Shown one piece after another: positions 1-64,000 of a stretch of DNA of 64,000 nt. A program made the position numbers and the translations under genes. The notes under the pieces are model-generated. The model was given only the letters and a program-made list of their open reading frames with translations, made no database searches and was not told where the DNA came from. The first letter of the stretch is position 1. Each line of letters begins with the position of its first letter. The DNA comes from Ensifer sp. PDNC004 (GTDB lineage: Bacteria; Pseudomonadota; Alphaproteobacteria; Rhizobiales; Rhizobiaceae): contig NZ_CP070354.1 of NCBI RefSeq assembly GCF_016919405.1, positions 566,001-630,000 on the forward strand. Reading direction: 5' to 3'.

Positions 1-27
1 GGCCACCTGACGATCACCTGAGCGAAT

Positions 28-44
28 TTGTCAGCTTCTTGTCA
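28..44 (+). promoter_or_regulatory. Direct repeat TTGTCA upstream of the PepSY/two-component operon
   Basis: Two TTGTCA hexamers at 28-33 and 39-44 are spaced 11 nt start to start, the usual spacing of direct-repeat operators bound by OmpR/PhoP-family regulators. They end 24 nt before the PepSY start codon. Autoregulation by the response regulator encoded just downstream is an inference from position and spacing. A single related site (gcgaatttgtcagc, identical to 22-35) recurs at 5767-5780. Confidence 0.35.
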
Positions 45-68
45 TCTCGGTAATGCTATTGATCGACG

Positions 69-410
69 ATGTGTCTTTTTCGCAATCTTAGCCTGGCGTT
101 GCTCGTGGCGGGCCTGTCACTTCAGGCGCCGGCCCTGCGCGCCGACGACGATCGCCCTTCCGGCGTAAAATCGGGGGTGCCGTCCAACGACGAACTGGCG
201 CGCCAGGTGCGTGAGGGAAAAATCCTGCCCCTCAGCGTCCTAAAGGCGCTGGTTCTGCGCCGAATACCCGGCGAGTTGATCAATGTCAGTGTCGACCGTG
301 AGGACGAGCGCTTAGTTTACGAATTCCGGGTCTTAAGAAGCGGCGGCCAGGTCACGGAAGTCGAGGTGGATGCTGCCGCGGGCAAGATCGTCGAAATCGA
401 GAACGAATAA
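69..410 (+). CDS. PepSY-domain periplasmic protein
   Basis: A 113-residue protein with a signal peptide (about residues 1-25, ending near LRA-DDD) and a C-terminal PepSY fold (about residues 50-113: KILPLSVLKALV, VYEFRVL, GGQVTEVEVDAAAGKIVEIE). PepSY proteins of this size are commonly encoded in front of PhoPQ-like two-component systems and are thought to act in the periplasm, possibly on the sensor. Its TAA stop shares one base with the ATG of the response regulator, so the two are translationally coupled. Ligand and partner cannot be read from sequence. Confidence 0.85.
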   Translation: MCLFRNLSLALLVAGLSLQAPALRADDDRPSGVKSGVPSNDELARQVREGKILPLSVLKALVLRRIPGELINVSVDREDERLVYEFRVLRSGGQVTEVEVDAAAGKIVEIENE

Positions 411-1078
411 TGCGCGTGTTGCTTGCCGAAGATGATGCGCTTATCGCCCGAGATGTGGTCACCCATCTCACGAGGGCCGGGTTCAATGTCGTGCACGAAT
501 CCGATGGTGAAGCTGTGCTGTTTGCGGGCGAGCATGACGATTTCGCGGCCGTCATCCTGGATCTTGGCCTACCCAAGGTCGACGGACTTACGATCCTCAA
601 GAAATGGCGATCGAATGGCCGCGATATGCCCGTTATCATCCTAACCGCGCGCGGTAACTGGGAGGAGCGCGTTGAAGGCATCAATGCGGGTGCGGATGAT
701 TATCTTGGCAAGCCGTTCCGCATCGCGGAGCTTTTGGCCAGGCTAAACGCTGTCCTTCGGCGATACTCTGGTCAGGCCAGCGCTGTTCTCTCGTCAGGCG
801 CCATTTCCATCGACACGCGCCGAAGGACAGTTTTGGTCGATGGCCTGCCTGTCGACGTCACCCCACTTGAATACAAGTGCCTTTCGGTCCTCATGCAGAA
901 TCGACACCGAGCGGTTTCACAGATCGAACTAACAGAACAGCTTTATTCCCAGGACTTCGAGCGGGAAAGCAATTCCGTCGAGGTTTTGATCGGACGCCTG
1001 CGAAGGAAATTGGGGCGGGACGCCATCTTGACGCGTCGAGGCTTCGGTTATCAGATTGCGACGGACGAGACGACATGA
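410..1078 (+). CDS. OmpR-family response regulator
   Basis: A 222-residue regulator. The N-terminal receiver carries the acidic pair E7/D8/D9, the phospho-acceptor D51 (VILDLGLP) and the conserved lysine in LGKPF near residue 101. The C-terminal winged helix (about 128-220) includes SVEVLIGRLRRKLG. It overlaps the upstream PepSY gene by 1 nt and the downstream kinase by ATGA, so the three form one operon. The likely target is this operon (TTGTCA repeats at 28-44) and the metal ATPase downstream; that link is inferred from gene order. It is closest in type to PhoP/QseB regulators. Confidence 0.93.
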   Translation: MRVLLAEDDALIARDVVTHLTRAGFNVVHESDGEAVLFAGEHDDFAAVILDLGLPKVDGLTILKKWRSNGRDMPVIILTARGNWEERVEGINAGADDYLGKPFRIAELLARLNAVLRRYSGQASAVLSSGAISIDTRRRTVLVDGLPVDVTPLEYKCLSVLMQNRHRAVSQIELTEQLYSQDFERESNSVEVLIGRLRRKLGRDAILTRRGFGYQIATDETT

Positions 1079-2445
1079 TGTCGCTGCACGGGCGTTTCAT
1101 CTTGGCGTCTTTGATCGCGGTGTCGATCTGTCTCGCGGCGGCATCGATGGCGCTGGTCCAAATATTTGCCGATAGCTACAGCAGCCGCATTCAGAATGAA
1201 TTAACGGGACATATCAACCGGCTTGCGGCTGTTATCCGCTTCTCCGCCGATGGACGAATACAGGTTTCCGCAAATCTCGAAAGCGACCGTTTCCTGCTCC
1301 CCTATGGTGGGCTCTACTGGCAAATCGACGATCCCTCCAAGATGGATGTGCTACGTTCACCCTCGCTTTTCGACTATGCCTTGCCACTGCCGGTCGAACC
1401 GCATCCCGTTGGCGTCATGCACCAGTATCGCCTTCCGGGGCCTGAAGAAAAGGATGTCCTCGTCCAGGAGCGTGCTTTGCTGTTAGCCGCGCCTGAAGGC
1501 AAAAGACCGCTCCGTATTGCGGTTGCGATCAATGCGGACGAGGTTGATCGCGCTCGCACAGCGTTCGCTCTCGATATCCTGCCCTACCTCGGCATTCTTG
1601 CTATCCTGCTGGTACTTATGTCCGTAGGTCAGCTTTGGGTGGGATTGCGACCTCTCGACCGCCTCGGGCGGGACCTGGAAGCCGTCCGTAATCGCAAGGC
1701 CACCGGTCTGACAGGATCGTACCCGCGCGAAGTCAAACCGCTCGTCGATCGGGTGAACGCGCTGCTGGAAAGCCAGGCCGGGGCGATCGAGAAGGCAAGG
1801 GGCAGGGCAAGTGACCTTGCACACGGGCTGAAGACACCTCTGACCGTGCTTGCGAACAATGCTCTCACGCTTCGGGAGAAGGGTGAAATTGAAATCGCCG
1901 ATGAACTCGACCATCTGGCGGAAACCATGCTTTCTCATGTCGAGCACGAACTTGCTCGCGCCCGGATCAGCCCCACGCCGGACCAACGAAGCGGTGACGC
2001 CGACGTCCAGAAAATCGTCGGCGAGATCATCCGGATGCTGCAACACACCGAGGCGGGAGAGCGGCTGAGTTGGGAGACCGAGCTGGAAAAAGACATCATG
2101 GTACCGATCGACCCGCATGATTTCCGGGAAATCGCAGGCAACCTTCTTGAGAACGCGTCCAAGTGGGCCAATAGCTGTGTATTGGTCACTGCCGCATACG
2201 GTGGCGGCCAGTGTCGCCTGGTGATCGAGGACGATGGGCCGGGTGTTTCGAGCGAGCATCTGCCGGAACTCCCTGGTCGAAGAGTTCGACTTGACCGTCT
2301 AAAGCCCGGCTCGGGCCTGGGACTGGCAATCGTGTCGGAAATCGCGAATCTCTATGGCCTGAGCCTGATTTTGGAGAATCGTCTCGAAGGCGGATTCCAC
2401 GCGGAAATCATCTGTCCGGACGCAACCTCCTCTGTGGAGACCTGA
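1075..2445 (+). CDS. Sensor histidine kinase (PhoQ-like)
   Basis: A 456-residue inner-membrane kinase. TM1 is at about residues 8-30, then a periplasmic domain of about 130 residues, TM2 (LPYLGILAILLVLMSVGQLW), HAMP-like linker, H-box with phospho-acceptor H250 (SDLAHGLKTPLT), N-box (NLLENASKWANS), G1 (IEDDGPGV) and G2 (GSGLGLAIV). The start is set by the ATGA overlap with the response regulator; a longer reading frame upstream is only an overlap with that gene. It is the cognate kinase of the regulator. The signal is unknown, but the adjoining metal ATPase and cupredoxin suggest a metal or envelope signal. Confidence 0.92.
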   Translation: MMSLHGRFILASLIAVSICLAAASMALVQIFADSYSSRIQNELTGHINRLAAVIRFSADGRIQVSANLESDRFLLPYGGLYWQIDDPSKMDVLRSPSLFDYALPLPVEPHPVGVMHQYRLPGPEEKDVLVQERALLLAAPEGKRPLRIAVAINADEVDRARTAFALDILPYLGILAILLVLMSVGQLWVGLRPLDRLGRDLEAVRNRKATGLTGSYPREVKPLVDRVNALLESQAGAIEKARGRASDLAHGLKTPLTVLANNALTLREKGEIEIADELDHLAETMLSHVEHELARARISPTPDQRSGDADVQKIVGEIIRMLQHTEAGERLSWETELEKDIMVPIDPHDFREIAGNLLENASKWANSCVLVTAAYGGGQCRLVIEDDGPGVSSEHLPELPGRRVRLDRLKPGSGLGLAIVSEIANLYGLSLILENRLEGGFHAEIICPDATSSVET

Positions 2446-2448
2446 CGC

Positions 2449-4293
2449 ATGATACGTTCGGCTGAAGATTGGTTCAAAGCCAGTCTGCTATTGTTCGCAT
2501 TCGGCGGCCTGGTTGTCGGACTTGGGTTCTATTTCACGGGTCGAACGGAGGGCGCGCAGCTCGCGTGGACCATCGCCACTCTTCCGGTTCTGGCGGCCCT
2601 GTTCGTCGAGATAGTGCGAAGCTTGTGGCAAGGAGAACTCGGCCTCGACATCGTTGCGGCGCTGTCGATGTCGGCCGCGCTCGCGTTCGGCGAAACTTTG
2701 GCGGCCACCATTGTCGCGCTTATGTACACAGGCGGCGCCTTCCTCGAAAGTTTCGCCGAGGGAAAGGCACGCCGCGAGATGCACGATCTGCTCTCGCGGG
2801 TTCCTCGAACCGCGACGCGCTACGTCGGCGAAAGCCTCCAGGAGCTTTCCGTGGATGCCGTGCGGCGCGGCGACCGGTTGCTGATCCGCCAGGGTGATGT
2901 CGTTCCTGTCGATGGTACTATCTCGTCGGGGAGCGCCTTCGTCAACATGTCGGCGCTGACGGGGGAATCGCTTCCTGTTTCGTTGACCAAAGGCGCCACG
3001 GTCCTCAGTGGATCGGTGAATGCCGGCGATGCGTTCGATATGATCGCACAGCACGAGGCGAAGGACAGTACTTATGCCGGCATCGTTCGTCTGGTAGAAG
3101 ACGCCCAACGTTCGAAGGCTCCGATGTCGAGACTGGCGGATCGGTGGTCAGTTGGCTTTCTGGTCGTGACCTTGCTGATTGCTTTCGCCGCCTGGTGGTA
3201 CAGTGGAGATCCAGTGAGGGTGGTTGCGGTTCTGGTGGTGGCAACGCCATGCCCGCTCATCCTTGCCGTACCGGTTGCCCTTGTGGCCGGATTATCGCGT
3301 GCGGCGCATTTCGGCGTGCTGGTGAAGGGTGCTCGTCCGCTCGAGAGCATGGCCCGCATCCATACGCTGGTACTGGATAAGACGGGCACCTTGACCGACG
3401 GACGGCCCCAGATCGCCTTGATCCACGCACAGCCGGGGTTCAGCGAAGAAGATATACTGCGGCTTGCAGCCTCCATCGACCAGGTATCGAAACATCCGAT
3501 GGCACAGGCTCTGGTCACGGCAGCTCTGAAACGAGGACTGGACCTTGTCTTGCCCGCAGACGTCACAGAATTTGCTGGCGACGGAGTGACAGGGTATGTC
3601 GACGGCCGGGCGGTGGCAGTCGGTGGGCACGATTTTGTTCGGAAGCAGTCCGAAGCCGTGCAGATGGAAATTCCGGACACGGAAGCCGGTTCAGCTTTCG
3701 TCGCCATGGCAGTGGACCAGAGGATAGCAGGATATATCGTCATGGCTGACCCCGTGCGGACCGAGGTCGGGGCGACCCTTAGTGGTTTGCGCCAGGAAGG
3801 CGTGAAACGCATAGTCCTGGCAACGGGCGACCGTGCTGCCGTCGCCGAACGAATTTGTGAGGGGTTGGCTCTCGATGCGGTTCGCTCCGGTTTGACACCG
3901 GACCAGAAAGTTCTGACCGTCTTGAGCGAGCGCAAGAACGGCCCCGTGATGATGGTCGGCGATGGCGTCAACGACGCGCCAGCGCTTGCCGCTGCCGACG
4001 TCGGGGTTGCCATGGGTGCTCGAGGAGCCGCAGCGTCCGCGGAAGCGGCCGATGTTGTCCTTCTCGTCGACAGGATAGACAGGCTTCTCACCGGTATCGA
4101 GATTGCCAGGCGATCACGGCGTATTGCGATTGAAAGCGTCGTGGTTGGTATCGGTCTCTCGGTCGTCGCGATGGTGGCGGCGGCGTTTGGCTATCTACTT
4201 CCTGTTGAGGGCGCGTTGCTCCAGGAGGCCATAGACGTCGCTGTAATTTTGAACGCACTTCGTGCGCTGAGGATTTCACCGACAATTGCCTGA
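2449..4293 (+). CDS. P1B-type heavy-metal transporting ATPase with TPCP motif
   Basis: A 614-residue metal-translocating P-type ATPase. The actuator TGES lies near residue 175, the phosphorylated aspartate is D310 (DKTGTLTDG), and the hinge is GDGVNDAPAL. The membrane metal site reads T266-P-C-P-L, not the CPC of copper/zinc pumps. No N-terminal metal-binding domain or CxxC is visible, and no hemerythrin domain follows, so the protein is shorter than most family members. TPC pumps belong to the sparsely characterised P1B-5/6 groups; a rhizobial member (Nia) exports Ni and Fe. Starting 3 nt after the kinase stop, it is probably co-transcribed with the two-component system. Substrate is uncertain. 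Confidence 0.93.
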   Translation: MIRSAEDWFKASLLLFAFGGLVVGLGFYFTGRTEGAQLAWTIATLPVLAALFVEIVRSLWQGELGLDIVAALSMSAALAFGETLAATIVALMYTGGAFLESFAEGKARREMHDLLSRVPRTATRYVGESLQELSVDAVRRGDRLLIRQGDVVPVDGTISSGSAFVNMSALTGESLPVSLTKGATVLSGSVNAGDAFDMIAQHEAKDSTYAGIVRLVEDAQRSKAPMSRLADRWSVGFLVVTLLIAFAAWWYSGDPVRVVAVLVVATPCPLILAVPVALVAGLSRAAHFGVLVKGARPLESMARIHTLVLDKTGTLTDGRPQIALIHAQPGFSEEDILRLAASIDQVSKHPMAQALVTAALKRGLDLVLPADVTEFAGDGVTGYVDGRAVAVGGHDFVRKQSEAVQMEIPDTEAGSAFVAMAVDQRIAGYIVMADPVRTEVGATLSGLRQEGVKRIVLATGDRAAVAERICEGLALDAVRSGLTPDQKVLTVLSERKNGPVMMVGDGVNDAPALAAADVGVAMGARGAAASAEAADVVLLVDRIDRLLTGIEIARRSRRIAIESVVVGIGLSVVAMVAAAFGYLLPVEGALLQEAIDVAVILNALRALRISPTIA

Positions 4294-4318
4294 CGACCAC
4301 ACAATTTGGCGCGAGTTT

Positions 4319-4346
4319 CCATCTGCTGATGGTTGTTCGATTTTTT
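4319..4346 (+). terminator. Possible weak intrinsic terminator
   Basis: A short hairpin (CCATC-tgct-GATGG, 4319-4332) lies 26 nt after the metal ATPase stop and is followed within 8 nt by six T residues (4341-4346). The 5-bp stem is short, so this is a weak call. The rest of the gap 4294-4659 shows no gene. Confidence 0.3.
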
Positions 4347-4659
4347 GACGACACATTCAAACAGTATGCCGATTTGCATGTAGCCCGCGAGTTGCGCGGA
4401 AACGGGAGCGAGTCGAACACCCAACGCATCGCCTGGCGTACGCGCAACGCTCAGTGGTTGGCCCGACGGTAAATTCGCGAGGCCGTTTGCGGATAGCGCT
4501 CGGGTTCGAATGAATGTTCGGTTTTGCCAACTTCCGGCCACGGGGGCCATTACTGGACTATGACAGCCAATCGACAGGTTGTGCCCCAGAAAAGGCTCGA
4601 TGTCATTGCGTCCTCGTCTGCGTGGCTCAATCGTCAAAATATGTAAAAGGAAACCAAGA

Positions 4660-5085
4660 ATGCAGTTTACGCGAAGCAAATTGGCCGTACTTACTTTTGT
4701 TTGCATGGCGTCGCCCGTGTTCGCGGCGACGACCGTTAAAGTCGTTCAGGGCGGAGAGGGCGGCGGTCCGATGACGCTCACGCTCGACCAGTCAACCGTA
4801 AAGGCCGGTGAAACAACGTTTCTGGTTCACAATGACGCCGCAACCGAAGAGCACGAGATGGTCCTGGTCAAGCTGAAATCTGCCGACCAGAAGATCGATG
4901 TCGTCACGAGCAAGCATCGGGTCGACGAAAAACAGTTGGAGAGCCTTGGCGAAGTGTCGGAATTGAAGCCGGGTGCCGATGGTCAATTGAAGGCTAAGCT
5001 CACGCCAGGGTCATATGTTCTGCTCTGCAACATTAAGGGGCACTTTGAAGCTGGCATGCATGCGAAGCTAACGGTGACGGAATAG
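4660..5085 (+). CDS. Secreted cupredoxin-like copper protein
   Basis: A 141-residue protein with a signal peptide (MQFTRSKLAVLTFVCMA..., cleavage near VFA-A at residue 23) followed by one cupredoxin domain. The type-1 copper ligands are visible: H65 (EEHEM) and the loop C123-x4-H128-x4-M133. The ATG at 4660 has an AAGG-rich leader and is preferred to longer in-frame options, which would put the signal peptide inside the protein. It acts in the periplasm as an electron carrier or copper-binding protein. Its position behind the metal ATPase suggests a shared metal-homeostasis role, though a 366-nt gap separates them. Confidence 0.85.
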   Translation: MQFTRSKLAVLTFVCMASPVFAATTVKVVQGGEGGGPMTLTLDQSTVKAGETTFLVHNDAATEEHEMVLVKLKSADQKIDVVTSKHRVDEKQLESLGEVSELKPGADGQLKAKLTPGSYVLLCNIKGHFEAGMHAKLTVTE

Positions 5086-5426
5086 CGCGTTCGCAAGCCG
5101 CCAACTTAAACCCTTTCCTTATCGGCGGGCGGGAATCCCTTGGGGCTAAGCGAGCCACGTGCTCTCCGCGCCCGTCAAGTGGCTCCCGTCCGACACGGTC
5201 CCACACGTATTGCTGCCCGGCATGCAGAACACAACCTCAGAGACAAGAAGGGCGGCATCAGGGGCGCACTCCAGCCGAGAGGGCAGTTGCTGCACCCGGT
5301 TACTGCCCAGCGCCGCCTGAAAATTCGGTCTTGCCCTTATCGGGCGTAGCTATGGTCAACTGAAAGCCGCCCGTCGCGACAATCGCGACCCCTACTAGAG
5401 CCTCAGCGGCCGAACTCGATTGCTTA
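5086..5426. other. Intergenic stretch without a convincing gene
   Basis: No reading frame here has a plausible ribosome-binding site and protein-like composition; a 69-codon frame at 5140-5349 was judged spurious. A perfect 7-bp hairpin (GTCGCGA-caa-TCGCGAC, 5373-5389) lies 38 nt beyond the stop of the minus-strand gene at 5427-5669 and could help end that transcript, although no T-run follows. Confidence 0.5.
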
Positions 5427-5669
5427 CTAACTTGACGCCCGGCTTTCAATCGCGGCCGCATCTATAGCTCGTTTCGGTTGTTGCTGATTGACCCGATGCT
5501 TGAGCAGAGAGGCGCTGCCGGATTGGCGCTTGTAATTATTATGGTTTTGGCTCGCACCGATGCCCGTGTAATAGTCTCCGTCGCACTCCTGTGCAAAAGA
5601 CGAATGGGGTGGAGCGGAAACTACAAAGACAACAAATGCCGCCAATAACACTCTATATCTTTGAACCAT
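5427..5669 (-). CDS. Small exported protein of unknown function
   Basis: An 80-residue protein with a clear signal peptide (MVQRYRVLLAAFVVFVVSA, cleavage near SFA-Q at about residue 26) and a polar mature part rich in N, Q and S. A GGAGGT ribosome-binding site lies 5 nt before the ATG at 5669, which supports translation. The family is not recognised. The mature part has one cysteine and a YYTGIG stretch. It stands alone between the cupredoxin gene and a SulP remnant. Probably periplasmic. Confidence 0.55.
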   Translation of the reverse strand: MVQRYRVLLAAFVVFVVSAPPHSSFAQECDGDYYTGIGASQNHNNYKRQSGSASLLKHRVNQQQPKRAIDAAAIESRASS

Positions 5670-5826
5670 TTATACCTCCATCAATCCTACATAGATCTGT
5701 GAGTAAGCGCAGTTGACAAATCGCGGGGCACAGATCCAAACAAGTTAATCACCCGCTCGGGACTATGCGAATTTGTCAGCATAAATAGGCGAATTCGAGA
5801 CCTCTCCTCTGAATGTTCCAACGTAA

Positions 5827-6190
5827 TTAGCGCCAGTCACTGGCCGTAAGTGTGCGCATCACCCAAGCCCAAACAGCTTGCGGCGCCTGGCTGAGAATTA
5901 TGACCAGTCCGATGCCGGCATTGAAACCCGTCAGAACCGGGCTTGAGATGAATTTGGCGATAGAAACGGAACCGAAAGCTTCGCTAGCGACAACAGCGCA
6001 GCCACGAGGGTTGCCAGGGTGGCAGTTGCTGTCAGCAGCCGCGCCGGGTTTCCATCGGTAACAACCCCGCTGTTTGCGGTGCCCGTCAGAATGTTTAGCG
6101 TCGCAGTGGAATTGGCGCCAACAACGCAGGACGAACCAAGCAGGCCGTAGACGGTCATGGGAACGAGGGCTGTTTGGAGCCCGACTCAAC
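5827..6190 (-). pseudogene. Remnant of a SulP-family anion transporter
   Basis: Two overlapping minus-strand frames each carry part of a SulP permease. One (about 6185 to 5960) reads VGLQTALVPMTVYGLLGSS and continues with VGANSTATLNILTG and GNPARLLTATATL. The other (about 5990 to 5827) reads KFISSPVLTGFNAGIGLVII and LSQAPQ. In intact SulP proteins these segments are contiguous, so a frameshift near 5960-5990 separates them. The N-terminal end is interrupted by a stop just before VGLQTAL and most of the C-terminal half and STAS domain are missing. SulP proteins carry sulfate and other anions, which fits the neighbouring sulfur genes, but this copy cannot be functional. Confidence 0.75.
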
Positions 6191-6271
6191 CAGAAGGTCA
6201 GCGTAAGGGCGGTCGTTACTGCGGGCTGCGCGAGGCTTGAGCCTGCTCGTAGATACCGCATCGAGAGGCCG

Positions 6272-7063
6272 TCACCCGGAGATGAATTGGCCCACGCCCC
6301 TGTAGATCATGTAGCCTGCGACTATGAGGATCAGTGAAGCGAACAATTTGTTGAGCACGCCTTTCCGCGCCGAAAGGTGGGCTGCGACGAATGCGCCAAG
6401 CGCACCGCCTGCGACGCCGCCGAGGACAAAGGCCGCTGCCAGCGCCCAATCGACATAGCCGGAAAAAGCGTAGTTCAGGGCCGTCGTCAGCCCAAGTGCG
6501 GTGACGGCGACGAGGGAGGAGCCGATAGCATTGATGATCGGCATGCCTGTTGCCGCAATGAGCCCTGGGACGATGAGGAACCCGCCGCCAATTCCAAAGA
6601 AACCTGACAGAATGCCCGTCATCCCGCCAAAACCCAGGACTTTAGCGGCATTCTCGGGATTGCATTGGGCTTGGGGATTGCCTTCGGCATCCCCCCGCTT
6701 CAGCATAAGCGCGCTGATCACCAGCATCACGAGGGCGAACAGGATCAGCAAGTGCTGGCCGTTGACCATCTTGCCGAGCGTTGAACCGAGGAACGCCCCT
6801 GCGACTCCGGCGGCACTGTAGACGACGGCACAGCGCCATTTGACATTGCCAAGGCGCGCGTGAGCGATAAGGTTCGCGAAGGCGTTGGCGGCAACCGCGA
6901 GCGCGCTGGTACCGATCGCCAGATGCGCGCTTGGCACGCCGACCAGATAGACCATCAGCGGGACGGCGAGTATCGAACCGCCGCCGCCAAACAGGCCGAG
7001 GGCGAAGCCAACCAAAACGCCGGATAGCCCGCCAAGAAAATATTGTAGAGGATCGAGATACAT
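6272..7063 (-). CDS. TauE/SafE-family sulfite/organosulfonate exporter
   Basis: A 263-residue membrane protein with the two repeated halves of the TauE/SafE (DUF81) family: N-terminal GFALGLFGGGGSILAVPLM and C-terminal GILSGFFGIGGGFLIVPGL, each followed by helices, about eight TM segments in all. Family members export sulfite, sulfoacetate or related anions. It lies 14 nt after the second YeeE/YedE-like gene and is the last gene of the minus-strand sulfur operon started by the ETHE1-like dioxygenase, whose product is sulfite; export of that sulfite is the likely job. The ATG at 7063 has only a weak ribosome-binding site. Confidence 0.9.
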   Translation of the reverse strand: MYLDPLQYFLGGLSGVLVGFALGLFGGGGSILAVPLMVYLVGVPSAHLAIGTSALAVAANAFANLIAHARLGNVKWRCAVVYSAAGVAGAFLGSTLGKMVNGQHLLILFALVMLVISALMLKRGDAEGNPQAQCNPENAAKVLGFGGMTGILSGFFGIGGGFLIVPGLIAATGMPIINAIGSSLVAVTALGLTTALNYAFSGYVDWALAAAFVLGGVAGGALGAFVAAHLSARKGVLNKLFASLILIVAGYMIYRGVGQFISG

Positions 7064-7077
7064 GGATGCTTCGTGGG

Positions 7078-7530
7078 CTAGGCTTTAGTGCTCGCTGGAG
7101 AGTTGGTTTTCAATGCGCCGCCGAGCGAAAAGCGATAGGCCGACATCCCGACCATCATGGCTGCAACGAACACTGCAGTCTCCCATCGGCCGGTCGACAA
7201 TGCGGCGATCGCCGGACCGGGGCAGAGCCCCACCAACCCCCAGCCGAGCCCGAAAAGGGCCGCGCCAGTCACCAGCTTCCAGTCGATAGAGGCATTTTCT
7301 GGCACATGGAAGCGGCTGTCGAGCAGTGGCGCCGCGCGGCGAGCGCGGATGATGTAGGCGGCGCCGGAGGGGATGAGGGCGCCTCCCATGACAAACGCCA
7401 GCGACGGATCCCAGTTGCCGGCGACATCGAGGAACGCCAGCACACGTGCGGGGTTGATCATGTCGGAGACCACCAACCCCGCCCCAAAGAGGAGGCCACA
7501 AAGAATGGATGCCAGGATACGAGCGCTCAT
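7078..7530 (-). CDS. YeeE/YedE-like (DUF6691) sulfur transporter, second half
   Basis: A 150-residue, four- to five-TM protein. The motif GLVGLCPGPAIAAL, with its cysteine, corresponds to the second half of YeeE/YedE (TsuA) thiosulfate channels, which in other bacteria is fused to the first half. The start ATG at 7530 has an AGGAGG site and overlaps the stop of the upstream half-gene by ATGA, so the two polypeptides are made together and probably assemble into one transporter. Known relatives pass thiosulfate or other reduced sulfur species. Here it sits in the BigR-type sulfide-response operon. Confidence 0.88.
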   Translation of the reverse strand: MSARILASILCGLLFGAGLVVSDMINPARVLAFLDVAGNWDPSLAFVMGGALIPSGAAYIIRARRAAPLLDSRFHVPENASIDWKLVTGAALFGLGWGLVGLCPGPAIAALSTGRWETAVFVAAMMVGMSAYRFSLGGALKTNSPASTKA

Positions 7531-7958
7531 AATTGACCTCCTAGAAGATGGCGGGTCACGAAGACGGTAATGCCTGCAGCGGCCATGAAGATTGCTGTTG
7601 CAGCGAGCGAACGCCGCGAAAGACGCGCGATGCCGCAAACGCCGTGACCGCTCGTGCAGCCGGAACCGAGCCGTGTGCCATAACCGACGATCAGTCCTGC
7701 GGCGATCAACAACGCAGGCGAGGAGGTGATGGCGACGTGGGGTTCTCGAACAAGGAAGGACGTGAACCAGGCGCCGGCGATGATGCCTGCGAGAAAGCCC
7801 AGTCCCAACTTGTTGATCCCGCCACTTGTCAGGCCCGCTGCCGCGGCCGTAAGACCGGAAACTCCGGCTATCCGGCCGTTTAGCAGGAGGTAAAGGCCCG
7901 CCGACAGGCCGATTAGAAGGCCACCGGTTAATGGCCAAAGATAGTTGAGCTCACTCAT
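7527..7958 (-). CDS. YeeE/YedE-family sulfur transporter, first half
   Basis: A 143-residue membrane protein with the hallmark YeeE/YedE motif GSGCTSGHGVCGIARLS, whose cysteines relay thiosulfate in TsuA. It has four predicted TM helices. Two starts are possible: the ATG at 7958 or a GTG at 7967 that overlaps the dioxygenase stop (GTGA). The ATG is given because it fits the family N-terminus, but coupling through the GTG is plausible. With the following half-gene it forms a split two-component transporter for a reduced sulfur compound. Confidence 0.9.
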   Translation of the reverse strand: MSELNYLWPLTGGLLIGLSAGLYLLLNGRIAGVSGLTAAAAGLTSGGINKLGLGFLAGIIAGAWFTSFLVREPHVAITSSPALLIAAGLIVGYGTRLGSGCTSGHGVCGIARLSRRSLAATAIFMAAAGITVFVTRHLLGGQL

Positions 7959-7963
7959 CGCTG

Positions 7964-8890
7964 TCACAACCTGTTGACGGGGATTTTAAGATAGTGCACG
8001 CCGTTGTCTTCTGCGGGTGGCAGCCGGCCTGCGCGCATGTTGACCTGCACTGAAGGCAGGATCAGGTTGGGCATCGAAAGTGTCGCGTCTCGCGCAGTCC
8101 GCATTTTGACAAATGCGTCCTCATCAACGCCCTCGCGAACGTGAACATTACCGGTTCGTTCCGCGCCAACGGTGGTTTCCCAAGCAAATTGCTCGCGGCC
8201 CGGTGCCTTGTAGTCGTGACACAAGAGCATGCGAGCCTCGTCCGGGAGATGCATCAGTCTTTGGATCGATCGATAAAGCTGGCGCGCATCGCCGCCCGGG
8301 AAGTCACAGCGTGCCGTACCATAGTCGGGCATGAAAAGCGTATCGCCTGGGAACACGGCGTCGCCTATGACGTAGGCGAGACAGGCGGGAGTGTGTCCTG
8401 GAACATGCAAGACCGTTGCCGCGAGGCCGCCAACCTTGAACCGATCACCGTCCTGAAAGAGCCGGTCGAATTGGCTCCCGTCTCGTTGGAACTCCGAGCC
8501 GGCATTGAAGATCTTCCCGAAGGCCTCCTGCACCTGAGTGATTTCTCGGCCGATTGCGAGTGCGCCGCCCAGTTCGGTCTGCAGCAGCGGGGCTGCAGAT
8601 AGGTGATCTGCATGGGCATGCGTCTCCAGAAGCCATTGCACTTCGAGACTTTCTGATTTTACGTAATTAATGAGCGCCCGTGCAGAGTCATTCATTGTTC
8701 GCCCGGAGGCGGGATCGTAATCCAGTACGCTGTCGATAATGGCACAGGCGCTCGATACCGGATCGCGAACCACATGGCTGACGGTGAACGTTACGGGGTC
8801 GAAGAACGACTTTATCGCTGGCCTCTTCGTTGGTTCGCCTTGGGCGGCGAGGATAATTCCGCGTGCGTGGGAAAGCGCAACATCCGTCAT
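7964..8890 (-). CDS. ETHE1/Blh-like MBL-fold persulfide dioxygenase
   Basis: A 308-residue metallo-beta-lactamase-fold hydrolase of the ETHE1 group. Metal ligands are visible in H91-A-H-A-D-H (THAHADHLS), HVPGHTP, GDTLFMPDYGTARCDF and LLCHDY. Unlike true lactamases or glyoxalases this arrangement binds a single iron and oxidises glutathione persulfide to sulfite. It is the first gene of an operon with two YeeE/YedE halves and a TauE exporter and diverges from a peroxiredoxin/BigR-type regulator pair, the same company that blh keeps in BigR operons. Substrate assignment rests on family and context. Confidence 0.9.
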   Translation of the reverse strand: MTDVALSHARGIILAAQGEPTKRPAIKSFFDPVTFTVSHVVRDPVSSACAIIDSVLDYDPASGRTMNDSARALINYVKSESLEVQWLLETHAHADHLSAAPLLQTELGGALAIGREITQVQEAFGKIFNAGSEFQRDGSQFDRLFQDGDRFKVGGLAATVLHVPGHTPACLAYVIGDAVFPGDTLFMPDYGTARCDFPGGDARQLYRSIQRLMHLPDEARMLLCHDYKAPGREQFAWETTVGAERTGNVHVREGVDEDAFVKMRTARDATLSMPNLILPSVQVNMRAGRLPPAEDNGVHYLKIPVNRL

Positions 8891-9014
8891 GGACTGATCT
8901 CCTAGATACGTCGATAGATATCTAGTTACAGTAAATATACAAGTATGTGTAGATGGAATTGTTAGAGTTTATGGGCTATAGCCAGCCAAGCACACATCGT
9001 TCAGGACGTTCGAA
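8891..9014. promoter_or_regulatory. Divergent promoter region with AT-rich palindrome, probable BigR/SqrR operator
   Basis: This 124-nt divergent spacer is much more AT-rich than its surroundings. It contains a perfect palindrome TAGATATCTA at 8915-8924, a preceding partial copy (TAGATA at 8903-8908), and an imperfect ATACAAGTAT element at about 8938-8947. BigR/SqrR repressors bind AT-rich inverted repeats in exactly such a position, overlapping promoters of the persulfide dioxygenase and the regulator transcript. Assignment to this regulator is inferred. Confidence 0.5.
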
Positions 9015-9659
9015 ATGATAGACAACGCTCTTCGACCCGAGGCACGCTCTTTAAGGATCAATGATGAAGCACCAGGCTTTTCGGCCCGGTCGACGGCAGG
9101 AGAGGTGTCGCTTGCCGACTATCGGGGACGTTGGGTGTTGTTCTTTTCCCATCCGGCCGATTTCACTCCGGTCTGCACGAGTGAAATCATCGCCTTTGCG
9201 CGTGCAAAAGAGCGTTTTGCTGCATTCGATTGCGATCTCCTGGGCGTCTCAGTGGATGGCCTTTACTCGCACCTTGCCTGGTTGCGCGATGTCGAGCGGA
9301 CCTTTGGTATTCAAGTGGAGTTCCCGTTAATCGAAGATCCGTCGATGGCCATCGCGCAAGCCTACGGCATGCTCGATAGCGCTTCGCCAAGCAGTGCTAC
9401 CGTGAGGGCCGCATATGTAATCGACCCCAAAGGCGTCATCCGCGCCATTGTCTGGTATCCGACCAATATTGGTCGGTCCGTAGACGAACTGCTGCGCCTT
9501 GTTGAAGCCTTGCAAGTCTCTCAGTCCGAAGGTGCTTCCACGCCTGAAGGTTGGCGATCCGGAGGCGTGCTCTTGGAACTGCCGGCAACGACCATGAAGG
9601 AAGCGGCAGCAACTGGTGAGGTAACGGGGGCCTGGTACTATAGGGAGCGAATCACGTGA
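9015..9659 (+). CDS. Peroxiredoxin (1-Cys, Prx6-like)
   Basis: A 214-residue thiol peroxidase. The peroxidatic cysteine is C54 in FTPVCTSE, preceded by SHPADFTP, and the C-terminal extension (from about residue 150) is that of the Prx6/AhpC-TSA long form. No second conserved resolving cysteine is obvious, only C74 in FAAFDCDLLGVS. It reduces hydroperoxides and, in this setting, may handle persulfides or peroxides formed during sulfide stress. It overlaps the regulator gene by GTGA, so the two are co-translated. Confidence 0.9.
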   Translation: MIDNALRPEARSLRINDEAPGFSARSTAGEVSLADYRGRWVLFFSHPADFTPVCTSEIIAFARAKERFAAFDCDLLGVSVDGLYSHLAWLRDVERTFGIQVEFPLIEDPSMAIAQAYGMLDSASPSSATVRAAYVIDPKGVIRAIVWYPTNIGRSVDELLRLVEALQVSQSEGASTPEGWRSGGVLLELPATTMKEAAATGEVTGAWYYRERIT

Positions 9660-10078
9660 GCAGGAAGAACATTCCCATTGAAACGCTTCAGAGCAAGGCC
9701 GCCGAGGCAGCTGAATTTATGCGCGCGTTCAGCACGCCAAGCCGGCTGATGCTGCTTTGCCACATTGCCCAACAGGAACGTTCGGTTGGTGAAATCCAGA
9801 ATGAACTCGGACTTAAACAGCCAGCACTTTCGCAACAGCTTGCGGAACTACGCCAGGCAGGACTGGTTAAGACGCGCCGAGAATCGAGGGCAATCTACTA
9901 TTCCATCGCCGATGGACGAATTGAAGCGGTTATGGACCTGCTCCTGACGCTCTTTTGCGCGGACGACGATATGCAAGATCATCGCCGCGGACAATTCCCT
10001 GCCGATGCAACGCCCGCCTCTCACGAGATGGAGTTCGGCGAGGCTGCACAATTCGCACGGCTGGATCCGATCCGGTAG
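9656..10078 (+). CDS. ArsR-family persulfide-sensing repressor (BigR/SqrR type)
   Basis: A 140-residue ArsR-family repressor starting at a GTG that overlaps the peroxiredoxin stop. The winged helix includes GEIQNELGLKQPALSQQLAELRQAGLV. The only two cysteines are C35 (LMLLCHI) and C101 (LTLFCAD), 66 residues apart. That is the spacing of the C41/C107 or C42/C108 pair whose tetrasulfide or disulfide bridge inactivates SqrR and BigR. It therefore probably releases the operator at 8891-9014 when persulfides build up. A metal-sensing role is less likely because no ArsR-type CxC or acidic metal site is visible. Confidence 0.85.
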   Translation: MSRKNIPIETLQSKAAEAAEFMRAFSTPSRLMLLCHIAQQERSVGEIQNELGLKQPALSQQLAELRQAGLVKTRRESRAIYYSIADGRIEAVMDLLLTLFCADDDMQDHRRGQFPADATPASHEMEFGEAAQFARLDPIR

Positions 10079-10330
10079 ACGCTGATGATGTGACCGGCAT
10101 TCAAATTGCTCACAAACGCCTAAGCTGCCGTCAGTTAGGGAAGCTCGCCAAGCCTCCAGATAAAATCGCTCGTTGTACCGTCCGCGACAACTCGACCAGA
10201 TCCGTGAGGAGCTGGTCGCGCCCTTGATCATCCGACCGTGACCTGCTTTTGTTACCTCCCGGCGATAGCAATGGTCGAAGGTTTTGGGAAACGCCTGTCG
10301 ACGACTGAGAGAGTTAAAGTGAGGCGTTGA

Positions 10331-12121
10331 ATGTGGTTCGCTGAAAAGTGGACGTCACGGACAGGTGGTGCATTTAAGTTGCTCTCGACCGGTCGAATAC
10401 GGGCGTTCGTGCGACAATCCGAGCTTGGCCTTCTCTTACTTGGGGTCGCCAGCGGTATCTGCGCCGGTTTGGTCGTGGTCGTCGTCAGCCTCACGGCGCA
10501 GACTATGCACGCGCTCATTTTCGAAGTTCCACTCGGCGAGCGTCTAAGCGGCTGGACGGATCTTGATCCCCGCATTGCTGTCTCGGCGCCCTTGGCAGGC
10601 GGAGTAATCCTAGGGATTGTCATGCTCGTCGTGGCACGGTGGCGTAAGCGCCCGATCGTCGATCCTATCGAAGCGAACGCGCTTCATGGTGGGCGAATGT
10701 CCGTTACTGACAGCGTCATCGTCGTCGTTCAGAACCTGATTTCTAACGGTTTCGGGGCTTCGGTTGGACTTGAGGCTGGTTATACACAGCTATCGTCCGC
10801 CTTCTCATCGAAGGTCGGCATCATCATGAAATTGCGTAGGGGGGATCTCCGGTTGCTCGTCGGGTGCGGATCCGCAGGGGCGATCGCGGCTGCGTTCAAC
10901 GCACCCCTGACAGGGGCCTTCTACGCGTTCGAGTTGATCACAGGTTCCTACAATATTGCGAGCCTCGCACCTGTCGTTGTCTCCGCACTTGTTGCGACAA
11001 TGGTTGCTCGCGTCTTCATTCCGAGTGGCTTCATTATCGATGCCGAAGCGTTCCGCTCTGTCGCCACCACGGATTACCTACCAGCCCTGCTCCTGGGCTT
11101 TTTCTGTGCGGCGAGTGGCATCCTGCTGATGAGAGGAGTTTCACTTGTGGAAGAAACCGCCCGCAAAAGCGCTGTTCCTCCCGTTGTCCGCCCTGCGCTG
11201 GGTGGCATTGTCGTCGGTATTTTAGCGTTGGTTTCTCCGCAGATCTTGTCGGGTGGGCATGGGGCACTTCATCTGACCCTTGATCAAAAGGTCGGAGTCT
11301 CGGCACTTGTCTCATTGTTCTTGTTAAAGGCCGTCGCCTCTGCCGTTTCCATTGGTGCAGGCTTCCGCGGCGGCCTCTTCTTCGCGTCACTGTTTCTGGG
11401 TGCTCTCCTTGGGAAAATCTATGCAATCGGCGCCAACCTGTTGTTAGCAAGCAGCGCGCTTTCCGAAACCACCTATGCCGTCATGGGAATGAGCTGCCTT
11501 GCGGCGGCAGTCATCGGTGGGCCGTTGACCATGACGTTTCTCGCGCTCGAGGTTACCGGAGACTTCCCGATCACGGCCTTGACCCTTGCTGCCGTGATCA
11601 CCGCGTCAGTAACGGTGAGGTCCACCTTCGGGTATTCGTTTGCCACATGGCGCTTCCATCTGCGTGGGGAAAGTATCCGCAGTGCCCATGATGTGGGCTG
11701 GATCCGAAACCTGACCGTCGACAAAATGATGCGTTTGGACATGAGGACGGCAAACGCTGGAATGACAGCGGGTGCGTTCAAGTTGGCGTTTCCGCTTGGA
11801 TCAACACAGCGGGTCATCATCCTCGACGATCAGGGCAAATACGCTGGTCTCATCATTGTGCCCGATCTATTCTCCGATCCGGAAATTGAGCCGGAGCAGC
11901 ATATCGCCGACTTCATCCGGCACAAGAATGCGTTCCTGTCACCTAACATGAACGCCAAGCAGGCCGCAGCGATTTTCGACGACGCCGAGAGTGAAGAGCT
12001 TGCGGTGCTCAACAACAACATCGAGCGAAGGGTGGTCGGTCTTTTGACCGAAAGCCACACGCTTCGCCGATACAGCGAAGAGCTCGAGAAGCGACGGCGC
12101 GAGGTCTCTGGAGAAGTCTGA
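10331..12121 (+). CDS. ClC-family chloride channel/transporter with CBS domains
   Basis: A 596-residue ClC protein with a membrane core (about residues 35-440) and a C-terminal pair of CBS-like segments (about 465-580). Selectivity-filter regions are recognisable but diverged: GASVGLEAGYTQ replaces GREGPTVQ, keeping the gating glutamate position, and GAGFRGGLFFASLF replaces the GGIFxP region. It moves chloride or other anions, perhaps against protons. It follows the sulfide regulator by 250 nt with no shared operon signs. The gap 10079-10330 shows no gene. Confidence 0.9.
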   Translation: MWFAEKWTSRTGGAFKLLSTGRIRAFVRQSELGLLLLGVASGICAGLVVVVVSLTAQTMHALIFEVPLGERLSGWTDLDPRIAVSAPLAGGVILGIVMLVVARWRKRPIVDPIEANALHGGRMSVTDSVIVVVQNLISNGFGASVGLEAGYTQLSSAFSSKVGIIMKLRRGDLRLLVGCGSAGAIAAAFNAPLTGAFYAFELITGSYNIASLAPVVVSALVATMVARVFIPSGFIIDAEAFRSVATTDYLPALLLGFFCAASGILLMRGVSLVEETARKSAVPPVVRPALGGIVVGILALVSPQILSGGHGALHLTLDQKVGVSALVSLFLLKAVASAVSIGAGFRGGLFFASLFLGALLGKIYAIGANLLLASSALSETTYAVMGMSCLAAAVIGGPLTMTFLALEVTGDFPITALTLAAVITASVTVRSTFGYSFATWRFHLRGESIRSAHDVGWIRNLTVDKMMRLDMRTANAGMTAGAFKLAFPLGSTQRVIILDDQGKYAGLIIVPDLFSDPEIEPEQHIADFIRHKNAFLSPNMNAKQAAAIFDDAESEELAVLNNNIERRVVGLLTESHTLRRYSEELEKRRREVSGEV

Positions 12122-12549
12122 ACCTTGGCTTTGAAATTCGTCTCTTAACTTCTGACCTTTTCCCCAGAATAGCAGGGAGCCGCTCAGCCAATCATTGAGG
12201 CATCTTGGCTGGGCAGAAAGCCGAAAAGGCATCGAATTCAGTGCTTGGTCGGTTATGTGTATTGTGGTGCCCGTCAACTGGATTGCATCAAAGCAGACGG
12301 TCCGGCGCTGCTTTTCGTTGCGTACGAAGCCGTATCCGCCAAAAGCACGCGTACGGAACTGCCCGGGGTTGACACTTATCTCAGCGGGGCATGCCGCGTG
12401 CAACGGCTGGAGCAGGGCAGGGAGGCGTCGGATCTTCGTCTTTGGCGGCAGTCGTTTTAACGCCAAACGAACTCACGCCGAACTCCCCTTTCGGACGAGG
12501 AGCTTCCCGGCGGTACAGTGATCGTATTTTGATATAGACGGATACCCAC
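12122..12549. other. Intergenic stretch without a convincing gene
   Basis: Short frames occur (for example 12195-12521) but none has a good ribosome-binding site or recognisable protein. The last 60 nt become strikingly AT-rich, with repeated TTTAAATT elements leading into the inverted repeat at 12550-12599. Confidence 0.5.
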
Positions 12550-12599
12550 TTTAAATTGGCCGTCGATTGATTTAAATTTAGACGCATGACCAATTTAAA
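12550..12599. promoter_or_regulatory. AT-rich inverted repeat around the start of the DUF4143 ATPase gene
   Basis: TTTAAATTGG (12550-12559) and its exact reverse complement CCAATTTAAA (12590-12599) flank a further GATTTAAATT element, and the right arm lies across the ATG at 12586. The arrangement could be an operator for autoregulation or an RNA hairpin over the start codon. The base composition is unlike the neighbouring DNA. Confidence 0.4.
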
Positions 12600-13839
12600 T
12601 CGTACGCAGACATTCATCAAACGCAAGGCCGTCTCGATGGTGGAGACGGCGCTGTCGGATACGCGCGTCGTTCTGGTTGCAGGACCAAGGCAAGCAGGCA
12701 AGACGACGCTTGCGCGACAGTTCTCAGGGCCGGAGCGGCCGTACTACACGCTCGATGACGCCGGGACGCTTAGCGCCGCCAAGTCCGACCCGATAGGCTT
12801 TGTCCGCGGCCTCGACCGCGCGGTTATCGATGAAGTTCAACGCGCGCCCGAATTGATGTTGGCGATAAAGGAAAGCGTCGATCGCAACGGTGAACCCGGC
12901 CGCTTCCTGCTCACGGGCTCAGCGAACCTCGCCACCGTGCCCGCGGTTGCAGATTCTCTTGCTGGGCGCATGGCCCTGGTCTCATTGCTCCCGTTTGCGC
13001 AGGCAGAAATCCGATCTACACCGGGCCACTTTCTCGATCGCATCTTTGCGGGAGAGGTCCCGGCGATAGCGGACGAACTTGCTCTGGGCGACGACCTTCT
13101 TGAGGTCGTTGTACGTGGGGGGTATCCCGAGGTCGTACGAAGGACACAGCCCGCCCGACGCACCGCATGGCTTGAAGACTATGTGACACTTATCCTTGAC
13201 AGAGACGTGCGCGACATTGCCAACATCGATCAGTTGGGTAGGTTGCCGCGCCTACTTGATGTCTTGGCAGAGCATGCGGGGCAATTGGTCAATCACAGTG
13301 GATTCGGCTCGGCTCTCGGACTATCGAGTGTCACCGCTCAAAAGTATGTCGCGATCCTCGAACGGCTCTTTCTTGTCCGAACGCTCGCGCCATGGTCCAA
13401 CAATCGGCTTAGTCGCCTGGTGAAAACACCGAAGTTGCATTTTCTTGACACAGGCTTGCTCGCAGCCCTGCGCGAAGACGATGTAAACCGCATCCGCGAA
13501 GACAGGACGCGTTTCGGTCCATTGCTCGAGAGCTTCGTGGTATCCGAGCTCATGAAGCTTGCATCTTGGTCCGACCGCCGACTTTCGTTCTCTCACTATC
13601 GAACGAAGGATCAGACCGAGGTCGATGTTATTCTCGAGGACCGGCGCGGTCGGGTCGTGGGCATCGAAGTCAAGGCATCGTCGACGGTCAGGGCTGAGGA
13701 CTTCAAAGGACTGCGGCAGTTGCAGGAGGCGGTGGGCGACCGCTTCCTACACGGCATCATTTTGCACGATCACGACCGCGTGACGCCATTTGGTGAAAAA
13801 TTGCATGCTGCCCCGCTTTCGGTCCTGTGGACGATGTAA
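12586..13839 (+). CDS. DUF4143-family ATPase
   Basis: A 417-residue member of the AAA_14/DUF4143 family. The Walker A motif is GPRQAGKTT (about residues 31-39), sensor region LLTGSANLATVP, a winged-helix middle with SSVTAQKYVAILERLFLVR, and the C-terminal DUF4143 nuclease-like fold with FESFVVSEL-type (LLESFVVSEL) and VDVILEDRRGRVVGIEVKAS motifs, the last resembling a PD-(D/E)xK core. Cellular role of the family is not established. It is a single gene, probably horizontally mobile, with an AT-rich repeat over its start. The start may also be the M at 12637. Confidence 0.88.
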   Translation: MTNLNRTQTFIKRKAVSMVETALSDTRVVLVAGPRQAGKTTLARQFSGPERPYYTLDDAGTLSAAKSDPIGFVRGLDRAVIDEVQRAPELMLAIKESVDRNGEPGRFLLTGSANLATVPAVADSLAGRMALVSLLPFAQAEIRSTPGHFLDRIFAGEVPAIADELALGDDLLEVVVRGGYPEVVRRTQPARRTAWLEDYVTLILDRDVRDIANIDQLGRLPRLLDVLAEHAGQLVNHSGFGSALGLSSVTAQKYVAILERLFLVRTLAPWSNNRLSRLVKTPKLHFLDTGLLAALREDDVNRIREDRTRFGPLLESFVVSELMKLASWSDRRLSFSHYRTKDQTEVDVILEDRRGRVVGIEVKASSTVRAEDFKGLRQLQEAVGDRFLHGIILHDHDRVTPFGEKLHAAPLSVLWTM

Positions 13840-13978
13840 AATCGCGTAACAAGTATTATGGAACTTCGGCATATCGGCGGAGCGAGACTTGAATCGCCCT
13901 TGCTTAAGCCACGATGAGGTTAGCTGTGGGAACCCGAGGCGATGGCTGATCATCGGGCGAATTTGCGGGGATGTGCGG

Positions 13979-14368
13979 TCAGAAATTCTGCCAGCCATCC
14001 GCGGCCGGTGCCGCAGCGAGGCTCGTTCGTTGGCCGCCGCGTAAGGCGCGGGCGATGGCGTTCAGGCGTGACGGCTGCGCGCGATCTTCGATGTGGCGGT
14101 TTGCGTCGACGACCTGGGCCTGCTCGCCGTAGCGGAACTGGCGGAGCAGTTCGTGCAGCGCTTCCGCCTCGCGGGCCATGGCGTGGCTGGCCGCCGTGCT
14201 TTCCTCGACCATGGCGGCGTTCTGTTGGGTCGCCTGGTCCATTGAGTTGACCGCCTGGTTGATCTCCTTGAGACCGGTCGACTGTTCGCGAGCGGCTTCG
14301 ACGATCGCCGAGACGTTGGCGTTGATCTCCTGAACCTGGACGAGGATTTCCTCGCGAACTGCCCTAAC
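13979..14368 (-). pseudogene. C-terminal fragment of a methyl-accepting chemotaxis protein
   Basis: The minus strand encodes the end of a chemoreceptor signalling domain: VQEINANVSAIVEAAREQS, then GLKEINQAVNSMDQATQQN and AAMVEESTAASHAMAREA, followed by a short tail. The frame opens at a stop codon (14369-14371) with no start, ligand-binding domain, HAMP or hairpin tip, so about nine tenths of the gene is missing. It is a truncated remnant. Confidence 0.85.
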
Positions 14369-14537
14369 TTAGCGGCTCTCCGCCCACCGAGGAGCGTTGA
14401 GGGTGCCTGCGCAGGCTCATGCAGTTAAGCGAATTGGAGGCGCTGTAACTGAAGAATGCGCGTTTGCTCGCTGCGGCGGCAACGGCCCGTAAGTCACGAC
14501 AGCTTCCCTCGCCCGTTCCTGAATGGTTGTCTAAGTC

Positions 14538-15002
14538 TCAAGACAAACTTCTTTGCAGATCGAGGAGCATCGCCAGTTGCCCGTTCAGTATTTTCGCCTT
14601 GGCAACGTCGATCCCAAACCATTCAGCTTTGTCCACTTCTGGAAATGAGGCGATACGGCCAGATTTCGGCGGCCACTCCATCTCAAATTTCCCGCCCGTA
14701 ATCGCCGTCGTGTCTATCTTCTCCGCCATGCTGACCGACCAGGCGAACACGACCTTGCCGCTTGGCTGCCGATACTCTCCGAGCCATACGAAGTCGCCTT
14801 CTATTCGTACGCCGAGTTCTTCCTCAGTTTCGCGGATCGCCGCCGCCAAAGGCTCCTCGTTCTGCTCGATCAGTCCTTTGGGTATGGACCATGTGCCGCC
14901 GTCTCTTTTTACCCAAAATGGCCCTCCGGGGTGGGCCAATAAAACTTCCAGATCTTTCCCTTTTCCATGATGTAACAACAGACCGGCGCTCCTTGGTGGC
15001 AA
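14538..15002 (-). CDS. NUDIX hydrolase
   Basis: A NUDIX-fold pyrophosphohydrolase. The NUDIX box GLIEQNEEPLAAAIRETEEE then LGV fits GX5EX7REUXEEXGU. The family N-terminus begins PPRSAGLLLHH, so the start is placed at the TTG at 15002, which has a GGGAG site 7 nt upstream and gives 154 residues. A longer ATG start at 15137 would add 45 residues of non-family sequence and is less likely. It hydrolyses a nucleoside-diphosphate-linked compound; the substrate is not readable. Stands alone. Confidence 0.8.
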   Translation of the reverse strand: MPPRSAGLLLHHGKGKDLEVLLAHPGGPFWVKRDGGTWSIPKGLIEQNEEPLAAAIRETEEELGVRIEGDFVWLGEYRQPSGKVVFAWSVSMAEKIDTTAITGGKFEMEWPPKSGRIASFPEVDKAEWFGIDVAKAKILNGQLAMLLDLQRSLS

Positions 15003-15425
15003 TACTTTTCTCCCTTGGCTCACGGGTTCTGCTGCCGGCTTGCTGGGCTTGCCATGGTTCACCTGTGTAAATCCTCCTGACACGCCAACCGGCTGAGTGG
15101 AATTGAACCATGGCCAGTTCTTTCTCCCGATGAACAATCGCCTTGACGACCACTCTTAGCGTATCGCGCGCTGAGCGAAGCCTGCGTATTTGTACCCGGG
15201 CACTCTTCTCGTGGTCCAATAATGCCATGATCGCTCGGACATGTCCGCATCGGCACGGCTAGGGCGGCGATCACCGACCTGCCTGGTCACTCGCCCTGCC
15301 GGGCGTAGCGCTGAATACGGCGCTCAACGGTCGCGGCATTGTTCTTTCGGAAATGGATCAGCCGAGACTCAGTCAAAACCAGCCAGCCTGGATACCTCTT
15401 TCGACAACGTCGCTCAGCAACAACC

Positions 15426-15908
15426 TCAGGGTTGTCTTAACGTATTTGCGGCACCGACGGCAATCGTTGGTCCTGTAACCTCGATCTTGTTTGTCACTCC
15501 ACCGACGCCAGCGAGCGCGTGCGCGACATTCTCTGCAGCGACGCTCTGATCGAGGTTGTCGACCGTACCCACAAGCGTCACCCAGCCCCCCTCCACCTTT
15601 ATCTGCACAGTGTCGCTTGGGACAATTGCGTTGCATGCCAGTGCATTGACCATCCGTCTGGCAATCTCCTCGTCTGTGGTGCGAGTAACGCCTAAGGGGC
15701 GGACTTCAACTTCCTCTGCAATCCCCCTAACGCCCCTGACCTTGCAAACGAGACTTTCCAGCAGTGCCTTCTGCTCGGATGAGAAAACGCATCCGGTCAA
15801 TGTCACAATCCCGTCCTCCACGGCAACACCGATATGCGAGCCGTCGATAGCGGATTCAAAGTCAAGCTCGTCAATGATTTCCTGCCGCAACACTGTGTCG
15901 CTAATCAT
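15426..15908 (-). CDS. Two-BON-domain protein, cytoplasmic
   Basis: A 160-residue protein with two BON domains: residues about 5-70 (GSHIGVAVEDGIVTLTGCV, KVRGVRGIAEEVEVRP) and about 80-150 (VQIKVEGGWVTLVGTV, GVGGVTNKIEV). BON domains bind phospholipid or other surfaces, but there is no signal peptide, so it likely stays in the cytoplasm. The ATG at 15908 is chosen because an FNR-type box (15974-15987) lies 72 nt upstream, overlapping the longer frame. It is a paralogue of the three-BON protein at 51421-52077 and belongs to the boxed set. Confidence 0.85.
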   Translation of the reverse strand: MISDTVLRQEIIDELDFESAIDGSHIGVAVEDGIVTLTGCVFSSEQKALLESLVCKVRGVRGIAEEVEVRPLGVTRTTDEEIARRMVNALACNAIVPSDTVQIKVEGGWVTLVGTVDNLDQSVAAENVAHALAGVGGVTNKIEVTGPTIAVGAANTLRQP

Positions 15909-15973
15909 GGCGCAAACCTTTCGATTCCATCGGGACCATCGCCCTATCTTGCGCAGTCTTGTCTCGCCCGGCA

Positions 15974-15987
15974 TTGACGGCCATCAA
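15974..15987. promoter_or_regulatory. FNR/FixK-type box TTGACGGCCATCAA
   Basis: Exact TTGA-N6-TCAA palindrome. Its centre is 72.5 nt upstream of the BON gene start on the minus strand, compatible with an activator at -41.5. Confidence 0.75.
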
Positions 15988-16140
15988 TCTTGCGTGCGAG
16001 CGTCTCGTTCAATTCGACGGAAGATGCTCGGCTACGTCGAGCAATGAGCCACGTCATAATCTATCGCTACTCGTAGCTTTCGGGTGCCACTTTCCGTCCG
16101 CCAGCGCGGAGCAAATTCGGCGGCAGGAATGGTGTTATCC

Positions 16141-16154
16141 TTGATACCCGTCAA
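16141..16154. promoter_or_regulatory. FNR/FixK-type box TTGATACCCGTCAA
   Basis: Exact TTGA-N6-TCAA palindrome centred 55.5 nt upstream of the small gene at 16203, leaving a leader of about 14 nt that just contains its ribosome-binding site. Confidence 0.75.
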
Positions 16155-16202
16155 TGCAGAAATTGCCCACCGTGGCAGACTGAAAGCAGACGGGAGGATT
16201 CG

Positions 16203-16406
16203 ATGGCACATCTCAAAAGCAGCCACGTTGAACATCGAGGCTACAGCTTCGAACTGATTCACTACGGCGCGGGTTGGCGCCTGCATATAATGCCAGGCCC
16301 GCGCCTTCCTTCAACGAACCCAGACCATGTCCTGGCCGACACTGTGGAGGATGCATTGACCAAAGCAAGAGCGATCGTCGATCATCACTTCCAAGGCAGA
16401 GGTTGA
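16203..16406 (+). CDS. Small conserved-looking protein behind an FNR-type box
   Basis: A 67-residue soluble protein rich in histidine and aromatic residues (YSFELIHYGAGWRLHIMPG, then a helix DTVEDALTKARAIVDHHF). A GGGAGGA ribosome-binding site sits 5 nt before the ATG and an FNR-type box 55 nt upstream, both supporting real expression. The family is not recognised. The strand-then-helix pattern suggests one compact alpha/beta domain. Confidence 0.65.
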   Translation: MAHLKSSHVEHRGYSFELIHYGAGWRLHIMPGPRLPSTNPDHVLADTVEDALTKARAIVDHHFQGRG

Positions 16407-17046
16407 AGGCGTCTGCCCCATTCAGTGCGTCGTTGCATAGATCGGCATGGGGCTGGCCGGTTGGGAGAATATGCTGTTGGCTGCAGGGCTCTATTTGCTG
16501 CCGCCAGGCGAACAAAAGGCGGCGCTTTCGACGATGGAACCAGTAGGTTCGACCGACCAATTCGTCGAACCTCACTCCGGTAGAATGGTTCGTCGTCTCC
16601 CAAACCGTCCGGGCATGATGCACCGTTCGTTCGTGCCGTTCATGGACCGACCCACGGTGGATCTCGATCCCCAGGCGCCGAAAACCTTATGGGATCACAT
16701 GCCTGCAACGCCGCCCATGTTGTCCTGCCGCTTCATCGATGAAATTGAGGAGCTTTTGCGACCGCGAGACCTTCATGACCCGGGACACGATTTTGGCGCC
16801 AGCTACACCTTGACCCAGAGGCCCGGCTCGCTTGGCCTCGTCATCGATATTGTTGTTCTCGCGACGCTCTTGCGATGTCGATAGCGATTGTCGCGCGTCT
16901 GTGGCTACGACCATTAATTTAGGGCCGTCAATCGGTGAAACACTGCTTGGAGGAGAATAATGGGTAGCATGCCGGCGAAACGACCGAATACAGCGCGGCA
17001 AGTCTCCGGCAGCGTGTTCGGTATATCCTGCTGTTGAGGCGCTGCC
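16407..17046. other. 640-nt stretch with only doubtful frames
   Basis: A plus-strand frame (16447-16884) lacks a ribosome-binding site and family resemblance. A minus-strand frame 16914-16687 (75 residues, with NNNIDDEAKRAGPLG and SRVMKVSRSQKLLNFIDEA) looks more protein-like but is unsupported by context. A one-mismatch FNR-like site (TTTAGGGCCGTCAA, 16921-16934) lies next to its start. Probably degenerate DNA. Confidence 0.35.
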
Positions 17047-18141
17047 TTGAGCAACGGGGGTGATCGAAACGGCCAGGAGGCAAACGGACGGCAGGAAATG
17101 CCGCTTCCGGAAGCGGCATTTCGTTTCGTAGAAGATGGGCAGAGTGGCCTTACCATAGCAGTTGGCTGGCTTTCCGGGGTACTTGTTCTTGGCGTATTCA
17201 TCACATTCGCCCTTCATTTCGCCGACGTGGCCATCTTCCTTTCAATCGTTAAAGGCGCCGCCCCGATCTGGCTGGGAGCAGCGGCTGTCTGTCAGTGCGG
17301 CACGTATGCTTTTGCCGCAGCGGTTTGGTTCAGAGTGCTATGCCGGGCAGACGTAAAGCAGCCCTTCTTAGGTCTCTTCAGACTTGCAGTCGTTCAACTC
17401 TTCGCCAATCAGGCCCTTCCTTCTGGCGGGCTAAGTGGCGCAGCGATCGTGGCGCGTGGTCTGCTCCGTCGGCGTGTTTCCCCATCCCTTGTCACGACAG
17501 CTATCCTTGTCGATAGCTTTACCTACTACTCCAGCTACTTGCTCGTCGCCCTAGTCGCCTTTGCAATCGTGTCGAGCAGCGGGGAGCTTGCTGCGGCCTG
17601 GCTACGTCTCACAGCAGCGTTCATAGCTGCTCTTTTGATATTCTTAGGCGCTGCCTTTCTATTGATCAGGCGGCAAAGCCGCATCATCCCAAACGCCGCC
17701 CTCAGTTGGGCTCCTGCCGCAAAGCTGTCGGCAATCCTTCGAAGTGCCCGCACGGATCTGCTTCGAGACGTGGAGCTTGTAAGTGAAGGCATTTGCTTGC
17801 AGACCGGAATTTTCCTGCTCGATGCGGCCTCTCTTTGGATCGCGGCCCGTTCGGTCGGGATAGACGTCGATTTCGTTGCAGCATTCTCAGCCTTCGTACT
17901 GGCCTCAGTCGTGGCGACTCTTTCGCCAGTCCCGCTTGGACTTGGCACCTTCGAAGGAACATGCACGGCATTGCTCCATATCATGGGCAGCAGTATCGAA
18001 GGCAGTCTTGCCGCGACGCTTATTTTTCGTGGCTTTACGCTTTGGTTGCCGATGTTGCCCGGGATTTTGTTAATCCGTAAGGAAACAAATACCCCGATCG
18101 ATAGTGTTGCGGAAAGCGATGATCGCGGTCCATCGCCCTGA
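17047..18141 (+). CDS. Lysylphosphatidylglycerol-synthase-like TM protein (UPF0104/AglD family)
   Basis: A 364-residue integral membrane protein with about eight TM helices and the LPG_synthase_TM signature regions: FANQALPSGGLSGAA, then TLSPVPLGLGTFEGT near the C-terminus. Members resemble the flippase half of MprF and probably move or modify lipids. The start is uncertain: a TTG at 17047 opens the frame but lacks a clear ribosome-binding site, while an ATG at 17098 lies inside a 28-bp perfect palindrome. It is a single gene facing the ABC importer operon. Confidence 0.8.
   Translation: MSNGGDRNGQEANGRQEMPLPEAAFRFVEDGQSGLTIAVGWLSGVLVLGVFITFALHFADVAIFLSIVKGAAPIWLGAAAVCQCGTYAFAAAVWFRVLCRADVKQPFLGLFRLAVVQLFANQALPSGGLSGAAIVARGLLRRRVSPSLVTTAILVDSFTYYSSYLLVALVAFAIVSSSGELAAAWLRLTAAFIAALLIFLGAAFLLIRRQSRIIPNAALSWAPAAKLSAILRSARTDLLRDVELVSEGICLQTGIFLLDAASLWIAARSVGIDVDFVAAFSAFVLASVVATLSPVPLGLGTFEGTCTALLHIMGSSIEGSLAATLIFRGFTLWLPMLPGILLIRKETNTPIDSVAESDDRGPSP
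17095..17122. repeat. 28-bp perfect palindrome inside the start region of a membrane-protein gene
   Basis: GAAATGCCGCTTCC at 17095-17108 is followed directly by its exact reverse complement at 17109-17122, with no spacer. The in-frame ATG at 17098 lies in the left arm. It could bind a dimeric regulator or, as RNA, fold over the start region. Confidence 0.7.
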
Positions 18142-18355
18142 TCCGCCGTCACGCCGAATGCTCGGATGATGGCAATTTTTGCTCCGGCCTGCGTTAATAG
18201 CTGCCGTTAAGACACTACGGTTCGCAATCGTTTTGCCACAGACGGGCGTAAACGCCGCCAGCGTCAAGCAATTCACCATGCGTCCCGCCTTCAACTGTCC
18301 GTCAATCGGCAAGAACTACCAGGCGATCGAGATCGCGCAATCTCAAGCCCATATT

Positions 18356-19123
18356 TTAGTCGAGGCCCGTTCCCCACCTGCGATGCAGGAAACGCTCCCA
18401 GGGCGCAAACAGAATTCGATCTGCAAGCAGGCCGATCAAGACGATCACCATCATGGCTCCGATCACCTGATCCATTGCATTCAGCTCACGTCCATAGTGA
18501 AGCAACTGGCCAAGACCGAAACCGGTCAGTATTGTCACGAAGATCTCGGCGGCCATCAATGAGCGCCACGCAAAGGCCCACCCCTGCTTCATGCCGCTGA
18601 CAAGAAAAGGCAGGGATGCTGGCAGCAGGACCGTCATCCACAAATGCAATCCCTTTGAGCCCATGGTCCGCGCAGCCTTTGCATAGATCGGCGGGATGGT
18701 TCGAGCTCCGTGGTTGGTCGCGATTATCACCGACCAGACCGTGCCCATTACGACGACGAACAGCATCGCACTCTCGGTCTGTCCGAACCAGAGCACGGCG
18801 AAGGGCACCCAGCACACGCTCGGCAAGGTCTGTAGGCCAAGTGCCAGTGAACCAACCGTGTCCTCCATAGCCTTCGACGAACTTGTAAGAACGCCGAGCG
18901 GGAGACCAATTGCCGCTCCGATCACATACCCAAGCAGCAGCCGTCGGAGCGTAACGCGGATTGCTTCAAGGAGCGTACCATCGCTCATTGCGCCCCAGAG
19001 ATATCGGGCAACGTTTACGGCGGAAGGGAATAGAACTGGTGACCACCAGCCAGTATCGGCCGCCAGCTCCCAAATCAGGAGCAGCCCGGCAAAGAATGCC
19101 GTCACGAACGCCGCTCGCCTCAT
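18356..19123 (-). CDS. ABC transporter permease (SsuC/TauC type)
   Basis: A 255-residue inner-membrane permease with about six TM helices. The cytoplasmic EAA loop is seen as the segment around residues 150-170 (AARTMGSKGLHLWMTVLLPAS). It is the type found in sulfonate, taurine and nitrate importers. It is the last gene of a three-gene minus-strand operon and its ATG overlaps the ATPase stop by 4 nt. The substrate is probably an alkanesulfonate-like anion, judged from the binding protein; nitrate- or phosphonate-like ligands are alternatives. Confidence 0.9.
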   Translation of the reverse strand: MRRAAFVTAFFAGLLLIWELAADTGWWSPVLFPSAVNVARYLWGAMSDGTLLEAIRVTLRRLLLGYVIGAAIGLPLGVLTSSSKAMEDTVGSLALGLQTLPSVCWVPFAVLWFGQTESAMLFVVVMGTVWSVIIATNHGARTIPPIYAKAARTMGSKGLHLWMTVLLPASLPFLVSGMKQGWAFAWRSLMAAEIFVTILTGFGLGQLLHYGRELNAMDQVIGAMMVIVLIGLLADRILFAPWERFLHRRWGTGLD

Positions 19124-19944
19124 TCCGGTTCTCCGCCTCCCATTGTGCCGCGGAGCGCATCGGCAACCGCTGCCGCGTGTGCCACCAACTCGGCATTGTA
19201 AATGCTGCGAGGGCGCGACAGCGGGATGTCAAAACTTCGCACGATTGTTCCGGGGGCACTCGACATCAGCAAGATGCGATCGCCTAGGCACGTTGCTTCG
19301 CGCATGTTGTGCGTCACGAACACCACCGTCTTGCGACTGTCAGCCCAGATCTTCTGGACGTCGTCGTAAAGGTGCTCCCGCGTCATTGCGTCGAGCGCGC
19401 CAAATGGCTCGTCCATCAAGAGCACTTGCGGATCAGGCGCCAATGCACGCGCAAGCGCGACGCGCTGCTTCATGCCACCCGACAGTTCGTGGACGTGCGC
19501 CTTTGCAAACTTTTCCAGTCCTACCAGCGATAGGTAGTGATGCGCGATGTCCCGGCGCTCGTCCCCACGAAGCTCTGGGCAAAGTCTCAAGCCGAACATC
19601 ACGTTGCCAAACACGTTCAGCCAAGGGAAAAGGGACGGTTCCTGAAACACGACCAACCGCTCTCGGCCGGGACCTGCGACCTCCTGACCGTCCGCAAACA
19701 CGTGACCGGCATCTGGTCGCGTCAGCCCAGCGATGATGTCGAGAAGCGTCGACTTGCCGCAGCCGCTCGGGCCAACGACGCAAACGATCTGACCGGCTGC
19801 AACCTGCATCGATACGTCGGCTAGCGCGTGCACGCTGGCACGAGACGTTCGAAACCATTTCGAGACGGTTTGAACATCGAGCTTGCTCGTCGCAAGACTG
19901 CAATGCTGCGTGTCTGCTGCAACAAAAGGCGCGCGGATGATCAT
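19120..19944 (-). CDS. ABC transporter ATP-binding protein (SsuB/TauB type)
   Basis: A 274-residue ATPase with Walker A GPSGCGKST, Q-loop VVFQEPSLFPW, signature LSGGMKQRVALARAL, Walker B VLLMDEPFGALD and switch histidine VFVTHNMREA. The ATG at 19944 overlaps the stop of the binding-protein gene (ATGA), and the gene's own stop overlaps the permease start. A longer upstream frame only overlaps the binding-protein gene. It energises uptake through the permease at 18356-19123. High confidence in function, moderate in substrate class. Confidence 0.92.
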   Translation of the reverse strand: MIIRAPFVAADTQHCSLATSKLDVQTVSKWFRTSRASVHALADVSMQVAAGQIVCVVGPSGCGKSTLLDIIAGLTRPDAGHVFADGQEVAGPGRERLVVFQEPSLFPWLNVFGNVMFGLRLCPELRGDERRDIAHHYLSLVGLEKFAKAHVHELSGGMKQRVALARALAPDPQVLLMDEPFGALDAMTREHLYDDVQKIWADSRKTVVFVTHNMREATCLGDRILLMSSAPGTIVRSFDIPLSRPRSIYNAELVAHAAAVADALRGTMGGGEPE

Positions 19945-20930
19945 GGCAGTTCGACCAGCTGAGAAAGATCCGGGACCGCATCCAGGAAGCCGACACGTTG
20001 TGCTTTGGCCACATATTCCTGCAAAGCGGAAAGCGCGATATCGCTGGTAACCGATATGCGCGGCCATGCCCGAGATGTAAGCTCCGGGGACATCGTTACC
20101 CGAAAATCCGCTTTCAGCTCTTCGCGGACCATAGCCTGGGCTTCCTCGGGATGACGGCTGATCCATTCTCCGAGTTCGCGATGGGCCTGAACAAATCGAT
20201 GCACGAGATCGCGATGTTGCTCAAGAAACCCAACCCTTGAGATGAGCACCGTCGTGATCGCCTGCCTTTCCTCAATCAGCACCTTGCCAGCCGCTTCCAG
20301 CTCGAGACGTGAAACCCACGGCTCGACTGTCCAAACAGCATCGAGTTGTCGGGTTTTGAAAAGAGACAACTGCTCCGGGTTTGAAGTCGGCACCACATAG
20401 GCGTCCCCACCTGCCTGTGTAATTCGCAAGCCTCCATCTCGCAGCCAAGCTCGGGCTGCGACGTCCTGAGTATTCCCGAACTGAGGTGTCCCGATCCGTC
20501 TCCCGCGGAAATCTTTCGGAGCGGCGAGCCTTTCTTCCGGTTGCACGACAAGCGCAGAGCCACCGTTCACGGCGCCTGCCACGATACGGATCTCAGCTCC
20601 ACCAGAACGCGCATAGGCATTGATTGCCGGGTTCGGTCCGACGTAGGCTAGATCCAGACTGCCGGCAAAGATTGCCTCCATGGCGCTCGGGCCGGCATTG
20701 TAAGCATACCATTCGATAACGACGCCCGGTCCTAAGCGATCGGCGAACCAGCTTCGTCCGCGATGTTCAAAGCTTCTGGCCACCAGCGCCTGAACGTGCG
20801 TTATGTTCGGGAAATGACCGATGCGGATGGTCACACTCGTTGCGTTGCTCACGGTTGATTCAGCCGCCCAAAAGCCTGTTGCGATCGCCATCGCGAGAAT
20901 CTGCCTTCGTTTCAGCCGTCTGATAATCAT
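19941..20930 (-). CDS. ABC transporter substrate-binding protein (SsuA-like)
   Basis: A 329-residue periplasmic binding protein with a Tat/Sec-like signal (MIIRRLKRRQILAMAIATGF) and an SsuA/NMT1-type fold: IRIGHFPNITHVQALVA, GSLDLAYVGPNPAINAY, GTPQFGNTQDVAARAWL and LDAVWTVEPWVSRLE. Such proteins bind aliphatic sulfonates, taurine or nitrate-like anions. The ATG at 20930 begins the signal peptide; the longer frame extends into intergenic DNA. It is the first gene of the three-gene operon. The 268 nt upstream (20931-21198) hold no gene and no FNR-type box. Confidence 0.88.
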   Translation of the reverse strand: MIIRRLKRRQILAMAIATGFWAAESTVSNATSVTIRIGHFPNITHVQALVARSFEHRGRSWFADRLGPGVVIEWYAYNAGPSAMEAIFAGSLDLAYVGPNPAINAYARSGGAEIRIVAGAVNGGSALVVQPEERLAAPKDFRGRRIGTPQFGNTQDVAARAWLRDGGLRITQAGGDAYVVPTSNPEQLSLFKTRQLDAVWTVEPWVSRLELEAAGKVLIEERQAITTVLISRVGFLEQHRDLVHRFVQAHRELGEWISRHPEEAQAMVREELKADFRVTMSPELTSRAWPRISVTSDIALSALQEYVAKAQRVGFLDAVPDLSQLVELP

Positions 20931-21198
20931 TTGATGAATCCTGGCCTTGAGAAAGCGGAATTTCTTATCGGGCCCCTTCCCTTTCCCATCGGCGTCTCTC
21001 AGTGGCGCACGCCTTCCTTTCGCAAAATGGATTATGCGAAGCGCCATCCAAGTCATACTGCCAGCTTTTGGAGGTTTGGCATTGATCCTGCGCAACGTTC
21101 AGCGAGCTGGCTGCCTGCCTCGGATCGATCGGATGAGCGTGTGGTTACACTCCAACGGCGGCAAGCGGCGGAGAGCCCTCCCCGCTCCTCATTCGGGT

Positions 21199-22182
21199 TT
21201 ACGGCACAATGACGGCGGCCCCGTTCAATCTGCCGCGGCGCAGATCATCGAGGGCTTCGTTCGCTCTTTCGAGGGGATAGACGACGGTGTGGGTCGTCAC
21301 TTGGGCTTTTTGAGCCACGGGAAAGAACTCACAGGCATCCGCCCGCGTCAAGTTCGCGACCGAAACGATCTCGCGTTCACCCCAGAGAACAGAATAGGAC
21401 ATTCGAGGAATATCGCTCATATGTATGCCGCCACACACCACGCGCCCTCCCTTGCGCACTGCGCGCAGTGCCGTCGGAACGAGCTCGCCCGCTGGCGCAA
21501 AGATGATGGCGGCGTCAAGTACCGTTTCCAAGGTCGCCTCCGATCCACCGGCCCAGTTTGCGCCGAGACTGATTGCGAAGCGCTGGGCCGAAATGTCACC
21601 AGTTCGGGTGAACGCATAGATTTCGCGACCCTGCCATATCGCGATCTGGGTAATGATGTGGGCCGCAGCCCCAAACCCAAAAAGGCCGATGCGCTTTGCA
21701 TCGCCTGTCTTCTTAAGCGACCGCCAGCCAATAAGGCCAGCGCATAAAAGCGGCGCGACAGCCACGGGATCGTCCGCAAACTCAAGCCTGAAGGAAAATC
21801 GCTGGTCGGCGACGACGTGGCTGGCAAACCCGCCATCGCGGGTAAACCCCGTGAACAGCGGCATGTCGCAAAGGTTTTCTCGGCCGGCACGGCAATAGGG
21901 GCAATGACCGCAAGTAAAGCCCAGCCACGGCACGCCAACACGGCTTCCAATAATACTTCGATCAACGTTGTCGCCGACGGCATCGACCATCCCGACGATT
22001 TCATGGCCAGGGATCAGGGGGAGTTTCGGATGATCGAGTTCTCCGTCGACGACGTGGAGGTCGGTGCGACAGACGGCACAGGCTTCCACGCGTATTCGGA
22101 TTTCGCCAGGGCCCGGGCGCGGGTCGGCAAGGGTCTTGAGAACGAGAGGCGTCCCAGGCTTTTCAAGTACCATCGCCTTCAT
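21199..22182 (-). CDS. Zinc-dependent alcohol dehydrogenase
   Basis: A 327-residue medium-chain dehydrogenase. The catalytic zinc site is C37-V/C-R-T-D region (ACAVCRTDLHVVDGE) plus GHEIVG, and the structural zinc loop is CGHCPYCRAGRENLC with four cysteines. The NAD(P)-binding segment IGLFGFGAAAHI has GFGAAA in place of GxGxxG. The ATG at 22182 is chosen over TTG 22194 and GTG 22185 because GAGGTG lies 6 nt upstream. It follows the DUF5335 gene by 73 nt on the same strand, so the two may be co-transcribed. It probably oxidises or reduces short alcohols/aldehydes. Confidence 0.9.
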   Translation of the reverse strand: MKAMVLEKPGTPLVLKTLADPRPGPGEIRIRVEACAVCRTDLHVVDGELDHPKLPLIPGHEIVGMVDAVGDNVDRSIIGSRVGVPWLGFTCGHCPYCRAGRENLCDMPLFTGFTRDGGFASHVVADQRFSFRLEFADDPVAVAPLLCAGLIGWRSLKKTGDAKRIGLFGFGAAAHIITQIAIWQGREIYAFTRTGDISAQRFAISLGANWAGGSEATLETVLDAAIIFAPAGELVPTALRAVRKGGRVVCGGIHMSDIPRMSYSVLWGEREIVSVANLTRADACEFFPVAQKAQVTTHTVVYPLERANEALDDLRRGRLNGAAVIVP

Positions 22183-22255
22183 CACGCACCTCAACTGAAT
22201 TCAAGTCAGGCCAAGACCTCCTGGCGACATTCCGGGCAAGGTCGTATATTCCTGC

Positions 22256-22597
22256 TCATTCCCGTGGCGCAGAAAGCATAAGCGGGCTCGTCAGGGTTAC
22301 AATCTGGCGGTGCTCTTCTGAATCCACGATTTCAATACCACTGAGCCCATCGATCTCTTCGCGGATTGCAATGCTGGAGGGTTTGTGAATGAGATGATCC
22401 AATCCCTCCATAGCAATCTCCAGCAGATCGCCCTTGGGATCGAAGGTGATGCCGAGTAACGGGACAGATTTCGTCTGTATCTGGTCACCCAGTCGAAGGC
22501 CGGTAATCTCGACCTGCGCCCGCTTCCCGCGAAGGGCCTTTGCCATGCTATCAAAAAAAAACCTCCACTCGGACCGATCCAAGATGCGACTGGTCAT
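22256..22597 (-). CDS. DUF5335-family protein
   Basis: A 113-residue soluble protein of the DUF5335 family: N-terminal TSRILDRSEWRFFFDSMAK, middle VEITGLRLGDQIQTKSVPLLGITFDPKGD, and C-terminal DHLIHKPSSIAIREE. Family proteins are small beta-rich proteins of unknown role, often near stress genes. The ATG at 22597 is preferred: GGGAG lies 8 nt upstream, while the ATG at 22603 is only 2 nt away from it. It lies upstream of the zinc dehydrogenase on the same strand. Confidence 0.75.
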   Translation of the reverse strand: MTSRILDRSEWRFFFDSMAKALRGKRAQVEITGLRLGDQIQTKSVPLLGITFDPKGDLLEIAMEGLDHLIHKPSSIAIREEIDGLSGIEIVDSEEHRQIVTLTSPLMLSAPRE

Positions 22598-22606
22598 GTT
22601 CATCAC

Positions 22607-22957
22607 TCCCTTTTCATCAATGGCCGGGGTATGGGCAAGCTAGGCACCCCAGCCGGTCAAATCGCTGCTTCACGGCGCCAGGCTATGCCATGCGTGGTCT
22701 GTTCCTGGCGCGGGTATCCTGGCGAGAATCAGATGCGTGATTGAATGGCTCGCGACAAATGTCCTGTGGCATGGCCCGGCAAAAGGTGCCTCAGGGCATT
22801 AGCATCACTCCACCAACGGTTTGCAGCAAAAATGCCGTTTCACGATTCTCAGACGGACTCACACGCTCGGGTCGACAACTGCTCGGCGTCCCAAGGATTG
22901 ATGCAATCCTAAACCATCTCAGGTACCTCGGCTTTGTCGGCGATCAAATCGCCTGAC
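22607..22957. other. Intergenic stretch, one doubtful short frame
   Basis: A plus-strand 71-codon frame (22741-22956, ending LLGVPRIDAILNHLRYLGFVG) opens with TTG and lacks a ribosome-binding site. A near-match to the FNR-type box (TTGTCGGCGATCAA, 22934-22947) has one wrong base and no gene at a suitable distance. The promoter of the DUF5335/dehydrogenase pair should lie here but no element is clear. Confidence 0.4.
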
Positions 22958-23893
22958 CTAAACCGGTCCGCCTGGCAACCAGCCTTCACCGTAGTTCGCA
23001 AACACATCCTCGCGCCTGCAGAGCTCCCCTGCCGGCGCCATTACCGCTGCCGCACCGGCGGCAACGCCGAAGCGAAATGCATCTTCCATTGACCCACCTG
23101 CCTCAAGGAACCATACAAGTCCACCAATGAAGCTGTCTCCGGCGCCCACCGTGGATTTGGCGACGACATGCTTCGTTGGCACGCGCAAGGTGCCGAAATC
23201 GCCTGCGAGTAATGCACCCTCGCGGCCGAGGGTGACTGCGACGAATTGCGAGGCACCGTCCCTTACCAATGCGGACGCCGTCTTTGCGACGCCACCCTCG
23301 TCCAGTCGGCAGCCCGCAAGAACCTCAAGCTCCTCAAGGCTCGGCTTGATGAGGAAGACTGGAGCCTTGCCCAGTGTGTCACACAACGTCTTTCCAGGGC
23401 AATCAAGGATGACCTTGGTCCCCTTTTTGCCTGCACATCTGGCAATCTCGGCGTAGACGTCGGCGGGCGCGTTACGCGGGAGGCTGCCGCTTGCAACCAG
23501 ATAGTTTCCCTGGAATTCGTCAACGACCTGCAAGACTGCACGAACGTCGCCTGCAGCAATTTCGGGACCTTCCGGCACAAAACGATACTCAAGCCCGGTT
23601 TCTTCTTCATGCACCATAAAGGCGATGCGGGTGGATCCCGTTATTTTTACAGAGTGGATGCGGATGGCCGTTGCAGCGAGAGCATCATTGAGTATCGCAC
23701 CCGTCGCGCCACCTTGCAGAACCACCAGTTCTGCGCTACCGCCCAGCGTTGCGATGACCGCTGCGACATTGACACCACCGCCGCCTGGACGCTGTTGCAC
23801 ATTGCGTGTGCGCACCTTGATGGTCGGGTGAATGCGCGTTGCATGGCTCGAAACATCGACGGTGGGGTTGAGTGCGATCGCGAGAACGGCCAT
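22958..23893 (-). CDS. PfkB-family sugar kinase (1-phosphofructokinase-like)
   Basis: A 311-residue ribokinase-fold kinase: N-terminal LNPTVDVSS, glycine pair RPGGGGVNVA, and the C-terminal anion-hole/catalytic-base motif STVGAGDSFIGG with the aspartate. Length and motifs match the LacC/FruK/PfkB hexose-phosphate kinase group. The ATG at 23893 follows the CBS-BON stop by 4 nt, so it is the second gene of a two-gene operon driven from the FNR-type box at 24648-24661. It likely phosphorylates fructose 6-phosphate or another sugar phosphate when oxygen is low, as PfkB does in the mycobacterial DosR regulon. Confidence 0.88.
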   Translation of the reverse strand: MAVLAIALNPTVDVSSHATRIHPTIKVRTRNVQQRPGGGGVNVAAVIATLGGSAELVVLQGGATGAILNDALAATAIRIHSVKITGSTRIAFMVHEEETGLEYRFVPEGPEIAAGDVRAVLQVVDEFQGNYLVASGSLPRNAPADVYAEIARCAGKKGTKVILDCPGKTLCDTLGKAPVFLIKPSLEELEVLAGCRLDEGGVAKTASALVRDGASQFVAVTLGREGALLAGDFGTLRVPTKHVVAKSTVGAGDSFIGGLVWFLEAGGSMEDAFRFGVAAGAAAVMAPAGELCRREDVFANYGEGWLPGGPV

Positions 23894-23897
23894 CGTT

Positions 23898-24590
23898 TCA
23901 CCGGTGAGGGCGTGAAATTTTGCAATCGGCCTCGTTGATGACGCGCAGTTCATTTCTCACGCCCCCGATCCCGCATACGGTTTCTGCGGCAACACGAGCA
24001 GCCAGGCGTTTGACGCCGCTTTCGACACTGCCGCACAGTGCAACGACACCGCCCTCCACCCTGACGTCGACAGTGCCTGCATCAAGATTGAGATCGGATA
24101 GGAGGCGCGCCATTACTGCACGCCTGATGGCTTCGTCACCGGTGGCAAACCGCTCGGGCTTGGAAGAAAGGACAACCTCGAGAATGTCGCGACGGCTCAC
24201 GATCCCAAGCAGGCGGCCCCGTTGGACAACGGGAACACGCTTGATTGCGTGCGTGGCCATCAGCGCTGCGATCTGGTCCACGGATGCGTCCGCTTCTACC
24301 GTAACCGGGTTTTTGGTCATGACGTCTCCGACGCGCCAACTGTGCGTCTTGATATAAGTTTCGGGACCCTGTCGAAGACGGTTGCCCGTCTCTTTAAGCG
24401 TTGACGATCCCAACTCCGAGCGGCGTAGCAAATCCCCCTCGGACAGGATACCGACGATGTTTCCTTCGTCGTTGCAGACGGGCAAGCCGCTAACCCGATT
24501 GTCGAGCATCAGTCGTGCGGCATGTCGCACACTATGTTCGGGGCTCAGGGTTATGACCCTTCTGGTCATGATGTCCGAAGCATGCATCTG
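23898..24590 (-). CDS. CBS-pair plus BON-domain protein
   Basis: A 230-residue cytoplasmic protein with two CBS motifs (about 1-55: MHASDIMTRRVITLSPEHSV, SGLPVCNDEGNIVGILSEGD; and about 75-130: VGDVMTKNPVTVEADASVDQ, KRVPVVQRGRLLGIVSRRDI) and a C-terminal BON domain (about 165-225). CBS pairs bind adenine nucleotides, so it may sense energy charge. The start at 24590 is set by the FNR-type box at 24648-24661, which lies 64 nt upstream and directly abuts the longer 24641 start. First gene of an operon with PfkB. Confidence 0.9.
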   Translation of the reverse strand, partial: QMHASDIMTRRVITLSPEHSVRHAARLMLDNRVSGLPVCNDEGNIVGILSEGDLLRRSELGSSTLKETGNRLRQGPETYIKTHSWRVGDVMTKNPVTVEADASVDQIAALMATHAIKRVPVVQRGRLLGIVSRRDILEVVLSSKPERFATGDEAIRRAVMARLLSDLNLDAGTVDVRVEGGVVALCGSVESGVKRLAARVAAETVCGIGGVRNELRVINEADCKISRPHR

Positions 24591-24647
24591 CGACCCCGTA
24601 AGAAAATCTCGATCTGCGCAATATATCTCAACGGCTGGCATCGGAGA

Positions 24648-24661
24648 TTGACGCCGATCAA
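24648..24661. promoter_or_regulatory. FNR/FixK-type box TTGACGCCGATCAA
   Basis: Exact TTGA-N6-TCAA palindrome centred 64 nt upstream of the CBS-BON start on the minus strand. It has the same 14-nt sequence as the box at 59145-59158. Confidence 0.8.
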
Positions 24662-24706
24662 GGAACGCCGAACCCTTTTGATCTTCAGCAAATGCAGCAG
24701 CTAGCT

Positions 24707-24720
24707 TTGATCGCCATCAA
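24707..24720. promoter_or_regulatory. FNR/FixK-type box TTGATCGCCATCAA
   Basis: Matches the classic FNR consensus TTGAT-N4-ATCAA. It faces the phasin-like/cytochrome genes on the plus strand; GATAGG at 24741-24746 lies where a -10 element is expected. It is 59 bp centre to centre from the box serving the divergent CBS-BON operon. Confidence 0.78.
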
Positions 24721-24822
24721 AGACGAGGATGGCAGGCTCCGATAGGGTTGAAACGGAGTTTCCCGGCCGTTTGGGCGTCATGCTCAGCCACCGGGACTGG
24801 GTCAGCAACTGGAGCGATGCCC

Positions 24823-25218
24823 ATGCAACGAGCAAATCTGCATCAATCGAGCGCGCCTTTTTGGTTCGTTCTCTCCCCATTACCCTCGATCGAAATGATG
24901 GGCTCCGTGTGGTCGCTCTGGCATATGCAGGCGGGGTCCATCGAGGCCACCCTTCGTTATCAGATTGAGGCGTTGAAGTTCTTGCAAAGCCGTCTCCACA
25001 GCGACTTGTGCCTGTTGGAAGATTGTCAATCGCCCGATCACCAAAACGATCTGTTCGATATATGGTGCACCTACTGGCAAGACGCATTGTTGGACTACAA
25101 CAGCGCAGGCGCGCGCTTTGCAGATATAGGCTCGGCCATCATACGCAAGGCGGCAAGGCGACTTCACGATGACGAGAAACGTCTGGTCGAAAACACGGCT
25201 GCACAGGTGGTACTCTAG
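24823..25218 (+). CDS. Phasin-like helical protein
   Basis: A 131-residue, mainly helical protein. The C-terminal half (YWQDALLDYNSAGARFADIG, RKAARRL) resembles phasin_2 proteins that coat polyhydroxyalkanoate granules. The start at 24823 is chosen because GGAG lies 8 nt upstream and the predicted transcript from the box at 24707 begins near 24755, after the longest possible start. It abuts the cytochrome c gene (TAG then ATG), so they share a transcript. PHA storage fits a low-oxygen regulon, but the family call is tentative. Confidence 0.55.
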   Translation: MQRANLHQSSAPFWFVLSPLPSIEMMGSVWSLWHMQAGSIEATLRYQIEALKFLQSRLHSDLCLLEDCQSPDHQNDLFDIWCTYWQDALLDYNSAGARFADIGSAIIRKAARRLHDDEKRLVENTAAQVVL

Positions 25219-25554
25219 ATGCTGACGACCTTACCATCGGAGCGAACCAAAGCCTTGCAGGTTGCCGCCGTCTTTTTGTTGCTGCTCGGAGATCAAAGCA
25301 GCGCGGCCGATCTTGCGCACGGTCGCGCCATCGCCAATCGATGGTGCAGTGAATGTCACGTGACAGGCCCCGGACAGCAACGCGGATCAGACAATGTTCC
25401 CACATTCTCCGAAATGAAAAAATCGGGCAAACTGGATGCTGCCCGCTTGTCGGCATTCCTGTCGGCGCCTCAGCATTCACGGATGCCCGATCTCTCGCTA
25501 ACACGCGCCGAAATTTCTGACCTGGCCGCCTATATCAAGTCGCAGGGACACTAG
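25219..25554 (+). CDS. Class I c-type cytochrome
   Basis: A 111-residue exported monoheme cytochrome. The signal segment is VAAVFLLLLGDQSSA (to about residue 29), the heme site is C43-S-E-C-H (RWCSECHVTGPG) and the likely axial methionine is in SRMPDLSLT, followed by the C-terminal helix ISDLAAYIKSQ. It acts in the periplasm as an electron carrier. It begins one base after the phasin-like gene's stop with AGGTGG upstream, so it belongs to the same FNR-boxed operon. Its redox partner is unknown. Confidence 0.9.
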   Translation: MLTTLPSERTKALQVAAVFLLLLGDQSSAADLAHGRAIANRWCSECHVTGPGQQRGSDNVPTFSEMKKSGKLDAARLSAFLSAPQHSRMPDLSLTRAEISDLAAYIKSQGH

Positions 25555-25569
25555 GGCCGAAAACCAAGC

Positions 25570-25598
25570 GAGTGGCGCGTGCTCTGCGCACGCCACTC
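25570..25598. terminator. Inverted repeat after the cytochrome gene, possible terminator
   Basis: GAGTGGCG (25570-25577) pairs with CGCCACTC (25591-25598) across a 13-nt loop, 15 nt after the cytochrome stop. No T-run follows, so termination is only possible. The rest of 25555-25851 holds no gene. Confidence 0.35.
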
Positions 25599-25738
25599 TG
25601 GCGTAAACCGGTGACCGAAGGTGGGGCTAGCCAACAGTCCTCGATTGGCTTGACGCTTTCCTGCGGAAGCGGTCTGCTTCGACTGATGCCGGTCTTCCTT
25701 CAGGTTTGAAGCGATACGCCAAGATCTTGATGATAACT

Positions 25739-25752
25739 TTGATTTCGATCAC
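25739..25752. promoter_or_regulatory. Near-match FNR/FixK-type box TTGATTTCGATCAC
   Basis: Thirteen of fourteen positions fit TTGAT-N4-ATCAA; the last base is C. It is centred about 106 nt upstream of the P-type ATPase start at 25852. Listed as a candidate because its neighbours carry exact boxes. Confidence 0.35.
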
Positions 25753-25851
25753 GGCCGGGTGTGGGGCCGATGGCGGTGGTGACTGCCATTGACGCTTGTT
25801 CGGTGGGCGAGCATAATTTCCCCGCCTGGTTGCAACTACGACATCGGTGCG

Positions 25852-28464
25852 ATGCGAAGCTTGGTCATTTCAGCCACAGATAGCGACAACACTAAGCGAG
25901 CGAGTGACGCGCCCGTGCGCGCACTTTTTGGTTGTGACCTCTGGAGCCAGCCACTAGGGGATCTCTATATTGCCTTGCAGACCTCTGCCGACGGCCTGAG
26001 CACCGCTGAAGCCACCGCTCGAATGTCACAGCAAGGGCCGAACCTCATCGACGAGCCGCGACGCCAACGTTTGATCCTCGGCCTGCTGCGTCGTTTCGCC
26101 GATCCACTCGTGCTTATTCTGCTGTTGGCCGCATCGATTGCGGCGCTGACGCATGAGGGGGCCAGCTTCTTCATTATATCGACGATCGTCATCCTGTCGG
26201 TGCTTATCGACTTTGTCCAGGAACATCGCGCCGAGGCCGCGGCCGCGGCGTTGCGCCAGCGCGTGGCGCTCAGCGTCCGCGTTGTAAGGGATGGACGCGC
26301 CCAGGACTTGCCCGCTGCCGATCTGGTGACCGGCGATGTCGTCCTGCTTTCCGCCGGCAATCTGGTGCCAGCTGACTGCCGACTGACCGAAGAACAAGAT
26401 TTGTTCGTCAACGAGGCGCTGCTGACCGGGGAACCCTACCCGGTCGAGAAGAACGCGAACGGCTCGTCGACAGGTGAAGTGAACACGGACACACGGGACG
26501 ACGGCGTGTTCATGGGTAGTTCTGTCATCAGCGGTTCGGCACGTGGTCTGGTTGTCGCAACTGGGCGAGCCACGCGCCTCGGCGCCATCGCCGGCGCGCT
26601 GAGCAAAGAGCCGCCGGCGACCGCCTTCACGCTCGGCACTCGGAGCTTCGGCATGCTGGTCGTCCGGCTCACCGTGCTCCTGGTACTATTTGTTCTCCTG
26701 GTCAACCTGCTCTTCCAACGGGCACTGATCGAGTCCTTCCTTTTTGCCCTGGCGCTGGCCGTCGGTCTCACACCGGAACTCTTACCGATGGTCATTTCGG
26801 TGACCCTTGCGCGCGGCGCCGTCCGCATGTCGCGCGAGCAGGTGATCGTCAAGCGCCTATCGGCGATCCACGATCTCGGCAGCATGGACACCCTGTGCAG
26901 CGACAAGACCGGGACACTAACAGAAGCTCGTATCAAGCTCGTCCGTGAGGTTGACATCGAGGGCGGCGAAAGCAACGATGTCCTGCAATGGGCCTACGTT
27001 AATGCCGTCTTCGAGACCGGCCTAAAGAGCCCCCTTGATGATGCCATCCTCGATTCAGCGCTGATTGACCCTGCCGGCTGGCGCAAGATCGACGAGGTGC
27101 CCTTCGATTTCGAAAGGCGACGTGTTTCGATCCTCGCCGAGCACGACGGACGTCGATTCCTAGTGGTCAAGGGCGCTCCAGAAGACGTGATCGGACATGC
27201 ATCGACCTATCGGGTCGCCGGAAGCGACGTTGTCAGGCCGCTCGATGACGGCGCCCGCGAAACGGCACGCGCTACCCTCGAGCGGCTCGGAGATGAGGGT
27301 TTCCGCCTCTTGGGCGTCGGGTGGCGCGAGGTCGAGCCAGAGCGCGATCATGCCGGCATTGCTGACGAGAGCGAACTAACCTTCGCGGGGTTCGCAGCCT
27401 TCCTCGATCCGCCGAAGGAGAGCGCGCGCCAGGCGTTGCAGGCACTCTCAGGCCTCGGCGTAACGATCAAGATCGTCACCGGCGATAACGAACGGGTGAC
27501 ACGGCATGTGTGTGCCGCGCTGGACATTTCAGTTGCAGCCGTTATCAACGGGCCCGAGCTCGCCAACCTGACTGATGAGGCACTCTCGGCGCGTCTCCCC
27601 GGCACCACTTTATTCTGCCGCGTCACCCCACCGCAGAAAGCACGCATCATTCGGGCTCTGCACCGCAGGGGACATGTCGTCGGCTACCTCGGCGACGGCA
27701 TCAACGACGCGCCGTCGCTGCAGGCGGCAGACGTCGGTCTGTCTGTCGACGGAGCGGTCGACGTCGCCAAGGACGCGGCCGCCATGATCCTCCTCAAGCA
27801 CGACCTCAACGTATTGGTCGAGGGCGTACGCGAGGGACGGCGAACCTTCGCCAATATCATGAAATACGTGATGATGGGGACGAGTTCGAACTTTGGGAAC
27901 ATGTTCTCGATGGCGGGAGCGGTAATCGTCCTGCCCTTCCTGCCCATGCTGCCGGTGCAGATCCTTCTCAACAATCTGCTCTACGATGCCTCCGAAATCG
28001 CCATCCCGCTCGATAGCGTGGACGAAGCGATGATCGCGCAACCGCGCCACTGGGACATGAATTTCGTGCGCAATTTCATGCTTGTTCTGGGGCCTGTGAG
28101 CTCCTTGTTCGACTTTCTGACTTTCGGACTGCTGCTGTGGGTCTTCCAGGCGAGCGAAGCCTTGTTCCAGACAGGATGGTTCGTGGAATCGCTTATGACC
28201 CAGGTGTTGGTGATATTCGTCATCCGCACGCAAGCGCGACCGTGGCAGAGTTGGCCACATCCGGCCCTTGCCGCAAGCTCGCTCGGAATCGTGATACTGG
28301 CGCTGGCTTTACCGTTCTCGCCGTTCGCAGCCTGGTTCGGCTTCGTGCCGCTCCCAGCTCACGTGGTACTGACGCTTGCGGCACTGACCACCATTTACCT
28401 GATTCTGGCCGAGCAGGTGAAGCGGCAGTTCCTGTCGCGGGTTGGTCAGTCATTCGCTTCCTAA
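25852..28464 (+). CDS. P-type ATPase, MgtA/CtpF-like cation transporter
   Basis: An 870-residue P-type ATPase of the P2/P3B kind. The N-terminal cation_ATPase_N region (GLSTAEATARMSQQGPNLID), actuator LLTGEPYPVEK, TM4 motif GLTPELLPMVIS, phosphorylation site CSDKTGTLTEA, hinge GDGINDAPSL and C-terminal helices with LLYDASEIAIPLDSVDE are all intact. The last motif and ELLPM match bacterial Mg2+ importers (MgtA/MgtB). The start at 25852 fits the family N-terminus; a start at 25789 is possible. Mg2+ import is the best guess; mycobacterial CtpF, a DosR-regulon pump, is a looser relative. Confidence 0.9.
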   Translation: MRSLVISATDSDNTKRASDAPVRALFGCDLWSQPLGDLYIALQTSADGLSTAEATARMSQQGPNLIDEPRRQRLILGLLRRFADPLVLILLLAASIAALTHEGASFFIISTIVILSVLIDFVQEHRAEAAAAALRQRVALSVRVVRDGRAQDLPAADLVTGDVVLLSAGNLVPADCRLTEEQDLFVNEALLTGEPYPVEKNANGSSTGEVNTDTRDDGVFMGSSVISGSARGLVVATGRATRLGAIAGALSKEPPATAFTLGTRSFGMLVVRLTVLLVLFVLLVNLLFQRALIESFLFALALAVGLTPELLPMVISVTLARGAVRMSREQVIVKRLSAIHDLGSMDTLCSDKTGTLTEARIKLVREVDIEGGESNDVLQWAYVNAVFETGLKSPLDDAILDSALIDPAGWRKIDEVPFDFERRRVSILAEHDGRRFLVVKGAPEDVIGHASTYRVAGSDVVRPLDDGARETARATLERLGDEGFRLLGVGWREVEPERDHAGIADESELTFAGFAAFLDPPKESARQALQALSGLGVTIKIVTGDNERVTRHVCAALDISVAAVINGPELANLTDEALSARLPGTTLFCRVTPPQKARIIRALHRRGHVVGYLGDGINDAPSLQAADVGLSVDGAVDVAKDAAAMILLKHDLNVLVEGVREGRRTFANIMKYVMMGTSSNFGNMFSMAGAVIVLPFLPMLPVQILLNNLLYDASEIAIPLDSVDEAMIAQPRHWDMNFVRNFMLVLGPVSSLFDFLTFGLLLWVFQASEALFQTGWFVESLMTQVLVIFVIRTQARPWQSWPHPALAASSLGIVILALALPFSPFAAWFGFVPLPAHVVLTLAALTTIYLILAEQVKRQFLSRVGQSFAS

Positions 28465-29040
28465 CGTGTGATCTTACGCTTCCTCAACGAGGCCAGCTGA
28501 GAACGTCTTCTTTAACCTGCCTCCTGGGCCTTGTCTTGGCCCGGCTTGTTCTGACGATCAGCGCCCGAGGCTGGCAACATAGCACACGCCGCCACCGTCC
28601 TTGAACGTGATCAGGCGTCGGCCGGCCGCTTTAGGATGTGTAGAGGCTTCCCGCGGCTTGAGAAGCTCAGGGCGATGACCTGCAAAATTCTCTCCTCGTA
28701 ACTGGTGGTGGTCAGGTCGAACGCAATGTCAGGGTCGCGGCAGATTTTTGTGCCGTAGATATCGCAGTGCGGTTCTGATCGTGAAACATGCCGCGCCGCC
28801 GCCAATGGGCGAATACGCAACCGAGTCGGTCGAAAAAGCGAGGCACATATCAACAGCCGCAGTATTTCGTTCCACGTTGAGGCAACTGCGCCGAGCCGGC
28901 GTGGGGGCGAAGATCGGCGAACGTGCGCGAATTCCGATGTCACGCTGGAGGGGCCGAACACTGGATCCGACGAGCGGCGGGTTCATGCTATCGAAGTTGG
29001 TCTCTTCTGTTCGGCAAGACCAATCCTGCTTGCGATATCG
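28465..29040. other. Stretch with only doubtful frames
   Basis: A minus-strand frame at 28611-28961 ends in a plausible protein tail (CDIYGTKICRDPDIAFD, ILQVIALSFSSRGKPLHILK) but has no credible start, and a second minus frame (28986-28729) overlaps it. They may be one small gene broken by a frameshift near 28780. The family is not recognised. Confidence 0.35.
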
Positions 29041-30555
29041 CTACCCGTTCCCGGGCTCCAGGATCTCGGAAACAATCTCGCCAACCGGCCTTTGCGCATT
29101 GATTAAGCGCCAGGTTGGTGGCTTTTGCCTACCCGATAACTGCCGGGCCAAGACGCGCAGATCCGCATCGGACGGGCCGTCGTGCCTGCCCGAAATTCGC
29201 TGCTGCAAGACCTGGGCGTCAGCCTGTAGCCAGACGGCCTCGCATGAGGTACCTGCGGCCCTGGATGAAATTTCAATAAGCCTACGGTTTTCCGGACGGT
29301 CAAACACGGCATCGGCGACAACAGACCCTCCGGCCTTCGTTATCGCCAGACTGCGGCGAACCATCTCGGAATAAACCCTGTCAGAAACGTCCGGTCGATA
29401 AGCATCCGCATCGAGATGTACCTCGGCGGCAACGCCGTGCAACGCCTTGCGAATACGATCACTCTCGATAATGCGAGCGCCGGGAGGGGCGCCAAGCTGG
29501 GCGGCTAGCGCATCGGCGACGGTCGTCTTCCCCGAGCCGCTGAAGCCGCCGATCACGATAAGACGCGGTTGAACTTTTGTAAGGAGCCTGCGAGCCAACT
29601 CAAAGTAGGAACGTGCCTCGGACTTCAGGGCGGCCGCATCTCCGCCCTCGGCAACCTGCGTGGCGATCACGTGGGCCCTGACGGCCGCTCGCAGGGCCAT
29701 GAAGAAGGGCAAAAGCACGAAACCGTCATCATCGTCCGTATCATCGAGGTAGCGGTTCATGACCAGGTTGGCGAATTGCGCAAATCCTCTGTGCCACAAG
29801 TCCATCAAAAGGAACGCCAGATCGTAGAGCGTGTCGATGGTCGCAATCTGATCATTGAACTCGATGCAATCGAATAGACAAGGTTTTCCCTTAATGAGAC
29901 ATATGTTGCGCAGGTGCAGGTCCCCATGGCAAAGCCTGACTTTTCCGGCCGCCTCTCGGTTATCAAGAAGCGGCGCATTTTCTTTCAGGATTTCTTCGAA
30001 CAGGTGGCAGATCGTTGCCACTTCAGCTTCCTCAAAGACGCGGCTGGTAGCAAAGCCAGCTCTGTTAATGGCCAGCACGGCGCCAATGTTTGCAGATCCT
30101 GAACTGCGATGAACGATAGGTGCGCTGCGGTGGTGGCGAGCGATCATGCGTGCCGCTTGGGTCAGCAGCTTCGCGTTCAGCCGTCCCAGCGTGGCCATTT
30201 GATCGAACAGTGCTTCCTGTTCGAAGCGAACCATCTCGATAACCGGTTCGACCAGCACGCCGTCGCCAAAGTGAAGCTTGCCCGCCGGCGCGCGCGAGAT
30301 CGTCCGGATGCCAAGGTATAGACCGGGAGCCGTGACCGAATTCAGGCGAACCTCCCGTTTGCAGGCTTCGAGCCGCAATTCCGGCGTAGAAAAATCAACG
30401 TACGGAAGCTTGACGGCGCGCTTCATCTTGAAAGCGCGATCGCGAATGAGAAAAACATGGGAAATATGCGTTTGGATATGTTCGACCTCGTCGCCTCCGT
30501 GGGAATGTCGGTCGCTCAGGAATGCGATTGCACGGGTCTGGTCCTCGACGAGCAT
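29041..30555 (-). CDS. Two-domain APH-like / P-loop kinase fusion protein
   Basis: A 504-residue protein. The N-terminal 330 residues have an aminoglycoside-phosphotransferase-like kinase fold, with VRLCHGDLHLRNICLI (catalytic HGDLHxxN) and FDCIEFND (metal-binding DxxE-type). The C-terminal 170 residues form a gluconate-kinase/Zeta-type P-loop kinase with GGFSGSGKTTVADAL. Such fusions are annotated AAA family ATPase and their substrate is unknown. The ATG at 30555 has GAGGC upstream and an exact FNR-type box (30630-30643) lies 81 nt before it, so it is part of the low-oxygen set. Confidence 0.88.
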   Translation of the reverse strand: MLVEDQTRAIAFLSDRHSHGGDEVEHIQTHISHVFLIRDRAFKMKRAVKLPYVDFSTPELRLEACKREVRLNSVTAPGLYLGIRTISRAPAGKLHFGDGVLVEPVIEMVRFEQEALFDQMATLGRLNAKLLTQAARMIARHHRSAPIVHRSSGSANIGAVLAINRAGFATSRVFEEAEVATICHLFEEILKENAPLLDNREAAGKVRLCHGDLHLRNICLIKGKPCLFDCIEFNDQIATIDTLYDLAFLLMDLWHRGFAQFANLVMNRYLDDTDDDDGFVLLPFFMALRAAVRAHVIATQVAEGGDAAALKSEARSYFELARRLLTKVQPRLIVIGGFSGSGKTTVADALAAQLGAPPGARIIESDRIRKALHGVAAEVHLDADAYRPDVSDRVYSEMVRRSLAITKAGGSVVADAVFDRPENRRLIEISSRAAGTSCEAVWLQADAQVLQQRISGRHDGPSDADLRVLARQLSGRQKPPTWRLINAQRPVGEIVSEILEPGNG

Positions 30556-30629
30556 GTTGCCTCGCTTGAATGGCGGTGTACTGCACCGTCAGAACATTAC
30601 AATCATGCGCGCCATCTACCGTCGTTGCG

Positions 30630-30643
30630 TTGACGCTGATCAA
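30630..30643. promoter_or_regulatory. FNR/FixK-type box TTGACGCTGATCAA
   Basis: Exact TTGA-N6-TCAA palindrome centred 81.5 nt upstream of the kinase-fusion start on the minus strand. Confidence 0.75.
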
Positions 30644-30701
30644 TCCTTCCTGCGAAAACTTCGGAGCCAACAGGAATAATCCGCCCAACGTCTCGGCGAC
30701 T

Positions 30702-30715
30702 TTGACGGTCGTCAA
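30702..30715. promoter_or_regulatory. FNR/FixK-type box TTGACGGTCGTCAA
   Basis: Exact palindrome serving the divergent plus-strand DUF3775 gene (start 30830, 121 nt from centre). TACGAA at 30734-30739 lies near the expected -10 position. Confidence 0.75.
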
Positions 30716-30829
30716 GGCGCTCCGGTGCAGGCGTACGAATATCAACACAACGTAGCTGTGTTGGCACGCGGAGTTGCGCCCTTCATTGTCACAATGGGGC
30801 GGGCAAATCTGCGAACTTGGAGAATTCAG

Positions 30830-31249
30830 ATGAATAGAACCTGGGACCTGTCGATCTCGCCCGATACAGTTTGCTATCTCATCATCAAGGCGCGCGAATT
30901 CGACGCCAAGGATGTTGCTTCCGAAGTTGACCCTGCCTCCAACGCCACGGACGACGATATGATTTCCGTGCTCGAAGATCAACCGGACGATCCTGTCGAA
31001 TCCGAACTGGAGAGCACGATCTCGGACATGAACGAGGACGAGCAGATCGACCTCGTCGCCCTTTGCTGGCTCGGCCGCGGAGACGATACGGTAGATGACT
31101 GGGAACGAATTCGCGTCGAGGCCGCCGACGCCCACAATGAACACACGGCCGCCTATTTGATCGGAACGCCACTTCTTGCGGACTACCTGGAAGAGGCAAT
31201 GGCTGCTTTCGGAGAATCTTGCCAGGAGTACGAGAAAGGACACTTGTAG
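30830..31249 (+). CDS. DUF3775-family protein
   Basis: A 139-residue acidic soluble protein. It begins MNRTWDLSISPDTVCYLIIK and contains AREFDAKD, an acidic linker, and IDLVALCWLGRGDDTVDDW followed by TAAYLIGTPLLADYLEEAM, all typical of DUF3775. The function of the family is unknown. The start at 30830 replaces a longer frame because the FNR-type box (30702-30715) would fall just before the longer start at 30725 and family proteins begin at this methionine. It stands divergent from the kinase fusion gene. Confidence 0.82.
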   Translation: MNRTWDLSISPDTVCYLIIKAREFDAKDVASEVDPASNATDDDMISVLEDQPDDPVESELESTISDMNEDEQIDLVALCWLGRGDDTVDDWERIRVEAADAHNEHTAAYLIGTPLLADYLEEAMAAFGESCQEYEKGHL

Positions 31250-31274
31250 AGCTCGAGGCGAGTAGGAGCATAGC

Positions 31275-31600
31275 GTGGCAAGAGTGACCGGTCCGGTCGT
31301 TTCGGAAAAGATGCGATGCGACAACATGGTGATCGCTGAGCAGTTGCGTGACTACGCAGATCTGCTTGAGGAGCAGGCAGAGGAGACCTTCGGATCGCGC
31401 GCCTATCGGCGTGCCTCCGACGTTGTCACCAGGCTCGATCGGCCGATCTCTCGAAGACCCACGACATATGGGTCTCTCGGCCTTCAATCCTCGTTGGCCG
31501 ATCGGGATAGGACGCCGGGTCGCTCAGAGAGCGGGCCTTTTCATCCGGAGGGGACATGGGGCACACCGTTTTTCGCCTTTCCGACCCAGTTGACGCGAAC
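31275..31600 (+). pseudogene. Remnant of a PolX-like DNA polymerase N-terminal domain
   Basis: Residues 18-58 of this frame (MVIAEQLRDYADLLEEQAEE, SRAYRRASDVVTRLDRPIS) resemble the N-terminal helical 8-kDa domain of family-X DNA polymerases. After PIS the frame turns to low-complexity sequence, while the +2 frame continues with SLEDPRHMGLSAF and IGIGRRVAQ, the latter like a helix-hairpin-helix GIG motif. A frameshift near 31450 and loss of the palm and PHP domains make this a remnant. No FNR-type box precedes it; it follows DUF3775 by 25 nt. Confidence 0.5.
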
Positions 31601-31615
31601 AGTTTGGAGTGTCTC

Positions 31616-32422
31616 TCAGGACGACATCAAGCGATGGAGAGAGGTTTCGCGCAGCAGCGATCGGGTAACACCTCCCACCAGCCACTCGCGCAGGCGACTG
31701 TGGCCATAAGCTCCTGAAACGATCAGATCCGCCCCAAACTGCTTGGTGATATTGATCAGGGTGTCGCCATCTGAAGGAGCATCGGCGCTGAAGACTTCCC
31801 CGCGGGCCCTTGCACCATGATGGATCAGGTGGCGCACAACATCATTCACTGTTTCCGTGCCGCGATGTTTTGCTTGATCTTCGACCGATGCGACAAGTAC
31901 CTCACGGGCATGGATGAGGAAGGGCAACGCATCTACCACGGCGCGGCGAGCCTCGCGCGTATCCTTCCAGGCAACAACGACCTTGTGGGCTGCGAGCGGC
32001 TCAAGATCGGTTCTGGGGATAAGGACGGGGCGGCCAGCCGAATGGATCAGTTCACTGATGTCCACCTGCTCGCTCCCAACATGCGATACACCTGCGATAA
32101 CAAGGTCGGCCAATCGCGCAGCGGTCGCGAGATCTTTCGTCGGATCACCGACGCTTGTGCGCAGCAGGTCTGCGGCTCCGCCTTCAGCCTCGAACTCTCT
32201 CCTGAGCATCTCCAGACGGCGTTCGATATCGATGGCTTCAAGGCGCATGAATTCATCGTCCATGACCACGCCGGGGGGCGCCGCTGTTATGATGCGAACA
32301 TCGCCGGCTGCGAAACCGATGAGTGTTGCTTCGAAGCGCGACGCCACGTCACGCGCAAATTTCAGCTGCCGTGCAACACTTTCGTGCAGGCTCAAGCTTA
32401 CCAATATTGTATTGTAGATCAT
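31616..32422 (-). CDS. Universal stress protein, two-domain length
   Basis: A 268-residue UspA-family protein. The C-terminal half has the nucleotide-binding motif GAYGHSRLREWLVGGVTRSLL (G-2X-G-9X-G-[S/T]); the N-terminal half is a diverged Usp fold without it. The start is the ATG at 32422 (MIYNTILVSLSLHES) since the FNR-type box at 32485-32498 predicts transcription from about 32450, after the longer 32461 start. It likely binds ATP and supports survival in growth arrest. It is divergent from groEL. Confidence 0.9.
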   Translation of the reverse strand: MIYNTILVSLSLHESVARQLKFARDVASRFEATLIGFAAGDVRIITAAPPGVVMDDEFMRLEAIDIERRLEMLRREFEAEGGAADLLRTSVGDPTKDLATAARLADLVIAGVSHVGSEQVDISELIHSAGRPVLIPRTDLEPLAAHKVVVAWKDTREARRAVVDALPFLIHAREVLVASVEDQAKHRGTETVNDVVRHLIHHGARARGEVFSADAPSDGDTLINITKQFGADLIVSGAYGHSRLREWLVGGVTRSLLRETSLHRLMSS

Positions 32423-32484
32423 CGCTACGACCCCACTTTGGGACTTCCATCGCTCTATCAAAGCACCGATGCATCGGTTTCGCC

Positions 32485-32498
32485 TTGACCACCGTCAA
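32485..32498. promoter_or_regulatory. FNR/FixK-type box TTGACCACCGTCAA
   Basis: Exact palindrome centred 69.5 nt upstream of the minus-strand Usp start. Forty-two bp centre to centre from the groEL box. Confidence 0.78.
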
Positions 32499-32526
32499 AG
32501 GTGCGATGGCATGAATGAAGAAGTCT

Positions 32527-32540
32527 TTGACGCCCATCAA
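32527..32540. promoter_or_regulatory. FNR/FixK-type box TTGACGCCCATCAA
   Basis: Exact palindrome centred 58.5 nt upstream of groEL. GCTAGA at 32561-32566 sits near the expected -10. No CIRCE or sigma-32 element was noticed, so this groEL copy appears to be oxygen- rather than heat-controlled. Confidence 0.78.
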
Positions 32541-32591
32541 GGCCGCATCCCTCCTCCCGTGCTAGACGGTAGTTGACGGAGGATTGAGACG

Positions 32592-34214
32592 ATGGCGCAC
32601 AAGCAAGTTCTTTTCCACTCAGCGGCGCGTGAAAAGATCCTGAAGGGAACAGCGCAGCTTGCCGATGCGGTTCGCGTTACACTCGGACCTCGATCCAAGG
32701 CCGTGCTGATAGAGAAAAAGTGGGGATCGCCGATCGTTTGCAATGACGGCGTGACGATCGCCAAGGAGTTCGATCTCAAGGACCCGGAGGAAAATCTCGG
32801 TGCGCGGATGCTGCGGCAGGCGGCAGAAAAGACCGGCGAAATCGTCGGCGACGGAACGACCACATCGACCATTCTTGCCCATGCAATCTTCGCCGACGGC
32901 CTGCGCAACGTCGTGGCCGGCGCAAGCGCGATCGATATCAAACGGGGCCTGGATCGGGCGCTTAAGCGGGCAGTTTTTGAACTCAAACGAAATTCGCGCC
33001 CTGTTTCCTCAAAGCGCGAAAAAGAACAAGTGGCAACGATCTCCGCGCACAACGACACGCATATTGGCACCCTCATCGGGGAAGCAATGGAGCGCGTCGG
33101 CGACGAAGGGGTCATCAGTGTCGAAGAGTCTAAATCTACCGAAACGGTCCTTGAGGTACTCGAAGGCATGCAGTTCGATCGCGGTTATCTTTCGCCCTAC
33201 TTCGTCACTGACACGGAGCGGATGGAAGTGTCGCTTGAAGATCCTGTCATTCTGCTTCTTGACCGGAAGATCACGTCGCTGAAGGACTGCGTCGGCCTGC
33301 TTGAGGCCGTCGCCAAATCCGGAACCCCATTGCTGATCATCGCCGAAGACGTTGAAACGGAAGCGCTGGCCACGCTGATCGTTAACCAGATGCGGGGAAC
33401 GCTCCGTAACTGTGCCGTGAAGACACCCGCTTTCGGCGACCGGCGAAAGGCGCTGCTTCAAGACATAGCGATACTAACCGGAGGCCAGCTCATTTCCGAA
33501 GAATTGGGCATCAAACTGGAAACCGTGACAGCAGAACAACTGGGCCACGCTGAACGGGTGGTCATCACGAAAGACACGACGACGATCATCGGCGGGGCGG
33601 GAGATAAAAAGGCAATTGCCAGCCGCGCCGACCAGATAAGGCGCGAAATCTCCACGACGACGAGTGACTATGACCGAGAGAAACTCGAGGAGCGACTGGC
33701 AAAACTCTCAGGTGGGGTTGCCGTCATAAAGGTGGGTGCTGCTACGGAAGCGGAACTCAAGTCGAAGAAGGAAGCGCTCGATGACGCAATCAGCGCAACC
33801 AAGGCGGCGGTTGCGGAAGGTATTCTTCCCGGAGGTGGCCTCGCCCTCTTGCGATGCCTAGATGCCGTAACCGATGAGGAAAAGGCTTGTGAAGGCGACG
33901 AGCGCACCGGCGTGCAGATCCTGAAGCGCGCGCTCGAGCTCCCGGCGCGCCAGATCGCGGAGAACTCGTCCACCGACGGCGGCGTCGTCGTGGCGAAGAT
34001 GATTGAGGGGCATGGTAATTACGGTTTTGACGCCGGGCGGAAGGAATATGTCGATCTGGTCTCTGCCGGCATCATCGATCCCACAAAAGTCATTCGCGTA
34101 GCGCTTGAAAATGCGGTGTCGGTCGCAAGCATTCTGTTGCTCACCGAAGCCACCATGACAGAAATACCGGAACCGACAAGGGACGGTCTTGTCGAGACTG
34201 GCATGCAAGCTTAG
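32592..34214 (+). CDS. groEL: GroEL-type chaperonin (orphan copy)
   Basis: A 540-residue 60-kDa chaperonin with NDGVTIAKE, the ATPase motif GDGTTT (D87), and the C-terminal signature up to [16 protein letters not shown]. The usual hydrophobic GGM-rich tail is absent; the protein ends in [13 protein letters not shown]. No groES gene adjoins it. It folds client proteins in the cytoplasm as a tetradecamer. It carries its own FNR-type box and is followed 25 nt later by a zeta-inhibitor paralogue, so they share a transcript. Rhizobia often keep several groEL copies; this one looks like a low-oxygen specialist. Confidence 0.95.
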
Positions 34215-34239
34215 TCCCAGAAGATGTCGGAGCATCGCA

Positions 34240-34557
34240 ATGACTGCATTGAACGAGCGTCAAAAGGCTCTTGAAGAGAAGTATTTCCTGGACTTCGCAA
34301 GAGCAATCCGGGTTCGCGATCGACGCAATCGCATTCTGGCGAAGTGGGCGGCCCAGGTTGTCGGTCGCGCAGACGTATCGTGCTATGTGGAAGAGGTGAT
34401 CACTGCTGGTCAAGCCGATCCGGGGGACGATGATGTCTTGCTGAAGGTTCTCGATGATCTGCATGCTGCTAACGTGGCAGCCGACAGGGCCATGCTGCAG
34501 GAGAAAATGCGCGCGCTCCTCTATGTAGCCGCCGAGCAGCTCGAAGCCGAGGAATGA
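34240..34557 (+). CDS. DUF1476 protein, ATP-synthase zeta-inhibitor paralogue
   Basis: A 105-residue helical protein of the DUF1476 family, which in alphaproteobacteria is the zeta subunit that blocks F1-ATPase. It shows the N-terminal NERQKALEEKYFLDFARAI, the RDRRNRILAKWAA core and the PGDDDVLLKVLDDL hinge. The ATG at 34240 has GGAG 8 nt upstream; the longer frame lies inside groEL. The core housekeeping zeta gene would be expected elsewhere in the genome, so this diverged copy behind groEL is probably a low-oxygen version. Inhibition of ATP hydrolysis is inferred from family. Confidence 0.82.
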   Translation: MTALNERQKALEEKYFLDFARAIRVRDRRNRILAKWAAQVVGRADVSCYVEEVITAGQADPGDDDVLLKVLDDLHAANVAADRAMLQEKMRALLYVAAEQLEAEE

Positions 34558-34584
34558 CGTTTTCCGTTCCGTTTGCCTTGATCC

Positions 34585-36963
34585 CTACCCCTTCTCCTGT
34601 TGCGCTTCCGCAGACGCGACCATTCGTTTGACCACCACGAAGCTGTCGGGGGTGACGGAGATCGAATCAATTCCGCAGTCGACAAGGAAGGCAGCGAACT
34701 CGGGGTGATCGCTCGGTGCCTGTCCGCAAAGCCCGATCTTGACGCCAGCCGCCTTTGCGTCGCCGATGACCTTGCGGATCATCCACTTTACCGCTGGATC
34801 TTGTTCATCAAAGACGGCTGCGAGGTCCTCGCAGTCCCGGTCGATGCCAAGCGTCAATTGTGTCAAATCGTTCGAGCCGATGGAGAACCCGTCAAAGTGC
34901 CGCGCGAATTCCGCTGCCAGAATGACATTGGAAGGTATTTCGCACATGATGTAGATCTCAAGCCCGCTGCCCCGCTTCAATCCGTTCTCAGCCATCGTAT
35001 CCAACACCTTTTCCGCTTCCTGTGGAGAGCGGCAGAAAGGGATCATGAGCGCGACATTCACAAAACCCATCCGCTCTCGAAGGCGCTTCACGGCACGGCA
35101 CTCCAGCACGAACCCATCTCTGTAACGGGGTGAATGATAGCGGGACGCTCCACGAAAGCCGATCATCGGGTTTTCCTCCAGCGGCTCAAACTGCGGCCCG
35201 CCGCAAAGACCCGCATATTCATTCGTCTTGAAATCGCTCATGCGAACGATGATCGGTTTGGGAAATGCGACTGCGGCAAGTCGCGCCAGCCCGGCTGAGA
35301 GCTTGTCCACGAAGTATTCGGTCTTGTCGCTATATTCCCTCGTGAGGCTGTCGATTCTTTCCCTGGCGGCCTGATCTCGCAAACCGTCGAAGTGGACAAG
35401 CGCCATCGGATGAATCTGGATGGTATTCGTTATCACGAACTCCATGCGCGCAAGTCCGATGCCGTCGGCCGGTAATCGCCACCACCTGAATGCAGCCTGC
35501 GGATCGGCTAGATTAAGCATCACCTTTGTTCGCGTTTCAGGTATATCGGAGAGGATTGTTTCCTCAGCGACAAAGTCCGCCCGCCCCTCGTAGATCGTGC
35601 CCTCATCCCCTTCCGCACAGCATACCGTGACCACCTGCCGCGGGTGGAGCAACTGCGTTGCGTTTCCAACGCCGACGATCGCTGGAATACCGAGCTCCCT
35701 GCTGACAATTGCGGCATGTGACGTCCGGCCCCCATGGTCGGTGACAATGGCGCAGGCCCGCTTCATCAGCGGAACCCAGTCCGGATCCGTTGTCGCCGCA
35801 ACCAGAACGGCGCCGTCGACAAAGCCATCAAGGTCGTCAGTGTCCACGACAAGGCAAACAGGCGCGGCGGCTACGGCGTTGCCGATCGCAAGTCCTCGAG
35901 CAATCGGTCTTCCCTTGGAGTTGATGCGGTAGCTCGACAGCAGGTTGGTCGCCGCACGCGACTGCACCGTCTCCGGGCGTGCCTGAACAAGCCAGATCTC
36001 CTGGCTATGACCATCCTTCGCCCATTCGATGTCCATCGGACATTCATAGTGAGTCTCAACTGCAACGGCCCAACTGGCGAGCTGGACAATCTCTTCGTCG
36101 CTCAAGACGATCAATGATCTCTCCTCGCCGCTCGTCAAGACGTCTTGCGTCGGGGACGAGCCATCGCCGTAGACGAGCTTTCGTTCCTTGGAGCCGCGCC
36201 TTTTTCCTATTATCGGCACGACGTCAGGAATGCCGAGCAACGGCTTAAAGACGTGATATTCATCCGGATCGACGGTGCCCTTGACGACATATTCGCCAAG
36301 CCCCCAGCTCGCGTTGATAACGGCAACCCTGGCAAACCCGGTCTCAGTTTCGATCGAGAACATGACGCCGGCTGCGCCAAGGTCTGAGCGTACCATCTGC
36401 TGGATACCTATCGACAGTGCCACCTTCATCTGCTCGAAGCCGTTAGCCTGGCGATATGCCATGGCACGATCCGTGAAAAGGGAGGCGTAGCAGCGGCGGC
36501 AGGTATCCATCAGGGCCCGTTCGCCAGCGATGTTGAGGTAGCTTTCCTGTTGACCTGCAAAACTCGCCGCCGGCAGATCCTCGGCGGTGGCGCTCGAACG
36601 CACCGCGACGGACGCAGCCTCGACGCCAAGCCTTTCCGAAAAACTGCGATAGGCCGATATCAGGTCGTCCTCGATGTCGGGGGGCCAGGCACCTTGCAGG
36701 ATGAGGGAGCGGATCGCTGTTCCAGCTTGAGAAAGGGTGTCGCGCCCCGATTCCCATGCATCCACAAGCGCGCGGATTGGTTCGCGCAAACCGTTGAAAT
36801 CGATGAAGCGCCAATAGGCTTGCGCCGTCGTCGCAAACCCGCCCGGAACCTTGATACCGCTCCCGGAGAGCACGTTGATCATTTCGCCGAGCGACGCGTT
36901 CTTGCCGCCAACGTCGCCGATGTCACCTCGCCTGACGTCTTCGAGCCAAATAACGGATCTCAT
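34585..36963 (-). CDS. ppsA: Phosphoenolpyruvate synthase
   Basis: A 792-residue enzyme, the same length as E. coli PpsA. It has the N-terminal PPDK/ATP-grasp domain (IGDVGGKNASLGEM, SSATAEDLPAASFAGQQE), the phospho-histidine domain (TDHGGRTSHAAIVSRELGIP) and the C-terminal TIM-barrel with SIGSNDLTQLTLG and GLCGQAPSDHPEFA. It converts pyruvate and ATP to PEP, AMP and phosphate; in low-energy cells related enzymes may run toward pyruvate. It is divergent from the glucokinase-like gene and shares with it a perfectly symmetric FNR-type box at 37021-37034. Confidence 0.95.
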   Translation of the reverse strand: MRSVIWLEDVRRGDIGDVGGKNASLGEMINVLSGSGIKVPGGFATTAQAYWRFIDFNGLREPIRALVDAWESGRDTLSQAGTAIRSLILQGAWPPDIEDDLISAYRSFSERLGVEAASVAVRSSATAEDLPAASFAGQQESYLNIAGERALMDTCRRCYASLFTDRAMAYRQANGFEQMKVALSIGIQQMVRSDLGAAGVMFSIETETGFARVAVINASWGLGEYVVKGTVDPDEYHVFKPLLGIPDVVPIIGKRRGSKERKLVYGDGSSPTQDVLTSGEERSLIVLSDEEIVQLASWAVAVETHYECPMDIEWAKDGHSQEIWLVQARPETVQSRAATNLLSSYRINSKGRPIARGLAIGNAVAAAPVCLVVDTDDLDGFVDGAVLVAATTDPDWVPLMKRACAIVTDHGGRTSHAAIVSRELGIPAIVGVGNATQLLHPRQVVTVCCAEGDEGTIYEGRADFVAEETILSDIPETRTKVMLNLADPQAAFRWWRLPADGIGLARMEFVITNTIQIHPMALVHFDGLRDQAARERIDSLTREYSDKTEYFVDKLSAGLARLAAVAFPKPIIVRMSDFKTNEYAGLCGGPQFEPLEENPMIGFRGASRYHSPRYRDGFVLECRAVKRLRERMGFVNVALMIPFCRSPQEAEKVLDTMAENGLKRGSGLEIYIMCEIPSNVILAAEFARHFDGFSIGSNDLTQLTLGIDRDCEDLAAVFDEQDPAVKWMIRKVIGDAKAAGVKIGLCGQAPSDHPEFAAFLVDCGIDSISVTPDSFVVVKRMVASAEAQQEKG

Positions 36964-37020
36964 CCCAAGCCTCCAGCGTTCAAAGCCGGCAAATCTTAAA
37001 CGTCAAGCCGCGGTCTGACC

Positions 37021-37034
37021 TTGACGGCCGTCAA
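37021..37034. promoter_or_regulatory. Symmetric FNR/FixK-type box TTGACGGCCGTCAA shared by ppsA and the glucokinase-like gene
   Basis: A perfect 14-bp palindrome centred 64 nt from the ppsA start and 63 nt from the divergent GTG start at 37091. One activator dimer could serve both promoters. Confidence 0.82.
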
Positions 37035-37090
37035 AGCGCGTTCGGTAAGCTTGCCGCACAATGTCATAAGCGAGATGGGAGGGCACTGCT

Positions 37091-38047
37091 GTGGGCAAGT
37101 TGGCGCGTCAGGCAATCGTGGCGGAGATCGGCGAAACACATACACGCCTTGCGGTCACGGATTACGACCGACTGTCGATCGACCACTACGTACAGTTTGA
37201 AAACGACGCTTTCTCCTGCGTGACCGACGCGCTGGCCGCCTATATCCGGTCTACTCCCGTCGCGACCTCAGCAATCGGCATTGCGGTCATCAACGGCGGC
37301 CCGACTACCGACGAAGATCGCCTTCATCATGATCTGGCAGAACAACTCGATTGGGGCACTAAACCCTCGCGAGTTTTCAAGGTCGAGGCGCTCGACGCGC
37401 TGGCATTGGTTCTCCCACATCTGACTTTGCACGACACAAAACTGATCAGCGGACAAAAGGTTGAACCTGACACGCCGAAGGCGATCATCAGCGTCGGGCA
37501 GGCGCTCGGCGTTACTTCGCTGACGCCGGGCGATGGCGCATGGACCCCGCACCGAACCCATGCGGGAAGTATCTCCTTTGCCCCCCAGACGCGTGGCGAA
37601 TTTGACATTTTCGAGCGCATCCGTTGCGCGACCGACTACGTGTCGGTCGAGAACCTGCTGTCGGAGGCCGGTCTTTGCCATCTTCATGAGTTGCTGCTTG
37701 AAAGTGCGGGTCAGGCCGTGCGCGGCGCGCTGGCCTCCAGCATCATCGATGCGGCACTAAGCGGGAGCGACGCGGTGGCCGCGAAGGCTGTGGACAATTT
37801 CGCCACCTGGCTGGCCAGGTTCGCTGGTGACATAGCTCTTCTCTATGATGCCAGGGGCGGCATTTATCTCTGGGGGGCCATTCCGCGAAGAATGGAACGA
37901 CGGTTGAAGGCCGATCTGTTTCGAGCAGCTTTCGAAGCGAAGGGCCGGCGGTCCGCCTGGCTTGCGGAGATACCAATTTTCATCATTCGTAGCGACGACG
38001 CGATTTTGAAGGGCGCGGCTTTGGCACTGTCTGGGCGCCTAGACTGA
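37091..38047 (+). CDS. Glucokinase-family protein lacking catalytic motifs (probable pseudoenzyme)
   Basis: A 318-residue protein with the overall plan of bacterial glucokinase (Glk): the segment HAGSISFAPQTRGEFDIFER matches Glk GHVxFAPxxxxE. Key sites are changed. The phosphate-binding GGTN is GETH (AEIGETHTRLAV), the N-D-F-E catalytic loop reads FKVEALDAL with no aspartate at the usual place, and GPGTGLG reads SVGQALGVTSL. It starts at a GTG with GGGAGGG 7 nt upstream. It probably no longer phosphorylates glucose and may bind a sugar or regulate. Shares an FNR-type box with ppsA. Confidence 0.75.
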   Translation: MGKLARQAIVAEIGETHTRLAVTDYDRLSIDHYVQFENDAFSCVTDALAAYIRSTPVATSAIGIAVINGGPTTDEDRLHHDLAEQLDWGTKPSRVFKVEALDALALVLPHLTLHDTKLISGQKVEPDTPKAIISVGQALGVTSLTPGDGAWTPHRTHAGSISFAPQTRGEFDIFERIRCATDYVSVENLLSEAGLCHLHELLLESAGQAVRGALASSIIDAALSGSDAVAAKAVDNFATWLARFAGDIALLYDARGGIYLWGAIPRRMERRLKADLFRAAFEAKGRRSAWLAEIPIFIIRSDDAILKGAALALSGRLD

Positions 38048-38101
38048 GCCGCTTGTTCGACAACGAGGCAACGGGCTCGGCGGTGTAGGTAGTCTCCGCT
38101 A

Positions 38102-38296
38102 TCAGGAAGCCGCGTCGGTGCAACAAGAGGCGACCAACCCTTGAGACGGCCCGATACGCATCTGTCTTTCTTTGAGAAGGCCCTCCCTTATCACGACAAC
38201 ACTGTAGACCGAAGCGATCATGAGAACGATCAGGATCAGTAGAAGCCAATTCGACAGGACCACCTGTATCCTGTGCCATGTGTCACGCCGGGCCAT
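38102..38296 (-). CDS. Small single-TM membrane protein
   Basis: A 64-residue protein with one long TM helix (about residues 15-37, SNWLLLILIVLMIASVYSVV), a basic cytoplasmic N-terminus (MARRDTWHR) and a C-terminal tail with two cysteines (VASCCTDAAS). The start at 38296 has a weak AGGGA site. Two FNR-type sites lie upstream: a TTG-N8-CAA match (38357-38370, 67 nt) and the exact box at 38390-38403 (100 nt). The family is not recognised; such small proteins often modulate larger membrane complexes. Confidence 0.6.
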   Translation of the reverse strand: MARRDTWHRIQVVLSNWLLLILIVLMIASVYSVVVIREGLLKERQMRIGPSQGLVASCCTDAAS

Positions 38297-38356
38297 GTGG
38301 AAATCCCTGAACGTCGCGCCTTGGTGAACAAGAAACACGGACGGCAATGCTTTGCA

Positions 38357-38370
38357 TTGCTCTGCGTCAA
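38357..38370. promoter_or_regulatory. FixK-like site TTGCTCTGCGTCAA
   Basis: Fits TTG-N8-CAA but has C instead of A at position 4. It is centred 67 nt upstream of the small membrane-protein gene on the minus strand. Weaker than the exact boxes; similar variants occur at 49710-49723 and 61841-61854. Confidence 0.4.
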
Positions 38371-38389
38371 AGCGGCGACGGAGGCAGCT

Positions 38390-38403
38390 TTGACGGGCGT
38401 CAA
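38390..38403. promoter_or_regulatory. FNR/FixK-type box TTGACGGGCGTCAA
   Basis: Exact palindrome between the small membrane-protein gene (100 nt) and the Hsp20 operon (150 nt). A 9-bp inverted repeat CGTCAAAGC (38365-38373) / GCTTTGACG (38387-38395) overlaps it and links it to the weaker site beside it. Confidence 0.75.
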
Positions 38404-38545
38404 TGCGACAGCTTGCAGATAGCGGTCTAATTGTCCGGTCTACTGGTCGATGGGCCAAAGGAGTTGGAGGGACGATCCGGCTCCTTCTCATGTTCATTGT
38501 CGGCCGCCGGCTAGGCCCCACGTCTACTCAAAAGGAGAACCAGTC

Positions 38546-39073
38546 ATGACTGAGACACCGACGAAACTCCCCGTCAAGCAAGAAGAAAAAGCGCTCCGCC
38601 CCCGCGCGCAATCGTGGATGCCCTTTGAAGGTTTGCGGGCTGAAATTGACCGCCTCTTCGACGACTTCACTCCGAGCTTCTGGCGCCGTTCGTTCGATCC
38701 TGTGCATATTCACGGCTCAACCGTCCTACCGACCTGGGCCCTCGCGCCGGCGATTGATCTCGTCGAAAAGGAGGCGAGCTACGAAATCACCGCTGAATTG
38801 CCAGGGATCGAGGAAAAGGACATCGAGGTTAAGGTCGCGAACGGAAATCTGACGATCCGCGGAGAAAAACTGGAAGCCAAGGAAGAAAAGGACAGGGAGT
38901 ACGTACTGTCCGAGCGGCGCTACGGCTCATTCCAGCGCACTTTCAAGATGCCCCAAGGCGTAAAAGCCGAAGACATTGCGGCGACGTTTTCGAAGGGCGT
39001 GCTGACGGTCACGTTGCCAAAAACCAAAGAAGCTCAACAGAGCGATCGCAAGATCCAGGTGAAGGCCGCCTAA
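38546..39073 (+). CDS. Hsp20/alpha-crystallin small heat-shock protein
   Basis: A 175-residue small heat-shock protein. The alpha-crystallin domain (about residues 65-170) contains YEITAELPGIEEKDIEVKVA, LTIRGEK and the closing GVLTVTLPK, followed by a short tail. The ATG at 38546 has AAGGAG 9 nt upstream. It holds unfolding proteins in the cytoplasm. It heads an operon with a Usp gene and a host-attachment-family gene behind the FNR-type box at 38390. HspX of the DosR regulon is the functional parallel. Confidence 0.93.
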   Translation: MTETPTKLPVKQEEKALRPRAQSWMPFEGLRAEIDRLFDDFTPSFWRRSFDPVHIHGSTVLPTWALAPAIDLVEKEASYEITAELPGIEEKDIEVKVANGNLTIRGEKLEAKEEKDREYVLSERRYGSFQRTFKMPQGVKAEDIAATFSKGVLTVTLPKTKEAQQSDRKIQVKAA

Positions 39074-39081
39074 CGAGCTCG

Positions 39082-39121
39082 GCGCTCCGCTCCGCAAGGG
39101 CTCAAGAGCTTCGCGGAGCGC
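39082..39121. repeat. Stem-loop between Hsp20 and Usp genes
   Basis: GCGCTCCGC (39082-39090) pairs with GCGGAGCGC (39113-39121). It lies in the 71-nt gap of the operon with no T-run, so it may stabilise the Hsp20 part of the message or partly terminate it. Confidence 0.5.
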
Positions 39122-39144
39122 TGGTCGCCAAAGGGAGGATTATC

Positions 39145-39975
39145 ATGTCATTTAAAACAATTTTGAACGTGGTTGCGGACGGAGGAGCCGCCGAGGATCT
39201 CAAAATCGCGATGAACCTGAGCGGTGAGGTAAACGCACACCTCAGCACTCTGGTCGTCACCATTGCCCCCATGCCCACCGGACGCTATCAGACGCTATCG
39301 CCGAGTTGGCTGGAAATACGCGAGCGCAACCTTCAGCGGATTTCCGAACACCTTGTCGGTATCCGCGAGCGCCTTGCATCGGCCGGACTGTCATTTGATG
39401 TCGATAGCTTGTACGCGGAAGTCGCAGGCCCCGCTTATGATATCGGCGAAAGAGCCCTCTACGCGGATTTGCTTCTGGCCGGGCCTAGCGTATTTGCGAG
39501 CGAAGAGCTGAGGTCACAAATTGTCAGCGGCGGGCTTTTCCAAGCGGGTCGCCCAGTCCTGTTCGTTCCACCCGGCGCGAACGTGACATTGCGGCCGAGA
39601 GTGATCCTTCTTGCGTGGGACTCGCGTCCAAGCGCGGCCCATGCGGCCAGGGACGCCCTCGAAATAATGAAGATGGCGCAGTCTGTTCACGTCACGATGG
39701 TGGACCCCATTGCGGCATCCAGGGTCAGCGGTGATGAGCCAGGGGCCGATATCGCGACGTATCTCGCACGCCACGGCATTAACGTCTCGGTCGAGACCCT
39801 GCCAAGTTCAGGCCGCTTCGTGACTGATACCTTGCTGAGACACGCGTTGGACATCAACGCCGACATGATTGTCATGGGCGCGTATGGGCACTCCAAACTG
39901 CTTGAGCTTATCCTTGGGGGGGTTACGAAATCGATGCTCAAGCAGGCCAATTTGCCAATTCTGATGTCCCATTGA
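39145..39975 (+). CDS. Universal stress protein, tandem-domain length
   Basis: A 276-residue Usp with two Usp-fold halves. The C-terminal half keeps the ATP motif GAYGHSKLLELILGGVTKSML and the segment GDEPGADIATYLARHGI; the N-terminal half is diverged. It is a close paralogue of the Usp at 49934-50767, sharing the same length, the DIGERA segment and GADxATYLARHGI. GGGAGG lies 8 nt upstream of the ATG. Second gene of the Hsp20 operon. Likely an ATP-binding stress regulator of the cytoplasm. Confidence 0.92.
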   Translation: MSFKTILNVVADGGAAEDLKIAMNLSGEVNAHLSTLVVTIAPMPTGRYQTLSPSWLEIRERNLQRISEHLVGIRERLASAGLSFDVDSLYAEVAGPAYDIGERALYADLLLAGPSVFASEELRSQIVSGGLFQAGRPVLFVPPGANVTLRPRVILLAWDSRPSAAHAARDALEIMKMAQSVHVTMVDPIAASRVSGDEPGADIATYLARHGINVSVETLPSSGRFVTDTLLRHALDINADMIVMGAYGHSKLLELILGGVTKSMLKQANLPILMSH

Positions 39976-40011
39976 AGAGACGCCAGAGCCTCGAATGGAA
40001 AGGACAAACCG

Positions 40012-40455
40012 ATGAAGCCGAGAATTCCACACGATTGCTGGATTTTGGCATGCGACGGGGGCCGTGCGCTTGTTTTGCGCAATGATGGAGATGTTGAACG
40101 TCTCAATCTCGTTGTTATGGATTCAATCGTAAACTTGGAGGCGCCGACGCGCATGCTGGGGAGCGATCGCGAAGGAAGGGTCTACCAATCGGTGGGCGGC
40201 GCTCGCAGCAAGGTTGAACAGACTGATTTGCATCAACAGGCCGAGGATCGATTCGTCTCCAGCCTTGCCGGCAGAATGTCATCCCTGGCACACGAAAAGA
40301 AAATGAAGATCCTCGTCCTCGTTGCACCTCCACGCGTCCTTGGCCAACTGCGTCGGCAACTCGACACCCACACCCGGTCTGTGGTCAGCGCAGAACTGGC
40401 AAAGGACTTGGTCAAATTCGATGTAGCGGATATCGAAAGCTATTTTGCGCAATAA
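40012..40455 (+). CDS. Host attachment protein family (PF10116)
   Basis: A 147-residue soluble protein. It begins with the family hallmark WILACDGGRALVLRN, has the middle helix AEDRFVSSLAGRMSSLAHEK and the strand ILVLVAPPRVLGQLRRQL, and ends VKFDVADIESYF. The name comes from an Agrobacterium gene needed for attachment, but the fold resembles peptide-chain release-factor-like (baeRF) domains and the biochemical role is unsettled. Third gene of the Hsp20-Usp operon, 36 nt after the Usp. Confidence 0.85.
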   Translation: MKPRIPHDCWILACDGGRALVLRNDGDVERLNLVVMDSIVNLEAPTRMLGSDREGRVYQSVGGARSKVEQTDLHQQAEDRFVSSLAGRMSSLAHEKKMKILVLVAPPRVLGQLRRQLDTHTRSVVSAELAKDLVKFDVADIESYFAQ

Positions 40456-40822
40456 GGCGTGCACGGAACGTCCGGCGTCAGGGTCGATCGAAACACGGAT
40501 CGATGAGCGCACTAGCGTCAATGTCGACGGGTATGTCGAGCCAGTCGTTGCGCAGATAATTTCCCTGCCCGACCCATGGCCCGCAGCTCTTGAATGCGCT
40601 TGTGATCTGTCTGGGACGTTTGGTTGACCCCGCCCGACCCGACGAATTCGTCGTCAGCGCCCTTTGCAGAGGTGCATGGGTTGACGCCCGGGGACAGTGT
40701 TGAAGTCATTGCAAGGTCGAGGCGCAAGGGGCTGGTGCCTGGAGAGAAGGTCACTCTTTATCCAAGTGATTGCATCGCCGACGGGGACTCCGTGGTCGAG
40801 CGATAGAACGCGACTTGGTGGA
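40456..40822. other. Intergenic stretch, one weak short frame
   Basis: A 60-codon plus-strand frame (40624-40806, TTG start) encodes GLTPGDSVEVIARSRRKGLV and PGEKVTLYPSDCIADGD, which resembles a small beta-barrel, but it lacks a ribosome-binding site. Nothing else is supported. The convergent genes on either side end here. Confidence 0.35.
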
Positions 40823-41935
40823 TCAGTGCGCATGGTGATGGCGGCCGCGGGGTTTAAAGCTTTCATCGGCGTAGTGGAGCATCATCAATTCTCCAATGGT
40901 TTCGTAATTAATCAGGCCCACAACGCGCTCGCTGCTATCCACGATGGGAATGGCAGATGCTTGCGCTTTCTGCATGAGCTTCAAACTCATGTCGATCGGG
41001 GACTTCTCATCCAATGCGGGGATGTCGCGGCGCATAACGTCGCTTACGGACGCCCCCGCCCCCCTTTCCTTCATCGCACGGACAATGCCTTCTCGCGTCA
41101 TCAATCCTTCGAACCGACCAGCCTCGTCAACAACAGGAAACTCGCTTTGGCTGGTGGCAAGAAGGAGCTCTACTGCCTCACCGACACGAGCCTGAAGGCC
41201 CAGTGTCGCGAATTCGGTGATCATTACATCACGGATGCTTGTGTCGTCGGAAATGGCTTGAAGGTCGCTGCCTTGCGCTTCAGTCTCCGCTGCGAAATAG
41301 ACGAAGATTGCAATGAGGATAAGCAACGGGTTGAAGAAGACGCCAAAGACACCCATGGCTAACGCGATGGATTGTCCGATCCGAGCCGCAATTGAGGTAG
41401 CGCTCGCCCAGGGCAGATGCCAGGCAAGGACTGCCCTAAGGACACGCCCGCCATCCATCGGGAAGGCTGGGATCATGTTGAACACGACAAGGAAAATGTT
41501 GACCCCCGCGAGCCGCGCCAGGAAATCTACGCGGGGATCCTGCGGTGCCAGCAGTTTTTCCCAGCCCAGGGCGCTTCCAAGCACCATGACGATGAGGCCA
41601 GCAATCACGACGTTTACAAAGGGCCCTGCGATGGCGATCACCAACTCCTCAAGCGGTCTGGTGGGGTTGCGTTCCAACCGTGCTATGCCGCCGATTGGCA
41701 AAAGAGTGATATCCGGTGTCTGGATACCGAAATGCCGAGCGGCCGCGATGTGCCCGAATTCATGAAGCACCACGCAGAGGAAGACGCAGATGATAAAGGC
41801 GACGCCTTCATAGGCGGCAGTCGGACCGCCGATCCGGTAATGCATCACCCAGATCCAAATGAGAAGAAGGGCGAAAGTTACGTGCACGCGGACTTCGGTC
41901 CCTCCGATGGTGCCCAGTTTCAAGGACCATTTCAT
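40823..41935 (-). CDS. Site-2-protease-like M50 metalloprotease with CBS pair
   Basis: A 370-residue intramembrane zinc protease. The zinc site is H58-E59-F-G-H62 (VVLHEFGHIAA) and the third ligand lies in NMIPAFPMDGGRVLRA. Two CBS motifs form the C-terminal 130 residues (IRDVMITEFATLGL; VSDVMRRDIPALDE). CBS pairs probably gate the protease by binding nucleotides, as in SpoIVFB/Rip3-type enzymes. The ATG at 41935 fits the family start KWSLKLGTIGG. It follows a PDZ serine protease by 53 nt on the same strand, suggesting a two-step regulated proteolysis pair under the FNR-type box at 43363. Confidence 0.92.
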   Translation of the reverse strand: MKWSLKLGTIGGTEVRVHVTFALLLIWIWVMHYRIGGPTAAYEGVAFIICVFLCVVLHEFGHIAAARHFGIQTPDITLLPIGGIARLERNPTRPLEELVIAIAGPFVNVVIAGLIVMVLGSALGWEKLLAPQDPRVDFLARLAGVNIFLVVFNMIPAFPMDGGRVLRAVLAWHLPWASATSIAARIGQSIALAMGVFGVFFNPLLILIAIFVYFAAETEAQGSDLQAISDDTSIRDVMITEFATLGLQARVGEAVELLLATSQSEFPVVDEAGRFEGLMTREGIVRAMKERGAGASVSDVMRRDIPALDEKSPIDMSLKLMQKAQASAIPIVDSSERVVGLINYETIGELMMLHYADESFKPRGRHHHAH

Positions 41936-41988
41936 GATGTTGTCGCTCCGATACTCTTTTCCCAAAGCCGAACGTCGAAGAGTTCCGT

Positions 41989-43311
41989 CTACGGAACCAC
42001 AAATCGATATGCTGTGCCTGCGCGCAGGATATCGAACGAAACTTTGCCATCGGCGGCGTCCAACAGGTCCTGAATCCGCGACGCCGAGACGGGGGGCTCG
42101 CCGTTGATCGATGTCAGGTAGTCACCCGATCTCAGCCCAGCTGCATAGGCGACGCTATCGGATGGTACTTCCATTAGTACCGGCCCTTTGGGCGTACATG
42201 CGCGCGAAGCCGATGAACCCGGCAGGGCAAGGGTCACGGTGTCCAGCGCGCCCTGGCCCGGAGAGCCCTGCACGTCTACGGGATCTAGAAGCTTCAGCTC
42301 CAGCCGTTGTGACCTGCCCTCCCGGCGGATATCGAGAGTAACCTGCGCATCGGGCGCAAGCAGACTGACTGCATTCTTGAAGGCAGCCTCGGTCGAGACC
42401 GCGTGACCGTTAAGCGCGGTCACGGCATCGCCGAGCCTTACCCCCTGGCGCTCGGCAGCCGAGTTGCAGGAGAGCCGGTGGACGACCAGGTCCCTGGTCT
42501 TATCGTCTGCCTGTGAAAGGGTGACGGACACGCCGAGCCATCCGCGCTTTATGACGCCGTCCTTTATGAGAGCGCGAACGATCTTGGACGCGAAGTCGGA
42601 AGGGATAACAAAACCGACGCCCTGAGCTGCTTCGTTCGGCGGCGGCGCACCGCGCACCACTCCCAAAAGCTCGCCTGCCGCATTGACAAGCGCGCCGCCG
42701 GAGTTTCCCGGGTTAAGTGCGGCATCTGTCTGGATGTAGTCCTCATAGTCGTCGATCCCAAGTCCGGATCGGCTGAGGCCGCTTATGATACCGAAACTTG
42801 CTGTTTGCTCCAAGCCAAGAGGACTTCCCACCGCCACCACGAAATCGCCAACGTTCAGAACGGACGATCGCCCCCAGCCAAGTGCAACGAGGCCCCGCGC
42901 CGCGATCCTGATCACGGCAAGATCGGTGGGCTGATCGCTGCCGACAATTTCGGCCGGCAGAACGCGGCCATCGTTAAGCGTGACGGCGATGTCATCGGCA
43001 TCGGCGATCACGTGGCTGTTTGTGACGATGTAACCCTGTTCGGCGTCGATGATGATGCCGGATCCCGCAATGGTAGAACCGCTCTGAACGATGAGGACAT
43101 TATCGGGCAGGCCCAGGATCTTTCGAACGTTCGCATCGTCCAGCAAATCGTTCGTCAATATACGGCTGGCGGTACTGCTAATGCCAACGACCGCGGGCCG
43201 GACCCGAGACAGGGCATCAGAGAACCCTGTGCCACCACTTGCCGGGGCGGCTGGCGAAGCGGCGAACGCATAGATCGCGGTGGCAAGCAGGAAACATGGT
43301 AGATTCTGCAT
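41989..43311 (-). CDS. Periplasmic trypsin-like serine protease with two PDZ domains (DegP/HtrA type)
   Basis: A 440-residue exported protease: signal peptide (about 1-24), catalytic triad H100 (VTNSHVIAD), D130 (QPTDLAVIRI) and S204 (LNPGNSGGAL), then two PDZ domains (about 240-330 and 350-440). The ATG at 43311 has AGGAG 8 nt upstream; a GTG at 43320 would place the leader too close to the predicted transcript start. The FNR-type box 43363-43376 is centred 58.5 nt upstream. It degrades or chaperones damaged envelope proteins and may act as the site-1 partner of the next gene. Confidence 0.92.
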   Translation of the reverse strand: MQNLPCFLLATAIYAFAASPAAPASGGTGFSDALSRVRPAVVGISSTASRILTNDLLDDANVRKILGLPDNVLIVQSGSTIAGSGIIIDAEQGYIVTNSHVIADADDIAVTLNDGRVLPAEIVGSDQPTDLAVIRIAARGLVALGWGRSSVLNVGDFVVAVGSPLGLEQTASFGIISGLSRSGLGIDDYEDYIQTDAALNPGNSGGALVNAAGELLGVVRGAPPPNEAAQGVGFVIPSDFASKIVRALIKDGVIKRGWLGVSVTLSQADDKTRDLVVHRLSCNSAAERQGVRLGDAVTALNGHAVSTEAAFKNAVSLLAPDAQVTLDIRREGRSQRLELKLLDPVDVQGSPGQGALDTVTLALPGSSASRACTPKGPVLMEVPSDSVAYAAGLRSGDYLTSINGEPPVSASRIQDLLDAADGKVSFDILRAGTAYRFVVP

Positions 43312-43362
43312 ATCCTGCACTCCTGAAAAGAAGTCAGGATCTCATCTGTGCGCGCGCGCGCA

Positions 43363-43376
43363 TTGACGCGCGTCAA
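43363..43376. promoter_or_regulatory. Symmetric FNR/FixK-type box TTGACGCGCGTCAA
   Basis: A perfect palindrome, preceded by a CG dinucleotide run, centred 58.5 nt upstream of the serine-protease start on the minus strand. Confidence 0.78.
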
Positions 43377-43389
43377 GGAATATCGAATG

Positions 43390-43967
43390 TCAGTAGGCGA
43401 TCACCTTGACGTCAGCTGCAGCCAGACGGCGATAGAGCCGGCCGCGTCGCCTGATTGGCCACCAGTCGTAGAGAAAAATCTCAAGCGCCCTCTAGTTTGC
43501 CACCCAAACCGAAGATGACCAGGCTTTCACTGGCGACAGAGCGTGCCCTCACCCGACAGATTGGCCACGAGCTGGCTTGCGATCAAGCTGAACGCGAGGA
43601 TCGGCACGCCGATGAATAAGGCGCGCCGCCCCTCCCTTAAGAGCTGCCGCAACTCGCGACTGGCTTGCTTGTCACGGCTTTCAAAATTATAGCGCATCGC
43701 GTCCTGGACAATACGCGTCGAAGCCATGTCAGCTTCTCCCGACGGCAACTGCACGACGATCGCAATTGCTTGATCATTGGGGGGCGTCCTCCGCCAATCG
43801 ACAATGAAACGCTCGGCGTCCTCGTCCAAATCGCGCTCATGAAACGGTGTGGGATCGAGCGAATTGAAGAGCCGAGCAAGTTGGTCGATGCGGATCGGGA
43901 TCGTATGGCGTCCGCCGGTTGATGATCTCGTGTCCAACGTACGTGCTCCACACTTCGCCGCTGGCAT
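43390..43967 (-). pseudogene. Decayed gene for a conserved membrane protein of unknown function
   Basis: The first frame (43967 to 43527) reads IPIRIDQLARLFNSLDPTPF, HERDLDEDAERFIVDW, and a TM segment ALFIGVPILAFSLIASQLV, then stops early. A second frame continues with SVASESLVIFG, and a third with VWVAN-stop-RALEIFLYDWWPIRRRG and LYRRLAAADVKVIAY. In order these make one protein interrupted by two frameshifts near 43530 and 43490 and by a TAG where a tryptophan is expected. It begins 10 nt after the beta-CASP gene and was probably the third gene of that operon. Confidence 0.7.
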
Positions 43968-43977
43968 GCGGAAGGGG

Positions 43978-45579
43978 TCAAGCGTCCTCGTTTAGTGCCC
44001 GCCGCACGCGGCGAATGACCACGGCCCGGGCTTTGTCGTCGGCTGCTTTTGCCAATTCCGCTTGCAAGTCGAGTACCAGCGATTGCAGATCGTTGTTCCA
44101 GTCCATCCGCCCCGCGCGAAGTGGATCGATGCGTGGCGGGGCGACGCCTTCAACTATCTCGACGGCTCCCTTCGCTTCCAGTCGGAACGAGGCATCCAAA
44201 CGGGGACGAACCACCTTGTCCGGTCGAAGGAACGTCTGAAGCCGCTGTCTCATTCCCTCCAGAGCCGCATCCTCCCCATGCACAAGAAAGACCCCGGCGC
44301 CGATCGGCTCGCGCGCCTGCACCCATTCTGCCAGCTCCCTGCCATCGGCATGCCCGCTATAAATATCCAGCTTCCTGATGCGTGCACGGACGCGTATGTC
44401 CTCGCCTTGGATGCGCACCACCGAGGCCCCGTCCTCAAGAATGCGTCCCAAGGTACCGGCGGCCTGGTAACCGACAAGGAGCACGGTCCCCTCGTCTCGC
44501 CAAAGCCAGTTCTTCAGGCGATGCCTTATGCGACCGGCCTCACACATTCCGCTGGCGGCAATCACGATGTGAAAGCCTTTCATGAAATCGATTGCTTTCG
44601 ATTGCTCCGGGGTCTCGGTGAAACGCACGTTCTTCGCTTGAAGGGCCTTGGCAAGCAGCTCCCCGTTCTCCAGTTCCCGCGCATGCCGTCGAAAAATTTC
44701 GCTCGCGCGTGTCGCCAGAGGCGAGTCGATGACGATCGGACATCTCTCGATTTTGCCGGTATCCATTAGATAAACGAGATCTGTGAGAAGCTCCTGAGTT
44801 CGTTCCACCGCGAAGGATGGAACGATCAAGGCGCCGTTTGGATGGGTCGCCTCCATGACCACCGTACGCAAAATGCGCCGTCTGGTTTCGTCGGTTGCAT
44901 CTTCGCGCTCGACGTCGCCGTAGGTGCTCTCGCAAACGATATAGTCCCAGCCGGTCGGCGCGGCCGCGTCGTATTGCAGAAGCTTGTGACGTGGGCCGAT
45001 GTCTCCGGAAAAGAGCAATCGGAGAGGCGTCGGTGCCGTGTCGAGCTCGACTTCGACGGACGCCGAACCGAGCAGGTGACCCGCATTCCAGAACCGAAAC
45101 CGTATTCCCTCGGCCGCCGTCTCCCATTTGCCAAGCAGAACTTGCCTGAAGAGCGTGACCGCCGCTGCTGCATCATGGGCATCGTAAATTGGCGTCACAG
45201 GTTGCCGCCCGCGTCTGAGGTTTCGGCGGTTGAGCTGATCGACTTCACTTTCCTGAATATGCGCGGAGTCTGGCAGCATGACGGAACACAGATCGGCCGT
45301 GCCCGGCGTTGCGAAAATCGGGCCGCCGTACCCAAGTTTGGCGAGCTTCGGCAAGAGGCCGGAGTGGTCGATGTGCGCATGCGTCAGGATCACAGCGTCG
45401 ATGCTGTCGACATCGAAGGGCAACGGACGATAGTTGAGTTCTTTTTCGGTCTTCGACCCTTGAAACAGCCCGCAATCGATCAGAACCTTCGTTTCGCCGA
45501 ACTCAAGCAGGTGGCAGGAACCGGTGACGGTGCCTGCGGCCCCGTGAAAATGAAGGAGCGGTTGAGTATTCATCGACAT
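43978..45579 (-). CDS. MBL-fold beta-CASP hydrolase (RNase/CPSF-like)
   Basis: A 533-residue metallo-beta-lactamase/beta-CASP protein. It has the active-site motifs HAHIDHSG (motif 2), GHLLGSASVE (motif 3), FSGDIG (motif 4), beta-CASP segments VPSFAVERTQEL and ASGMCEAGRI, and the C-terminal RMK-type DIYSGHADG. Relatives are RNA or DNA endo/exonucleases (YSH1/CPSF73-like). Starts at 45579 and 45573 are both possible. It follows the carbamoyltransferase-like gene by 66 nt on the same strand and shares its FNR-type box. Likely an RNase shaping message turnover in low oxygen. Confidence 0.9.
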   Translation of the reverse strand: MSMNTQPLLHFHGAAGTVTGSCHLLEFGETKVLIDCGLFQGSKTEKELNYRPLPFDVDSIDAVILTHAHIDHSGLLPKLAKLGYGGPIFATPGTADLCSVMLPDSAHIQESEVDQLNRRNLRRGRQPVTPIYDAHDAAAAVTLFRQVLLGKWETAAEGIRFRFWNAGHLLGSASVEVELDTAPTPLRLLFSGDIGPRHKLLQYDAAAPTGWDYIVCESTYGDVEREDATDETRRRILRTVVMEATHPNGALIVPSFAVERTQELLTDLVYLMDTGKIERCPIVIDSPLATRASEIFRRHARELENGELLAKALQAKNVRFTETPEQSKAIDFMKGFHIVIAASGMCEAGRIRHRLKNWLWRDEGTVLLVGYQAAGTLGRILEDGASVVRIQGEDIRVRARIRKLDIYSGHADGRELAEWVQAREPIGAGVFLVHGEDAALEGMRQRLQTFLRPDKVVRPRLDASFRLEAKGAVEIVEGVAPPRIDPLRAGRMDWNNDLQSLVLDLQAELAKAADDKARAVVIRRVRRALNEDA

Positions 45580-45645
45580 GTGCCTTGTTCTGATTGCGGG
45601 GTCATGTGCCATGAAAGGTCTTCCGTTCAGTCGCAAGTCTGTAGA

Positions 45646-46668
45646 TTAGGCCGGCGGCTCTGATGGGCCCCGTCGGTCGGCAAGTGTCGCCACAAGAAGC
45701 GCCTTGGCTGCATGCATGCGATTTTCAGCCTGATCGAAGACGATCGAGGATTTGGATTCAAACACACCGTCGCACACTTCCATGCATTCGACGCCGAAAC
45801 GCTTGGCGATACGGGCGCCCGCCTCGTCTTCCCGGCAATGCCAGGCGGGAAGACTGTGCATCAGCTTCGTTTGTGGGTTATCGGTCGCCTCCATAACATT
45901 CTCTCTGACGGCAAAGGGCGCAAGCTGTCTCACCCGTTCGGCCCAACGCACGTCCGTGTCGCCAAACCACGGCGCCGTGCAGATAAAGTCTGCCCCGAGA
46001 ATACCGGTGCCGACGTGCTCAAGTACCGCTATCCTGCCGCCGCTATCCCTTGCAGCCGAAGTCACATTTTCAATGAAGGACGCCTCCGGCCAGAAACTCG
46101 GCGGTGAAACGATGCGAAGGTCGATGCCGAGTTTTGAGGAAGCCACGGCCAGTGATCGAGCGACGTTGCTGCGTCCATCCCCAAGGAAGGCCACGATCAT
46201 GCCATCGAGAGGCTTCTCACTGCATTCCTGCATCGTCACGAGGTCGGCCAAAGTCTGGGTGGGGTGTGACGTGTCGGTCCCTCCATTCAAGACGGGCACA
46301 CACGCCCATTTGGCGACCTCTTCGACGACGGATTGGGAACGCCCAATATATCCGATTGCATCATAAAGCCGGTCGAGAAAACGGGCCGTGTCCTTGATCG
46401 ATTCCCGATAGCGCGTGTGACCGGCTGATGGTCCGATCAAGGTCACGTTGGCACCTTGGTCGTAGGCAGCGACTTCAAAGGCCGCGCGCGTATGGATCGA
46501 ATCCTGTTCGCATAACAGAACGACGTTCCTGGTGCTCAGTTGCTTGAGCTCGGTTCCACTCCGCCTTTCTTCCTTGAGGGTGCCGGCAAGCCGAAGCAGA
46601 TAGTGGATTTCATCGGCAGTCAGGTCGTCAAGGGAAAGCACGCTACGACCACGAAGATCGATCGACAT
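45646..46668 (-). CDS. Ornithine-carbamoyltransferase-like protein with altered active site
   Basis: A 340-residue aspartate/ornithine carbamoyltransferase-fold protein. Retained are SHPTQTLADL and the overall length. The carbamoyl-phosphate motif STRTR is SIHTR, the ornithine-loop DVWVSMG is TAPWFGD, and MHCLPA is MHSLPA. These changes make normal ornithine transcarbamylase activity doubtful; a different amine substrate or a non-catalytic role is possible. The ATG at 46668 has AAGGAG 9 nt upstream; the longer frame overlaps the FNR-type box at 46733-46746. First gene of an operon with the beta-CASP hydrolase. Confidence 0.85.
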   Translation of the reverse strand: MSIDLRGRSVLSLDDLTADEIHYLLRLAGTLKEERRSGTELKQLSTRNVVLLCEQDSIHTRAAFEVAAYDQGANVTLIGPSAGHTRYRESIKDTARFLDRLYDAIGYIGRSQSVVEEVAKWACVPVLNGGTDTSHPTQTLADLVTMQECSEKPLDGMIVAFLGDGRSNVARSLAVASSKLGIDLRIVSPPSFWPEASFIENVTSAARDSGGRIAVLEHVGTGILGADFICTAPWFGDTDVRWAERVRQLAPFAVRENVMEATDNPQTKLMHSLPAWHCREDEAGARIAKRFGVECMEVCDGVFESKSSIVFDQAENRMHAAKALLVATLADRRGPSEPPA

Positions 46669-46732
46669 GGCGCATTCTCCTTTTTGGGCGCGCTCCTTAA
46701 GATAAATAAAAGACAGATATCCGCTACCGGCA

Positions 46733-46746
46733 TTGATGCTCGTCAA
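46733..46746. promoter_or_regulatory. FNR/FixK-type box TTGATGCTCGTCAA
   Basis: Exact TTGA-N6-TCAA palindrome centred 71.5 nt upstream of the carbamoyltransferase-like start (minus strand). It could also serve the plus-strand gene at 46885, 145 nt away. Confidence 0.75.
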
Positions 46747-46884
46747 TGACGGCTCGCCTGCCGACGGGAAAACTCACTTCATAATGCCATGCCGCCATAA
46801 TCGGGGAGAGCCTACAGTCGTGCGGCACAAAGCTCTGGACCCGGCCGGCTCTTTAATTCCGACTGACTCATCGGGAAGGATATC

Positions 46885-47316
46885 ATGGCTTGCGCCTATG
46901 CCGTCGCCCCAATCAAAGCATCACAGGTCGAACGGGCCTATTTCCTGATCGGCGCGGTGGGCTACGACGTCGACCCTTGTGCATGGCGGCAGGTCTGTGC
47001 AGCGGCGCTCATGCGCAGACACCCCTCCCCCTTTGTCAAGGAGATTGCGGTTGTCGAGGATTCGCTCGGCTACATCAGGGGGATCGCCATATTGCGCGTG
47101 AGGCATCATGAAAGACTGGGCCGCCACCTCTCGGTGCCCGTCTTTGTCGTAGCCAGCGCCGGCGATCCGCGCGGTGTCTGCGACGCCCTGCTCGAATATT
47201 TGAGACTAGCGGCATTCAACAGGCATTGCCGCGCCATTCATGTCGCAAGTCTTGCGCCGGACAGGTGGCCGGGTGCGGACGGAGAGGTCGACGGAATAAT
47301 CATACCGCTGCGTTGA
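46885..47316 (+). CDS. GNAT-like protein, tentative
   Basis: A 143-residue soluble protein. The order of elements (VKEIAVVEDSLGYIRGIAIL, then SVPVFVVASAGDPRGVCDALLEYLR, then HCRAIHVASL) resembles a diverged GNAT acetyltransferase, but the acetyl-CoA Q/RxxGxG/A loop is not convincing (AGDPRGVCDAL). AGGA 6 nt before the ATG supports the start. It lies between the carbamoyltransferase operon and a response regulator. Function is unknown. Confidence 0.6.
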   Translation: MACAYAVAPIKASQVERAYFLIGAVGYDVDPCAWRQVCAAALMRRHPSPFVKEIAVVEDSLGYIRGIAILRVRHHERLGRHLSVPVFVVASAGDPRGVCDALLEYLRLAAFNRHCRAIHVASLAPDRWPGADGEVDGIIIPLR

Positions 47317-47350
47317 AATCTCCAGTGAGCGTCATCGATAGGCGACAGCC

Positions 47351-48091
47351 CTAAGCGTTCTGTTTCACGGTGCGCGCACTGAATACATAGCCCACTCCGC
47401 GGACGGACTTGATGAACTCGGGACGGCGGGGGTCTCTCTCGATCTTCCTGCGTAACCGCGCTATCTGGGCGTCGATTACGCGGTCGAAGGCCTCCAGCGA
47501 TCTGCCGCGCGTCAAATCCATCAACATATCCCTATTGAGGACGCGGCCGGCATGTCTCACGAGAGTGCACAGCATGTCGAACTCGGCCGTTGTCAAGGCG
47601 ATCTCGCGACCGTCTTCAGATGTCAACCGACGACGGGAAACGTCGAGGCGCAAGCCTTCGAAACAGAAGGTTTCGCTTGTTTCATTCTCCTGAATCGACA
47701 CGACTCTAGGTCGATGACGGCGAAGTGCACCTCTTACGCGTGCCAGAACCTCACGAAGGTGGAATGGCTTCGTGACATAGTCGTCGGCCCCGATTTCCAG
47801 GCCAACCACACGATCAACCACGTCGTCCCGGCCGGTCAGCATGATGATGGGAATATCGGAATGGGCGCGAAGCTCACGGGCGAGCGACAGCCCATCCTCT
47901 CCAGGGAGCCCCAGATCGAGCAAAACGATGTCCACATGGGCCTTATCGAGCCTGTCTCGCATTTCGCGGCCATCACCGGCAAGGCTAACCCGATAGCCTT
48001 CCCCTTCGAAGTAGCGTGACAACATCTGCCTTATGCGTGGATCGTCGTCCACAACCAGAACGAGTTCCGGCTCGCTTCTAGCGTTTGCCAT
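47351..48091 (-). CDS. OmpR-family response regulator (orphan)
   Basis: A 246-residue regulator with receiver acidic pocket D15-D17, phospho-acceptor D59 (VLLDLGLPGEDG), the switch segment MLTGRDDVVDRV, lysine in VTKPF, and a winged helix with VIDAQIARLRRKIE. No kinase is adjacent. It is divergent from the FixK-like regulator, with 138 nt between start codons, so the two may control each other. Target genes are unknown. No exact FNR-type box lies in the shared spacer. Confidence 0.92.
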   Translation of the reverse strand: MANARSEPELVLVVDDDPRIRQMLSRYFEGEGYRVSLAGDGREMRDRLDKAHVDIVLLDLGLPGEDGLSLARELRAHSDIPIIMLTGRDDVVDRVVGLEIGADDYVTKPFHLREVLARVRGALRRHRPRVVSIQENETSETFCFEGLRLDVSRRRLTSEDGREIALTTAEFDMLCTLVRHAGRVLNRDMLMDLTRGRSLEAFDRVIDAQIARLRRKIERDPRRPEFIKSVRGVGYVFSARTVKQNA

Positions 48092-48228
48092 ACCTTTCCC
48101 CGAAGTTGGTCCACCGACATGCTGTTACATTCCGTTACACTATAGCACTATTTGTGGCAGATGCGTCGATGCCGGTTCACGCTCGGATGTTGAAATCCTC
48201 TACTCAGCGCCAGATGGAGGATGCGCGA

Positions 48229-48969
48229 ATGACCCTTCAATCAGTTGCTATCAATGGCGGTCTTGGAGCGTTGGAGTGCTCTCCTGCTGTCCCGGATCTA
48301 TCGTCGGTCTTCAGCTTCCAGCCGATCGTCGAAGCTGCGCCGGGTCAGGCGGTGTTTTGGGAAGGGGACGATGCCGGTTATGTTTTTCAGGTCGAAGACG
48401 GCATGCTGCGCGCATTGCGGCTGCTAACCGATGGTCGCCGGGTCATTGTCGGCTTCCTGCATCCCGGTGATCTCCTCGGCGTTTCTCTCAAGGACCGCTA
48501 TCTCTATACTGTCGAAGCGATAACCGAGGTGAGATTGCGGCGATATCCCCGCCGTCGCTTTGAAGACGAAGTGGCTCGTCAGCCGCACCTTCGAAACCAG
48601 CTGTTTTCCAAGCTATGCGATGAAATGACAGCGGCCCAGGACCAGGCGGTGCTGCTGTCGCGACGTAGCGCCGACGAGAAGGTTGCCAACTTCCTGCTTC
48701 TTATGGCGAAAAACCGGGACGGCGCAGCCACGGATCTCGTCGATCTACCGATGACGCGGCTCGATATTGCGGACTACTTGAACATGACAATCGAAACGGT
48801 ATCTCGAACCATAACGAAATTTGCAGGCATGGGCATCATCGCTGCGCCCGACCGGCGCTCGATCATCGTCTTGAAAAGACATATGCTTCAATCCATCGCG
48901 GATGGCGACGGTTGCGATCTTCGCCCAGATGCGATGTCGAATAGAGTTAGGCGAACTGATCTCGCCTGA
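48229..48969 (+). CDS. Crp/Fnr-family regulator of the FixK type
   Basis: A 246-residue regulator: cNMP-binding-like beta-roll (about 30-130, VFWEGDDAGYVFQVEDGMLR), dimer helix, and a winged helix with DIADYLNMTIETVSRTITKF. Recognition residues E189, S192 and R193 are those that read TTGA half-sites in FNR/FixK. There is no FNR-like cysteine cluster, only C17 in the N-terminal region, so it should not sense oxygen directly. The start at 48229 has GGAGG 8 nt upstream. It is the obvious candidate to bind the TTGA-N6-TCAA boxes of this island; that link is inferred. Confidence 0.9.
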   Translation: MTLQSVAINGGLGALECSPAVPDLSSVFSFQPIVEAAPGQAVFWEGDDAGYVFQVEDGMLRALRLLTDGRRVIVGFLHPGDLLGVSLKDRYLYTVEAITEVRLRRYPRRRFEDEVARQPHLRNQLFSKLCDEMTAAQDQAVLLSRRSADEKVANFLLLMAKNRDGAATDLVDLPMTRLDIADYLNMTIETVSRTITKFAGMGIIAAPDRRSIIVLKRHMLQSIADGDGCDLRPDAMSNRVRRTDLA

Positions 48970-48983
48970 GAACGTGGCGGTTG

Positions 48984-49686
48984 ATGATAGCGCAAACTGT
49001 GGTCGGGAAAATCGTTGGTCTTCTTGAGGACGCGAATCTGATCGTCCATGGGACCGGCGGGCACGTCGGTCACTGGAGCAAGGGCTGCGAGCGACTTTAC
49101 GGTTGGCGCGAGGCTGACGCGCAAGGTGAGGTAGTTCACCACCTGCTTGAAACCTCATTCCCCGAGCCCATCGAGGACATCCACGCAAAAGTTCAACGAC
49201 ACGGGTCATGGTCCGGCGAACTGGCACAAAAGCGCAAGGATGAGAGCAAGGTCTTCGTTGCCAGCCTCTGGATCGGCCTCCATAGGCGTGGCAAAGGATC
49301 CACCGCCGGAGCGGGTCGCGCAAGGACACGAGACTATTCTCGTTGTCGAGGACGACGCCCGTGTACGCCGTATTGTGGTCGCGCGGCTTTTGGACGCGGG
49401 CTATGGCGTTGTGGAGGCCGGGTCCGGGGCTGAAGCGCTTCAGCGTCTCGCCGACCACCCGGAGATTTCTCTTGTGTTTACGGACATGGTGATGCCCGGC
49501 GGGATGACAGGCAACGAGCTTGCACACCACGTTCGAAGATTCCGCCCTGAGATGAAGATACTCGTGACATCGGGTGACGCCGCTCCGAGCCTTGCCAAAG
49601 AGAGGCTACCGGAAGGCGCCTCTTGGCTGCTCAAACCCTACACGGCGAGAAAACTCTCAAAACGTCTGCGAGAACTGCTCGATTGA
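48984..49686 (+). pseudogene. Collapsed hybrid sensor kinase: PAS segment fused out of frame to a receiver
   Basis: The first frame (48984 to about 49290) encodes a PAS domain: GHWSKGCERLYGWREADAQG, HGSWSGELAQKRKDESKVF, VASLWIGLHRR. The next frame (about 49287 to 49686) encodes PPPERVAQGHETILVVEDDA and a complete receiver with VFTDMVMPGG and LLKPYTARKL. The histidine-kinase core that joins these in hybrid kinases is absent and the two parts are in different frames, pointing to an internal deletion plus frameshift. The receiver could still be made on its own if reinitiation occurs. Confidence 0.7.
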
Positions 49687-49709
49687 TACCGTCACTTCAA
49701 CGGACAACA

Positions 49710-49723
49710 TTGCGGTACGTCAA
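49710..49723. promoter_or_regulatory. FixK-like site TTGCGGTACGTCAA
   Basis: Fits TTG-N8-CAA with one difference from the strict box. It lies 138 nt upstream of the next exact box and may be incidental or a distal site for the Usp gene. Confidence 0.3.
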
Positions 49724-49854
49724 GCGGATCGGTGCGGGTACAACCCTGCAAGCCACAAAGCGGCGAAATTGTGCCGGTTAAGCTTTTCCTACGACAACAT
49801 CTTCGATGTCCGCTCTCCCATTCGGGCCTTCCAGCTGAGCATCCCGAACACTCT

Positions 49855-49868
49855 TTGATTGCCGTCAA
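49855..49868. promoter_or_regulatory. FNR/FixK-type box TTGATTGCCGTCAA
   Basis: Exact palindrome centred 72.5 nt upstream of the Usp start at 49934. TAGATT at 49890-49895 is centred 31 nt away, the place expected for a -10 hexamer in a class II activated promoter. Confidence 0.82.
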
Positions 49869-49933
49869 TGCCGTTTGCCAAGAGGTGCGTAGATTGGCTG
49901 GTAGCTCAAACGTGAATTCGGGAGATTGGAGCT

Positions 49934-50767
49934 ATGACATACAAAACCGTACTATTGGTGGTCGATGCCGATAATTATGATCTCGATCTGAGAACCGCGG
50001 CAGACCTTTGCATGGCCGGAAGCGCACATCTGTCTGTTCTTCTGGTCAGACTTGCTGCCCCCGTGCCACTTGGCGACTATGCCGCGATGTCGGTTGCGTG
50101 GCTTGACGTGCGCGCACAGGATGCCGAGAAACTCGGCGATGCCGTTACGAATTCCCGCGCAACGCTGGAAGGCCTTGGTATCTCGTTTGAAGTCGAGGGC
50201 TGCTACCCGGAGGAAGCGTGGGTCGAGGATGACATCGGCGAGCGCGCACGTTACGCCGACATGACACTGATTGGATCAAGCCTCGAAGCGAGCTCCCGGC
50301 TTCGTTCGCACGCAATTGAAGGTGCGCTTTTTCGTTCGGCCCACCCAGTCCTTCTGTCGGGCAACCGCCAGTCGGTGACGTTAGCACCGAAAAAGATCCT
50401 GCTTGCATGGAACTCCACCATCGAAGCCGCCAGAGCCGCACGCGAAGCGCTTGAGATGATGAAGGCCGCTGACAGCGTCAACGTGGTACTGGTCGATCCC
50501 ACGGCGGCGCCGGCAAGAAACGGAGAGGAACCGGGAGCCGATGTTGCGACTTACCTCGCCAGACACGGCATTAGGGTCACCGTTGACAGGCTCCCGAGCT
50601 CAGGCCGTCAGATCCATGAGGTGTTGATGCAGCATGCGCTCGACACCTCGGTCGACCTGATCGTTATGGGTGCCTATGGCCATTCGCGGGTTCGCGAACG
50701 CATGTTCGGTGGTGTGACGAAAGCCATGATCGAGGCACCCGCAGTGCCGGTGTTGATGGTCCATTGA
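49934..50767 (+). CDS. Universal stress protein, tandem-domain length
   Basis: A 277-residue Usp, paralogous to 39145-39975. It has a diverged N-terminal half (YKTVLLVVDADNYDLDLR, DIGERARYADMTLIG) and a C-terminal half with EEPGADVATYLARHGI and the ATP motif GAYGHSRVRERMFGGVTKAM. GGAG lies 8 nt before the ATG. It has its own FNR-type box. It likely binds ATP and supports survival during oxygen-limited arrest. Confidence 0.92.
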   Translation: MTYKTVLLVVDADNYDLDLRTAADLCMAGSAHLSVLLVRLAAPVPLGDYAAMSVAWLDVRAQDAEKLGDAVTNSRATLEGLGISFEVEGCYPEEAWVEDDIGERARYADMTLIGSSLEASSRLRSHAIEGALFRSAHPVLLSGNRQSVTLAPKKILLAWNSTIEAARAAREALEMMKAADSVNVVLVDPTAAPARNGEEPGADVATYLARHGIRVTVDRLPSSGRQIHEVLMQHALDTSVDLIVMGAYGHSRVRERMFGGVTKAMIEAPAVPVLMVH

Positions 50768-50832
50768 ACCATCGAACACAAGAAACAACAGGTGCGCCGC
50801 CTGGGAGCGGCACACCTTTCAGTTTTCAAGCT

Positions 50833-51285
50833 TCAAGTCTCACTCTCACAGCACGCCCGCCCGGTCATTTCAAGGACATCAATACTGAAGAACAGGTGCG
50901 GATAATGACCGGATATTTCCTGCGGAGCGGGCTTCAGGCCGCCCGGTTCCCACCAATTTGCTCTCTTTTCGAGAAGCGACCAGGCGTGCAGGTACTCGCG
51001 GTGCCACTGACCTGTCGGGGCAAGTTCCTGATAGCGCCCGTATATCACGACGCTTTTCCACTCGTTTCCTGAAACTGCGTCTATCTGCAGGCAAACATTG
51101 GGATTTTTACGCATCCAATCGATCTTCCGACCAGGCATGGAAAATGCATAAAGGCAATTTCCGGCGTAAGCATAGGTGATCGGTACGACATAGGGCTTGT
51201 TGTTCTCGCAACAGGCAAGGCGCCCCACGCGGCTCTCCTGAACAAGGCTGCTGCAATCGTGACGGGACATTTCCTTGATGATCAT
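50833..51285 (-). CDS. Pyridoxamine 5'-phosphate-oxidase-fold flavoprotein
   Basis: A 150-residue split-barrel protein of the PNPOx-like superfamily: RVGRLACCENNKPYVVPITY, FSMPGRKIDWMRKNPNVCLQ, SVVIYGRYQEL. Such proteins bind FMN or F420-type cofactors, or heme, and reduce small molecules; the exact cofactor cannot be read. AAGGAGG lies 7 nt upstream of the ATG at 51285. The FNR-type box at 51341-51354 serves this gene and the divergent BON gene. A PNPOx-like protein (Rv3127 type) is also part of the DosR regulon. Confidence 0.85.
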   Translation of the reverse strand: MIIKEMSRHDCSSLVQESRVGRLACCENNKPYVVPITYAYAGNCLYAFSMPGRKIDWMRKNPNVCLQIDAVSGNEWKSVVIYGRYQELAPTGQWHREYLHAWSLLEKRANWWEPGGLKPAPQEISGHYPHLFFSIDVLEMTGRACCESET

Positions 51286-51340
51286 GATCCACCTCCTTGG
51301 GCGAATGTCTCAAGATTAGATCCATAAACTTCATCCCGCT

Positions 51341-51354
51341 TTGACGCCCCTCAA
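51341..51354. promoter_or_regulatory. FNR/FixK-type box TTGACGCCCCTCAA shared by PNPOx-fold and BON genes
   Basis: TTGA-N6-TCAA, centred 62.5 nt from the PNPOx start (minus) and 73.5 nt from the BON start (plus). Position 10 is C, the only box in the set without G or A there. Confidence 0.75.
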
Positions 51355-51420
51355 AGACCCGTATCCGGCGGAGGCGCATACTTCGTTGCAGACTGGATGA
51401 AGAAACCTTCGGAGGCCGTC

Positions 51421-52077
51421 ATGAACGATAACAGTTTACGACAGGATATTCTCGACGAACTCGATTATGAGCCCAGCCTCGACGCCGCAAACATCGGCGT
51501 CACCGTTGAGAATGGAATAGTGACCCTGACTGGTCACGTCCACAGCTTCGCCGAAAAACACGCCGCCGAACAGGTTGCTCGACGGATAAGGGGTGTTCGG
51601 GCGATCGCGGAGGAAATCGCGGTGCGGTTGCCCGAGCACAAGAAAACTGCCGATGACGAGATCGCAAGCCGTGTTCTGAAGATCCTCGACTGGGGTGCGG
51701 CTATTTCCGATCTGAGCGATATTCAGGTGAAGGTTGAAAACGGGTTCGTCACACTCGCCGGCGCTGTCGACTTCTATTTTCAACGTTCGGCGGCCGAACA
51801 TTCCGTTCGCCAGCTCTCCGGTGTAACGGGGATCGATAACCAGTTGAGGATCCGGCCAAGGATGGATGTCGTCGATATTCGTCACGGCATCAAGCAGGCC
51901 TTGCGACGGAATGCCGAAATCGAGGCAGAGGACATCGAGGTTGAAGTCTCGGGCAACCACGTGACCCTGCGCGGGAAAGTCCAAAGCGCCCGAGAGCGTA
52001 TCACCGCCGAGCAGGCTGCCTGGTCCGCAAAAGGGGTGAGTGGGGTAACCGACTATCTGACGGTGTCCGACAAGTAG
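51421..52077 (+). CDS. Three-BON-domain protein, cytoplasmic
   Basis: A 218-residue protein of three BON repeats: about 5-68 (ANIGVTVENGIVTLTGHVHS), about 78-145 (IQVKVENGFVTLAGAV) and about 150-216 (IEVEVSGNHVTLRGKVQSAR). There is no signal peptide. The start at 51421 has GGAGG 5 nt upstream; a start at 51397 would leave only about 8 nt of leader after the predicted transcription start. The first repeat closely matches the BON protein at 15426-15908 (DELDxE, NGIVTLTG, RGVRxIAEE). Role unknown; likely binds lipid or another ligand. Confidence 0.88.
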   Translation: MNDNSLRQDILDELDYEPSLDAANIGVTVENGIVTLTGHVHSFAEKHAAEQVARRIRGVRAIAEEIAVRLPEHKKTADDEIASRVLKILDWGAAISDLSDIQVKVENGFVTLAGAVDFYFQRSAAEHSVRQLSGVTGIDNQLRIRPRMDVVDIRHGIKQALRRNAEIEAEDIEVEVSGNHVTLRGKVQSARERITAEQAAWSAKGVSGVTDYLTVSDK

Positions 52078-52108
52078 GCACTTTTGGTCAGCGTTCCTCC
52101 GAGGGCTC

Positions 52109-52260
52109 ATGATAGCCGACACTATCCCACTCAGCCTCACCCGGCGTCAAAAGGAAGACAATGGCTCTACGGGGCTCACGAGCGGGGAGGCCCGCAGCCG
52201 GTTGGCCAAGTGTGGTCCAAACGCCCTGCCCGAACCACGGGCAGGGTCGGTGGCCGAAGA
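52109..52260 (+). pseudogene. N-terminal remnant of a P-type cation ATPase
   Basis: The segment STGLTSGEARSRLAKCGPNA then LPEP is the start of the cation_ATPase_N domain of P-type ATPases. The frame breaks after about 50 codons and no actuator, P or N domain follows. The rest of the gap to 52532 is low-complexity coding-like debris in several frames. It lies directly after the three-BON gene. Confidence 0.6.
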
Positions 52261-52532
52261 CCAGCCGCAAACAGGAACGGACTGTTTTCAACCTCCGACA
52301 CGTACGCAACGATACCGCCAAGTCCGGAAATTCCGAAGGTTCGTATGCCGGCTGTCCGGCTGACTTCCGGCCTCTCCCTCTCGCACCACCCCCGCCTCCA
52401 ACCCGCCGAGAAGGCCAATTGCAAGTGCGAGCCCGAAACGAAGGAAAAGCGGTTCGATTTGCACTCTCCAAGGCGGCATACGTGCTGAGATCAAACCATC
52501 GCATTTGTGCTCAGCTAACTTCGATCATGTCT

Positions 52533-52546
52533 TTGACGATGATCAA
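52533..52546. promoter_or_regulatory. FNR/FixK-type box TTGACGATGATCAA
   Basis: Exact palindrome centred 54.5 nt upstream of the Usp at 52594, leaving a leader of about 13 nt with its GAGGAG site. Confidence 0.78.
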
Positions 52547-52593
52547 TGCTTGCGGTTTGGAAATGTATGAGGCTGTCCTGAGAGGAGTTTTCC

Positions 52594-53097
52594 ATGGATA
52601 ACCATATCCTGGTTGCAAGCGATGGATCCGATGAAGCGCGCGACGCCGTGGCGATGGCCGCAAAGTTTGCCAAGGCGATCGACGCTCCCCTGACCGTTCT
52701 CCACGTTGCCCCACCAAATTTTGCAAGCGCAACACAGAGCCTTCCCGGATTCGGACACGTTCTCCCAGTCGGCAACATGATCCCTGGCATGTCGAGGCCG
52801 GCAGGGGAACTTTCACGTACGCCCGGCGATGGAATCGATGAGAGTGCCATGATGCTCGGCAAGACAATTGCGGACGAAGCTCGAAATGTGGCACGTGGGC
52901 TCGGCGTCGAGAACGTCTCCGTGCGACTGGAAGTGGGCGACTGCGCCGAGACGATTCTTGAGACTGCAGCGGAGATCAGCGCAAGCTTGATCGTCGTTGG
53001 CAGCCGGGGCCTTGGGCGACTGAAGGGCATACTTCTCGGGAGTGTGTCGAAGAAGGTGGCTCAGGATGCGCAATGTTCGGTCCTTATCGTGCGTTGA
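52594..53097 (+). CDS. Universal stress protein, single domain
   Basis: A 167-residue classic one-domain Usp: N-terminal HILVASDGSDEARDA, a long insertion around residues 45-80, and the ATP motif GSRGLGRLKGILLGSVSKKV near the C-terminus, followed by CSVLIVR. It differs in architecture from the three double-length Usp proteins of this window. GAGGAG lies 7 nt upstream of the ATG and an FNR-type box 54 nt upstream. Probably an ATP-binding dimer in the cytoplasm. Confidence 0.93.
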   Translation: MDNHILVASDGSDEARDAVAMAAKFAKAIDAPLTVLHVAPPNFASATQSLPGFGHVLPVGNMIPGMSRPAGELSRTPGDGIDESAMMLGKTIADEARNVARGLGVENVSVRLEVGDCAETILETAAEISASLIVVGSRGLGRLKGILLGSVSKKVAQDAQCSVLIVR

Positions 53098-53618
53098 GGT
53101 TTGCGAAGAAGAACGGTTGGCTTGCCGCGCTAAGGTGTCTGCGAGACTGACCACGTTGACGATCTAGGGAACCCGGCTCTTGAGCGCTCATCACACAAAT
53201 GTCCTGCGGTGGCGAGAAGGCGCCGCTGCCCGCGAGCGTAGGCTCGCCCTCCTCTCGCCGCCCGAACTGCCAGAAATTTCTGACTCCGGCATCACGGGCC
53301 GGATCAACGGGCGGGAGTTCGTCCGCCTTCTGATTGACGACAACCATCTCTCGCGCGGGATCTGGATGAGGACAGAGGGAACAATTGCAGTCTCTGTCGC
53401 CGAGGATCGCATCGTTGCAGGCGCATTCCTTTTGCCCGACGAAGTCAGGCGGGTAGGCCACGACCAGACGGATGAAGTATCTGTCCGAGGCGGTTGTGAG
53501 ACTGCACTTTGCCGAGAGGAAGACCGTCTACTGAGGTTGCTCGCGCCTGCGCGATATCAGCCGACAAGAGGCGGCAAGGCAACAGCAGTGTGCAAGTTCG
53601 ACGTGATCGGGGTCTGAC
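53098..53618. other. Stretch with one doubtful frame
   Basis: A plus-strand 145-codon frame (53180-53617, TTG start; GRINGREFVRLLIDDNHLSR, EGTIAVSVAEDRIVAGAFL) ends 1 nt before the ABC-domain gene. It has no ribosome-binding site and no recognised family, but its position leaves open that it is a real upstream gene. No FNR-type box is present. Confidence 0.3.
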
Positions 53619-54653
53619 ATGGCAACAGCAACAGAAAATCCATCCATGACGCGTTCGCGGTGGAGCTTTTCGAAGACCATGGCGCGCCGTATACGGCCGC
53701 TGGCCCCCGCTGTGCCCGTGCAACTGAACGAGACCTTTGGGAAATTCATCTGGAGTGTTACCGGCCTACACCAATTTTATGTCGGCGCGGTCGCCATCGG
53801 CGTGACGCTCTTCAACTTCATACCGATCGAGTTGCAGCGCCGGATTGTAGACGATGCCGTCGCCACAAAGGATTTCAGGCACCTTGCTGAACTAGGTCTG
53901 GTCTACCTCGCGGTTTTGGGCGCCTATTCCTGCCTGAAGTATGTACTATTTATCTACCAGAGTTGGATTGCCGAAAGCGCGATCAAAACCGCGCGCGACC
54001 AACTGGCACCAATTGCTTGCAAACGAGCGAGACAGCCGACTGAAGCAAGCGGGCAGACTGCGAATGTCCTGGGCAATGAAGTTGACACTGTCGGCGGGTT
54101 TGTCGGAACCAGTATCTCCGAGTTCGTTGTAAACATTAGCATGATGCTCTCGGTCCTGGCCTATATGGCATATATGGAGCCGGTGATTGCTCTGTTCAGC
54201 GTCGCAGCCGTGATTCCTCAGTTTCTGCTCGCCAAATACCTGCAGCAGAGCCTTAACAAGCGGGTCGAGCGACAAATCGGCTTGGTACGAAGGCTTGGTG
54301 ATCAGGCTGTGGACCGCTCGTCGAGGAGGGCAGCAGTGCTCCATGCTACGCATAGGACCATTCGGACGATCTTTCAAAACCGGATGCAACTCTACCTCTT
54401 GAAATTCGGACTGAAGACCGTTCTCAACATCGCAAATTCGCTCGGCTCCCTGATGGTGCTTCTCGCCGGCGGTTATTTGGTGATCACGGGACAGACGACG
54501 ATCGGCACAGTGATGGCTTTCGTTTCCGGGTTCCAACGCCTGTCCGATCCGACAGGGGATTTGCTCGAGTTCTATCGAACCTATTCGCAAGCCAAGGTTC
54601 AGTATCGAATGATCGTGGAATGGGTAGCTGAACCGAGCGCCTCTCAGGCGTGA
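53619..54653 (+). CDS. ABC-exporter transmembrane domain without an ATPase domain
   Basis: A 344-residue protein with the type-1 ABC exporter membrane domain (about residues 45-335): a long series of TM helices including FYVGAVAIGVTLFNFIPIEL and FVVNISMMLSVLAYMAYMEP, then SLGSLMVLLAGGYLVITGQT and TIGTVMAFVSGFQRL. It stops at the point where the nucleotide-binding domain normally begins. No ABC ATPase gene lies nearby. The segment around residues 125-150 (LAPIACKRARQPTEASG) departs from the family and may reflect local frameshifts. It could be a truncated gene or pair with an ATPase elsewhere. Confidence 0.7.
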   Translation: MATATENPSMTRSRWSFSKTMARRIRPLAPAVPVQLNETFGKFIWSVTGLHQFYVGAVAIGVTLFNFIPIELQRRIVDDAVATKDFRHLAELGLVYLAVLGAYSCLKYVLFIYQSWIAESAIKTARDQLAPIACKRARQPTEASGQTANVLGNEVDTVGGFVGTSISEFVVNISMMLSVLAYMAYMEPVIALFSVAAVIPQFLLAKYLQQSLNKRVERQIGLVRRLGDQAVDRSSRRAAVLHATHRTIRTIFQNRMQLYLLKFGLKTVLNIANSLGSLMVLLAGGYLVITGQTTIGTVMAFVSGFQRLSDPTGDLLEFYRTYSQAKVQYRMIVEWVAEPSASQA

Positions 54654-54770
54654 TCGAACGCTGGAAGCCTGTTTCGGTGGCCGCCCGCAGCTCGCGCCCT
54701 TCGATCGAAGACACTCCGTGAAGACACTCCGTAAAGGTCACAGGGTTGGCCGCCCACCACTTCCGAATGA

Positions 54771-55094
54771 TCACGGCCTGATAAGTGCACTCTTGATCTC
54801 GCCCATCCGCCGATCGAGGGTATTATGTCCAGCTTGCATGATATCAATGTCGAACAGGTGACCGACGACCGCCAATTCTTTCATCAGATCACCAATAATG
54901 AGGTCGATCCGCCTCGTGGCCCCTGGTCCCACCGACGACACGTCAACATCATGATCAGCTTCCTGATCAAGTGCCCGGTTGAGTTCCAGTGCGGCGGCCA
55001 GGAACCTCTTTTGACATTCGCCAAGGTTGGTCACCGATGTGGCACCACTGCATGCCACCGTCAGCCGAACAGCCTTGTTCTGAAACTCGCTCAT
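54771..55094 (-). CDS. Hypothetical 107-residue helical protein
   Basis: A 107-residue soluble, mainly helical protein (CQKRFLAAALELNRALDQEA, IDLIIGDLMKELAVVGHLFD) with an acidic middle. AGAGGAAAG just before the ATG supports translation. A 15-bp palindrome TTGAACCTCGTTCAA (55128-55142) is centred 41 nt upstream; it resembles an FNR-type box with one extra central base. The family is not recognised. Confidence 0.5.
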   Translation of the reverse strand: MSEFQNKAVRLTVACSGATSVTNLGECQKRFLAAALELNRALDQEADHDVDVSSVGPGATRRIDLIIGDLMKELAVVGHLFDIDIMQAGHNTLDRRMGEIKSALIRP

Positions 55095-55194
55095 TCTTTC
55101 CTCTCCGATTTATCCGCCAAACGTGAATTGAACCTCGTTCAAAAGGGGGCGCTTTCCTGCCGCGTGCCATGCCTTCGACCCAACATTCCGACAA

Positions 55195-56190
55195 TCAAAT
55201 CGCCATAGTGGCGACCCGGGGAATGAACCAGAGCATCGCGCTGGTGCCGATGCCGTAGGCTATTGCCTGGCGCGCCAAGCTCGTATTGAGAACGAGCAAC
55301 GCGCGGGCAACCCAGGCAATCGCCAGCGCCGTGACGACGAAGATGATCTGTCCGGCCTCGACGCCCAGGTTGAAAGTCAAAAGGCTGATCGGCACATCCG
55401 ATTGCGGCAAGCCGATCTCCTTCAGCGCGCCGGAGAAGCCGAAGCCGTGCAGCAGGCCGAAGGCGAAGGCAACCACCCAGGGATAGGCTTCGGAGAGACG
55501 CACCTCGTTCGGTCTTGCCTTCAGCAGTTCGCTTGCGACGAAGGCGATGCTGAGGGCGACGGTCGCTTCGACCGGCTTCTGGGGAAGGCTGAAATAACCG
55601 AGCGATGCGCCGGCGAGTGTGATGCTGTGGGCGACGGTGAAGGCCGTGATCGTCTTGAACAGCATAAAGCGATCACGGATCAGCAGCATCAGCGCAAGGA
55701 CGAAGATCAGATGATCGAAGCCGAGCATGATGTGTTCAACGCCGAGCAGGAAATAGGTCCGGGCGACTTCGAGGCTGGTCTGCGCGCCGGCCACCGTGAA
55801 AGAGGGCGCATCTGGCATCAGGCGCCCGACCTCGGAGCCACCGTTCTGATAGCCAATGCGCACCAGCGCCTCGGTCAACGTCGTCTTGAGCCCGTCGATG
55901 GCGATCTGACTGTTGCGCAATCCTCCCGCGCAGTCGACGGTCCAGCGCTCCAGATAGGCGCTGCCTTCGAATGACCGGACCGGCCTGGCCCTTTCGATGC
56001 ATTGCCTCGGCAGGCGCGCGTCAAGCGCCAGCCGCATCCGGCCCTGCGCCGGTACCTTCCAGAGCACCGCAAAGGCATCGGGCGCGGTTTCGCGGATGTC
56101 GAGAAAAGCAGGGCGAACCTCATGAGCCAGGGCTGGGGCGCCAAAGAGCAACAGGAGAGGAAAAGCGAGAAGGGCGCCAGACTTTCTCAA
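55195..56190 (-). CDS. HupE/UreJ-type membrane protein
   Basis: A 331-residue membrane protein with a signal peptide (to about residue 22, PALAHEVRPAFLDI), an extracytoplasmic domain of about 130 residues, and a C-terminal HupE/UreJ_2 membrane domain (from about 145) with GVEHIMLGFDHLIFVLALML, HSITLAGASLG and LLHGFGFSGAL, whose histidines may bind metal. HupE/UreJ proteins are nickel or cobalt permease relatives, but this longer form is of unknown substrate. Its ATG overlaps the PpiC stop by 4 nt. Third gene of the DUF3604-PpiC-HupE operon. Confidence 0.88.
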   Translation of the reverse strand: MRKSGALLAFPLLLLFGAPALAHEVRPAFLDIRETAPDAFAVLWKVPAQGRMRLALDARLPRQCIERARPVRSFEGSAYLERWTVDCAGGLRNSQIAIDGLKTTLTEALVRIGYQNGGSEVGRLMPDAPSFTVAGAQTSLEVARTYFLLGVEHIMLGFDHLIFVLALMLLIRDRFMLFKTITAFTVAHSITLAGASLGYFSLPQKPVEATVALSIAFVASELLKARPNEVRLSEAYPWVVAFAFGLLHGFGFSGALKEIGLPQSDVPISLLTFNLGVEAGQIIFVVTALAIAWVARALLVLNTSLARQAIAYGIGTSAMLWFIPRVATMAI

Positions 56191-57038
56191 CGGCTCTCTC
56201 CCGCAGCCGTGGGGGCTTCGATGCTGATCTCATAGTGCGCCAGCAACGCGCCGAAGCGTTGCCGCTCGAGTTCGGTGCGTCTCGCGTTTTCCCATTCCCG
56301 TGTGACTTCGTCGCGGATGCCCGCGAGTTGCTGCACCTGACCCGGCGTGCGCTCCGTGACCCTGACCAGATGGAGACCGAAGCTGCTGGCGATCGGCCCC
56401 GTCCACTTGCCGATGGGTACCGTTTCGAGCCCATCGGCAAGCGCGCCACCAAACATCTGGTCGATCGCCGCCCTGTTTGTGAGTTCGACAGTGGCAGGCA
56501 GCAGCGAGGTATCGCCAAGGAGGGCCGGATCGGCCGTGTCGTTGGTGCGGAGTTCCGCAAGGAGGGCCTCGGCGTCTTTGGCGATCGTATCGCCATGGCG
56601 GGACGGATTGAGGAAGACCTGTTCAAATGCCAGCGTCGCAGAGGTGGTAAAGGCTGAGGGATTGGCCGCGAGATAGGCTTCCAACTCCGGATCTGTGGCT
56701 GTCAGCGGGGCGGAGTCGGCGGCGCTGAGGAATTCCATCTTCTGGCGCAGACGGCGGCGCACGACCGTGTCGCCTCGGTCGAGACCTAGCTGTAGCGCCT
56801 GGCGCACCAGGATCTCCTCCTTCACATAATCGTCGATCATGCCTTTCAGCTCGTCTTTATTGGGCGGACGCTGCCAGGTCTTGGCAAAAACCGTCGCCAT
56901 CTGCTCGATCTTCGCGACACTTACGACTATTTTGTCCGGCGCATCCGCACCGCGGCGCAAAAGGTCGTGGGCCGCGAAAATCAAAAGCGCCACCACCAGG
57001 AAATGGAACAGGGGCTCTCGGCGGATGCGCTTCAGCAT
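56187..57038 (-). CDS. Membrane-anchored PpiC-type peptidyl-prolyl isomerase
   Basis: A 283-residue protein with an N-terminal anchor (PLFHFLVVALLIFAAHDLL), a SurA/PrsA-like chaperone region and a parvulin domain (about residues 150-240: FEQVFLNPSRHGD, FGLHLVRVTER). It probably folds exported proteins in the periplasm. The ATG at 57038 has GGAG upstream; a longer frame reaches into the gap. It is coupled to HupE by a 4-nt overlap and follows DUF3604 by 82 nt, consistent with one operon in which it may help mature the DUF3604 product. Confidence 0.88.
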   Translation of the reverse strand: MLKRIRREPLFHFLVVALLIFAAHDLLRRGADAPDKIVVSVAKIEQMATVFAKTWQRPPNKDELKGMIDDYVKEEILVRQALQLGLDRGDTVVRRRLRQKMEFLSAADSAPLTATDPELEAYLAANPSAFTTSATLAFEQVFLNPSRHGDTIAKDAEALLAELRTNDTADPALLGDTSLLPATVELTNRAAIDQMFGGALADGLETVPIGKWTGPIASSFGLHLVRVTERTPGQVQQLAGIRDEVTREWENARRTELERQRFGALLAHYEISIEAPTAAGESR

Positions 57039-57120
57039 GCCGTTCTCCGTTCGCTTGACGCATGGCGATGGGTGCACGAACCTCGTGCACCCGCCCACGG
57101 GTCGTGGTCCATTTTCCGGC

Positions 57121-59061
57121 TCACGGCGTGTACCAGATCGGCGAGGTGTAGGCGCGCTCTGTCACAGTCATGCGCGTGCCTTCGAGCGCCTTCGTTCCGA
57201 AACGCTTGCCATCATAGGCCGTCCAGCGGGGGGTCGGGATCTCAAGGACGCGGCCATAGTAGAACGCCTTCTGGTTCGGGTCGAACTTGGGATCCTTCCA
57301 GACCGCGATCAGTTCGGGCGCGCCGATCGTATTGGTCCATGTGGCGTTTGCGACGTCGACCGTATCACCGACCGGTGGGACCTTGCCGTCCGCGCCCGGC
57401 TTGCGGCCCGCACTCCAGGCGACGTCATAGACCTGTTCATGTGTCTCGCCATTGCCGTCGAGCCAGCCTTTGACGATCTGGTAGCGGTCGAGATTGGCGC
57501 CGATCGGGTCCCGAAGCGCGGCGACGAGGAATGTGGGTGCCTTGCCCTCGGGCGCCTTCGTCAGGTCGCCACCCATCGGCACGCCCTTGGCATAGCCGAT
57601 AGCCCCGGGATTGCGGCCTTCGGCATCGGCCGGATCGAAGTCCCAGCCGGCGAAGAAGCGCACGAGCATACGCGGCCCAGTCGTCGCATAAGTCTCCTTG
57701 CGTTGCATGGCGTCCCAAATAGATTCGCGGGTATTCTCTTGTGCCCATACGGCCGCGTAACCGGATGCCCCGACTTCCCAGTCCATCACTGTGATGTTGG
57801 TCTTGGCGTCCTTAACGAAGGTCGCTGTCAGCCGTTCAGGGCTAGGTTCCTGCGGGGTCGTCTTGCCGAAGAAGTTGTCTTCTTCCATAGCCGCCAGACC
57901 TGTATGGGAGTCCGAGCTGCCCACCAGTCCGAACTTGTATGGGTTGGTGCCAAGCTGAGCTTCCAGCTTCAGGCCATTCTTGAGGGCGGAGCGCGCATAT
58001 TCGAATTCGAGCATCTCGGGTGTCTTGCGCTCGCTGGCATCGAGATTGCCGAAGTCCCAGATCTCGAAGCTGGCGAACTCATCATTGGGCGAAAGCGCCG
58101 GGTGCGCCTCGCCGGTGCCTTTGGTTTGGGTCGTCTCATAGAGGCGCTCCCAGCGGGAGCGTTGCTCGACGTAGTCCTTGTCCACCGGTTTGCCCGTGAA
58201 GGATTCGATCATTCGGAACATGCGCCCGTTGGACAAGTTACCGTTGTGTGCGATCGCCAGCACATTGCCGCCGGTCTTGTCCTCGTAAGCCTGCATCCAC
58301 TTCCACAGGTCGCGCGGGTTGTCGCTACCGAGTGGTTTTAGCGTCGTATAGGGTACGACCTGGCTCGCCTTGTCGGCGTTGTCGCGGAAGATGACGTTGC
58401 GGTGCAGGTTGTTGCCGGCCGTGTTCGAGGTCCATTCGTAGCCGATGAAAGCGGTAAAGTGGCCGGGCTCGTTGTATTCTTCGGCCGCCTTGATCGTATC
58501 CTGCCAGGCATTCTTGTAAGGGCGCGTGTCGGGTCCATAGATCATCGACGGCGGCAAGGTCCCCTTGCCGAAGCTGAAGATGATCTCCAGCGCGGCTTTT
58601 GCGCCCTGGCCGGACGTGATCATCTCGTACCAGCTCTTGGCCTGAGGGTCGGCGATGACGTCCGGCTTGCCGGCAAAGAGGTCTGGGAACATGCCCATAT
58701 TGTCAGAATGATCGGCGACCACAAGGAAGTCCAGTGGACGTGACAGCTTCGCCGGCTGACCACTCGACGCCATGATCTCCTCGCCGCGGGCAAAACGATA
58801 GGCATCGCGAGGGGTCAACCGCGCGCCAAAGGCTCCGGCGTCGAACGAGGCTCCGGTGTGAAGATGCGTGTCGCCGAACAGGGGGCGGGTCGGAAAACTG
58901 CGACCCGCATACGGCGAATAGAGGGGTTTTCTGGCGAAAGCCTTTTCGGCTTTGGCCACATCCAACGTACCGGTGTCTCCATGTTCCTGCGCTATCGCCG
59001 GGAGTGCTGGACCAAGGCTCAGCACACTTGCGAGGATGAATTTCGCAGAGGTGTTTTTCAT
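57121..59061 (-). CDS. DUF3604-family exported protein
   Basis: A 646-residue exported protein with a signal peptide (MKNTSAKFILASVLSLGPAL, cleavage near AIA-Q) and a DUF3604 domain over nearly its whole length. It has PHP-like metal-binding motifs: FGDTHLHTGASFDAG, VVADHSDNMGMFPD, IGYEWTSNTAGNNLHRNVIF and VGSSDSHTGLAA. The histidines and aspartates suggest a metal-dependent hydrolase of unknown substrate. The ATG at 59061 is chosen because the signal peptide starts there; an FNR-type box is centred 90.5 nt upstream. First gene of the DUF3604-PpiC-HupE operon. Confidence 0.92.
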   Translation of the reverse strand: MKNTSAKFILASVLSLGPALPAIAQEHGDTGTLDVAKAEKAFARKPLYSPYAGRSFPTRPLFGDTHLHTGASFDAGAFGARLTPRDAYRFARGEEIMASSGQPAKLSRPLDFLVVADHSDNMGMFPDLFAGKPDVIADPQAKSWYEMITSGQGAKAALEIIFSFGKGTLPPSMIYGPDTRPYKNAWQDTIKAAEEYNEPGHFTAFIGYEWTSNTAGNNLHRNVIFRDNADKASQVVPYTTLKPLGSDNPRDLWKWMQAYEDKTGGNVLAIAHNGNLSNGRMFRMIESFTGKPVDKDYVEQRSRWERLYETTQTKGTGEAHPALSPNDEFASFEIWDFGNLDASERKTPEMLEFEYARSALKNGLKLEAQLGTNPYKFGLVGSSDSHTGLAAMEEDNFFGKTTPQEPSPERLTATFVKDAKTNITVMDWEVGASGYAAVWAQENTRESIWDAMQRKETYATTGPRMLVRFFAGWDFDPADAEGRNPGAIGYAKGVPMGGDLTKAPEGKAPTFLVAALRDPIGANLDRYQIVKGWLDGNGETHEQVYDVAWSAGRKPGADGKVPPVGDTVDVANATWTNTIGAPELIAVWKDPKFDPNQKAFYYGRVLEIPTPRWTAYDGKRFGTKALEGTRMTVTERAYTSPIWYTP

Positions 59062-59144
59062 TGTTACCCTCCATGCCGGCACGATCGTATCGCGAAAGCC
59101 CGGCTCTCCGCCTTCAACGATCTCACACAGGGGCAATCACGACT

Positions 59145-59158
59145 TTGACGCCGATCAA
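59145..59158. promoter_or_regulatory. FNR/FixK-type box TTGACGCCGATCAA
   Basis: Exact palindrome centred 90.5 nt upstream of the DUF3604 start on the minus strand. Identical to the box at 24648-24661. Confidence 0.78.
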
Positions 59159-59315
59159 AATCACGCTGGCCGGATCGCTGGCGACGCCTTGTTGCGCGCT
59201 AATGCCACCTTAGTACTCGAGGGAGCGTCCATAACTTGCAAGGCCGCGGTCCACTGCCCGGCTAAAGGAAATGTCGGTTCCAATTCCCGCGCCATGTGCG
59301 CCGTTCGTTTGAACT

Positions 59316-59329
59316 TTGACTGGCGTCAA
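59316..59329. promoter_or_regulatory. FNR/FixK-type box TTGACTGGCGTCAA
   Basis: Exact palindrome centred 74.5 nt upstream of the dehydrogenase-GNAT fusion start at 59397. CACAAT at 59352-59357 lies near the expected -10 position. Confidence 0.8.
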
Positions 59330-59396
59330 AGCAGGTTTCCGGCGGCGCGCGCACAATTGTAGATGTTTTCGACCCCAGCTTGCGAAGGAGAAATTG

Positions 59397-61013
59397 ATGA
59401 AGGCGCTCGTCTATGAAGGACCGGGACGCAAGTCGCTCATGGAGCGGCCGATACCGACGATCGTTGCTGGAACCGACGCCATTGTGAAAATCACGAGGAC
59501 GACGATATGCGGGACGGATCTGCATATTCTCAAAGGACACGTGCCGAGTTGCGCAGCCGGCCGTATTCTCGGTCATGAGGGTGTGGGTATCGTGGAAGAA
59601 ACAGGGGGCGCGGTGAGCCAGTTCAAGAAGGGCGACCACGTCCTGATCTCCTGCATATCGTCTTGCGGCAAATGCGACTACTGCCGCCGCGGAATGTACT
59701 CCCACTGTACCTCTGGCGGATGGATTCTCGGGAACACCATCGACGGTACCCAAGCCGAGTACGTCCGCATTCCGCATGCCGACACCAGCCTTTACCCGAT
59801 TCCAAGAGGTGCTGACGAAGAGGCGCTCGTTATGCTCAGCGATGTTCTTCCAACCGGCTTCGAATGCGGCGTGCTCAACGGCAAGGTGGAGCCGGGTGCG
59901 ACGGTTGCCATAGTCGGTTGCGGGCCGATCGGATTGGCGGCGTTGATAACGGCGCAACTCTACTCACCAGCCGAACTCATTATGATCGACGTTGACGAGA
60001 ACCGCCTCACAGTTGCACGCCGTTTCGGTGCGACACAGACAATACAGGCGAGTGGTGACGTTGCCTCGCGAGAAGTGATGAGGCTGACACAGGGAAAGGG
60101 TGTCGATACTGCGATCGAGGCGGTTGGGATCCCCGCCACATTCCAACTCTGCCAGGACATCGTCGCACCCGGGGGCGTAATCGCGAATATAGGCGTCCAC
60201 GGCGCCAAGGCCGATTTGCATCTGGAGACGCTCTGGTCGAGAAACGTCAAGATCACGACGCGACTAGTCGATGCGGCAACAACTTCATTGCTTTTAAGAA
60301 CCGTACAATCTGGAAAAATCGATCCCAAGGACCTCATTACACATCGCTTCAATCTCAGACAGATTAGCGAGGCATATGAGACCTTCGGGAATGCCGCGCG
60401 CACGAAAGCGCTTAAGGTGATAATCGAGACGGATTTTGCTCAAAGTCTGCAGGCAGTCGTTACGACAGAACAGCAGACCAAGAACTCGACTGCAACAGAC
60501 GTTTGGAGCTGCAATCTCATCACGCGGAGCGGTCTTGTCCTCCATGTCCGTCCTGTTCGTCCTGAAGACGACGTACGTTTGGCCGAGTTTTTCACCCATC
60601 TAACGCCGCAAGATTTGCGCTTCCGCTTTCTCGGTGGGGTCAGGGAGGTCAGCCGCGAGCGTCTCCTTTCGATGACAAATGTCGATCACCGCCTGACCGA
60701 AAATTTCCTCGCATTCGGTGATGATAGTGAGAAGATCATCGCCACCGCCATGGTAGCCCGCGACGCTTCGACGGAAAGGGCAGAAGTTGCGATCTCCGTT
60801 CGTGCTGAACACAAACATATGGGCGTCGCTTGGGAGTTGCTGCGCCATGTCGCTCGATTTGCGGAAGCGTCGGGCGCCAAGTCCCTAGAATCGCTCGAAA
60901 GTCGAGCAAACCATGAGGCGATCGAACTCGAACAGGAACAAGGTTTCGTGGCAATTCCCTATGAGGATGATCCGACCCTCGTCCTCATTCGCAAAGATTT
61001 GCGACAAGGCTAG
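59397..61013 (+). CDS. Zinc alcohol dehydrogenase fused to a GNAT acetyltransferase
   Basis: A 538-residue two-domain protein. Residues 1-350 form a medium-chain zinc dehydrogenase: catalytic zinc at CGTDLHILKGH and GHEGVG, structural zinc loop CGKCDYCRRGMYSHC, NAD-binding VAIVGCGPIGLAAL. After a linker (about 350-375) residues 380-538 form a GNAT domain (LHVRPVRPEDDVRLAEFFTH, AEVAISVRAEHKHMGVAWEL, HEAIELEQEQGFV), with the acetyl-CoA loop HKHMGVA weaker than consensus. No stop or frameshift separates the parts. AAGGAG precedes the ATG and an FNR-type box lies upstream. The fusion may couple alcohol or aldehyde metabolism to acetylation. Confidence 0.9.
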   Translation: MKALVYEGPGRKSLMERPIPTIVAGTDAIVKITRTTICGTDLHILKGHVPSCAAGRILGHEGVGIVEETGGAVSQFKKGDHVLISCISSCGKCDYCRRGMYSHCTSGGWILGNTIDGTQAEYVRIPHADTSLYPIPRGADEEALVMLSDVLPTGFECGVLNGKVEPGATVAIVGCGPIGLAALITAQLYSPAELIMIDVDENRLTVARRFGATQTIQASGDVASREVMRLTQGKGVDTAIEAVGIPATFQLCQDIVAPGGVIANIGVHGAKADLHLETLWSRNVKITTRLVDAATTSLLLRTVQSGKIDPKDLITHRFNLRQISEAYETFGNAARTKALKVIIETDFAQSLQAVVTTEQQTKNSTATDVWSCNLITRSGLVLHVRPVRPEDDVRLAEFFTHLTPQDLRFRFLGGVREVSRERLLSMTNVDHRLTENFLAFGDDSEKIIATAMVARDASTERAEVAISVRAEHKHMGVAWELLRHVARFAEASGAKSLESLESRANHEAIELEQEQGFVAIPYEDDPTLVLIRKDLRQG

Positions 61014-61362
61014 TGCGCAGCAGCCTGTTAGTCGGCGGCGCCTTCGAAATTGTGGGTCTCAGCGGGTAGGCAAAATGGCTTGCGGCCGGAGCGCAGTCGC
61101 TATGCGAACCTACATCGCTATGCAAACTTCAACCCGAATTGCGGAGAGAGGGCGGGCCATCAGAGCCCGCCCCCCCATCGCGAGTGCAGTTCACAGCGGA
61201 CTGCCATATCCTGGCCGCGCTCTGGTGCATGGAGTAAAGTTCGAGACGATAGCGGATCACGTTAGCGTGTCCAAACGCCAGGTTGTGCGGATTTTCGCCC
61301 ACGGCTGCTACTTTGGCATGACAATGCATGCCCGGCGGCATTCGAATGGACATCGTCTGACT
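61014..61362. other. Intergenic stretch between convergent genes
   Basis: No convincing gene. It contains the GC-rich hairpin at 61150-61172. Confidence 0.5.
61150..61172. terminator. GC-rich hairpin between convergent genes
   Basis: GGGCGGGC (61150-61157) pairs with GCCCGCCC (61165-61172) across a 7-nt loop. It sits between the dehydrogenase-GNAT gene and the EF-hand gene, which end toward each other. No T-run follows, so factor-dependent or bidirectional termination is only suggested. Confidence 0.45.
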
Positions 61363-61722
61363 TTATTGATCGCGCATGAAGCCCTGTATTTCCTCGGATG
61401 TTACCTTTCCGTCTTTGTTCACATCGACAGCGTCGAAGATCCGCTTATGGATCGCGGTGATTTCGTCGAAGGACAGCGCGCCGTCGCCATTGACGTCGGC
61501 AACGGCAAACATGATTTTCATCATAGGACCGTGCATCATGCCCGGCCGCATGTAGCCCCTGAAGCGGTTCCACCCTCCGCCCATCATCGCCCCGGGCATC
61601 ATTTCGTAGGCGGGTTGTTCATCTCGGTTCTCGGCCGGAGGCTGTTGAGCGAGGGACAGGGTCGGACTGGTTGATAAGAGCACCGCCGTAATTGCTGCAT
61701 ATGCGCATTTCGCCGTGTCCAT
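61363..61722 (-). CDS. Exported EF-hand calcium-binding protein
   Basis: A 119-residue protein with a signal peptide (to about residue 26, PTLSLAQQ) and two EF-hand loops near the C-terminus: DVNGDGALSFDE and DVNKDGKVTSEE, each with the D-x-[ND]-x-D-G pattern and closing glutamate. The middle is rich in methionine, glycine and proline (PGAMMGGGWNRFRG, MRPGMMHGPM), which could bind metal. GGAGG lies 5 nt before the ATG at 61722. It probably buffers or senses Ca2+ in the periplasm. A TTG-N8-CAA site lies 125 nt upstream. Confidence 0.85.
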   Translation of the reverse strand: MDTAKCAYAAITAVLLSTSPTLSLAQQPPAENRDEQPAYEMMPGAMMGGGWNRFRGYMRPGMMHGPMMKIMFAVADVNGDGALSFDEITAIHKRIFDAVDVNKDGKVTSEEIQGFMRDQ

Positions 61723-62256
61723 GGGATCCTCCATCAATTGTTGGATGTTTGCGGCGCAAGACGCAGATTTGCTTCGCGTGTTGGGCTCACCGCAATCGTA
61801 TCAATAAATCTCAAGTTACCTCCAGAATGAGACGGCGTCCTTGCGCTGCGTCAATACTCAGTCAGGATGTGCAATGGCTCTTCCGACAGCGGTCGATAAG
61901 CATGATGTCAAGTGCAAGTAGCTGTCTCGGATACAACAACTTTCGGTGTTCGCCGGGGTCAACCAACCGCGGCATTCCCGAGGCACGGTTGCTTGTCATC
62001 GCCGTAGCGCACGCCACCTGGGGCAGACTTTGAATGGACAGAGCCTGTCGTCGGGGATCATCGCAGGACCGCCGGGCGGCAAGTTTGTTGGAAATCAATG
62101 CGTATTGCGACGATTTGCTGCAACCTTTCTGACGGAGGTACAAAGATCCAGGCCGCGAGCGGTAAGACGAACCGGTTCAGCCTTCGTGCCGCCGGCTCCA
62201 GCGCCGTCTGATCCATCGGTGAAAGCTGCGGATCTATCGGGTCCGCTTCCGGGAGA
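61723..62256. other. Intergenic stretch without a convincing gene
   Basis: Frames at 61862-62143 and 61946-62272 lack ribosome-binding sites and family resemblance. The only element of note is the FixK-like site at 61841-61854. Confidence 0.45.
61841..61854. promoter_or_regulatory. FixK-like site TTGCGCTGCGTCAA
   Basis: Fits TTG-N8-CAA with C at position 4. Its right half GCGTCAA matches several exact boxes. It is 125 nt from the EF-hand start on the minus strand. Candidate only. Confidence 0.35.
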
Positions 62257-63090
62257 ATGGCGATGCCCTTGACTGTGGAATGGCCAAAAATGATGTGCCT
62301 GCACGAATACATAGCCATTCTTGCAGCATCAAGCAGACAGGATACTCGCGTGGCTGAGACATTGCGACGGCGCTATTTGCACTGTTCCAAGTTTTTCACC
62401 GCACTGTTGGTAATTCTTGCTTGCTTTCCAGCTCATTCTTTTGCGCAAGCGACATATAACGTAGCGTTGCCGGAGGTCGAATTTGGTGCGCGAAAAGTTT
62501 TCTTGATGCTTTTTCTTATGCTTGGCCCGATCAAGATCCTGGTACCGTTTGTGACGATAACCAAGACATGGGAGCCCGCATTTCGACGCAGAGCCACCCA
62601 AAGAGCAATATTCTTCTCCGCCGGCGCACTGGCGGTTGCCGGCCTTCTTGGGCGCACCATGCTTGAGAACTTTGAGATTTCGTTGCCGGTTCTAGCCATG
62701 ACCGGTGGTGTCATTCTTTTCCTGGTGGCGCTGCGAACCATTCTACAGCAATCAGCAAGTCCAACGGATCACGCTCTTGCACCAGACCGCGCGCCGGACA
62801 TGAAACTGGCCTTCTCGCCTCTAGCTTTTCCAACGATCGTCACACCTTACGGGATCGCCGCGGTCATCGTCTTTTCAACGCTTGCAGGCAATCGCCAAGC
62901 TGAAGGCCTGACCGTGGCTGCTATCGTATTGTTGATCCTTGCGCTCGATTGGCTTGCGATGCTCTTCGCCGATGCCCTACTAAAATGGGTCGGGACCTCG
63001 CTTCAGGTTTTGGCAGTGGTGCTCGGTGTCACCCAAGCAGCGCTCGGACTTCAAATCATCCTCCATAGCTTCAACATGATTGAATGGTGA
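62257..63090 (+). CDS. MarC-family membrane protein
   Basis: A 277-residue member of the MarC/UPF0056 family. After a leader containing a hydrophobic segment (FFTALLVILACFPAHSFAQ) comes the MarC membrane domain of about six TM helices: LFLMLGPIKILVPFVTIT, LPVLAMTGGVILFLVAL, SPLAFPTIVTPYGIAAVIV and VVLGVTQAALGLQIIL. The family function is unknown; an earlier link to multiple antibiotic resistance was withdrawn. The N-terminal extension is longer than usual and the true start may be downstream of 62257. Single gene. Confidence 0.85.
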   Translation: MAMPLTVEWPKMMCLHEYIAILAASSRQDTRVAETLRRRYLHCSKFFTALLVILACFPAHSFAQATYNVALPEVEFGARKVFLMLFLMLGPIKILVPFVTITKTWEPAFRRRATQRAIFFSAGALAVAGLLGRTMLENFEISLPVLAMTGGVILFLVALRTILQQSASPTDHALAPDRAPDMKLAFSPLAFPTIVTPYGIAAVIVFSTLAGNRQAEGLTVAAIVLLILALDWLAMLFADALLKWVGTSLQVLAVVLGVTQAALGLQIILHSFNMIEW

Positions 63091-63126
63091 ACATTTCTCG
63101 CTGATCTGCCTGATGCTTCACTGCAG

Positions 63127-64000
63127 TTACTCGTTCACCGATCCTCCCAAACCCTGCATATCGGCGATGCGCGCCAAAGCGGCGTCCTCAGGCAGGAGGT
63201 AGGCCTTGTCGATCATTCGATCGAGCAGATCGCGCTCAGCCCGCAACGCCTGTCTCCGGCTCTCGGGCAGTACGTTTTCAAGGATGTCGATCATGGCATG
63301 AAGCCTCCTCGCGATCTGAAGGTTGTCTGCTCCATAGATCCTGATCTCGCGACACGTGAGCTGGACGAAGTCTTCCCAGTCCGGTGTCGGAAATATCACC
63401 CGCAGGCGTCCGGCTCCGTCACGCAGATACTCATTGCGCAGATCGCGTCCACCAACCGTGGTCAGTAGGCGATGCAGTTGGTCGATTGCCATCACGGCTG
63501 TCGTAGCGTCGTTGATCGCTTTGGAGAGCGCCTTCGTGGCAATATCGACAATGACCCAGAAAGCGAAAGTCGGGTCCTGCTCGATGGTTCGCTCACGCCC
63601 AAACGCAACGCTGCTGCTAAGTTCGCTGGGGGAGATTGTCCTGGCGCCGCCATATAGCCGGAACAACGGCTGGCCACAGGCTACGAAGTCGCCGACGCGT
63701 GCGGCAAGCTCGACGACACCGTCTGTCCGCGAGGCCTGGCTCAGCAGGGATTTTACGTCCACCGCAAGAATGATGTCTGATGAGCCGGCGTGTAAGACGA
63801 CCTCATCCGCCTTTCCGGGAACATCTCGCACCTGCAGTGGCCCCACACTCTCCCTCCAGCGTTCAGGATAAACGCTTTTGATGACGGTGAAGCCTTGCTC
63901 GGCGACACTGTGAATGATGCTGACTGGACGCAGCAATCGAGCTGAATGATCAATCAAGTAGAGAAATGCCGCCAGCGAGAGGACGCCGAGGGCGGCCGAG
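63127..64000 (-). CDS. DUF2254-family membrane protein (partial, runs off the window)
   Basis: The C-terminal 290 residues of a DUF2254 protein. The open frame continues to the window edge (LGVLSLAAFLYLIDHSARLL), so the N-terminal membrane helices lie outside. Visible motifs are DIILAVDVKSLL, VGDFVACGQPLFRLYG, RTIEQDPTFAFWVIVDIATK and ALSKAINDATTAVMAIDQL, all typical of the soluble C-terminal part. The function of the family is not established. It faces the MarC gene, with 36 nt between stops. Confidence 0.88.
   Translation of the reverse strand, partial: SAALGVLSLAAFLYLIDHSARLLRPVSIIHSVAEQGFTVIKSVYPERWRESVGPLQVRDVPGKADEVVLHAGSSDIILAVDVKSLLSQASRTDGVVELAARVGDFVACGQPLFRLYGGARTISPSELSSSVAFGRERTIEQDPTFAFWVIVDIATKALSKAINDATTAVMAIDQLHRLLTTVGGRDLRNEYLRDGAGRLRVIFPTPDWEDFVQLTCREIRIYGADNLQIARRLHAMIDILENVLPESRRQALRAERDLLDRMIDKAYLLPEDAALARIADMQGLGGSVNE

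Follow-up and report, generated by a model that had tools for sequence, protein, structure and literature searches.

A 43-kb island dense in TTGA-N6-TCAA boxes in Ensifer sp. PDNC004 and its putative low-oxygen survival regulon

Why should a single short palindrome, TTGA-N6-TCAA, precede most of the genes in 43 kb of the Ensifer sp. PDNC004 genome, and which protein would read it? The window analyzed here is a stretch of 64,000 nt (contig NZ_CP070354.1, positions 566,001 to 630,000; positions below are those of the window), in which the initial annotation had listed 17 exact boxes where about one per 64 kb is expected, with none in the first 15.9 kb. A scan recovered all 17 and the empty first 15.9 kb, whereas 100 shuffles of the window gave a mean of 0.84 boxes (maximum, 4; 0 of 100 reached 17). 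An equal density elsewhere in the genome, which the annotation had named as grounds for abandoning the idea, was not seen. For instance, the whole 6.78-Mb genome has the box at 124 places (27 for a reversed control), and 17 of the 124 fall in an island that makes up 0.64% of it; on the same contig (C3; 833,710 b), 17 of 29 boxes lie inside the 43.4-kb island (binomial p, ∼4e-15). The island extends past the window, on account of an intergenic box at C3:632790; a further box at C3:633173, within a predicted open reading frame (ORF), may be a chance occurrence. GC content is lower in the island (0.56 to 0.60) than in adjoining bins (0.61 to 0.64; 540 to 660 kb), as would be expected if the boxes had arisen by chance or composition in AT-richer DNA, but this explanation is vanishingly improbable and was rejected on the shuffles, the conservation of the box cores, and the fixed spacing to a −10 element described below. 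No tRNA gene was found in the window, which leaves a tRNA-bounded island unsupported.

The boxes also share bases outside the core. The base counts given earlier held (position 5, C in 13 and T in 4; position 10, G in 9, A in 7, and C in 1), and in addition a C stands two bases before TTGA in 16 of 17 boxes and a G two bases after TCAA in 14 of 17. A new type of box was ruled out, since these flanking bases agree with the anaerobox consensus TTGANCNNGATCAANG in the portion of the published source cited here (PMC4999443).

Most of the genes are indeed fronted by boxes, as had been claimed. Using a codon-usage gene caller (a crude GC-position filter was useless) and counting one box for both neighbors of a divergent pair, 20 of 28 called transcription units begin within 260 nt of a box, and these units together hold 34 of 45 genes; 8 units have no box. 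The claim that every box is noncoding stood for 16 of 17 with the mechanical caller; the box at 46733 falls inside the ornithine carbamoyltransferase (OTC) gene only with the longest TTG start and is noncoding if OTC starts at a downstream Met near the start of its family match (46668). Among 19 box-gene pairs assigned by hand, with box 24648 left out, 15 have the box center 54 to 91 nt before the start codon, much as first reported (54 to 90 nt), and the other four are at 49.5, 106.5, 121.5, and 149.5 nt.

The first two boxes, at 15974..15987 (center 72.5 nt from the start of a minus-strand BON gene) and 16141..16154 (55.5 nt from a small plus-strand ORF), are absent from the aligned Ensifer adhaerens stretches. 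The box at 24648..24661 has no clear target and is kept in both E. adhaerens loci, and the one at 24707..24720 lies between minus-strand genes for a PfkB-family kinase and a CBS-BON protein (22958..24641) and plus-strand genes for a hypothetical protein and a cytochrome c (24895..25554). Boxes 30630..30643, toward an APH/AAA kinase-like gene (minus), and 30702..30715, toward a DUF3775 gene (plus), are kept in one E. adhaerens locus (L001), and their stretch is missing in the other (L002). The box at 32485..32498 is 69.5 nt from the start of a universal stress protein (USP) gene (minus; 31616..32422), and 42 nt from it, at 32527..32540, is the box of a GroEL paralogue and ATPase inhibitor subunit zeta (plus; 32592..34557); both are kept also in loci L031 and L032. 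A single box at 37021..37034 stands between phosphoenolpyruvate (PEP) synthase (minus; 34585..36963; 64.5 nt) and glucokinase (plus; 37091..38047; 63.5 nt). Farther along, boxes lie 5′ of a unit for Hsp20, a USP, and a baeRF12/Host_attach protein (38390..38403; genes 38546..40455, plus), of the DegP/HtrA-type and M50-CBS protease unit (43363..43376; genes 40823..43311, minus), and of the unit for OTC and a beta-CASP/RMMBL metallo-hydrolase (46733..46746; genes 43978..46668, minus). In the cluster at 49934..53097, two plus-strand USP genes have boxes at 49855..49868 and 52533..52546, and a single box at 51341..51354 separates a PNPOx-like gene (minus) from a triple-BON gene (plus). Box 24707 and those from 32485 to 52533 were all covered by the gene pairing and the alignment. 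The last two, 5′ of a DUF3604/rotamase/HupE unit (59145..59158; minus) and of a Zn-dependent alcohol dehydrogenase fused to a GNAT domain (59316..59329; gene 59397..61013, plus), are kept in L002 and unaligned in L001.

By analogy, this content (USPs, Hsp20, GroEL, PEP synthase, BON/CBS proteins, and ATPase inhibitor) resembles that of low-oxygen persistence loci. A good example is the lxa locus of Burkholderia cenocepacia, which, in the published description available in part, is low-oxygen induced, holds six USPs, an alpha-crystallin, a BON protein, and a phosphofructokinase, and is reportedly needed for anoxic persistence (PMC6127331). That locus is betaproteobacterial and is likened to the island by that description; the island likewise has several USPs clustered with Hsp20, BON, CBS, and metabolic genes.

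Three lines of evidence bear on whether the boxes work. First, they are enriched upstream of their putative targets beyond chance. Second, their cores are conserved. Two E. adhaerens plasmids (NZ_CP118612 and NZ_CP084488) carry islands collinear in blocks of >900 b with 82 to 93% identity; 13 of 17 boxes are alignable in each, and all 13 are kept in each, with 104 of 104 core bases identical compared to 787 of 1,007 and 805 of 1,036 flanking bases (∼78%). L001 differs from the window in that a USP there has a P-type ATPase and MgtC nearby; L001 and one genome of the genus survey (G006) are apparently one plasmid (same length, 100% hFixL). Third, a TATAAT-like hexamer peaks 29.5 to 34.5 nt 3′ of the box center, which is −12 to −7 for a center at −41.5. 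Its mean match is 2.79 of 6 over the 19 pairs, and none of 1,000 shuffles equaled that at any offset. With directions left unassigned, E. adhaerens has its peak at offset 29, Sinorhizobium meliloti a modest one at 28 (robust z, 2.7), and a set of 155 boxes from the best 80 of at least 589 PEP synthase loci likewise one at 28 (z, 4.5); Burkholderiales loci peak at 28, not 29. The peak was missing at the other C3 boxes (n = 12) and at control palindromes (n = 14). Two Paraburkholderia loci, among the PEP synthase loci listed, have 6 boxes each; for the box-density correlation, the 28 loci of <20 kb among the best 80 of at least 589 were set aside, as were five families, one of them the search query. 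Because of the enrichment, the kept cores, and the hexamer at class II spacing, the boxes are very probably working FixK/FnrN sites. The same spacing and cores, together with a FixK-like gene in the island, favor the FNR/FixK dimer at −41.5 that the initial annotation had proposed, and the predicted geometry is that of class II activation.

The local candidate is a CRP/FNR regulator at 48214..48969 (plus) that has the FNR-like E-x2-S-R recognition helix and lacks the four FNR cysteines. It scores 150 bits against the NCBIfam FixK model NF050806, below the cutoff of 300, and is therefore called FixK-type rather than that equivalog; its best solved relative is FixK2, and a paralogue lies on contig C1. 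A tblastn search from which matches of <40% of the query and two ABC families were left out located an FnrN gene on the largest contig, C2, at ∼630.7 kb. Its product has Cys 18, 21, 29, and 117, the four cysteines predicted to hold an Fe-S cluster; two boxes 37 nt apart lie upstream; and it shares the helix core TIETVSR with the window FixK. Two other CRP/FNR genes (L004 and L005) encode E-x2-S-R helices, and their products could also participate. A reading in which such a protein, NnrR/DNR-like and responsive to NO or nitrogen, chiefly occupies the boxes would fit the reaction of a related S. meliloti region to PHB/nitrogen state (PMC5596199), but we consider it improbable, since the local regulator is FixK and the NnrR motif TTG-N8-CAAA (PMC5596199) has fewer fixed positions than the TTGA/TCAA cores, as far as the excerpted account goes (PMC2908626).

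Beside the fixK gene are the other parts of a module, in damaged form. A full-length OmpR-type, FxkR-like response regulator with receiver and DNA-binding domains lies at 47351..48091 (minus), and between it and fixK is a K-box, GTTACA-N4-GTTACA, the FxkR site (48124..48139, plus; consensus as printed in the cited portions of PMC7888657 and PMC4999443). The K-box is one of two genome-wide, compared to one for a control pattern. The adjoining hFixL-like hybrid sensor kinase (48987..49686, plus) is broken: the first ∼97 residues and a C-terminal receiver part are left, and the middle is lost, whereas hFixL is full length in the E. adhaerens islands. On C1, a second module, also with a K-box, shows the opposite damage: hFixL is intact, with FixL-type PAS, kinase, and receiver domains (residues 109 to 255 match solved FixL), and the FxkR-like gene is cut to its C-terminal half without the receiver. 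The only full-length hFixL match in the genome is the C1 copy, and the only full-length FxkR-like match of >48% identity is the island copy. The cascade, if it works, would have to signal between replicons. Other kinases (47% over residues 239 to 629) and another OmpR-type regulator (48%) could participate. FixLJ was set aside as the driver, as the best FixJ match had 180 bits against a cutoff of 255 and none passed; NifH matches in the genome are partial, and none is convincing.

Some trends were apparent in 16 genomes of the genus, where hFixL was compared by tblastn with matches of <60% of the query left out. A close FixK is present in 6 of 16, on differing contigs. The K-box had 7 matches, each of them upstream of a FixK-like match and no more than 170 nt away, so that 7 of 9 FixK-like matches have one; the pattern by itself is not above control (7 versus 6 for the backwards pattern), and support for a functional K-box comes from its position only. 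TTGA-N6-TCAA-NG matched 75 to 124 times in the six FixK-bearing genomes compared to 53 to 99 in the others (one-sided p, 0.0017), with overlapping counts (75 and 99) and related genomes that are not independent. Box-dense surroundings accompany FixK across the genus. This, along with the persistence of two fixK genes and two K-boxes and of hFixL and the FxkR-like gene in one full-length copy each, makes it rather unlikely that FnrN, as a direct oxygen sensor, is the main box user while both hFixL-FxkR modules decay and the FixK route is minor. Such an arrangement would nonetheless account for the internally deleted island hFixL and the truncated C1 FxkR-like gene, and it draws weight from the cysteine set, the two upstream boxes, and the shared helix core of FnrN, as well as from Rhizobium leguminosarum UPM791, where, in the excerpted report, an Hsp20 gene with an anaerobox is induced ∼50-fold at low oxygen through FnrN (PMC11784457).

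We return to the FixK route and regard it as highly likely that the boxes are anaeroboxes for FixK/FnrN-type CRP/FNR dimers, class II activators near −41.5 that would place persistence genes across more than 43 kb under low-oxygen control via a proposed hFixL-FxkR chain. The steps that we infer, including the oxygen response, the protein at each box, and the signal between replicons, would run as follows. A drop in oxygen would activate the C1 hFixL hybrid kinase (the island copy being broken), which would phosphorylate the island FxkR-like regulator (the C1 copy having no receiver half). FxkR at the K-boxes would turn on both fixK genes; FixK, joined at still lower oxygen by the iron-sulfur regulator FnrN, would bind the boxes; and USPs, chaperones, PEP synthase, proteases, the ATPase inhibitor, and dehydrogenases would be turned on. 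More tentatively, and with slightly less than even confidence, we suggest that after duplication of hFixL-FxkR-FixK, reciprocal loss wired a portable, self-regulated dormancy island across replicons, so that the C1 sensor commands the island regulator and regulon.

A box-dense island is not categorically new, given a published 120-kb region of S. meliloti pSymA that is dense in FixK motifs, with Fnr/Crp regulators nearby (PMC5596199). With tblastn matches of <50% of the query left out, as also for the PEP synthase loci, that region shares Hsp20, M50, DegP, MBL, FxkR-like, and FixK-like proteins, a PAS kinase, USPs, PNPOx, BON, and a K-box with the island, and the 49.5 kb compared holds 13 boxes versus 0 for the control. 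Identity is lower, however (FixK, 66%); no passing match to the window GroEL, zeta inhibitor, PEP synthase, glucokinase, PfkB, or OTC was found in the 49.5 kb; and the S. meliloti region has nitrogen fixation, FixLJ, and denitrification genes (PMC5596199), where in PDNC004 no FixJ passes the cutoff and NifH matches are partial. Its response was seen in PHB cycle mutants under nitrogen limitation (PMC5596199), and therefore other signals may act. The hFixL-FxkR-FixK-FnrN chain of R. leguminosarum, in the part of the account cited (PMC7888657), and the cascade of Rhizobium etli are alike in gene types, K-box, anaerobox, and an fnrN behind two anaeroboxes; PDNC004 differs in that its two modules, on separate contigs, are damaged in complementary parts, with a large persistence island alongside. 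The island is clearly a further example of a known arrangement, with the odd twist that sensor and partner are intact only on different replicons.

What the island offers is a compact, densely marked putative low-oxygen survival regulon in a soil bacterium, related to E. adhaerens, with no FixJ above cutoff and no convincing NifH, and therefore the role of a FixK cascade in persistence can be studied there apart from symbiosis. The patchy presence of the close FixK within the genus and its varied contigs give an opening to study how a regulon travels as a whole. Finally, reciprocally damaged as they are, the two modules amount to a natural test of whether a phosphorelay signals between replicons: if the island is indeed a dormancy island of this kind, an oxygen sensor on one replicon would command a regulator and its regulon on another.

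Each of the 17 exact TTGA-N6-TCAA palindromes (anaeroboxes) that the initial annotation had placed in a 43.4-kb island was present in the window sequence at the position claimed for it, compared to a mean of 0.84 and a maximum of 4 in 100 shuffles of the window. The whole genome (three contigs, 6.78 Mb; the window spans C3:566001-630000) held 124 box places versus 27 for the reversed control pattern, and 17 of the 29 boxes on contig C3 (833,710 bases) fell within the island, a clustering with a binomial p of ~9e-18 against the genome and ~4e-15 against C3. An 18th box, intergenic, at C3:632790, 2.8 kb beyond the window end, indicates that the island continues past the window; another at C3:633173 falls within a predicted ORF. 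The box at C3:632790 (L140:2790 in the fetched locus) has an MscS-like gene on one side and an uncharacterised gene, then polyphosphate kinase 2, on the other. Between 560 and 645 kb, 5-kb bins of C3 had a GC content of 0.56 to 0.60; the remaining bins of 540 to 660 kb had 0.61 to 0.64. We infer that C3 is a plasmid because homologues are on plasmids.

The proposal that an FNR/FixK-type dimer binds these boxes is well supported by the conservation of their cores and by a −10-like hexamer at the spacing for a centre at −41.5. First, in each of two Ensifer adhaerens plasmid loci (L001 and L002), 13 of the 17 boxes were alignable and all 13 were kept; in each plasmid all 104 core bases were identical, versus 787/1007 and 805/1036, respectively, in the 40-nt flanks. 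The remaining four in each plasmid lie outside the fetched or aligned stretches, and L002 is without the stretch carrying boxes 30630 and 30702. S. psoraleae (L031) and Ensifer sp. USDA 6670 (L032) also keep the two boxes that were alignable there. Second, the best TATAAT match over 19 hand-assigned box-gene pairs was at offset 29 from the box centre (2.79 of 6; reached at any offset by 0 of 1000 shuffles), which is −12 to −7 when the centre sits at −41.5. Scored without regard to direction, the peak was at 29 in L001 and L002. It was at 28 in the boxes of the best 80 of at least 589 PEP-synthase loci and also, as a modest peak with 29 next, in the 13 boxes of S. meliloti; neither 12 other C3 boxes nor 14 control palindromes showed it. 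The FixK box axis of B. japonicum fixK1 is quoted at −41/−40 in the available part of PMC3596328. Those best 80 loci (1.5 Mb) contained 155 boxes versus 13 control matches, the most box-rich including Mesorhizobium, Ensifer, and Paraburkholderia loci, and in the 52 loci of at least 20 kb box number increased with the number of other island families (Spearman 0.67, p 5e-8; control, −0.09).

Our own gene calls gave 28 transcription units (45 genes), of which 20 (34 genes) have a box within 260 nt of their start. The eight box-less units are an LPG-synthase-type gene, an ABC/NMT1 operon, an alcohol dehydrogenase/DUF5335 unit, a 41-codon ORF, a P-type ATPase, the FxkR-like gene, fixK, and an hFixL (hybrid sensor kinase) remnant. 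Pfam and NCBIfam families in the window include universal stress proteins, Hsp20, a GroEL paralogue followed by ATPase inhibitor subunit zeta, PEP synthase, glucokinase, PfkB kinase, CBS-BON and BON proteins, DegP- and M50-type proteases, beta-CASP hydrolase, ornithine carbamoyltransferase, cytochrome c, P-type ATPase, and Zn-dehydrogenases. The zeta gene (34240-34557) comes immediately after the anaerobox-fronted groEL paralogue, likewise in L001, L002, and L031, which suggests that ATP synthase may be braked at low oxygen. Boxes 37021 and 51341, each a single palindrome about equidistant from two divergent genes and kept in L001 and L002, apparently serve both neighbours. The gene at 29041-30555 encodes a large protein combining APH-like and AAA parts, annotated as aminoglycoside phosphotransferase/ATP-binding in a relative; in the setting of the island, a role in stress is likelier than one in resistance. 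The box-less stretch 6272-10078 carries TauE/SafE, DUF6691, metallo-beta-lactamase-fold, AhpC/TSA, and ArsR-type genes and presumably resembles a BigR-type sulphide-detoxification cluster.

The CRP/FNR protein of the window has E-x2-S-R, lacks the FNR cysteine cluster, and has FixK2 as its closest solved structure; its NCBIfam FixK score is under the cut-off. Upstream of its gene is a K-box, GTTACATTCCGTTACA (48124-48139), a motif reported as the FxkR site in the available text of PMC7888657 and PMC4999443, and a full-length OmpR-type regulator is divergent from it. Downstream, an hFixL-like hybrid kinase (48987-49686) is broken by an internal deletion, keeping approximately residues 1-97 plus the C-terminal receiver part. 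The hFixL match is full length in L001/L179, L177, L002, L181, and L185 and covers 617 of 629 residues in L186; it begins only at about residue 111-116 in L173 and L183, and a search of L184 gave no match. Close FixK proteins occur in 6 of 16 genus genomes (nine matches altogether). All seven K-box matches in the 16 genomes lie within 170 nt upstream of a close FixK, the backwards control pattern giving six matches; the FixK matches without a K-box are G009:C1:128862 and G008:C26:215256. Ten 20-kb stretches around close FixK genes in five other genomes, including the L001 plasmid, held 64 boxes versus 1 control match. One of the FixK genes of genome G009, the one with GroEL-type surroundings, is on a 3.7-Mb contig, and the other FixK-carrying contigs or plasmids are 0.10 to 1.57 Mb.

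A second hFixL-FxkR-FixK module lies on contig C1 (~945.9-949.7 kb), with a 78% FixK, a K-box of its own (946823), and two boxes (945868 and 949691). The C1 hFixL spans the full 629 aa, with PAS, HisKA, HATPase, and receiver domains; solved FixL is matched over residues 109-255 (6.8e-47), although the top solved match is a kinase domain labelled just Histidine kinase. Its FxkR-like gene (G000:C1:946450-946836 of the host genome; ~16450-16836 of locus L151) is a remnant adjoining intact K-box, fixK, and hFixL: residues 116-244 of 246 remain, the C-terminal DNA-binding half, in an open frame of 127 aa. In whole-genome searches the only full-length hFixL match was on C1, and the only close FxkR match of full length was in the island; the next-best regulator has 48% identity, and the next-best kinases align only from residue 230-246 onward. 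Since the kinase is broken in the island and intact on C1, and the regulator truncated on C1 and full length in the island, the modules are, as judged from sequence, damaged in complementary fashion, as mirror images. Because the C1 module is not intact, control across replicons is judged likelier, and the C1 sensor may command the C3 island, a tentative reading given slightly less than an even chance.

Elsewhere, an FnrN on C2, the largest contig, has the cysteine set and two boxes upstream. A COX1-family gene lies ~10 kb away from it, and 334 nt ahead of the COX1 match there is a box. Three exact copies of TTGACAGCTGTCAA surround another CRP/FNR gene (G000:C1:1071658-1076788; loci L153 and L004), and the sequence recurs in genus genomes G001 and G002. 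No FixJ exceeded the cut-off in the genome. The NifH search gave five partial matches, two above the Pfam cut-off (33.4 and 28.8 versus 25 bits) but neither spanning more than 70 of the 271 positions, as well as matches in 14 of 14 control genomes; it therefore gave no evidence of nitrogenase.

Judging by its position on pSymA, SMa1141 of S. meliloti is probably the 66% relative of the window FixK. In the available parts of the sources, FixK-motif density in S. meliloti is highest in a 120-kb pSymA region that includes SMa1141, a putative Fnr/Crp regulator (PMC5596199); pSymA has 39 putative FixK boxes (PMC3596328, its table crediting Bobik 2006); and SMa1147 and SMa1158 are listed as FixJ-activated stress genes (PMC13327599). 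The lxa locus of B. cenocepacia and DosR, mentioned in the lxa papers, are functional parallels to the island, as far as the available text goes (PMC6127331, PMC9104464). No publication on this island in E. adhaerens was among the matches listed, most subscription journals being outside the literature searched. The island adds another example to an already known kind of arrangement.
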